From: Flavobacteriales bacterium
GTDB lineage: Bacteria > Bacteroidota > Bacteroidia > Flavobacteriales_E > Vicingaceae
Length of the DNA stretch: 26,571 nucleotides
Assembly (NCBI GenBank): GCA_002402165.1
Contig: NVVI01000012.1
Location: 12,959 to 39,529 of the forward strand
Reading direction: 5' to 3'
A program made the translations under genes and the position numbers. The notes beneath the pieces were generated by a model. It worked only from the letters and a program-made list of their open reading frames with translations, was not told the origin of the DNA and made no database searches. Positions 1 to 26,571 of the stretch are shown one piece after another. Within the stretch, counting starts at the first letter, position 1. Every line of letters begins with the position of its first letter.

Positions 1-2164
1 GATTACCCTTCCAAGCATTAAATTGATTATTAATACTTTGCAATTGATTATCCATCGTTTCATCTTTCATAGATAACAACATTTGTTTAAAAGGTTTATG
101 CTTTAATTTTTTACCTTTTTCTCCTCCAAACTGATCTGCAAAGCCATCTGAAAATACATAGATACAATCTCCTTTACTCAATTTTAATTCATGGGTTATA
201 AAAGGAATTGGATTTTCTATTCTCTTAATAGACTGTTTGTTAGCTTTAGTTTCCTCTATTTCTTCTGCTCCACTTCTCAATATCCAAAGAGGATTGTTAG
301 CACCAGAAAATTTAAGTTGATTGGTTTTGGTATTTAAAACACATAAGGCTATGTCCATTCCATCGTTCATGTTTTCCATTGAAAAACCTTTATTTTCAGA
401 AGTTTTGCTTAGCTGCTCTATTACAATTTCTCGAGTTTTGTCTAATATTTTCCCAGGATCAAGTAAATCATAATCTCTAATCACCCTATTTAATGCAGCA
501 TAGCATACTACACTAACCATAGCTCCAGGGACACCATGCCCAGTACAATCAGCAGCAGCGAACAAAACAAACTCTTCTTTTTTATCAATCCAATAAAAAT
601 CACCAGCAACAATATCTTTTGGTTGATAAAAAATAAAACTATTAGGTAGCAATTCTTTTACTTCATCCTTTGTTGGAAGAATAGCTTCTTGTATCCGTTT
701 AGCATAAGTTATTGAGTCCGTTATTTCTTGATTTTTTTCTTCTAACTCATGTTTAGCTTTTTCAACAATTACCTTTTGTTCTTTTATAACTTTGTTTTGT
801 TTTCTAGTAATTTGAAGCCTATTAAACACAAAGAATAAAAAAACAGCTATTAAAATCAACCCAGTAATAGTTGCATAAATTATTATCCGTTGCTTGTCCT
901 TTTCCTCTAACTCAATGGCTATTAATTTATCGTGATTGGCATCATCTTGTACTTTTTGTTTTTCGTATTCAAATTTTGCCTGTTGCTTAATGCTTGTCTT
1001 TTTAGTATTCTCATTAATTATGCTGTCATTCATAAGAGTAGAAAGCTTGAACATTGCTAAGGCTTCTATTCCATTACCCTTTCTTTCGTAAACTTGGCTC
1101 AGTAATAATGCTGACATTTTCACATGTTTAGGGTATCCCATTTCCTTAGATAATTCTAAAGATCTAAGCCCTTTTTTTTCTGCATTATCAAAATCATTCT
1201 CTGCTAAATCCAATTGCCCGAGTTTAATCAAGGACACCACTATTCCATCCTTATCACTCAATTCTTCTCTTATCTTTAACGACTTTGTTAAATTTTTCCT
1301 GGCTAAGGGGATCTCGTTTCTCGTCTTATATATGTTGCCAATATTTCCATATGAAATTGCAATAGAAGCTTTGTTGCCAATTTCATATACTATTGATAAG
1401 GATTTTTTATAATATTCTAATGCGAGGGAAATATCACCTCTTGTTTCGTATATGAACCCAATATGATTAAGGCAACCAGCGACCCCATTTCTGTCTTTTA
1501 ATTCTTTTAAAAAACTATGTGCTTTAAGGTAATAATCTAGTGCTAAGTCTATGTCTCCTTGATTCCTATATATTCCACCAATATTAATATATGAATTAGC
1601 TATTCCTCGCTTATCGTCTATTTTTCTTTTTATTTTTAATGAAGCATGAAAATAATTGAGCGAAAGTGGAATATCACCTTGGTTATAATATACCAATCCA
1701 ATGTTGTTGTAAGAGATTGCCTCCCCTCTAGTATCTCCTAATTCTTTTTGGATTTTTAGTGCTCGTTCATAATAATTTAATCCATTAAGGGTGTTCCCTT
1801 TTACAATATTGATGTATCCCAAATTATTTAAACTACTTGCTAAAGAGTGCTTAATTCTGATTTTGACTTGCTGTGTAAGTTTTTTCTGTAATGTTTTCTC
1901 TATAAGGTTTTGTTGAAAGTATTGGAATTTATGCCAATCATTGTGCATCATGTTTTCACAAATAATACCAAGTGCTGCTATTCTATTCGTATCTTCTTTA
2001 GCATCATGAAAAATAGTTAAAGCACTGTCTATTAAATGAATATCGTAAGTTGAAAGATTACTTAATACTAAACTATCTATCAGGTAAAATCCTTTATCAG
2101 CAAAGGTCTGAGCAAAGCTTTGAAAAGATATTATGAAACATAATATGCAAATTAGCCTCTTCAT
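1..2164 (-). CDS. TPR-SpoIIE phosphatase, C-terminus cut by window edge
   Basis: This gene runs off the left edge; 721 codons are visible from an ATG at 2164. The protein begins with a signal-peptide-like stretch (MKRLICILCFIISFQSFAQ), followed by many TPR repeats carrying the NNIGxxYxxQGD pattern, one membrane helix (around residue 435-460), a coiled coil and a SpoIIE/PP2C-type serine phosphatase domain. Metal-binding motifs VAGDFYW, ADCTGHGVPGA and FSDGFADQ are present; the final DDVxxxG motif lies outside the window. The family is expected to dephosphorylate a cytoplasmic anti-sigma-antagonist or similar partner in response to signals read by the exported TPR part; no partner is visible here. 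Its ATG overlaps the TGA of the upstream paralogue (ATGA), so the two are probably co-translated. The similar domain order suggests tandem duplication. Confidence 0.93.
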   Translation of the reverse strand, partial: MKRLICILCFIISFQSFAQTFADKGFYLIDSLVLSNLSTYDIHLIDSALTIFHDAKEDTNRIAALGIICENMMHNDWHKFQYFQQNLIEKTLQKKLTQQVKIRIKHSLASSLNNLGYINIVKGNTLNGLNYYERALKIQKELGDTRGEAISYNNIGLVYYNQGDIPLSLNYFHASLKIKRKIDDKRGIANSYINIGGIYRNQGDIDLALDYYLKAHSFLKELKDRNGVAGCLNHIGFIYETRGDISLALEYYKKSLSIVYEIGNKASIAISYGNIGNIYKTRNEIPLARKNLTKSLKIREELSDKDGIVVSLIKLGQLDLAENDFDNAEKKGLRSLELSKEMGYPKHVKMSALLLSQVYERKGNGIEALAMFKLSTLMNDSIINENTKKTSIKQQAKFEYEKQKVQDDANHDKLIAIELEEKDKQRIIIYATITGLILIAVFLFFVFNRLQITRKQNKVIKEQKVIVEKAKHELEEKNQEITDSITYAKRIQEAILPTKDEVKELLPNSFIFYQPKDIVAGDFYWIDKKEEFVLFAAADCTGHGVPGAMVSVVCYAALNRVIRDYDLLDPGKILDKTREIVIEQLSKTSENKGFSMENMNDGMDIALCVLNTKTNQLKFSGANNPLWILRSGAEEIEETKANKQSIKRIENPIPFITHELKLSKGDCIYVFSDGFADQFGGEKGKKLKHKPFKQMLLSMKDETMDNQLQSINNQFNAWKGN

Positions 2165-4128
2165 ATTCTTACTCCAACTATACACACATCATCAATTTGC
2201 TCAAGATTTCCTTTCCAAGTTTTAAAAGTTTCATCATAAATGCTTTTTTGCTCTTCCATTGTTTTATCTTGATTTTTAAGGAGTAATTCCCGAAATGACT
2301 TAGCTTTAAACTTCTTTCCTTTTTCTCCACCAAATTGATCAACGTATCCATCTGAAAATAGATAAACCGTATCTCCCTCCTGCAATTCGATAGAGTGTGT
2401 TGTATAAGGCAAAGGATTATCGAATTTACCTATAGGTTGTTTATTTGCTTTAATTTCTATGATTTCTCCCTCCCTAATTACCCAAAGTGGATTGTTTGCT
2501 CCAGCATATTTAAGTAGCTTCCCTTCTAATGCACACAGTGCTATATCCATTCCGTCCTTTACTTCTTCATGACTTTTTTCAAATTCTTGAATTACGATTT
2601 CTCGTGCTTTATTAAGAATTTCTCCAGGGTCAGTTAAACCGTGCTCTCTAACAGAGCGATTTAATGCATTATTACAAACTACACTTACCATTGCCCCTGG
2701 CACACCATGCCCTGTACAATCTGCTGCTGCAAATAGTACTTTCCCTTCTTTGTGTTCCATCCAATAAAAATCACCAGCAACAATATCTTTAGGCTTATAT
2801 AAAATAAAAGAATCTTTAAAATATTCTTTCACAACTTTATCAGGAGGTAATATAGCAGATTGTATTCGTTTTGCATAAATAATAGAATCCATTATTTCTT
2901 GATTCTTTTCTTCAAGTTCTTGATGTGCATTTTCTACCTCTTTCTTTTGCTCCTCAATAACAAGTTTCTGTTTTTTTGTAAGCCTTAACCTATTAAAAAC
3001 AAATATTAAAAAAAGCACCGCTAAAAAAAGTACTATTCCAGTAGCAACAGTTAATATTTTTTGTTTTGCTTTTTCTTGCTTCTCAATCTCAATTAATTTT
3101 TCGTTTTTGGCATCATCAATGGTTTTTTGTTTTTCATATTCATACTTATACTCCTGTCTGATAATTTCCTGCTCATCACTTTTACTATTTAAACTATCAC
3201 GTGCAACAGTAAACACTTCATACATTTCAAGTGCTTTCACATAATTTTTAGAATTTTTATAGAATATGTATAATGACTTAGCGGCTTCAGATTTCTCACT
3301 CATAACCCCTACTTCTACGGCTAAATTATAAGCTCTTGTATTATAAAAAAGAGATTGACTAAACTCTCCAATTTTATATTTTAGGTTTCCTATTTTATTA
3401 AGAGTAGAAGACTGTCCTCTTTTATCGTTTGTCTCAATTTTTAAAGCAAGTGCTCTTTCAAAATAATCAAGTGCTTTATCATATTTTCCTTGGTTTGCAA
3501 AAAGGCTTCCTATATTGTTTAAAAATCCCGAAATGATTTGTTTGTTTCCCAATCGTTCTTGAATTCTTAACCCTCTATTATAATAGTCTAATGCTGGTCC
3601 ATCCTCTCCTTTTGAGGCATAAATTCCACCAATATTTCCTAGTGAATTTGAAATCCCTCTCTCATCTTTTATTTTTTTCTTTATTCTAAAACTCTTTTTA
3701 AAATAATACAATGCTTTTTCATAATCAGCTTTTTCTTTGTATATAATTCCAATATTGTTTAAAGCATTTGCCTCTAATTTTTTATCTCCCCCATTTTCTG
3801 CTATTTTTAATCCTTTATTGTAATAATTTATCGCATTGTAATAATCTCCTTGTATGTGAAAAGAAATCCCTTGAGAGTTACATGCTGCAGCCATAAATTT
3901 TATACTTTTCACTTTTTCAGCATACGCAAATTGAATTTTAGCCAGTTGATAGGCACTATCAGGTTTAGTAAATAAATAACCTCTTCTTACAAATGTATTT
4001 ATAGCACCTAGCCTAGTTGAATCTGGCTGAGCAGCATCTTCCCATACACTCCATAAACTATCGAGCTTAAATTGCCCATAAGATTGAACAGAAAAAAGAA
4101 TGAAAAATATGTATACAACTAATTTCAT
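2161..4128 (-). CDS. TPR-SpoIIE serine phosphatase
   Basis: I place the start at the ATG at 4128 (655 aa) because it opens directly into a signal peptide (MKLVVYIFFILFSVQSYGQ). The longer reading to 4203 begins with TTG and adds 25 unlikely residues. Domains in order: signal peptide; TPR repeats at about 75-305; a charged linker; one membrane helix near 360-380; a coiled coil; and a SpoIIE/PP2C phosphatase at about 420-655. All metal-binding motifs are present: VAGDFYW, ADCTGHGVPGA, FSDGYVDQ and the terminal DDVCIVG. The TPR part is therefore probably periplasmic and the phosphatase cytoplasmic. The gene is transcribed together with the downstream paralogue, whose ATG overlaps this stop. The target is unknown. 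Confidence 0.94.
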   Translation of the reverse strand: MKLVVYIFFILFSVQSYGQFKLDSLWSVWEDAAQPDSTRLGAINTFVRRGYLFTKPDSAYQLAKIQFAYAEKVKSIKFMAAACNSQGISFHIQGDYYNAINYYNKGLKIAENGGDKKLEANALNNIGIIYKEKADYEKALYYFKKSFRIKKKIKDERGISNSLGNIGGIYASKGEDGPALDYYNRGLRIQERLGNKQIISGFLNNIGSLFANQGKYDKALDYFERALALKIETNDKRGQSSTLNKIGNLKYKIGEFSQSLFYNTRAYNLAVEVGVMSEKSEAAKSLYIFYKNSKNYVKALEMYEVFTVARDSLNSKSDEQEIIRQEYKYEYEKQKTIDDAKNEKLIEIEKQEKAKQKILTVATGIVLFLAVLFLIFVFNRLRLTKKQKLVIEEQKKEVENAHQELEEKNQEIMDSIIYAKRIQSAILPPDKVVKEYFKDSFILYKPKDIVAGDFYWMEHKEGKVLFAAADCTGHGVPGAMVSVVCNNALNRSVREHGLTDPGEILNKAREIVIQEFEKSHEEVKDGMDIALCALEGKLLKYAGANNPLWVIREGEIIEIKANKQPIGKFDNPLPYTTHSIELQEGDTVYLFSDGYVDQFGGEKGKKFKAKSFRELLLKNQDKTMEEQKSIYDETFKTWKGNLEQIDDVCIVGVRI

Positions 4129-4273
4129 TAAAAATGAATGATTACTAAAAGTAGCAAAAAATAAATGAAGAGAGCTATCTTTGTTTATTGATGCTGAAAA
4201 CAAATAAGAAAATTAGTGTAATTTTGTTGGAGAGTATTTTACAAATTAATTTCTAACTATAAATAATAGAGAC

Positions 4274-4471
4274 ATGAAAAATAAAATGATGATTATTACA
4301 ATGTCCTCAATGCTAGTTGTATCCGGATTAATTTATAGCTTTTCTTCTACTAATAATTGTCCTCTTGAAGGAACTCCAGATTGTCCTAAAATAAACTGCC
4401 CATTAGCTGGAACGCCTGATTGCCCATATGATAAAGAATCAAAAGATTTACCGGATTGTTGCAGGAAGTAA
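4274..4471 (+). CDS. Small exported Cys-rich repeat peptide
   Basis: This 65-residue protein has a hydrophobic N-terminal segment (about residues 4-24) that could be a signal peptide or membrane anchor. It is followed by a tandem Cys-Pro-rich repeat, NCPLEGTPDCP and NCPLAGTPDCP, and ends with DCCRK. The six cysteines are all in the exported part, so disulfide formation or metal binding is plausible; neither is shown. Similar CPLxGTPxCP peptides occur in Bacteroidota, as far as I recall, without a known function. It is alone on the plus strand among minus-strand TPR genes, and its stop codon abuts, with no gap, the stop codon of the convergent TPR gene. Two TAnnTTTG matches upstream (4176-4183 and 4219-4226) are candidate -7 elements. 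Confidence 0.72.
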   Translation: MKNKMMIITMSSMLVVSGLIYSFSSTNNCPLEGTPDCPKINCPLAGTPDCPYDKESKDLPDCCRK

Positions 4472-6028
4472 TTATTGTTTTACTATTCGTTTTTTCAATA
4501 CTTTTTCTAAAATAGCATGTAACGGAAAAATTAATAATGCAATTAGTGCATTAGCTAATAGATTATATATGGGTTCATCATTCGTGTAGTTCCCTAAATA
4601 TGGATCCGCAAAAACTAGAATAAATTCAAATAGAATTAAAAAAGCAAAGAAGATTAATCCTTCTGCCACATTAGGTGACACTTTTATAAAGCCTAGAGAA
4701 AGTACTCCTCCAAACAACACCAATATACCTAAAAAGATAAAAGAATACTGTAAATTATCCCTTCTCCCATTAGCTTCTGCTAATATTCTTGCTTGTTCCT
4801 TAGCTTCATTTTCTTTTACTATCTGGGCTTTCTCAAATTCATATTTAGTTTGTTGCCTTATGGTTGCTTTTTGAGTTTCTTCATTGTTAATAGAATCTTT
4901 CATTCGCACGTATAATTTGTGCATTTCTAATGCTTTTATCCCATTTCCTTGTTTCTCATAAATACTACTTAATAATTTTGCAGACCCTTTTATGTTTATT
5001 GGAAAGCCCAATTCCTGTGATATTTTGATGCTACGCTGTGCATAACTATGAGCTTTTTCAACATTTCCTTTCTGCAAGGCAATAATTCCTATGTTATTTA
5101 AGGAAAAAGTAATGCCATTTTTATATCCTATTTTTTCATAAACTTCAAGGGACTTATAAAAGTAAGATAATGCGTTATCAATATCTTTTTGTTTTCTATA
5201 CACACTGCCTATATTATTTAAAGAGATACCAATACCACTCTTAAAACCTATGTTTTCATACGCCCTTAGTGCTTTATTATAATACAATAAAGCATTTGGA
5301 TAATCTTTTTGATTATTATAAACACTTCCAATATTATTAAGGGATCCCGCAATACCATTTTTATCATTTATTTCTTCTCTGATTTTTAAAGATTTATGGT
5401 AATACTCTAATCCTTTTGTATAGTCTCCTTGATTTTGATAAACTGCACCAATATTATTTAACGAAGTAGCAACTCCTTGTTTATCATTTATTTCCTCTCT
5501 TAATCTAAGTGATTTATGAAAGTATTCTAAGGTTTTAGAAATATTACCTTGATTTTTATAAATAACTCCAATGTTATTTAAAGACGATGAAATATCGCTT
5601 TTATCTCCCATCTCTTCTGCTATTTTCATAGAAATATGATTGTACTCAAGTGATTTTGAGATATTCCCTTGCTCTTGATATGCATATGCGATGTTACTTA
5701 CTGCTCCTCCTAAAATTTTAAGCAAGCTCATTTTCTCTTGTTTGTTAGGATTTTTTTTCAGTCCTCTCTCTGCAATTGACTTACCTTTCTCGCACAAAAA
5801 TTTTAGGGTATCAATACTAACAACGTATAATATTTCAGATAAGCCCACATAAGCCCCTGCGAGGAGTGTGTCATGGCTATTAGAGTTGCTAATTATTGTA
5901 CTGAAGCTATCTATTTGATTTTGCTCATTTTCACTAAAAGTCTGAGCAACCCCATTAAAAGAAGTTAGCAATAGAAATATGCAGATAAAATGTTTGATGG
6001 GAATAAATATAAGAATATAAACCAACAA
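4472..6028 (-). CDS. TPR protein with three C-terminal membrane helices
   Basis: The protein (518 aa if the TTG at 6028 is the start) has a hydrophobic export signal ending near GVAQ (residue 29). Multiple TPR repeats with the NNIGxVYxNQGD pattern span roughly residues 95-390. A short coiled coil near 400-425 is followed by three membrane helices at about 427-447, 453-475 and 485-507. There is no kinase, phosphatase or DNA-binding domain, so it may act through another protein or as a membrane scaffold. The start is odd: no ATG exists in this frame before the signal sequence. The natural-looking signal start MKHF is read as IKHF (ATC codon, 5998-5996), and the frame is open only to 6046. An mnmE-3'-like repeat lies 15 nt upstream of the TTG. 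Confidence 0.85.
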   Translation of the reverse strand: MLVYILIFIPIKHFICIFLLLTSFNGVAQTFSENEQNQIDSFSTIISNSNSHDTLLAGAYVGLSEILYVVSIDTLKFLCEKGKSIAERGLKKNPNKQEKMSLLKILGGAVSNIAYAYQEQGNISKSLEYNHISMKIAEEMGDKSDISSSLNNIGVIYKNQGNISKTLEYFHKSLRLREEINDKQGVATSLNNIGAVYQNQGDYTKGLEYYHKSLKIREEINDKNGIAGSLNNIGSVYNNQKDYPNALLYYNKALRAYENIGFKSGIGISLNNIGSVYRKQKDIDNALSYFYKSLEVYEKIGYKNGITFSLNNIGIIALQKGNVEKAHSYAQRSIKISQELGFPINIKGSAKLLSSIYEKQGNGIKALEMHKLYVRMKDSINNEETQKATIRQQTKYEFEKAQIVKENEAKEQARILAEANGRRDNLQYSFIFLGILVLFGGVLSLGFIKVSPNVAEGLIFFAFLILFEFILVFADPYLGNYTNDEPIYNLLANALIALLIFPLHAILEKVLKKRIVKQ

Positions 6029-6042
6029 TCGGAAGCTATCAG

Positions 6043-6060
6043 ATATTTACCGGTACAGAA
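6043..6060 (-). repeat. Degenerate mnmE 3'-end copy (candidate outer att site)
   Basis: Compared with the last 18 bp of mnmE, 14 of 18 bases match; read on the minus strand it encodes FCTGK with no stop. The flank on the mnmE-facing side (AAAGTTAAGTG) resembles the flank of the copy at 9292-9309 (AAAGTGAATTG), which argues against pure chance. If real, it is the outermost boundary of the island array. It is the weakest of the copies. Confidence 0.45.
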
Positions 6061-6082
6061 AGTTAAGTGCTACCCTTTACTA

Positions 6083-6109
6083 TTGAATAGCTCAATTTAC
6101 CTATCTTTG
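6083..6109 (+). promoter_or_regulatory. Candidate rlmF promoter
   Basis: A perfect -7 element TATCTTTG lies at 6102-6109 with a TTG at 6083-6085 (16-nt spacer, slightly short). The -7 element ends only 4 nt before the ATG at 6114, so the transcript would be leaderless or nearly so. Confidence 0.55.
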
Positions 6110-6113
6110 CTGC

Positions 6114-7076
6114 ATGCAAACAAAGCGTAAACATCCGAAAGTAAAGGCGAAACTACACCCGAAAAACAAACATAACGGTCGTTACAATTTGCAGCAATTA
6201 ATCGCAACATTACCTGAACTTAATGCTTTTGTTAAGATGAATGAATATGGAGATGAATCCATCGATTTCTTTAATCCAGAAGCGGTGCTAACACTTAACA
6301 AAGCTTTACTGAAACACTATTACGATATTCACGAGTGGACCATTCCAAACAATTACCTTTGCCCCCCTATTCCTAGTCGTGCAGATTACATCCATCACAT
6401 TGCACAACTCTTAGGAGAGAGCAATTATGGTAAAATACCTATAGGCGAGAACATTAAATGTTTGGATGTGGGTGTTGGAGCCAACTGTGTTTACCCCATT
6501 ATCGGTAGTAAGGAATATGGTTGGTTGTTTATCGGTGCTGATACCGATCAAATTGCCCTCGATAATGCACAATTTATAGTAGATAATAATGATATCCTAA
6601 AAGGGAAAGTTCAACTCATCCTACAAGAAAACCCGAAAGATTTCTTCTACGGTATCCTCAAAAAAGAAGATCAAGTAGATCTTACTATTTGCAACCCACC
6701 ATACCATGCTTCTCAAGTTGAATCGTCAGCTAGTACTATACGTAAGCTAAAAAACTTAAAAAAGAAATCTGTTCAGCAAGTCACCAAAAACTTCGGAGGA
6801 CAAAATTCTGAACTCTGGTGTGATGGTGGTGAGAATAAGTTTGTCAGAAATATGATGAGAGAAAGCAAAAAGTTCGGCAACTCCTGCTTCTGGTTCTCCA
6901 CCCTCATTTCTAAACAATCAAATGTAGAATCAGTACTTAAAGCACTTCGTAACGAAGATGCGGCAGAAATCAAAGTCATTCCTATGGGTCAAGGAAATAA
7001 AACATCTCGTATTATTGCTTGGACTTTTCTTACTCCTAGCCAACAGAAAGAATGGAGGGAAAAAAAATGGATCTAG
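6114..7076 (+). CDS. rlmF: 23S rRNA (adenine(1618)-N6)-methyltransferase
   Basis: This 320-aa protein matches the RlmF (YbiN/METTL16-like) family, which methylates A1618 of 23S rRNA with S-adenosylmethionine. Visible features are a basic N-terminus (KRKHPKVKAKLHPKNKH), the family segment YNLQQLIATLPELNAFVK, the NYLCPPIPSRADYIHH block, the SAM-binding LDVGVGANCVYP (about residues 117-128) and the catalytic NPPY at 194-197, followed by HAS. The length is normal for the family. The gene stands alone with its own promoter. It is bracketed by mnmE-3'-like repeats at 6043-6060 and 7112-7129, which is unusual for what is normally a chromosomal housekeeping gene. Confidence 0.95.
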   Translation: MQTKRKHPKVKAKLHPKNKHNGRYNLQQLIATLPELNAFVKMNEYGDESIDFFNPEAVLTLNKALLKHYYDIHEWTIPNNYLCPPIPSRADYIHHIAQLLGESNYGKIPIGENIKCLDVGVGANCVYPIIGSKEYGWLFIGADTDQIALDNAQFIVDNNDILKGKVQLILQENPKDFFYGILKKEDQVDLTICNPPYHASQVESSASTIRKLKNLKKKSVQQVTKNFGGQNSELWCDGGENKFVRNMMRESKKFGNSCFWFSTLISKQSNVESVLKALRNEDAAEIKVIPMGQGNKTSRIIAWTFLTPSQQKEWREKKWI

Positions 7077-7111
7077 ATTTTTCTCACTTTCGAGACCTAA
7101 TGTGTGTCTAC

Positions 7112-7129
7112 CTACTTTCCGATACAAAA
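7112..7129 (-). repeat. mnmE 3'-end copy (candidate att site)
   Basis: The minus strand reads TTTTGTATCGGAAAGTAG, matching the mnmE end at 16 of 18 bases and still encoding FCIGK plus a stop. No mnmE coding sequence precedes it. It lies 35 nt beyond the rlmF stop and separates the rlmF segment from the Fic segment. Confidence 0.75.
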
Positions 7130-7217
7130 AGTAATTAATACTGACTATCAATTACTTATAATTTAAAGGTACAAATAAGGTACAGACTAACACTAAATAT
7201 CGATTAATAAGAAGCTA

Positions 7218-8024
7218 TTACAATATTAATCCGAACCCTTTTGAGTTAGGTTTATTACTATGCTTTTGCTCTTCTATTTGCTGTGCTAAGTATTGGTTAA
7301 ACGCTGTTACCAATACATCCATTATCGGTTGATGTGTCTGATTAACAAATCCATCAATTAAGGCTTCATTATAAGCGTTCTTATCATTATGCAGTACTAT
7401 CAATGGAAAACCATTCGCCAATAACTGATTAGCGATTAGAAGCCTTGTCATACGCTTGTTACCATCAAAAAAGGCGTGAGCATTGTAAACATTCTGTATT
7501 AACTTAGATAGCTTTTCTAAAAAAGGAGCTGTACTACCGTTGTACGCTTCCAAACTTCCAACAATCATCTCTTTGCTTTCTTCGGGTGTTGGAGTATCAT
7601 AATAAACCTCAACACCATTTTGAACGTGTAGAATGCGATTAGACTTAATCTTATAAGCTCCTAACTCTTGCCCTTTTTCTTTCCAACTAACATAAGCAGG
7701 GTCAAGCTCAAAAGAGTTCTTTAACAAGCTCTCGTGTAAATTTAACAGCATCTTTTCTGTTAATGGATACTTACTTGCACCAAAAGATAAGGCTTGGTTT
7801 AATGCTCTGTAATTATCAATAGCCATTAAGCTATCCACCACAGAAACTTCTCCCGAAGCCTTATGAGTATTTACAATATCCTGTGTTTGAATAATAGTAA
7901 GGTTAGAGCCTTCTAATCGGTTAGAGTGATATACGAACTCTATTTTAACCTTATCGAACTCAGCTTTGGATTGAATAATTCCAAGCTCGCTGTACTGTTT
8001 TAATAAGGTTTCAAATGTTTTCAT
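7218..8024 (-). CDS. Fic-domain protein, class II (likely AMP transferase)
   Basis: The 268-aa protein has the Fic active-site motif HAFFDGNKRMTR at residues 183-194 (catalytic His183). It also has an N-terminal autoinhibitory motif SNRLEG at 34-39, matching [S/T]xxxE[G/N]. This makes it a class II Fic protein, whose inhibitory helix is in the same chain. Such proteins usually transfer AMP from ATP to a hydroxyl side chain of a target protein; the target is unknown here. The active-site motif is complete, so the enzyme is probably functional. No separate antitoxin gene is seen. A TATCTTTG element 8 nt upstream of the ATG suggests its own near-leaderless promoter. The gene sits between two mnmE-3'-like repeats with decayed genes beside it, so it is probable mobile cargo. 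Confidence 0.93.
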   Translation of the reverse strand: MKTFETLLKQYSELGIIQSKAEFDKVKIEFVYHSNRLEGSNLTIIQTQDIVNTHKASGEVSVVDSLMAIDNYRALNQALSFGASKYPLTEKMLLNLHESLLKNSFELDPAYVSWKEKGQELGAYKIKSNRILHVQNGVEVYYDTPTPEESKEMIVGSLEAYNGSTAPFLEKLSKLIQNVYNAHAFFDGNKRMTRLLIANQLLANGFPLIVLHNDKNAYNEALIDGFVNQTHQPIMDVLVTAFNQYLAQQIEEQKHSNKPNSKGFGLIL

Positions 8025-8032
8025 ATCAAAGC

Positions 8033-8040
8033 CAAAGATA
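8033..8040 (-). promoter_or_regulatory. -7 element of the fic gene
   Basis: A perfect TAnnTTTG match (TATCTTTG) ends 8 nt before the ATG at 8024. I see no TTG at the usual distance upstream. Confidence 0.45.
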
Positions 8041-8163
8041 GTGATTTTTGAATTAATGATTCTCTATAAATGTACAAATCCTCGCAATTATTAGAACCTA
8101 ATTCCTTAAAGGGAAACTACATACACTAAAATTAAATAAACCTCAACTTAGGTTTTCTTTTCA

Positions 8164-8409
8164 TCAAAAAGGACATTCCTCAGAAGTTGCTTCTAAAGCC
8201 ATAACGATAGCATCTACAATATCAGTATAACTAACATCTTTATTATTATGAAACACTTCATTAATTACAATCTCTATTAAATCTCTTACACCGTCTTTTT
8301 ACTCTATAACTAAAGCAACCTCATCAGCTATATCCTTATCAGTCATCTTAACATTAGGATTATCACCTTTATCTAAAGCTGAATTTACAGCAGCCTCTTT
8401 TTTGTCCAC
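8164..8409 (-). pseudogene. Small gene broken by one in-frame stop
   Basis: Read from a GTG at 8409 (or a TTG at 8427), the frame is open for 36 codons, meets TAA at 8299-8301, then continues for 44 codons to TGA at 8164-8166. Both halves look like normal protein: acidic, starting VDKKEAAVNSALDKG, with VRDLIEIVINEVF and YTDIVDAIVMALEATSEE after the stop. One codon change would give an 81-aa protein. I do not recognise the family. The sequence at the start (GACAAAAAAGAGG) is repeated 40 bp upstream (8434-8446), suggesting a small duplication of the 5' end. It lies in the Fic segment next to another broken gene. Confidence 0.6.
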
Positions 8410-8446
8410 TTGAGAATATTTAATCAAAATTAACCTCTTTTTTGTC
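8394..8446. repeat. 13-bp direct repeat, 40-bp period
   Basis: CCTCTTTTTTGTC occurs at 8394-8406 and 8434-8446. On the minus strand both copies read as the start of the same peptide (xDKKE), so this looks like a partial duplication of the 5' end of the broken small gene. Confidence 0.6.
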
Positions 8447-8483
8447 TATTAAGCCAAATATTACAAAAGAATTGAAATGTAAA

Positions 8484-8816
8484 TTAAAAATTAAAGACAA
8501 CTATTAATTCATCATCTTTAACTCTCTTGTCATTTAAGTAATTATTAAACTTTTCATACTCTAGAGTTCTAACACTCCTTAATGAGCCTGCATCAAAAAA
8601 ATCGAAACTAAAATTATTCGGTAATATATTGAAACAAAAACATGATTTAACTTTGCATTCATTAATGATGACAACATCCCGAGGTAAGTTTCTCTTCTCA
8701 TTTAGTTTAATGTCATATATAATAGTTGATTTATTTAAACCGGTTTTCCTTAGAGAAATAAATTTTGAATTTGGAGTAATAGCAAACCTAAAGTAAATAT
8801 TACACCCATTAAGCAT
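8484..8816 (-). CDS. Unknown protein, probable 3' half of a frameshifted gene
   Basis: The 110-aa reading frame starts with ATG at 8816. It contains a Cys-rich segment (CKVKSCFCFNILPN) and the block STIIYDIKLNEKRNLP. I do not recognise it. It follows the 128-aa frame at 8842-9228 with a 25-nt gap and a one-base frame difference. The frame is open upstream of its ATG (IKLKIPKDKG) back to the A/T-rich junction. Removing a single A from that junction would join the two frames into one protein of about 245 aa. It may therefore be the C-terminal part of a broken gene, or a small coupled gene in its own right. Confidence 0.5.
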   Translation of the reverse strand: MLNGCNIYFRFAITPNSKFISLRKTGLNKSTIIYDIKLNEKRNLPRDVVIINECKVKSCFCFNILPNNFSFDFFDAGSLRSVRTLEYEKFNNYLNDKRVKDDELIVVFNF

Positions 8817-8841
8817 CCCTTTATCCTTTGGAATTTTTAAT

Positions 8842-9228
8842 TTAATTTAACTGTTTTCTAATTATATTGATATCAATAGGCAAGAGACAGAGGCTTTCCC
8901 TGTCTCGAAAATGATGAATCATTCCATCATCATTATCACCACCATCGAAGTTGGAAGTATCATCTACAGAATCATTAAAAATAAATTTACTATTTGAAGT
9001 GACTTTAAGTCTATTGTAAAAATCTTCAACTTTACATTTACTATCTAACCAAGGCATATAGAGAGATAAAGATAGCACGCCAATATTATTTATAGCACTA
9101 TTATTAACTATTTCACACCCAAATTCAACTAGAGAAGTTTCATTCGTAAATTCCCAAGTGCATATGTGAAATCTTTCAATTTCAATGCCGCTAGTGGTAT
9201 CTGATGGTAAATAAAAAGAATTATCCAT
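8842..9228 (-). CDS. Unknown protein, probable 5' half of a frameshifted gene
   Basis: The 128-aa reading frame begins with ATG at 9228 and has a strong promoter directly upstream. It has no signal peptide or membrane segment. Notable features are FHICTWEFTNETSLVEFGCEI and an Asp/Gly-rich stretch (FDGGDNDDGMIHH). The product is not recognised. It ends in RKQLN at a TTAAA repeat, where a single-base change appears to have separated it from the 110-aa frame that follows. It is located just inside the mnmE-3'-like repeat at 9292-9309, in the position of first gene of the segment, with the small pseudogene and fic downstream. Confidence 0.55.
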   Translation of the reverse strand: MDNSFYLPSDTTSGIEIERFHICTWEFTNETSLVEFGCEIVNNSAINNIGVLSLSLYMPWLDSKCKVEDFYNRLKVTSNSKFIFNDSVDDTSNFDGGDNDDGMIHHFRDRESLCLLPIDINIIRKQLN

Positions 9229-9241
9229 GTCTGGTTTGAAA

Positions 9242-9271
9242 CAAATATAACTTATAATATTAAAAGTACAA
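9242..9271 (-). promoter_or_regulatory. Strong Bacteroidota-type promoter
   Basis: On the minus strand there is TTG at 9271-9269, a 19-nt spacer and TATATTTG at 9249-9242, matching the TTG-N19-TAnnTTTG consensus. It drives the gene starting at 9228, with a leader of only a few nucleotides. Confidence 0.7.
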
Positions 9272-9291
9272 TCGGTATATACACGTAGTTT

Positions 9292-9309
9292 TTATTTCCC
9301 GATACAGAA
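9292..9309 (-). repeat. mnmE 3'-end copy (candidate att site)
   Basis: The minus strand reads TTCTGTATCGGGAAATAA, 16 of 18 bases matching the mnmE end, with both differences synonymous so that FCIGK-stop is kept. It lacks upstream mnmE coding sequence. The GTAGTT just beyond it (9285-9290) also occurs next to the mnmE copy (20461-20466, overlapping its first two bases), suggesting a shared element-derived flank. Confidence 0.78.
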
Positions 9310-9445
9310 AGTGAATTGATTACTCCTAACCATTTACAACAAAGATTTTCAATGATTTAAAGTTCCTCGAGTAACATTAAAGTAACACTTTCTTATGAAG
9401 GATTGGATAGTAAAAGAAGCTGTTGATAATTATTGATTAAATAAA

Positions 9446-10087
9446 TTAAGCTACTAGTTTATTTTCAAAAGCATAACGTATCATTTCTGCAGTATTTTTT
9501 ACTTCAAGTTTAGCTAAAATATTTCTCCTATGCGTTTCTACCGTTCTACCACTTATGTTTAGTAATTCGCCAGTCTGGTTATTAGTTAGTCCCTTAGAAA
9601 TATATGTTAGCACTTCTAATTCTCTTTCAGATAAAATTAATGCTTTTGATTCATTAGCATTCATTAAAGAGTTAATCATAGTAACAGAAACATCATTACT
9701 ATAATATTTTTTACCTGAAAAAACTAACTTAATTGCTGAGAGTAACTCATTTATTCCACTATCTTTTAGAACATACCCCATAGCTCCTGCATTTATCATA
9801 TCTTTTATATAAACCTCTTCAATATGCATTGTTAATGCAATTATTTTAATATCATTATATCTTTCAGTAATGGTTTTAGTGGTCTCAATTCCTGTCATTC
9901 CAGGCATGTTAATATCCATTAAAACTACATCTATAGAATTAGGGTGTGCATTAAGATACTCAATTACCTCTTTACCAGATTTTGCCTCCGCTACAATATC
10001 AATATCATCATGCCTTTTTAATAATAATTTAACACCTTCTCTTATAAGAAGATGATCATCTACTAGCAATAGTTTTATTTTTCCCAT
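9446..10087 (-). CDS. NarL/LuxR-family response regulator
   Basis: From the ATG at 10087 the protein has 213 aa; a longer reading from a TTG at 10147 adds 20 residues before the receiver domain and is less likely. The receiver domain has acidic residues D10-D11, phospho-acceptor D58 (LMDINMPG), T86 and K108, all present. The C-terminal LuxR-type helix-turn-helix is at about 152-210 (LSERELEVL, NISGRTVETHRRNI). It should bind DNA when phosphorylated. NarL-type regulators pair with HisKA_3 kinases, and one is encoded at 18269-19651 in the same region, so that kinase is the best candidate partner. A palindrome in its upstream region (10161-10175) could be an autoregulatory site. Confidence 0.93.
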   Translation of the reverse strand: MGKIKLLLVDDHLLIREGVKLLLKRHDDIDIVAEAKSGKEVIEYLNAHPNSIDVVLMDINMPGMTGIETTKTITERYNDIKIIALTMHIEEVYIKDMINAGAMGYVLKDSGINELLSAIKLVFSGKKYYSNDVSVTMINSLMNANESKALILSERELEVLTYISKGLTNNQTGELLNISGRTVETHRRNILAKLEVKNTAEMIRYAFENKLVA

Positions 10088-10414
10088 ATAACTATTATTT
10101 TCGCTGTCAATTTTAGTTTTTAATTGTTCACTATTTAAATCGCCCAATCACAATGCATACAATACTCCCCGTATTATCTTTATAAAGGTAGTAAATAAAA
10201 ATAAAAACCCATGCCTTACTATACTGATTTTCCAGCTACTTATTGAGTATTTAAACGTCCTAATAACTACTTAATAATGTAAATAATTTACTCTAAATAA
10301 ATTATGTATATATCGTTTTTTTAGGATAGATACTGATTTTAAATTTACAGATTTCTACTGTTTTTTTTCTCTGTTTTAGGATTTAATTTTATTACAACCC
10401 TAAAACAATATGTT
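10088..10414. promoter_or_regulatory. Divergent intergenic region with a palindrome
   Basis: This 327-bp region between the NarL-type regulator and the C25-like gene contains no convincing gene. It holds the palindrome AATAC-TCCCC-GTATT at 10161-10175, a weak -7 match TACCTTTA on the minus strand (10190-10183), and an inverted repeat GTTTTAGG/CCTAAAAC at 10373-10380 and 10399-10406, ending 8 nt before the plus-strand ATG. The last could influence translation of the downstream gene. I could not find a full consensus promoter for the plus-strand gene. Confidence 0.4.
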
Positions 10415-12406
10415 ATGAAAAACTTTTATAGATTATTATTTTCAATTATCTTACTCTTTGCTTTCGTTAGCCTTAAAGCTCAAGAAAACTCAACTAAGAT
10501 AACTGTTCAACTATCTGCAACTTCTACTAAAAATCCTGCAAAAATAGTTTTAAGTTGGATTAATGATGGATCTGCAAATGGGTTTAAAATTTATAGGAGA
10601 ATTATTGGCTCAGGTAATTCTTGGGGAAATGCAATTTCCAATCTTCAGTCTTCTTCTTCCCAATATGTTGACAATAATGTAACTATTGGCATCAATTATG
10701 AATATTATGTAAAAAAAAATGGAGGTAATAGTAATAATGGTTATGGATATATCAATTCATCCATTGAACTTCCAGTTAAACAAAATAGGGGAAAATTAAT
10801 TCTAGTAGTGGAAAACACTTATATCGGTGATAATGATTTTGATGATGCTGTTGATATAACTATTAAAGATATAGAAGCAGATGGATGGATAGTGAAGAGA
10901 ATTAATGTTAACAGGAACGATGCCGTTACTTTTGTAAAACAACAAATCATAAATATTTACAATTTAGATAATGTAAATACAAAAGGGCTTTATTTACTAG
11001 GACATGTTCCTGTACCTTATTCTGGATTACTGTACCCTGACGGGCATACTGACCACATAGGAGCCTGGCCTGCTGATGCTTATTACGGAGATATAGATGG
11101 CATTTGGACGGACAACAGCGTAAATGATATGTCAGCTGCTAGATCTCAAAACCACAACATAGTAGGTGATGGTAAATTTGATCAATCTATTTTACCCTCT
11201 AATGTTGATTTACAAGTTGGAAGAGTCGATATGGCGAACTTAACTACTTTTTTAGAAACGGAAAAAGAGTTATTAATCCATTATATGAATAAAGCACACT
11301 TCTATAAAATAAAGGTAATTACTGCAAATGAAAGGTCATTAATAGATAATAATTTTACAACTCAACCAGAAGGTTTTGCTTCAAGTGGGTACAGAAATTT
11401 TTCAGTAATGTTTAATAATCAGAACATAAACGATTCTATTGATTATTTCACAGGAACATCAATTAATTCAGGGTCAAGTTATATGTGGTCATATGGATGT
11501 GGTGGTGGATCATATCAGAGTTGCGGTGGAATAGGAACTACGACTGGATTTAGTACTGATTATTTGCAAACTATTTTTACGATGCTAATTGGTAGTTATT
11601 TTGGCGATTGGGATTCAGAGAATAATTTTTTAAGGGCATCACTAGCTCAGGGACAAACCTTAACTGCAGCATGGGCTGGTAGACCGCACTGGTATTTTCA
11701 TCATATGGCATTAGGAGCCAACATTGGTTTTAGTACAAAATTAACGCAAAATAACAATGGAGAGTATTTTTCAAGTACATATACAAATTACTATAAAAGA
11801 AAAATACATATAGCTTTAATGGGAGATCCTACTTTAAGAATGCACTATATTTCTCCTCCCAACAACTTAAGTGCTTTAAATATTAACAATCAAATCGCTT
11901 TAAATTGGGATCCTTCACAAGATACTATTCTAGGGTACAATATCTACAGAATTTTACCTGGAGAAAATAGTTATACCAAAATAAATAACTCATTAATTAC
12001 TTCAACAACATATACCGATAATTCAATCTCATTTAGTACAGGTATTACTTATATCGTAAAAGCGGTTGTGTTAAAGACAACTGCAAGCGGCACATATTTT
12101 AATCAAAGTTTAGGTACTTCCTCAACAACATCAATTGTTTTAGGGCTGCAAGATTTAATCAATTCAAATATTAGTATATATCCAAATCCAAGCGATAACC
12201 TCTTTAATATTAAATGGAATAATTTATTAGTAGGTAATGTAAGGATTGAAGTATATAATATTAAAGGGCAACTTATTTATAAGAAAATAACCAGCGATTC
12301 AAACCACCATTCTTTGCAAATGGAGCAATTCCCTAGTGGCATCTATTTTGTTAAATTAAATGATGATATTGGTAATTTCCATGTAAAAAAAATCATTAAG
12401 TACTAA
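10415..12406 (+). CDS. Por-secreted protein with C25-peptidase-like domain
   Basis: This 663-aa protein has a signal peptide (about residues 1-22, ending LKAQ), a fibronectin-III-like domain (28-120), a region resembling the caspase-fold gingipain family C25 (about 125-480), a second Fn3-like domain (483-575) and a type IX secretion sorting domain (about 585-663: SIYPNPSDN, VYNIKGQLIYK, PSGIYFVKL). C25-like signs are LILVVEN near the start of the fold, LLGHVPVPYSG (194-204), ADAYYGDIDG (220-229) and the terminal LMGDPTLRM (468-476). A glycine/cysteine cluster WSYGCGGGSYQSCGG (358-372) may hold the nucleophile, but the usual His-Glu/Cys arrangement is not obvious, so activity is uncertain. It should be exported to the cell surface or medium. 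It converges on the receiver gene with a 5-bp gap. Confidence 0.85.
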   Translation: MKNFYRLLFSIILLFAFVSLKAQENSTKITVQLSATSTKNPAKIVLSWINDGSANGFKIYRRIIGSGNSWGNAISNLQSSSSQYVDNNVTIGINYEYYVKKNGGNSNNGYGYINSSIELPVKQNRGKLILVVENTYIGDNDFDDAVDITIKDIEADGWIVKRINVNRNDAVTFVKQQIINIYNLDNVNTKGLYLLGHVPVPYSGLLYPDGHTDHIGAWPADAYYGDIDGIWTDNSVNDMSAARSQNHNIVGDGKFDQSILPSNVDLQVGRVDMANLTTFLETEKELLIHYMNKAHFYKIKVITANERSLIDNNFTTQPEGFASSGYRNFSVMFNNQNINDSIDYFTGTSINSGSSYMWSYGCGGGSYQSCGGIGTTTGFSTDYLQTIFTMLIGSYFGDWDSENNFLRASLAQGQTLTAAWAGRPHWYFHHMALGANIGFSTKLTQNNNGEYFSSTYTNYYKRKIHIALMGDPTLRMHYISPPNNLSALNINNQIALNWDPSQDTILGYNIYRILPGENSYTKINNSLITSTTYTDNSISFSTGITYIVKAVVLKTTASGTYFNQSLGTSSTTSIVLGLQDLINSNISIYPNPSDNLFNIKWNNLLVGNVRIEVYNIKGQLIYKKITSDSNHHSLQMEQFPSGIYFVKLNDDIGNFHVKKIIKY

Positions 12407-12411
12407 TGCAA

Positions 12412-12885
12412 TCATGAAATCAGCTTTTGTCGCAACATAAATTCTAATTGTTTATTTGCTTGTAAAAGACTTTTGGTCAATTCTTGATTTTCCTTACGCA
12501 AGTTGTAAACTTCGTAAGTTTGATTTATTGTCATTTTTAATGATTCATTATCCCAAGGCTTAGAAACATATTTATATATTTGACCTTTATTGACAGCACT
12601 AATTACTGCTTCTATGTCTGAATAGCCAGTAATTAATATTCTCATTGGTTCAGGATGTTGCTTTATAATAGATTCTAAAAATTCAACGCCAGTCATTTCT
12701 GGCATACGCTGATCTGTTAATATGATTTCAATATCATTTTTAATAAGAATTTTTTTACCTTCTTTAGCAGATTCAGCAATATACACGTTAAAAATTCTAC
12801 GAAATGATGCTTTAAAAGCATTCAAATTACCTACTTCATCATCTACATAAAGCACATTGATTTTATTTACTTTTTCTTGTCCCAT
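12412..12885 (-). CDS. Stand-alone receiver-domain response regulator
   Basis: The 157-aa protein is a receiver domain (D15-D16, phospho-acceptor D58 in LTDQRMP, T86, K109 in YVSKPW) followed by a coiled-coil tail (about 122-157) and no output domain. The DQRMP/KPW type is commonly found with HisKA-type kinases. More than half of its residues match the N-terminal receiver of the kinase at 18269-19651 by eye, including VDDE, AFKASFRR and YSDI, so the two are paralogues within the same locus. It is divergently transcribed from the ThiF-nitroreductase operon across 180 bp containing an operator-like inverted repeat. It probably takes phosphate from the 7TMR-DISM kinase or competes with the hybrid kinase receiver. 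Confidence 0.92.
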   Translation of the reverse strand: MGQEKVNKINVLYVDDEVGNLNAFKASFRRIFNVYIAESAKEGKKILIKNDIEIILTDQRMPEMTGVEFLESIIKQHPEPMRILITGYSDIEAVISAVNKGQIYKYVSKPWDNESLKMTINQTYEVYNLRKENQELTKSLLQANKQLEFMLRQKLIS

Positions 12886-12934
12886 AATTTATATACCTAA
12901 AACTTCTAAAATAGTTGCACTTAACTTTTACTAA

Positions 12935-12978
12935 GTATAAATACGGAGTGAAATTACTTTAAAACACGTATTTTATAC
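12935..12978. promoter_or_regulatory. Operator-like inverted repeat in divergent promoter
   Basis: GTATAAATACG at 12935-12945 is mirrored by CGTATTTTATAC at 12967-12978 (one-base bulge), with a 21-nt spacer. It lies between the divergent starts at 12885 and 13066. The left arm continues as AATACGGAGT, similar to the complement of the palindrome at 10161-10175 (AATACGGGGAGT). Confidence 0.45.
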
Positions 12979-13004
12979 TGTAAATGCATCTTTATATTCA
13001 TTTT

Positions 13005-13038
13005 TTGTTAAATCAAATAAATTATTAATCTATATTTA
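13005..13038 (+). promoter_or_regulatory. Candidate promoter of the ThiF-nitroreductase operon
   Basis: TTG at 13005-13007 and TATATTTA at 13031-13038 (one mismatch to TAnnTTTG) are separated by 23 nt, at the long end of the accepted range. The transcript would have a leader of about 20 nt. Confidence 0.35.
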
Positions 13039-13065
13039 ACTGTAATTCATTGAAACATGTAAGGT

Positions 13066-15381
13066 ATGCTTTCTAAGTCCATTAAAGATAATAATAGTTT
13101 TAAACCTATTTTTTTTGATATAAAAATAGAAAGTGAGTATAATAAACTTTCTTCCCTCCTAAAATCTAACCCTTCGATAGAAATATTAGATGAAATAAAA
13201 GGTCAATTAGAAGAATTACTTAAACTAAAAAACCCGAAAAAGAAGTTTACTACTGATGAACTGAAACAAGAAATAAAAAAACATTTAAACAATACCCCCA
13301 TTAAAAGTTATGGTGTTTGGGTTTATTATCCATGGTTAAACAAGCTCATACATCTATTAGCTGAAAATGAATTTATTGAAGTTCGGACTAATCGAAATCA
13401 ATATAAAATTACGCCCGATGAAAAAGAAATTTTAGCTACAAAAAAAATTGGAATTATTGGATTATCTGTCGGTAAAGCTATTGCCATCACTATGGCTATG
13501 GAACGAATTTGTGGAGAATTAATTTTGGCCGATTTTGACATTATTGAACTTTCCAACTTGAATAGAATCCAAACAGGAGTTCAGAATTTTGGGGTTAAAA
13601 AAACGATTGTAGTAGCCCGTGAAATTGCAGAAATAGACCCCTACTTAAAAGTAACCTGTTTACATGATGGCTTAACTGAACAAAACGTAAACGATTTTTT
13701 CACGAAAGATGGAAAACTAGATATTTGCATAGAAGTATGCGATGGCTTATACACTAAAATTTTTGCTCGACAAAAAGCAAAAGAATTGGGTATTCCTGTA
13801 GTTATGAATTCGAGTGATAGAGGCACGACAGACATTGAGCGTTTTGATTTAGATCCTAGCTTGCCAATATTACACGGATTAATTGACCATCTAGATTTAA
13901 GCTTGGTAAAAGAAGCAAAAACTAATGAAGAAAAAGTGCCTTATCTTTTGCCAATGCTCGGAGTTGAAACCTCTTCTGAAAGGTTAAAAGCATCTATGCT
14001 TGAAATAGAAGAAACCATCACTACATGGCCACAATTAGCATCAGGAGTTGTTTTTGGAGGTGGAATATGTACAGATGTTTGCCGTAGAATATTGCTCAAC
14101 CAATTTACCAATTCGGGCAGGTACTTTGTAGATACAGAACAGCATATTAATAATAATGTTACAGATTACATTTCTGCAAATCAATTAAAAGAAGAGCAAA
14201 TCAATTTAATACCTAAAACCAATCTTGAAGATTATGCTGATACATTAAAAGAAGCAAATGAAAAATTATTTAATAAAAATAATGATGCAAGCTGTGAGTT
14301 GACCAATACCGAAGTGGAAGAATTAGTGAAATACGCTATAATGGCTCCTTCTGGAGGAAATGTACAGCCCTGGAAATGGTTATTTAAAGATAAAATCTTA
14401 ATGTTGTTTAATGACATTAACAGATGTGAATCTATTTTAAACTATAAAAATACGGCATCATTAATTAGCCTCGGAGCTGCAACAGAAAACCTAATTCTTA
14501 AGGCTCATCAAATGGAATATGAGGTTGAAATCAATAAATTCCCATTAGGAATTGGTAATGACTTAATAACAACATTTAATTTTTTAAAAAACAAAACTAA
14601 AACTACTGAAGAGCATCTCCATGATAATCTAATAGATGTAGTTCCCAAAAGACTAACTAATAGAAATCTAAGTAAAAAAGTAGATTTAAAAGAAGAAGAT
14701 GAAAGTTATTTTCATGAAGTTGTAAATTCCATTAATGGTGCTGAATTAAAAATATTTAAAGATGTTAATCAAATAGAAAAATTAAAAGAGATTCTTGCTG
14801 AAGTAGACAAATTATTTATGACCAATAAAACTGGACACGCCCACTTCATTCATGAAATTAGATGGACTAAAAAAGAAGTAGAAGAAACTAGAGATGGTAT
14901 TGATATCAATACTATAGACTTAACTCCAGCAGAAAGAGCAGGTTTAATTGTTGCTAAAAACTGGAATGTAACCAAACACATTAAAAAATGGAAACTCGGT
15001 AATGAATTTGGGAAATTATCAAAAAAAGCAGTTGATTCTGCTGCTGCTTTAGGAATGATTACCATGCCAAAATTTGATGCTGATAATTTTTTTGAAGGTG
15101 GTAGAGCTGTTCAAAAATTATGGTTGGCCGCTACCGAAAAAGGGATTGCTTTTCAACCAATGTCTATTTCAACATTTTTATTTGCAAAAGTAGGAGACAA
15201 TAACTTTGATGATATTGAAGAAATTAAAGATGAAATGACAACTCAATATGACAAGTTAAAAGAGATTACAGGAATGGCAGAAAACCAAAAAGATGTCTTC
15301 TTTTTTAGGTTGGCTTCTGCTCCAGAACCTAAAATTAAAGCACTAAGAAGACACGTAGAAGATGTTTTAATGTATGAATAG
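13066..15381 (+). CDS. ThiF/E1-like - nitroreductase fusion (Rv1355c/MoeY-like)
   Basis: This 771-aa protein joins an N-terminal region of unknown role (1-125), a ThiF/MoeB/E1-like adenylation domain (about 126-350) and a nitroreductase-like flavin domain (about 412-760). In the E1 part the nucleotide loop reads IGIIGLSVGKA (128-138), an unusual GxSxG form. The conserved ELSNLNRIQ (R167), the lysines K178-K179 and Asp226 (CIEVCDG) are present. The nitroreductase part starts with VEELVKYAIMAPSGGNVQPWKW. The order matches the family called Rv1355c, whose mycobacterial member is named MoeY. The reaction is not known; domain logic suggests adenylation of a carboxyl group followed by flavin redox chemistry. 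The stop overlaps the ATG of the GNAT gene by 8 bp, so the two products are probably made together. Confidence 0.88.
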   Translation: MLSKSIKDNNSFKPIFFDIKIESEYNKLSSLLKSNPSIEILDEIKGQLEELLKLKNPKKKFTTDELKQEIKKHLNNTPIKSYGVWVYYPWLNKLIHLLAENEFIEVRTNRNQYKITPDEKEILATKKIGIIGLSVGKAIAITMAMERICGELILADFDIIELSNLNRIQTGVQNFGVKKTIVVAREIAEIDPYLKVTCLHDGLTEQNVNDFFTKDGKLDICIEVCDGLYTKIFARQKAKELGIPVVMNSSDRGTTDIERFDLDPSLPILHGLIDHLDLSLVKEAKTNEEKVPYLLPMLGVETSSERLKASMLEIEETITTWPQLASGVVFGGGICTDVCRRILLNQFTNSGRYFVDTEQHINNNVTDYISANQLKEEQINLIPKTNLEDYADTLKEANEKLFNKNNDASCELTNTEVEELVKYAIMAPSGGNVQPWKWLFKDKILMLFNDINRCESILNYKNTASLISLGAATENLILKAHQMEYEVEINKFPLGIGNDLITTFNFLKNKTKTTEEHLHDNLIDVVPKRLTNRNLSKKVDLKEEDESYFHEVVNSINGAELKIFKDVNQIEKLKEILAEVDKLFMTNKTGHAHFIHEIRWTKKEVEETRDGIDINTIDLTPAERAGLIVAKNWNVTKHIKKWKLGNEFGKLSKKAVDSAAALGMITMPKFDADNFFEGGRAVQKLWLAATEKGIAFQPMSISTFLFAKVGDNNFDDIEEIKDEMTTQYDKLKEITGMAENQKDVFFFRLASAPEPKIKALRRHVEDVLMYE

Positions 15382-16132
15382 CATTGAACATCAATATAAA
15401 ATTTTTGCATTTAGAGCCATTGACGAACCTGAATTATGCAAACAGTATATTGAAGGACACATTAAAGTGTTAACCGATTATGGTATTGCGAACATTACAT
15501 CCAACAACAACTCATGGGTAACCAATCCTAATATTTATTGCCTTGGTTTATGGTCTGAATCTAAAGAATTGTTAGGTGGAATTAGAATACAATTGGCCGA
15601 TGGCAAAAATTTATTACCCATTGAAGAAGCTATTGGTTATATGGAAAACGACATTTACAATATCGTTAAAACCTACGCTCTAAATGGAGGTATCGGAGAA
15701 TTGTCAGGATTATGGATTGACAATAGGTTAAGGGGGTTAGGAATTGGATGGTATATGGTAAGGGCTGCAATAGCATCTTCTAGTCAATTGAATTTTAAAA
15801 CAATGATTGGTATCTGTGGCGATGTAACTTTAACCATGTTTAACAATGTTGGGTTTGTAGTCGATAAAAGCATTGGAGATAATGGTCAATTTTATTATCC
15901 AAACGAAGATTTAATTGCTCATGTAGTTGGGATTTTAAATGCCATAACACTTGAAAGTGCAATTGAATATGATAAGGACATCATGGTGTCTTTAAGAAAA
16001 GATAGTCAACAACAACGAATAGAAAATGACACTGACACTGAAGTTTGTATCAATTATAATTTAATCTATCCAAAAGTAGTTAGTATTGATTTCTCTAATG
16101 AGGTCTCCAACATTAAATCAATTAACAAATGA
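15374..16132 (+). CDS. GNAT/LuxI-like acyltransferase
   Basis: The 252-aa protein has a GNAT acyl-CoA-binding motif RLRGLGIG (118-125) preceded by the strand GELSGLWID. An earlier strand, ELLGGIRIQLADG (65-77), resembles the vGGxRL segment of autoinducer and N-acyl amino acid synthases. CGDVTLTMFNNVGF (148-161) fits the acetyltransferase C-terminal half. It should acylate an amine, perhaps the product of the preceding ThiF-nitroreductase enzyme; substrate and acyl donor are not visible. It overlaps its neighbours at both ends (8 bp upstream, 4-bp ATGA downstream into the sensor kinase), tight coupling that ties the enzymes to the sensor. The C-terminal 80 residues have no recognised domain. 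Confidence 0.85.
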   Translation: MNSIEHQYKIFAFRAIDEPELCKQYIEGHIKVLTDYGIANITSNNNSWVTNPNIYCLGLWSESKELLGGIRIQLADGKNLLPIEEAIGYMENDIYNIVKTYALNGGIGELSGLWIDNRLRGLGIGWYMVRAAIASSSQLNFKTMIGICGDVTLTMFNNVGFVVDKSIGDNGQFYYPNEDLIAHVVGILNAITLESAIEYDKDIMVSLRKDSQQQRIENDTDTEVCINYNLIYPKVVSIDFSNEVSNIKSINK

Positions 16133-18282
16133 CTCCTCGTTTAAAAATAAAACTTCTTTTGTGTAATCTTGCAACACTAATTGTTTTTTGCTTGAGCGGA
16201 CAACTATTTGCCGCAGAGACTATTGAATTTAAGGACAAAGATAAGTCCATGAATATTGGTGGCTCAATCTCTATATTTGAAGACGCATCCGGGACTCTAA
16301 CCATTGACGATGTTATTTCCAAAGAGTTTATTCCTTCAACATCTCCAGTACCAAATTTAGGAATCACAAAATCTCATTTTTGGGTAAAAATTCCTATCAC
16401 AAATAAAACAGATAATGATAATTTATTTTTAGAATTATCATTAGCTATTATAGATTATATTGAGTTCTATTCTCCTTCCGAAAACGGTAAGTTTTCCGTA
16501 ATCAAAACTGGAGAAGAATTTATTTTTGAGAACAGAAAATATAACGATCCTAATTACCTATTTGATCTTCATCTCTCTAAAGAAGAAACAAAAACTTACT
16601 ATTTGAAAATTAAGAGTAATGAAGCCGTTCAAATACCAATTAAAATTGGGACAAAAACAGCTATTTATTCCGAAATTAAAATTAGAGATTTATTATCGGG
16701 AATCTATTTCGGGATAATGTTAGTAATGATTCTTTATAATCTATTTATTTATTTTTCTACTAGAGATAAGAGTTATTTATACTATGTTATATACATCATT
16801 TGTATACTACTTACTCAAACAAGTTTGCAAGGCTATACTTTCCAATACATATGGCCAAACAAGCCATTGCTGGCTCAATACAGCTTATTTATTTTACCTT
16901 CCTTATCAAGTATTACAGGGATGTTTTTTATGAATGTTTTTTTAAGGACAAAAGAATACTCCAAAAAATTAAACAATCTTGCCATAATTTTATCTATCCC
17001 TTTTATACTCTCAATTTCTTTGTCATTTGCAGGTAATTATAAAATAAGCCAACTAATTATGGAAATAGGTTCAGGAATTGTTTCCATCTACATATTAGTT
17101 ACGGCCATATTAATTTTAAGAAAAGGTTTTTCTCCAGCTAAATACTTTTTAGTTGCATGGGTTATTTTCCTTATAGGTGTTACTATCTATATTTTAAAAG
17201 ATTTTGGTGTATTACCTTTTAATAATTTTACCCGATATACTATGCAAATAGGTTCAGGAATAGAAACAATTCTACTATCATTTGCTTTAGCTGCTAGAAT
17301 AAATATTTACAGAAAAGAAAAAGAAGAAGCCCAAGACAAAACTGTTGAAGTATTAAAAGAAAATGAAAAAATAATAAAAGACCAAAATATAGTATTGGAA
17401 CAAAAAGTGGAGGAACGAACTGCCGAATTAAACCAAACGTTAAGTGATTTGAAAGAAACCCAATCACAATTGGTTGATGCAGAAAAAATGTCCTCTTTAG
17501 GTCAATTAACCGCAGGAATTGCTCATGAAATTAATAACCCAATCAATTTTGTTTCTTCTAATATTACTCCACTTCGACAGGATATCGCTGATGTAAATAC
17601 CATCATTGCAAAATATGAAGAACTTGAAGACTCAGATAACATTCCTGAAAAGCTAAAAGAAATTGATGCATTAAAAAAAGAGCTTGATTTTGATTATTTA
17701 AAAACAGAATTATCAACTATAATTGATGGAATTGAGGACGGTGCCAAGCGAACGACAGAAATAGTAAGTGGATTAAGAAATTTTTCACGATTAGATGAAG
17801 GAGAATTAAAAAGTGTAAATATTAATGAAGGAATAGAATCGACATTAATTTTAATAAAAAACAAACTAAACAGAATTAAAATAAAAAAAAAACTAGGAAA
17901 TATTCCAAATATAGAATGTAACCCTGGAAAAATCAATCAAATAGTAATGAACTTAATTGATAATGCCATTTATGCCATAGATAAAAAAGACATGGAAAAT
18001 AAAAATGGGGCAATTGAAGTTATAACAGAAAGTGGTAGTGATTCCATTATTCTTACTATTAAAGACAATGGTATTGGAATTGATGAAGCCATAAAAGACA
18101 AGCTTTTTGACCCATTTTTTACTACAAAAGATGTTGGTGAAGGTACAGGGTTAGGCCTATCTATTGTAAGAAGTATAATTGATAATCATAACGGAAAAAT
18201 AACAGTTAATTCAATAATAAATAAAGGGACAGAAATGATTGTAGAAATTCCGATAAAAAGAAAAGATAATGGAGAAAATTAA
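16129..18282 (+). CDS. 7TMR-DISM sensor histidine kinase
   Basis: This 717-aa protein has a signal peptide (1-28), an extracytoplasmic 7TMR-DISMED2-type sugar-binding-like domain (about 30-175), seven membrane helices (about 185-395), a coiled coil (395-455), a HisKA dimerisation domain with phospho-acceptor His466 (GIAHEINNP) and an ATPase domain with N box at 608 ([10 protein letters not shown]), [15 protein letters not shown] and GEGTGLGLS. All catalytic boxes are present, so it should be active. The DISMED2 domain suggests sensing of a small, perhaps sugar-like, extracellular ligand. It begins inside the GNAT gene and its end overlaps the next kinase gene by 14 bp, so all four genes form one operon. 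Likely phosphate acceptors are the receiver of the next gene and the 157-aa regulator at 12412-12885. Confidence 0.95.
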
Positions 18283-19651
18283 GGTTTTATATATTGATGA
18301 TGAGATCATTAACCTGCACGCTTTTAAAGCCTCGTTTAGAAGGTTATTTGAGATACACATAGCAGTTTCTGCAGAAGAAGGTTATAAAATTTTAAAAACC
18401 AACCCTATTGAAGTTGTAATTTCAGATCAACGAATGCCAGGAAAGTCTGGTGTTGATTTTTTTGAATCAATATTAGATATACACCCAAACCCTATTCGAA
18501 TTTTATTAACTGCTTATAGCGACATAAATGCTGTAATAGATGCTATTAATAGAGGCAGTGTTTACCGTTACGTTACAAAACCTTGGAACGAATACGACTT
18601 AAAATTAACGATAGAAAATGCTTACCATTTATATCATCTTAAAGAACAGAACAACAAATTAAGCCTTAAATACCGTAAAGTTTTTTCCGATTCATCGGAT
18701 CCTATTCTTTTATTCGATACAAAAGGAAGAATCGTTGACTATAACAAAGCGGCTATCAATTTTATTGGCGCAGGTAGTAATTCATTAAATTTACTTCCAA
18801 TTAGTAGTATAATTAAAGATAAAAATGATACTCACGAAATCATTAATAAACTAAATAAAAAAGGAATTATAACTGGATTTGAATGCCAAATTTATGGCAA
18901 AAATAATAGCATAAAAAACTGCTTGATTTCTGCCAATAAAATAACAGATAGTTACGGTGAAATAATAAGTTATCAGGTAATTATTAAAGACATTACTGAG
19001 CAAAGCAAAATGAATCAACTTTTACTTAAAAAAACCATCGAAACTCAGGAACAAGAAAGAGAAAGAATATCTAGGGATTTACATGATGGAATTGGGCAAT
19101 CTTTAGTAGCGTTAAAATTACATTTTGAAAGTTTAGAAAATAATTATAATCAAAATAATAATATAGAAAATGAATTAAAGTCAATCCCAAAAATCTTAAC
19201 AAATGCGATATCGGATTTAAGAAGAATATGCCATAACACCTTACCTCTTGCTTTATATGAATATGGTATAATAGAAGCAATTAAAGAGTTACAACAAACT
19301 AATTCTAATGATAATTGTAAAATATTTTTTGATTATAATGCTAATTTTCCAATAATAACTAATCCTTTTAGCATTTCTATTTTTAGGATAATTCAAGAGT
19401 TTATCAATAATAGTATAAAGCATAGTAATGCAACTGAAATTAGAATTAAATTAGAAAATAATAAAGAGCATATTATTTTAAATTTAAAAGACAATGGTAT
19501 TGGATTTAACATAAATGACATGAAACTATCTAAAGGACATGGATTGAAAAATATAAAAAACAGGATTGAATCTCTTAAAGGAAAAGCAAGCATGAATAGC
19601 ATTATGAATGAAGGAACAGAATTTAACATTTCTTTCCCTGTTCATGCATAA
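18269..19651 (+). CDS. Receiver-PAS-HisKA_3 hybrid kinase
   Basis: The 460-aa cytoplasmic protein has an N-terminal receiver (phospho-acceptor D53 in ISDQRMPG, YVTKPW), a PAS domain (about 140-250: DPILLFDTKGRIVDYN, IIKDITEQ), a HisKA_3 domain with His272 (RISRDLHDGIGQSL) and a C-terminal ATPase (FINNSIKHSNA, DNGIGFN, GHGLKNIKNRIE). No membrane segment is visible. It is well placed as a relay: its receiver could accept phosphate from the upstream 7TMR-DISM kinase, and its HisKA_3 part could phosphorylate a NarL-type regulator such as the one at 9446-10087. This wiring is inferred from family pairing rules. It is the last gene of the operon. Confidence 0.95.
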   Translation: MEKIKVLYIDDEIINLHAFKASFRRLFEIHIAVSAEEGYKILKTNPIEVVISDQRMPGKSGVDFFESILDIHPNPIRILLTAYSDINAVIDAINRGSVYRYVTKPWNEYDLKLTIENAYHLYHLKEQNNKLSLKYRKVFSDSSDPILLFDTKGRIVDYNKAAINFIGAGSNSLNLLPISSIIKDKNDTHEIINKLNKKGIITGFECQIYGKNNSIKNCLISANKITDSYGEIISYQVIIKDITEQSKMNQLLLKKTIETQEQERERISRDLHDGIGQSLVALKLHFESLENNYNQNNNIENELKSIPKILTNAISDLRRICHNTLPLALYEYGIIEAIKELQQTNSNDNCKIFFDYNANFPIITNPFSISIFRIIQEFINNSIKHSNATEIRIKLENNKEHIILNLKDNGIGFNINDMKLSKGHGLKNIKNRIESLKGKASMNSIMNEGTEFNISFPVHA

Positions 19652-19690
19652 TAATTATTGTAAACACCCTCTACTTTTACTGTTCCATCC

Positions 19691-19702
19691 GCTTAATTAA
19701 GC
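19691..19702. terminator. Short palindrome after the kinase operon
   Basis: GCTTAATTAAGC is a perfect 12-bp palindrome 39 nt after the operon stop, followed by a T-rich stretch. It may contribute to termination, but the stem is short and has no proper loop. Confidence 0.2.
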
Positions 19703-19874
19703 TATAAATCCTTTTCTTTTTTTTTATGAAGTTAATATTTCCAATAAATTCTCTAGGTAACTTCCCTTAAAATAATAATGGGGTTTTACTAGATAAATTT
19801 AAGGTATTCTACTCTTTTATTTCTTTACCATTTGATTTAAATTTATGGTAATGATATAGTTAAAAGAGAAAATC

Positions 19875-20306
19875 ATGGAGAATCAAAAAATACTTGTACC
19901 GAAACCCAGTAATAATTCGATAATTACATTCCTATTTGGATTAGTATTGATACTAACATCAATAACAGCTAACGCACAATTTGCATCTAAAAGCATCCCT
20001 CCTAATAGCAGTCAAATAGTTGATTATCAAATACAAATATTTGAAGTAGCAAAAATAGAAAATAAACTCTATTTTAAGTTTGTAGTGATTGAAAATATGC
20101 TCAATACATCTTATACATTAGAATATTCAGATAATGGAATAGATTTTTATACCATCCAATTAAAAGAAGGTTTTAAGTCTCCTAATGGAACTCCACTAAT
20201 GTATTGTTACACTGTAAATGATTTGAACAATTTTAATTCTAAGAAATTTAGAATAAGAAGAGGCTCAAAAAAGGGAGTTAACTATTCTTTGGTAATTAAT
20301 GGATAA
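19875..20306 (+). CDS. Small exported beta-sandwich-like protein
   Basis: The 143-aa protein has a 16-residue hydrophilic start, a hydrophobic helix (about 17-35) and a likely cleavage site after ANAQ. The mature part (about 105 residues) has alternating strands, including YTLEYSDNGIDFYTIQ and KKFRIRRGSKKG. This resembles the common Bacteroidota extracellular module of the form 'ERSxDGxxFxxI ... YYRLK', often found in Por-secreted proteins. No sorting domain is attached. It is separated from the kinase operon by 223 bp and probably has its own promoter, though I see no good consensus. It is the last gene before the mnmE terminator, so it sits at the island edge. Function unknown. Confidence 0.65.
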   Translation: MENQKILVPKPSNNSIITFLFGLVLILTSITANAQFASKSIPPNSSQIVDYQIQIFEVAKIENKLYFKFVVIENMLNTSYTLEYSDNGIDFYTIQLKEGFKSPNGTPLMYCYTVNDLNNFNSKKFRIRRGSKKGVNYSLVING

Positions 20307-20375
20307 TTATTTCACCATCATTTTAAGTTTTCATCATAAAACCATATGGTAAATCTTTTTGTCAAAATTGGGAAG

Positions 20376-20394
20376 TTTCCAGAAATTTCCAGAA
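20376..20394. repeat. Tandem TTTCCAGAA repeat near the mnmE end
   Basis: TTTCCAGAA occurs at 20376-20384 and 20386-20394, a 10-bp period, about 70-90 bp from the mnmE core. It could be an arm-type integrase site or chance. Confidence 0.35.
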
Positions 20395-20424
20395 AAAAAT
20401 AGCATCATAAAATGCTATTTTTTT
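20393..20424. terminator. Bidirectional terminator hairpin
   Basis: A perfect 13-bp stem (AAAAAAATAGCAT pairing with ATGCTATTTTTTT) has a 6-nt CATAAA loop. The A tract on one side and T tract on the other let it terminate both mnmE and the convergent small exported protein gene. Confidence 0.85.
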
Positions 20425-20464
20425 GAAGTAATTATAAGATAAAAAGAGACATCGGAAAAAGTAG

Positions 20465-20482
20465 TTACTTTCCGATACAGAA
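20465..20482 (-). other. mnmE 3'-terminal core (candidate attachment site)
   Basis: The minus strand reads TTCTGTATCGGAAAGTAA, the FCIGK-stop codons of mnmE. SGI1 and related islands are known to integrate into the corresponding last 18 bp of this gene in other bacteria. Three copies lie at 9292, 7112 and 6043 in the same orientation. An imperfect inverted repeat spans it, ATCGGAAA (20451-20458) against TTTCCGAT (20469-20476). Confidence 0.72.
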
Positions 20483-21829
20483 CTTACTAAAGATGTTATC
20501 TAACAAATCATCTGTTGTAATATCGCCAGTAATCATTCCTAATTGGTGGAGGGCTTGCCTGATGTCCATGGCTAAGAAATCGCCAGTAATGTTGTTTCCT
20601 AAACCTTCGAGCACCGTATTAAGCGATTCGTTGGCTTTGCTGAGTGCTCCGTAATGCCTTACATTGGTTACTACTACATCATTAGACTTTATTAAATTAT
20701 CGGTTACTGCGTTAAACAACGATTCTTTTAGCTTTTCTAAATTGTCATTCTCTTTTGCAGAAATAAAATAACAATCAAGCTTTTTAAACGCTGCCAATTT
20801 ATCTGCATCAACTAAATCGGTTTTATTAGCAATTACCAATCGAGAAATTTTAGCATTTAGCTGCCCTAAATCTTCTTCTACCTCTTGTAACGAAAGGGCA
20901 TTAATATCAAATAAATAAAGATAAATGGCAGATTTTTCTATCTGTTCAAAAGCTTTCTCCACTCCTATTTTTTCAAGTTCATCAGTTGTTTCTCTAAGCC
21001 CAGCGGTATCAACAAAACGGAACTGCACCCCATTTATGTTCAGCATTTCTTCTATCGTATCTCTTGTTGTACCTGCAGTAGCAGAAACAATTGCTCTGTC
21101 TTCATTTAATAATGAGTTGAGTAAAGTCGATTTCCCTGCATTTGGTCTACCAACAATAGCTACAGGAACTCCAGTTTTAATTACATTTCCGTAATCAAAA
21201 GAACTAATTAAAGCCATTAACGCTTTATTCAAGTTCTCTACCAATTCTTTTAAATCTTCTCTATCTGCGAATTCTACATCTTCTTCTCCAAAATCGAGCT
21301 CTAACTCAATTAACGAAGCAAAATGAATTAACTCTTCACGTAATTTTTGTATTTCGCTAGAGAAACCTCCACGCATTTGGTTCATTGCCAATTCGTGTGA
21401 AGTTTCCGAGTTAGCCGCAATTACATCTGCTACTGCTTCGGCTTGAGACAAATCTAATTTTCCATTTAAGAAAGCACGCAAAGTAAACTCTCCTGGCCCT
21501 GCAGAAATAGCTCCATTGGTAATTAACAACTGTAACACTTGTTGTTGTATGTATGGCGAACCGTGTGTAGAAATCTCTACTGAGTTTTCTCCTGTAAAGG
21601 ATTTCTTGTCTTTAAATACGGTTACCAAAACTTCATCAACAATCTTTTCTTTAGCTCTTATTGTACCGAAATGTACGGTATGAGATTCAACCTTGGCTAA
21701 ATCTTTTCCGAAAAATACTTTATTGCAAATGGTTATGGCATCGGCTCCAGAAAGTCTAATAATAGCAATAGCACCTATTCCTGAGGCAGTTGCCAAAGCA
21801 CATATTGTAGATGATGAGTATTGAGGCAT
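20465..21829 (-). CDS. mnmE: tRNA uridine-5-carboxymethylaminomethyl GTPase MnmE
   Basis: This 454-aa protein is a full-length MnmE (TrmE/ThdF), the GTPase that with MnmG modifies the wobble uridine of certain tRNAs. Visible features are the N-terminal tetrahydrofolate-binding domain (about 1-120: ICALATASGIGAIAIIRLSG), a helical domain and the inserted G domain (about 218-375) with G1 GRPNAGKST (227-235), TAGTTRD, G3 DTAG (274-277) and G4 NKTD. The C-terminal FCIGK carries the catalytic-site cysteine C451. It is complete despite the inferred integrations at its 3' end, as expected when the core regenerates the coding end. A TATCTTTG element 8 nt before its ATG suggests a near-leaderless transcript. 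Confidence 0.98.
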   Translation of the reverse strand: MPQYSSSTICALATASGIGAIAIIRLSGADAITICNKVFFGKDLAKVESHTVHFGTIRAKEKIVDEVLVTVFKDKKSFTGENSVEISTHGSPYIQQQVLQLLITNGAISAGPGEFTLRAFLNGKLDLSQAEAVADVIAANSETSHELAMNQMRGGFSSEIQKLREELIHFASLIELELDFGEEDVEFADREDLKELVENLNKALMALISSFDYGNVIKTGVPVAIVGRPNAGKSTLLNSLLNEDRAIVSATAGTTRDTIEEMLNINGVQFRFVDTAGLRETTDELEKIGVEKAFEQIEKSAIYLYLFDINALSLQEVEEDLGQLNAKISRLVIANKTDLVDADKLAAFKKLDCYFISAKENDNLEKLKESLFNAVTDNLIKSNDVVVTNVRHYGALSKANESLNTVLEGLGNNITGDFLAMDIRQALHQLGMITGDITTDDLLDNIFSKFCIGK

Positions 21830-21836
21830 TTGAGCA

Positions 21837-21844
21837 CAAAGATA
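21837..21844 (-). promoter_or_regulatory. mnmE: -7 element of mnmE
   Basis: A perfect TATCTTTG on the minus strand ends 8 nt before the ATG at 21829. No clear TTG is seen at the standard distance. Confidence 0.5.
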
Positions 21845-21855
21845 TTAAAAAAGCG

Positions 21856-21979
21856 ATGTCATTCTGAGAAATGTCACACTGAGCCTGTCGAAGTGTTATC
21901 GAAGGGTTTAACAATCTTGCATATTTTTTATCAATACTTTACTTCGGCTACGCTCAACATAAACTAGCTCAACATGACA
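21856..21979. repeat. Dispersed REP/MITE-like intergenic repeat
   Basis: The segment carries TGTCACACTGAGC followed by CTGTCGAAG, and ends with CTTCGGCTACGCTCAA and GCTCAACATGACA. The outer arms pair as an imperfect inverted repeat (10 of 13 bases). This TGTCAnnCTGAGC/TCGAAG pattern is a familiar dispersed intergenic repeat in many Bacteroidota. It fills the gap between the lipoprotein gene and mnmE and may fold as a long hairpin. Confidence 0.65.
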
Positions 21980-21987
21980 AAAAATAG

Positions 21988-22974
21988 TTATTCATTTAAC
22001 GCCCAATCATATTCTAAATAAGAAATTTTAGCGTTCTCATTTACTTTGACACTTCCGTATTTATTAATAAACGCAATTACACCATCTTTAAAATCAACTT
22101 TATACCAATCAAATATCTGACTAATTTCAATTTTATCTGCTGTAATTTTATTTCTAAATCCATCATTAATCCAAGCTTTTACTTGCTTGGTGAGTTGTGT
22201 ACTTAATTTTTTTGGCAAATATGCTCCACTCATCATTTCAGGACATGATTTAGCCGCACAATTCAATGCAGCATGTATTCTCGGATCTTTAAAACGTGGT
22301 CGGATAATCTTGTTTTCAATATCGTTTAACGAATAAATTTTATCGCCAGATTTAATGAATTTTTTATCCCAAGGTTTACCTCCATTTATCTTAGTTATGC
22401 TTTTTATAGGATAATTAGAAACTATTAAATAAACTGTTGAAGCATTATACAAATTAAGCCAATAAGCCAATTTTTCATTTTTAGTCCAATCACTTTTCGG
22501 AGGAGTATTTTTTAAGTGTTCTAAATAAGTTTCAATTTTTGAACTATTAGCTCTCATTCCTGTGTAATAAACATTACCAGCTCCTGTAACGTGTTTTTTT
22601 GTTAATTCATTCCAAGCAGTATGATTGGGGCGTATAACTTCAACTGGTTTTTCTTTTTGTTCAACTTCTTCTTCTTTTATGGGTTCTAATACATCTTCTT
22701 TTACATCATTAATATCTTGTTTGGCTTTTTCTTCAATTGCTGTTTCAATATTTCCGACTTTTAACTCTGTTGTTTGTGCTTCTTTTGTAGTTTCAGTTTC
22801 TTCCTCATTTAAAATGGTTTCAACTCTTTCTTCGTTATTTATTGCTAATAAATCTTCCTTATTTTCTTCTGCAGATATTTCTACTAATGCCTCTTCTGTT
22901 ATTTGTTCTGTATTGTTGCTTCCGCAAGCTATCATAGAAATTGATAATGCTATTATTAAGTATTTCTTTTTCAC
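21988..22974 (-). CDS. DUF547 lipoprotein
   Basis: The 328-aa protein starts with GTG at 22974, in frame with a lipoprotein signal peptide ending SMIAC (lipid-modified Cys17). A long acidic Glu-rich linker (about 20-115) follows, then a DUF547 domain (about 120-325) with AYWLNLYNASTVYLIV, PIKSITKI, GKPWDKKFI, SLNDIENKIIRPRFKDPRIHAALNCAAKSCPEM and WINDGFRN. It should be anchored in a membrane facing the periplasm. The domain's biochemical role is unknown; conserved His and Cys residues (HAALNCAAKSC) suggest possible catalytic or binding activity. It is the last gene of a three-gene run, 11 bp after the 103-aa gene. Confidence 0.92.
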   Translation of the reverse strand: MKKKYLIIALSISMIACGSNNTEQITEEALVEISAEENKEDLLAINNEERVETILNEEETETTKEAQTTELKVGNIETAIEEKAKQDINDVKEDVLEPIKEEEVEQKEKPVEVIRPNHTAWNELTKKHVTGAGNVYYTGMRANSSKIETYLEHLKNTPPKSDWTKNEKLAYWLNLYNASTVYLIVSNYPIKSITKINGGKPWDKKFIKSGDKIYSLNDIENKIIRPRFKDPRIHAALNCAAKSCPEMMSGAYLPKKLSTQLTKQVKAWINDGFRNKITADKIEISQIFDWYKVDFKDGVIAFINKYGSVKVNENAKISYLEYDWALNE

Positions 22975-22985
22975 CTTTTTAAATT

Positions 22986-23297
22986 TTATTCTTTGATGTA
23001 ATTAAAAACAAAAACAGTTTCATTTTGCACTATCCTACACTTTGAACAGTGCGATATGTGTGTAAATTGATAAGGTTCCTTGATATCGAAAACCGAGCCA
23101 TTATTTTCTATTTCAAAAATCCTATCACAATCTAAACTTCCTTTTGGGGTAAATCTTTTTATATTATATTGTTTTTCATTGTCTGTCTTATCTATGCAAA
23201 ACCATGTTCCAACTCCTTGTCCAAGTAACCATTTAGAATGTTTTGGAATAACGTTGGGTAATGCTGGTGAATGTATTGTTCCTATATTAGACTGCAT
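22986..23297 (-). CDS. Hypothetical protein, coupled to upstream gene
   Basis: The 103-aa protein has no signal peptide. It contains SKWLLGQGVGTWFCIDK, YNIKRFTPKGSLDCDRIFEI and HISHCSKCRIVQNETVFVFNY, the last with an HCxxC arrangement that could bind a metal. I do not recognise the family with confidence. Its ATG lies 4 nt after the stop of the 243-aa gene, so the two are probably co-translated and may work together. Confidence 0.75.
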   Translation of the reverse strand: MQSNIGTIHSPALPNVIPKHSKWLLGQGVGTWFCIDKTDNEKQYNIKRFTPKGSLDCDRIFEIENNGSVFDIKEPYQFTHISHCSKCRIVQNETVFVFNYIKE

Positions 23298-23301
23298 AAA
23301 T

Positions 23302-24033
23302 TTAGATGAATTCTACCGTTAAATTATTTGTTAAAACTTTTATTACGATAGTTTCTTTTGTTTTTGATTTAAAAAATTTCTTAAAACCATAAAACTTACT
23401 TTTTCTCATGATTATCTCTCCATTACTTACCTCATAAAAATGACAACAATCGTTCAGGACTTTGTTGTTAGATCTCGGTGTTGCGGAAATAGTGTAAGGA
23501 AATATAATCATGAACTTAGTTAACCAATTTTTAGTCGATTTTAAAACAACTTGAGCGACCAATCGAGAACAAGTTGTTCCTCTAAACTCAAAAGGTCCAT
23601 ACGGCACAGCTTCTCTTGATTGTATTTGCATTACTTTATTGTAAGCTTTATTATAAACTATGTTTTTAACAATAGAAGCTGTCATTCTTCCTTCCCCATG
23701 ACAAGATTTGTTGTTAAATCGTTCTAACAAAATCTCTTCTAAATTGGTAATTACACCATTATTGATAAGTGCTCTATGCTTAATTTCAATATCTGGGTCG
23801 GTTAGTTTACTTCTAACTCTTCCATATTTTATTGGAGTATGATACCTCCCGAAATCAAAATATTCAATGCTCCCACTTTTATTATTGATTAATAAAAAAG
23901 CTGAGTGACCTGCTTTATAATAACCATCTGTAATTGCACTAACCCAGCGCATAGGCTCATCATACCATTTCCCTTCCTGGATTACCTTTGTATCAGGCCA
24001 AGCCAAAACAATTATGGTTGCAGAGTTATTCAT
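23302..24033 (-). CDS. DUF6695-like protein, possible papain-like fold
   Basis: I use the ATG at 24033 (243 aa); one codon upstream is a TTG. The protein resembles a conserved Flavobacteriia family that I recall as DUF6695. It has no signal peptide. The arrangement GHSAFLLINNKSG...YFDFGRYHTP early and FRGTTCSRLVAQVV later (a His followed by a distant Cys) recalls permuted NlpC/P60-type papain-like enzymes, such as amidases or acyltransferases. That fold assignment is inference. It heads the run leading to the 103-aa protein and the DUF547 lipoprotein. Confidence 0.8.
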   Translation of the reverse strand: MNNSATIIVLAWPDTKVIQEGKWYDEPMRWVSAITDGYYKAGHSAFLLINNKSGSIEYFDFGRYHTPIKYGRVRSKLTDPDIEIKHRALINNGVITNLEEILLERFNNKSCHGEGRMTASIVKNIVYNKAYNKVMQIQSREAVPYGPFEFRGTTCSRLVAQVVLKSTKNWLTKFMIIFPYTISATPRSNNKVLNDCCHFYEVSNGEIIMRKSKFYGFKKFFKSKTKETIVIKVLTNNLTVEFI

Positions 24034-24103
24034 CAAATTAATTATAACCCAAATTTAAAAAATAATTATAAAGAATAATGTCTAATCGTTGACAGAAATA
24101 ATT

Positions 24104-24862
24104 TTATATGGAAAGTTTTGCTAAATATTGAGCATTCTTATCTTCAAAAATAAGTTCAACATTAAAACCCAAATCAACAGCGGCAGATTTAAGTGTTTCA
24201 AAATCGACAAACAACCAGCTAAACTTATTAGCTTTCACTCCCTTATACTCCATTTGATAAGTTACATCTCCGTAGTAGGCACTATTTAAATCTACTAGCA
24301 TAGAACCATCATCTTCTTTGAACATATAAGATATGTCTGAAGAATCTAATATAATTTGACCACCATTATTTAAAAGTGATTTTGCCTTTAAAAGGAATTT
24401 TTGGAGACCATCTAAAGTTTTAGCAATCCCTACTCCATTCATTAAAAAAAGTAGCGTATCGTATTTCTCAGTTACATCATAAAAATTAATGTTAAAAGCT
24501 TTTAAAACTCTTTTTTGCATTACTTCTACAGCTCCTTTTGATGTGTCTATTGCTGTTACACCTATTCCTTTCCCCTCGAGTATTACGCTATGACAACCAC
24601 TTCCTGCGCCTATGTCAAGCACTTTTCCTTTACAAAGAGATAGTGCTTTCCCCTCAAGCTCAGAAAGTTCTTTTTGTGAGCGGAATAAATAGGGAATTGG
24701 AATGAAATCATCTTCTGAGATAGAAGATTTAACAATGATATCTGTAGTATAATTCTTGTTATAGAAATCTAACAAGGCATTACCTATCACATCATTATCC
24801 ACAAAATTATAATTTAATTTTTTCTCCTTTCGTATCAAGAAAAGAATACTCAAGCAAGCCAT
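24104..24862 (-). CDS. Class I SAM-dependent methyltransferase
   Basis: The protein contains the SAM-binding motif VLDIGAGSGCHSVILEGKG, an acidic ribose-binding end (TAIDTSKGAVEVM), YDTLLFLMNGVGIAKTLDGL and GGQIILDSSD, typical of small-molecule-type class I methyltransferases. The substrate is unknown. The start is uncertain. The ATG at 24862 (252 aa) makes a 56-bp overlap with rng. A GTG at 24802 (232 aa) avoids it, and a purine-rich AAGGAG lies between the two but precedes no normal start codon at suitable distance. The last option loses residues that look genuine (NYNFVDNDVIGNAL). It is probably cotranscribed with rng. Confidence 0.9.
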   Translation of the reverse strand: MACLSILFLIRKEKKLNYNFVDNDVIGNALLDFYNKNYTTDIIVKSSISEDDFIPIPYLFRSQKELSELEGKALSLCKGKVLDIGAGSGCHSVILEGKGIGVTAIDTSKGAVEVMQKRVLKAFNINFYDVTEKYDTLLFLMNGVGIAKTLDGLQKFLLKAKSLLNNGGQIILDSSDISYMFKEDDGSMLVDLNSAYYGDVTYQMEYKGVKANKFSWLFVDFETLKSAAVDLGFNVELIFEDKNAQYLAKLSI

Positions 24863-26366
24863 TTGAAGTTGTTGGGAATACTTCTAAAGAAATTTTATAT
24901 TTCTTCTGCCAAGCCTTTCTTAATGATTTGTTAAATCCTGTTTTCTTATTTACAAAAGCTTCTACATAAGGATGAGCATTAATTCTAATTTTATTGCTTT
25001 TCTTTTGTTTAGTTAAATAACTAAGATTGTTCTCAATTTCATCAACCAATAAAATAGTAGAATGAACCTCTCCATCTCCATTACAACATGGGCATTTTTC
25101 AGCTGTTTTAATATCCATTTCTGGACGAACTCTTTGACGAGTAATCTGAATTAAACCAAATTTACTTGGAGGCAAAATGTTATGCTTTGCTCTATCATTC
25201 TTCATAAACTCTTTCATTTTTTCATGAAGTAGTTTACGGTTTTTTGCTTCTCTTAAATCAATAAAATCGACAACAATAATTCCACCCATATCACGTAAAC
25301 GCAACTGACGAGCAACCTCTTCTGCTGCTTCGAGATTGACTTCTAACGCATTTTCTTCTTGTGTTTTATCTTTCTTCTTCCCTCTTTGCCCACTATTCAC
25401 ATCTATAACGTGAAGAGCTTCTGTATGCTCAATAATTAAATAAACTCCTGTTTTTAGAGTAACATTCTTGCCAAAAGAAGATTTGATTTGTTTATCAATT
25501 CCAAAGTTTTCAAAAATAGTAACGTTTCCTTTAAACAATTTTACAATATCTTCCTTGTCAGGAGCAATAGCTCTAAGTAATGTTTTAACTTCATTAAAAA
25601 GTGTTTCATCATTTATATGGATATTGGTGAAATCTTTATTTAAAATATCTCTTAATAAAGATGACGTCCTATTCAACTCCCCTAATACTTTTTTTGGAGC
25701 ATGAGCATTCCTAAGTTTTTTATAACATAAAGTCCACCGTGCTGATAAATCATTCATATCTGCATGCAAATCAGCAACCTTTTTGTCTTGAGCCACAGTT
25801 CTAATAATAACACCAAATCCTTTAGGCCTAATGCTTTTTATCAGTCGAACTAAGCGTTCTTTCTCTTTGTTATTTTTTATTTTTTGAGATACTGATACTT
25901 TATCTGAAAATGGTACTAACACTAAATATCTCCCTGCTATAGAAATTTCAGAGCTCAATCTTGGTCCTTTTGAGGAGATAGGCTCTTTAGCAATCTGAAC
26001 AAGAATGTTTTGATTGGACTTTAGTGTCTGTTCTATTTTACCTGATTTTTCAATTTCAGGCTCTAGTTTGAAATCTAAATCTGGTCTATTAAATTTGCCG
26101 CCAACAACACCTTTAGTGTATTTAGCAAAAGATCTAAACTTAGGTCCTAAATCAAGGTAATGTAAAAACGCATCTTTTTCGTAACCAACGTTAACAAAAG
26201 CAGCATTTAAACCTGGCATAATCTTTTTGACTTTACCGAGGTATATGTCTCCAACCGAAAAGTTATTATTGCTATTTTCCTTGTGTAGCTCAACGAGCTT
26301 ACCGTCTCTAAGGATGGCAATAGTAACCTCTTTTGATGAAGAATCAATAACAAGTTCTACACTCAT
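24807..26366 (-). CDS. rng: Ribonuclease G/E family RNase
   Basis: The 519-aa protein has the short Bacteroidota RNase G form. An S1-like RNA-binding domain lies at about 38-130 (VGDIYLGKVKKIMPGLNAAFVNVG, with an insertion), followed by an RNase-H-like and DNase-like catalytic region. Metal-ligand motifs are IDVNSGQRG (Asp322) and VVDFIDLREAKNR (Asp367), and a zinc-link motif CPCC is at 425-428. It lacks the long C-terminal scaffold of RNase E. It processes rRNA and decays mRNA by 5'-monophosphate-dependent endonucleolytic cleavage. It follows a ribosomal protein gene separated by a terminator hairpin, an arrangement commonly seen in this phylum. Confidence 0.96.
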   Translation of the reverse strand: MSVELVIDSSSKEVTIAILRDGKLVELHKENSNNNFSVGDIYLGKVKKIMPGLNAAFVNVGYEKDAFLHYLDLGPKFRSFAKYTKGVVGGKFNRPDLDFKLEPEIEKSGKIEQTLKSNQNILVQIAKEPISSKGPRLSSEISIAGRYLVLVPFSDKVSVSQKIKNNKEKERLVRLIKSIRPKGFGVIIRTVAQDKKVADLHADMNDLSARWTLCYKKLRNAHAPKKVLGELNRTSSLLRDILNKDFTNIHINDETLFNEVKTLLRAIAPDKEDIVKLFKGNVTIFENFGIDKQIKSSFGKNVTLKTGVYLIIEHTEALHVIDVNSGQRGKKKDKTQEENALEVNLEAAEEVARQLRLRDMGGIIVVDFIDLREAKNRKLLHEKMKEFMKNDRAKHNILPPSKFGLIQITRQRVRPEMDIKTAEKCPCCNGDGEVHSTILLVDEIENNLSYLTKQKKSNKIRINAHPYVEAFVNKKTGFNKSLRKAWQKKYKISLEVFPTTSNGLLEYSFLDTKGEKIKL

Positions 26367-26444
26367 TTTTAAGGTTTTTTTACCAAAACGAAAATCCCCC
26401 GAAGATAACTGGGTAATATATTGTAAAGTAGGTAATGAAAGAAA

Positions 26445-26475
26445 TTAACTCCTATACAGACTGTATAGGAGTTAA
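26445..26475. terminator. Perfect 15-bp hairpin downstream of ribosomal protein gene
   Basis: TTAACTCCTATACAG pairs perfectly with CTGTATAGGAGTTAA around a single A, so the real loop must use the inner stem bases. It lies 12 nt beyond the stop of the minus-strand ribosomal protein gene and is followed on that strand by a T-rich stretch. Confidence 0.8.
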
Positions 26476-26487
26476 TAGTTGAAAAAA

Positions 26488-26571
26488 TTATTTTTTCTTT
26501 TTGTGTCTGTTTTTTCTTAATCTCTTTTTACGCTTATGCGTAGCCATTTTATGTCTTTTTCTTTTCTTACC
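26488..26571 (-). CDS. AURKAIP1/COX24-like small ribosomal protein, N-terminus cut
   Basis: The visible 27 residues, GKKRKRHKMATHKRKK and then RLRKNRHKKKK, are almost wholly basic and match the AURKAIP1/COX24-domain protein of Bacteroidota, normally about 30-60 residues. The family is related to the mitochondrial ribosomal protein mS38 and binds the small subunit. Only the first few residues lie outside the window. It precedes rng with a strong terminator between them. Confidence 0.88.
   Translation of the reverse strand, partial: GKKRKRHKMATHKRKKRLRKNRHKKKK

Follow-up and report, generated by a model that had tools for sequence, protein, structure and literature searches.

Why should the last 18 bp of mnmE recur three times behind the gene in a single orientation, and what are the stretches between the copies? 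The question is raised by a window (the whole stretch of DNA analysed) of 26,571 nucleotides from a Flavobacteriales bacterium. The gene and its end copies, here called cores, are as follows:

20465..21829, minus strand: mnmE, tRNA modification GTPase, 454-aa ORF with C-terminus FCIGK; host gene with the proposed attachment site at its 3' end
20465..20482, minus strand: mnmE-proximal core, TTCTGTATCGGAAAGTAA, joining mnmE to the left end of segment A
9292..9309, minus strand: second core, A/B junction, 16/18, FCIGK-stop
7112..7129, minus strand: third core, B/C junction, 16/18, FCIGK-stop
6043..6060, minus strand: fourth core, decayed, 14/18, FCTGKY; distal limit of the recognisable stack

These are the copies that the sequence-only reading had described, with the mnmE orientation and, at 9292 and 7112, the retained FCIGK-stop; both features are confirmed. 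Full-length homologues of mnmE are found in the named genomes with a top identity of 77%. Counted from mnmE, the core-to-core distances are 11,173, 2,180 and 1,069 bp, and the bounded segments of 11.2, 2.2 and 1.07 kb agree with the earlier estimate of about 11.2, 2.2 and 1.05 kb. Each of the cores at 9292, 7112 and 6043 has an island-type left half, ACTTT, which gives a short inverted repeat with a 7-bp spacer. The flank AAAGTxAA, proposed for all three copies, is exact at 9292 and 6043 and reads AAAGTAAT at 7112; the feature common to all three is ACTTT(C/T), the left half. The GTAGTT noted at 9285 and at 20461 does not keep the same register to the core and was given no weight. No tRNA was found in the window, and a tRNA-borne attachment site is rejected.

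Can the copies be coincidental, or members of a dispersed, terminator-like repeat, with no integration at all? A consensus fold does pair the core arms, and the genome holds two more matches with at most two mismatches, on contigs C23 and C50. However, at up to three mismatches the 18-mer has three matches in the window (the gene end included) against 0.03 expected, all on one strand and in frame; 0/100 dinucleotide shuffles of the window give three, empty and occupied junctions coexist in the relative G008, and right ends are conserved across bacterial orders. A chance repeat is rejected, and we consider this explanation as a whole extremely improbable. Nor is the 18-mer a common genomic repeat, the outcome that would have told against the earlier reading: mnmE, 9292, 7112 and the sites on C23 and C50 are the five found at up to two mismatches in the whole genome. 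The 6043 core, with four mismatches, is weak taken alone; when the flank is included, a 20-bp core profile gives it 29.6 bits (next site 6.7 in 34.8 kb, top of 10 shuffles 13.4), a score that is not independent because the nine training sites include all four window cores.

The segments between the cores contain the following:

9310..20464, no strand: segment A, 11.2 kb, core-bounded; missing in the relative G010, where the Fic segment adjoins mnmE
9293..9441, minus strand: type-A right end, about 150 bp, GTTACT repeats and core; 110.7 bits with model R1, of which it is itself part
7130..9291, no strand: segment B, 2.2 kb; 84.9% over 1228 bp, and 86.5% over the last 52 bp, to the segment directly behind G010 mnmE
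8842..9228, minus strand: hypothetical ORF in the left part of segment B, without Pfam match, in the portion unmatched in G010
8484..8816, minus strand: hypothetical ORF in the left part of segment B, without Pfam match
7218..8024, minus strand: Fic-family protein, cargo of segment B (PF02661, E 7.5e-11; PADLOC PDC-S04, E 7.7e-25, and SoFic, 6e-9)
7112..7200, minus strand: type-B right end, TTTGTACC-like direct repeats, TGAT/ATCA and core; aligned with G010, Imperialibacter, Saprospiraceae and Pararhodonellum ends
6061..7111, no strand: segment C, one gene, 1.07 kb core to core, core-bounded; G+C 0.376 versus 0.308 for the window
6114..7076, plus strand: rlmF-type 23S rRNA methyltransferase, sole match in the genome (PF05971, E 1.8e-108)

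Segment A encodes histidine kinases, response regulators, a GNAT-like protein, a ThiF-nitroreductase fusion, a LuxR-type regulator, one protein with a T9SS sorting domain and a 143-aa ORF without Pfam match. The Fic protein of segment B is a candidate phage-defence cargo.

The proposal that two or three integrations followed one another behind mnmE is supported by the relatives. In G010 a Fic segment with the right end of segment B stands directly behind mnmE, and segment A is absent. In the G008 assembly an empty junction (mnmE to X) coexists with an occupied one (island end to X), and the two agree at 98/98 bases, the core among them. The same proposal draws support from the right ends that segments A and B have in common with other mnmE islands, described below. 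Perfect-core-bounded segments in which no integrase was found lie behind mnmE in G145, G070 and G187. A gene order shared by all relatives, which would have told against the same proposal, was not seen: 0/39 mnmE-downstream regions, many of them ending at contig ends, have the order of the window. Against stacking, no circular junction and no same-species empty site was seen for the window's own three segments. The history may also be more complex than three clean events, because the left 0.9 kb of segment B has no match in G010 (where the left 0.5 kb of the unit is unrelated) and the right end of segment C has no convincing relative, its 6043 arm being a partial and marginal type-A match (12.9 bits, E 0.029, model R1).

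The counts at the family level come from draft assemblies. Contigs end within 300 bp of the mnmE stop in 6/41 genomes against 0.59 expected (P ~2e-5, with the 300-bp limit chosen after the data had been viewed and the contig numbers rounded). Among 80 mnmE loci of named genomes, cores with at most two mismatches number five on the mnmE strand and none on the opposite strand downstream, and one and none upstream; one of the five is G010 again, and several of the 80 loci are contigs of family genomes (e.g., L045 is G010). Three of 40 mnmE regions gave no proper mnmE core; two are at contig ends, and the downstream match of L193 is the gene end itself. A similar arrangement bounded by mnmE ends is present in other Bacteroidota.

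The right ends of segments A and B have relatives elsewhere. Homologues of the segment A end are present in G009 (z 16.7) and G008 (z 13.8), and its approximately 150 bp recur on islands with different cargo; the segment B end has counterparts in G010, in Imperialibacter and on a Saprospiraceae island that bears an integrase. Model R2, whose training set overlaps the 395 genomes searched only in the window's own end, finds type-B ends behind mnmE in other Bacteroidota, six times together with an FCIGK-stop core in frame. Fifteen R2 matches share a contig with mnmE: eight on its strand and at most 110 kb downstream, one 4.4 kb upstream and six distant. A further 26 are on other contigs, which counts against placement at mnmE only. 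Type-A ends also occur away from mnmE, on C4 and C28. The C23 end reaches 27.9 bits with model R1, and its alignment to the segment A end (z 3.9) is under the shuffle maximum. Seven of the strong R1 matches are training members, and the genome searches with both models were filtered more strictly. The type-A end as a fixed 3' trailer of one locus was considered and rejected: at the C4 locus it is present only in G000 and on contig C321 of G013, and is absent from 12 others (of which G011 offers only 57 bases and one is a second G013 locus). The left ends showed no clear common sequence other than a CTTTCC-like inverted repeat, which was judged by eye. Rfam at gathering scores gives no match in the window, and a known RNA family at the right ends is rejected.

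What could have moved the segments? A Bacteroidota integrase family lies directly behind mnmE, within 1.5 kb of the gene end, at 19/30 loci examined, the best 13 all included. The 30 loci are the best matches of 30 genomes from 73 matches listed, found with a model (A1) of four proteins picked for their position at mnmE; of the 11 loci without mnmE, some are at contig ends. The mnmE-adjacent integrases have Arm-DNA-bind_5 and SAM_5 domains, with PF00589 in both of those run in Pfam. In 12 genomes with an integrase at mnmE, ten same-strand cores and one opposite were found at up to three mismatches, with at least one in 8/12 genomes, while G211, G259, G381 and G420 have no second core in 22.0, 18.9, 39.1 and 1.9 kb; the 12 are no representative sample because they were selected for the integrase. 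Among the ORFs of segments A, B and C given to Pfam there is no integrase domain, three ORFs being without any match. The genome has no close relative of the family, the best match (29%, E 1.9e-11) being on another contig; a helper integrase could be missed because the genome is 91% complete. The sequence-only reading had invoked SGI1-type islands: the name is supported for the target, the last 18 bp of mnmE, and is at best putative for the element; the Bacteroidota integrase present at mnmE elsewhere has no close relative in this genome.

We believe, with good though not full confidence, that the 3' end of mnmE is the attachment site of a Bacteroidota-wide tyrosine-recombinase system, and that 6043-20482 is an accretion stack of three integrase-free units moved in trans. 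Each unit would be a circle whose attP core spells (F)CIGK-stop. We presume a crossover within the 7-bp spacer, by which mnmE would gain a new synonymous 3' end from the circle and the displaced end, now with the ACTTT left half, would be shifted to the far side of the insert. The right ends would serve as arm sites for recognition, and the mnmE-specific integrase would be supplied in trans by autonomous islands that relatives hold at the same site. It would follow that the age of the units rises with distance from mnmE, the most decayed core lying farthest out. The three segments look like cis-mobilizable elements served by an integrase in trans, and they may still be mobile.

The segments could instead be remnants of autonomous mnmE islands that lost the integrase by deletion after integration, with no movement in trans. 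Integrase-bearing islands with the same target do exist in G012, G032, G009, G031 and other Bacteroidota; deletions could account for the lack of relation between the left parts of segment B (0.9 kb) and of the G010 unit (0.5 kb); and the 6043 core is decayed. On the other hand, 9292 and 7112 retain intact right ends and cores, the units of G010, G145, G070 and G187 have perfect cores and no integrase that could be found, and G010 and the window have in common a Fic stretch of 1.2 kb that has no integrase and ends in the same way. We consider such deletion unlikely, if a serious competitor.

Integrons take up small units, many of them one gene long, one after another at a single site of the chromosome, and it is tempting to propose that single genes, each with a fixed 3' site of about 150 bp, were captured one by one behind mnmE in a similar manner. 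Segments B and C are nearly one-gene units, and over 21.7 kb of contig C142 of G009 five long ORFs each have a type-A end behind them, strong in four cases and partial in one; of these ORFs 4/5 were run in Pfam, and 4/4 have a T9SS sorting domain. Type-A copies also follow a T9SS gene at C28 and, judged by eye, ORFs with T9SS-like ends on C4 of the window genome and C321 of G013. However, the seven type-A ends have no attC-like fold (RNAalifold -0.64 kcal/mol, 10 pairs), the integron integrase TIGR02249 is above the cut-off in 0/4 genomes, the inner cores of C142 are strongly decayed, segment A is multi-gene, and duplication of T9SS genes together with their 3' ends could produce the same picture. 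An integron proper is rejected on two defining features, the integron integrase and the attC-like fold; cassette-like capture in the broader sense seems to us rather improbable.

Segment C presents a difficulty of its own, i.e., whether rlmF was imported or is the native chromosomal gene moved into the stack. The gene has a single match in the genome; 9/13 congeners have it, in all nine elsewhere. Its native neighbourhood persists without it on C50, where the matches to two genes that natively adjoin rlmF end 15 bp apart. Against a native origin, the window RlmF is basal to the congeners, whereas the native neighbour SDR is sister to that of G013 (89%); the AU test does not reject a tree in which RlmF is constrained to group with G013 and G009 (p 0.077). 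We hold the native origin to be somewhat doubtful. The core copy on C50 as the former place of rlmF was dropped, since the native neighbourhood (C50:40211-40226) is about 13 kb away from it.

Returning to the accretion stack, we can extend it only speculatively: Bacteroidota might possess an integron-like capture platform on mnmE, in which an integrase in trans lays down tiny, often one-gene units in order, the last codons being rewritten synonymously each time. The cargo would be Fic, HipA, rlmF and T9SS surface proteins, a right end of about 90 to 150 bp being the only common part. We regard this as an improbable generalization. If the accretion stack is correctly explained, the mnmE end plus the right-end module is a short query for the accessory loci at which Bacteroidota exchange defence systems, toxin-antitoxin genes, polysaccharide loci and type IX-secreted proteins; the units would be too small and bare for detection via integrase searches, and the trmE hot spot of gammaproteobacterial resistance islands would be used in another phylum as well.

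Among known systems, the mnmE stack is like integrons in serial capture at one site and differs in having neither IntI above the cut-off nor an attC-like fold. SGI1-family integrative mobilizable elements of Gammaproteobacteria are reported to target the last 18 bp of trmE/thdF (i.e., mnmE), where different islands integrate in tandem with direct repeats at both ends (PMC3285670, PMC7449626). The window has the same gene target and direct repeats of the gene end at the 3' end of mnmE; in contrast, its host is of the Bacteroidota and no integrase gene was found inside its segments, and the integrases at mnmE in relatives have Arm-DNA-bind_5 and SAM_5 domains. The Dehalococcoides ssrA islands are reported to be many in tandem and edged by copies of the host-gene 3' end; 15 of them have no integration module and may, it is suggested, be cis-mobilizable (PMC3146451). 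They differ in using a serine recombinase (DsiB) and a tmRNA gene, whereas the stack has a protein gene, mnmE, as the target and a tyrosine recombinase in relatives, consistent with PF00589 in two mnmE-adjacent integrases. CIMEs are reported to be att-bounded, to have no integration or transfer genes and to reside beside functional elements of the same specificity (PMC5704250). The window segments likewise have att sites at both ends and no integration or transfer genes by Pfam in their main ORFs of at least 110 aa; unlike CIMEs, some mnmE units are one gene long and have right ends common across bacterial orders. The general kind is known from SGI1 at trmE, the ssrA islands and CIMEs; among the literature matches listed, and as far as our searches show, the variant in Bacteroidota, with its units of a single gene, is new.

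Behind mnmE, copies of the last 18 bases of the gene (cores) stand at 9292, 7112 and 6043 and read in its direction; the sequence-only reading had placed same-orientation copies at these positions, and all are present. The sequence left of the core is ACTTT(C/T) at every far copy versus AAGTTC at mnmE. The ideal site, ACTTTC-TGTATCG-GAAAGT, has 6-bp arms flanking 7 bp, which we take to be the look of a tyrosine-recombinase core. The right halves at 20465, 9292 and 7112 differ only by synonymous or stop-codon changes (GGA/GGG, AAG/AAA, TAA/TAG), which is what one would expect had each of them once been the functional end of mnmE; at the distal core, 6043, this coding pattern is lost. The host is a draft genome of 3.06 Mb (window G000:C58:12959-39529), and the closest named mnmE is that of a Vicingus serpentipes MAG (77% identity). 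G-, C- and L-numbers denote genomes compared, contigs and fetched loci.

Features behind mnmE in the window (contents by Pfam for segment A)
20465, minus strand: end of mnmE
9310-20464, segment A, 11.2 kb: 7TMR-DISM sensor kinase; response-regulator/PAS/kinase hybrid; two more response regulators; ThiF-nitroreductase fusion; GNAT-like protein (marginal score); one T9SS-sorting-domain protein; 143-aa ORF (no Pfam match)
7130-9291, segment B, 2.2 kb: Fic protein (7.7e-25 against the PADLOC candidate PDC-S04); two further ORFs (no Pfam match)
6061-7111, segment C, 1.07 kb: rlmF alone

Pfam found no integrase domain in the main ORFs of segments A, B or C. Within segment A, 12412-19651 is a compact module made up of the ThiF-nitroreductase fusion, the GNAT-like protein, the 7TMR-DISM kinase and the two-component regulators. 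In G028 (L161) regulator and ThiF genes (72-73% nucleotide identity) lie directly behind mnmE in the opposite orientation, so this cargo recurs at the site. Beyond the stack, several TPR proteins encoded in 1-6028 are paralogues of one another, and one of them has what looks by eye like a phosphatase part at its C-terminus; G033 (L159) has five members of the cluster behind mnmE and G004 (L197) has one. This region is perhaps an older layer without recognisable cores.

The copies had been read as successive integrations, and the flanks of relatives support this. Across 39 regions of the family and the window (many regions end early at contig ends) the cargo behind mnmE varies among most genomes; one order is common to three closely related members of a single genus (G061, G016, G029). 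G010 carries the Fic unit directly behind mnmE, with segment A absent between them; the unit matches the window at 84.9% over 1228 bp and at 86.5% over its last 52 bp, and terminates in TAATTACTTTTTGTATCGGAAAGTA as in the window. In G008 the mnmE contig stops 81 bases past the core, and another contig has the end of an island, then the core and those 81 bases again (98/98 identical); this one assembly holds both an empty and an occupied site, perhaps from two strains. Contig C142 of G009 has a core, two other genes and then three genes matching, in order and at 82-89% identity, the C58 genes just left of the window; since the mnmE contig of G009 ends, we infer from this synteny that C142 continues from mnmE. 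A contig of G002 begins with the core and runs into a ComEC-like gene (named by eye), whose relative in the window's genome lies 30 kb behind mnmE. Six contigs in the 41 family genomes with an mnmE end break within 300 bp of it, 0.59 being expected, with a limit picked after inspection of the data.

Core copies downstream of mnmE favour its strand. With up to three mismatches (artefact L193 excluded), the family has 15 on the same strand versus 1 on the opposite; four of the 15 come from the window's genome, and of those one is probably a chance match. The count for the reversed pattern was 9 on both strands. At 80 named Bacteroidota loci, up to two mismatches give 5 same-strand and 0 other-strand copies downstream (1 and 0 upstream); up to three give 10 and 6 (4 and 2 upstream).

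Related tyrosine recombinases lie immediately behind mnmE in G012, G032, G009 and G031 (the last incomplete at a contig end). The two run in Pfam, from G012 and G032, have Arm-DNA-bind_5, SAM_5 and PF00589; in G032, G009 and G031 a related 117-aa protein precedes the integrase, with HTH_17 in the one run. A profile of four proteins (G012, G032, G009 and Saprospiraceae L057) matched 59 of 395 genomes of the phylum at E <= 1e-60. For 30 genomes the locus of the best match was fetched; at 19 of these loci, the top 13 included, the integrase and the mnmE end are no more than about 1.5 kb apart. The mnmE end was not seen at the other 11, and the wider family therefore probably uses additional targets. 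Eight of 12 genomes with the integrase at mnmE hold at least one downstream same-strand core (10 copies versus 1 on the opposite strand), for example at 21.3 kb in G346, 11.7 kb in G389, and 5.8 and 6.6 kb in G347 and G119. G122 has two, with the integrase in the first segment only (BLAST); G211, G259, G381 and G420 show no second core within the stretch fetched. L057 is a 6.6-kb element bounded by two identical 17-base cores, with an HTH_17 protein, the integrase, a Rep-like protein (named by eye) and a type IIG restriction enzyme. The window's genome lacks a close match to the integrase family.

The last 120 bp ahead of the core sort into types. Type A (GTTACT repeats) unites homologous ends at 9292 of the window, at 25262 of G009 and in G008 (z 13.8-20.3 against shuffles). 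A model from seven copies found strong new ones on C4 and C28 of the window's genome, C321 of G013 and C85 of G009. On C142 of G009 long ORFs precede the module five times, four of the module copies being strong and one partial; the four of five ORFs run in Pfam carry a T9SS sorting domain after differing N-terminal parts, and the cores within this array are decayed. On C4 the core adjoins a small gene; the orthologous G009 locus has AAGTTCTGTATAATATAAC at that point and no unit, which is consistent with C4 being a secondary integration site. On C28 (L307, oriented 5757-9582) a T9SS gene bears a type-A end and core. Behind it, joined at CTGTATCAGAAAA, the 3' end of the small gene that precedes this T9SS gene is repeated; beyond the repeat lies a paralogous T9SS gene that lacks the end module. 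The arrangement looks like an insertion at a secondary site. At L191 (G000:C23:61-181), 164 bases from a contig end, a core is flanked on its left by island-type sequence and has a partial type-A end (27.9 bits). The genes beside it look like ordinary chromosomal ones, and the partner of this core is missing from the assembly.

Type B (TTTGTACC repeats) occurs at 7112 of the window, in G010, Imperialibacter L094, Pararhodonellum L060 and the integrase-bearing L057. Its model found 41 matches in 395 genomes beyond the window's own; 26 lie on other contigs than mnmE, without placement relative to it. Of the 15 on the mnmE contig, 8 follow mnmE on its strand at distances of no more than 110 kb, 1 is 4.4 kb upstream and 6 are elsewhere. 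The eight lie at 0.1, 2.2, 12.7, 13.9, 22.9, 66, 101 and 109 kb, the far ones being only candidates for a link to mnmE. Seven were fetched (G408 left out), and six have an FCIGK-stop core at the match; the G440 site has no core besides mnmE's own.

Three units with type-B ends
G145, 2.25 kb: HipA parts
G070, 14 kb, single-contig genome: type I restriction and a TmtA-type protein
G187, 12.8 kb: sigma factor, FecR, TonB receptor, SusD, sulfatase

BLAST with the four integrases and Pfam found no integrase in these units (one G070 ORF had no Pfam match; one G187 ORF was left out). G056 belongs to a different family of the class; at its locus L182 (on C72), mnmE and a core copy with two mismatches enclose a 2.1-kb unit that encodes one HipA_C and one HTH protein; this HipA unit and that of G145 differ from each other. 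Contig G400:C43 (L365/L366), without mnmE, has three type-B ends in one orientation, 14 and 39 kb apart, two with FCIGN-stop cores and a common right flank.

The genome's single rlmF match is the copy in segment C. Nine of 13 other congeners have the gene elsewhere, in partly conserved neighbourhoods, and C50 of the window's genome keeps a native-type neighbourhood without rlmF. There (L231, G000:C50:40211-40226) 15 bp separate the ends of the matches to two neighbouring genes. In the tree the window's RlmF branches below the congeners, and a neighbour gene is sister to that of G013; the AU test does not reject a grouping of this RlmF with those of G013 and G009 (p 0.077), and relocation with fast change may account for its position.

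The anatomy, judged from sequence, fits serial site-specific insertion at mnmE, with several units lacking an integrase of their own; an integron-like reading of the units is a less likely alternative. In the openly licensed PMC literature (titles and abstract starts, among the matches listed) we found no description of a Bacteroidota counterpart, and no paper there joined mnmE, genomic island, integrase and Bacteroidetes. The mnmE islands themselves are known; for want of such a description we regard the Bacteroidota version as new as far as this literature goes. In SGI1-type islands the last 18 bp of thdF form the DRR (PMC3285670), and such islands are found in tandem at trmE (PMC7449626); 15 of the Dehalococcoides ssrA islands have no integration module, and it has been proposed that these are cis-mobilizable (PMC3146451). 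These two systems are the best known parallels to the stack behind mnmE.
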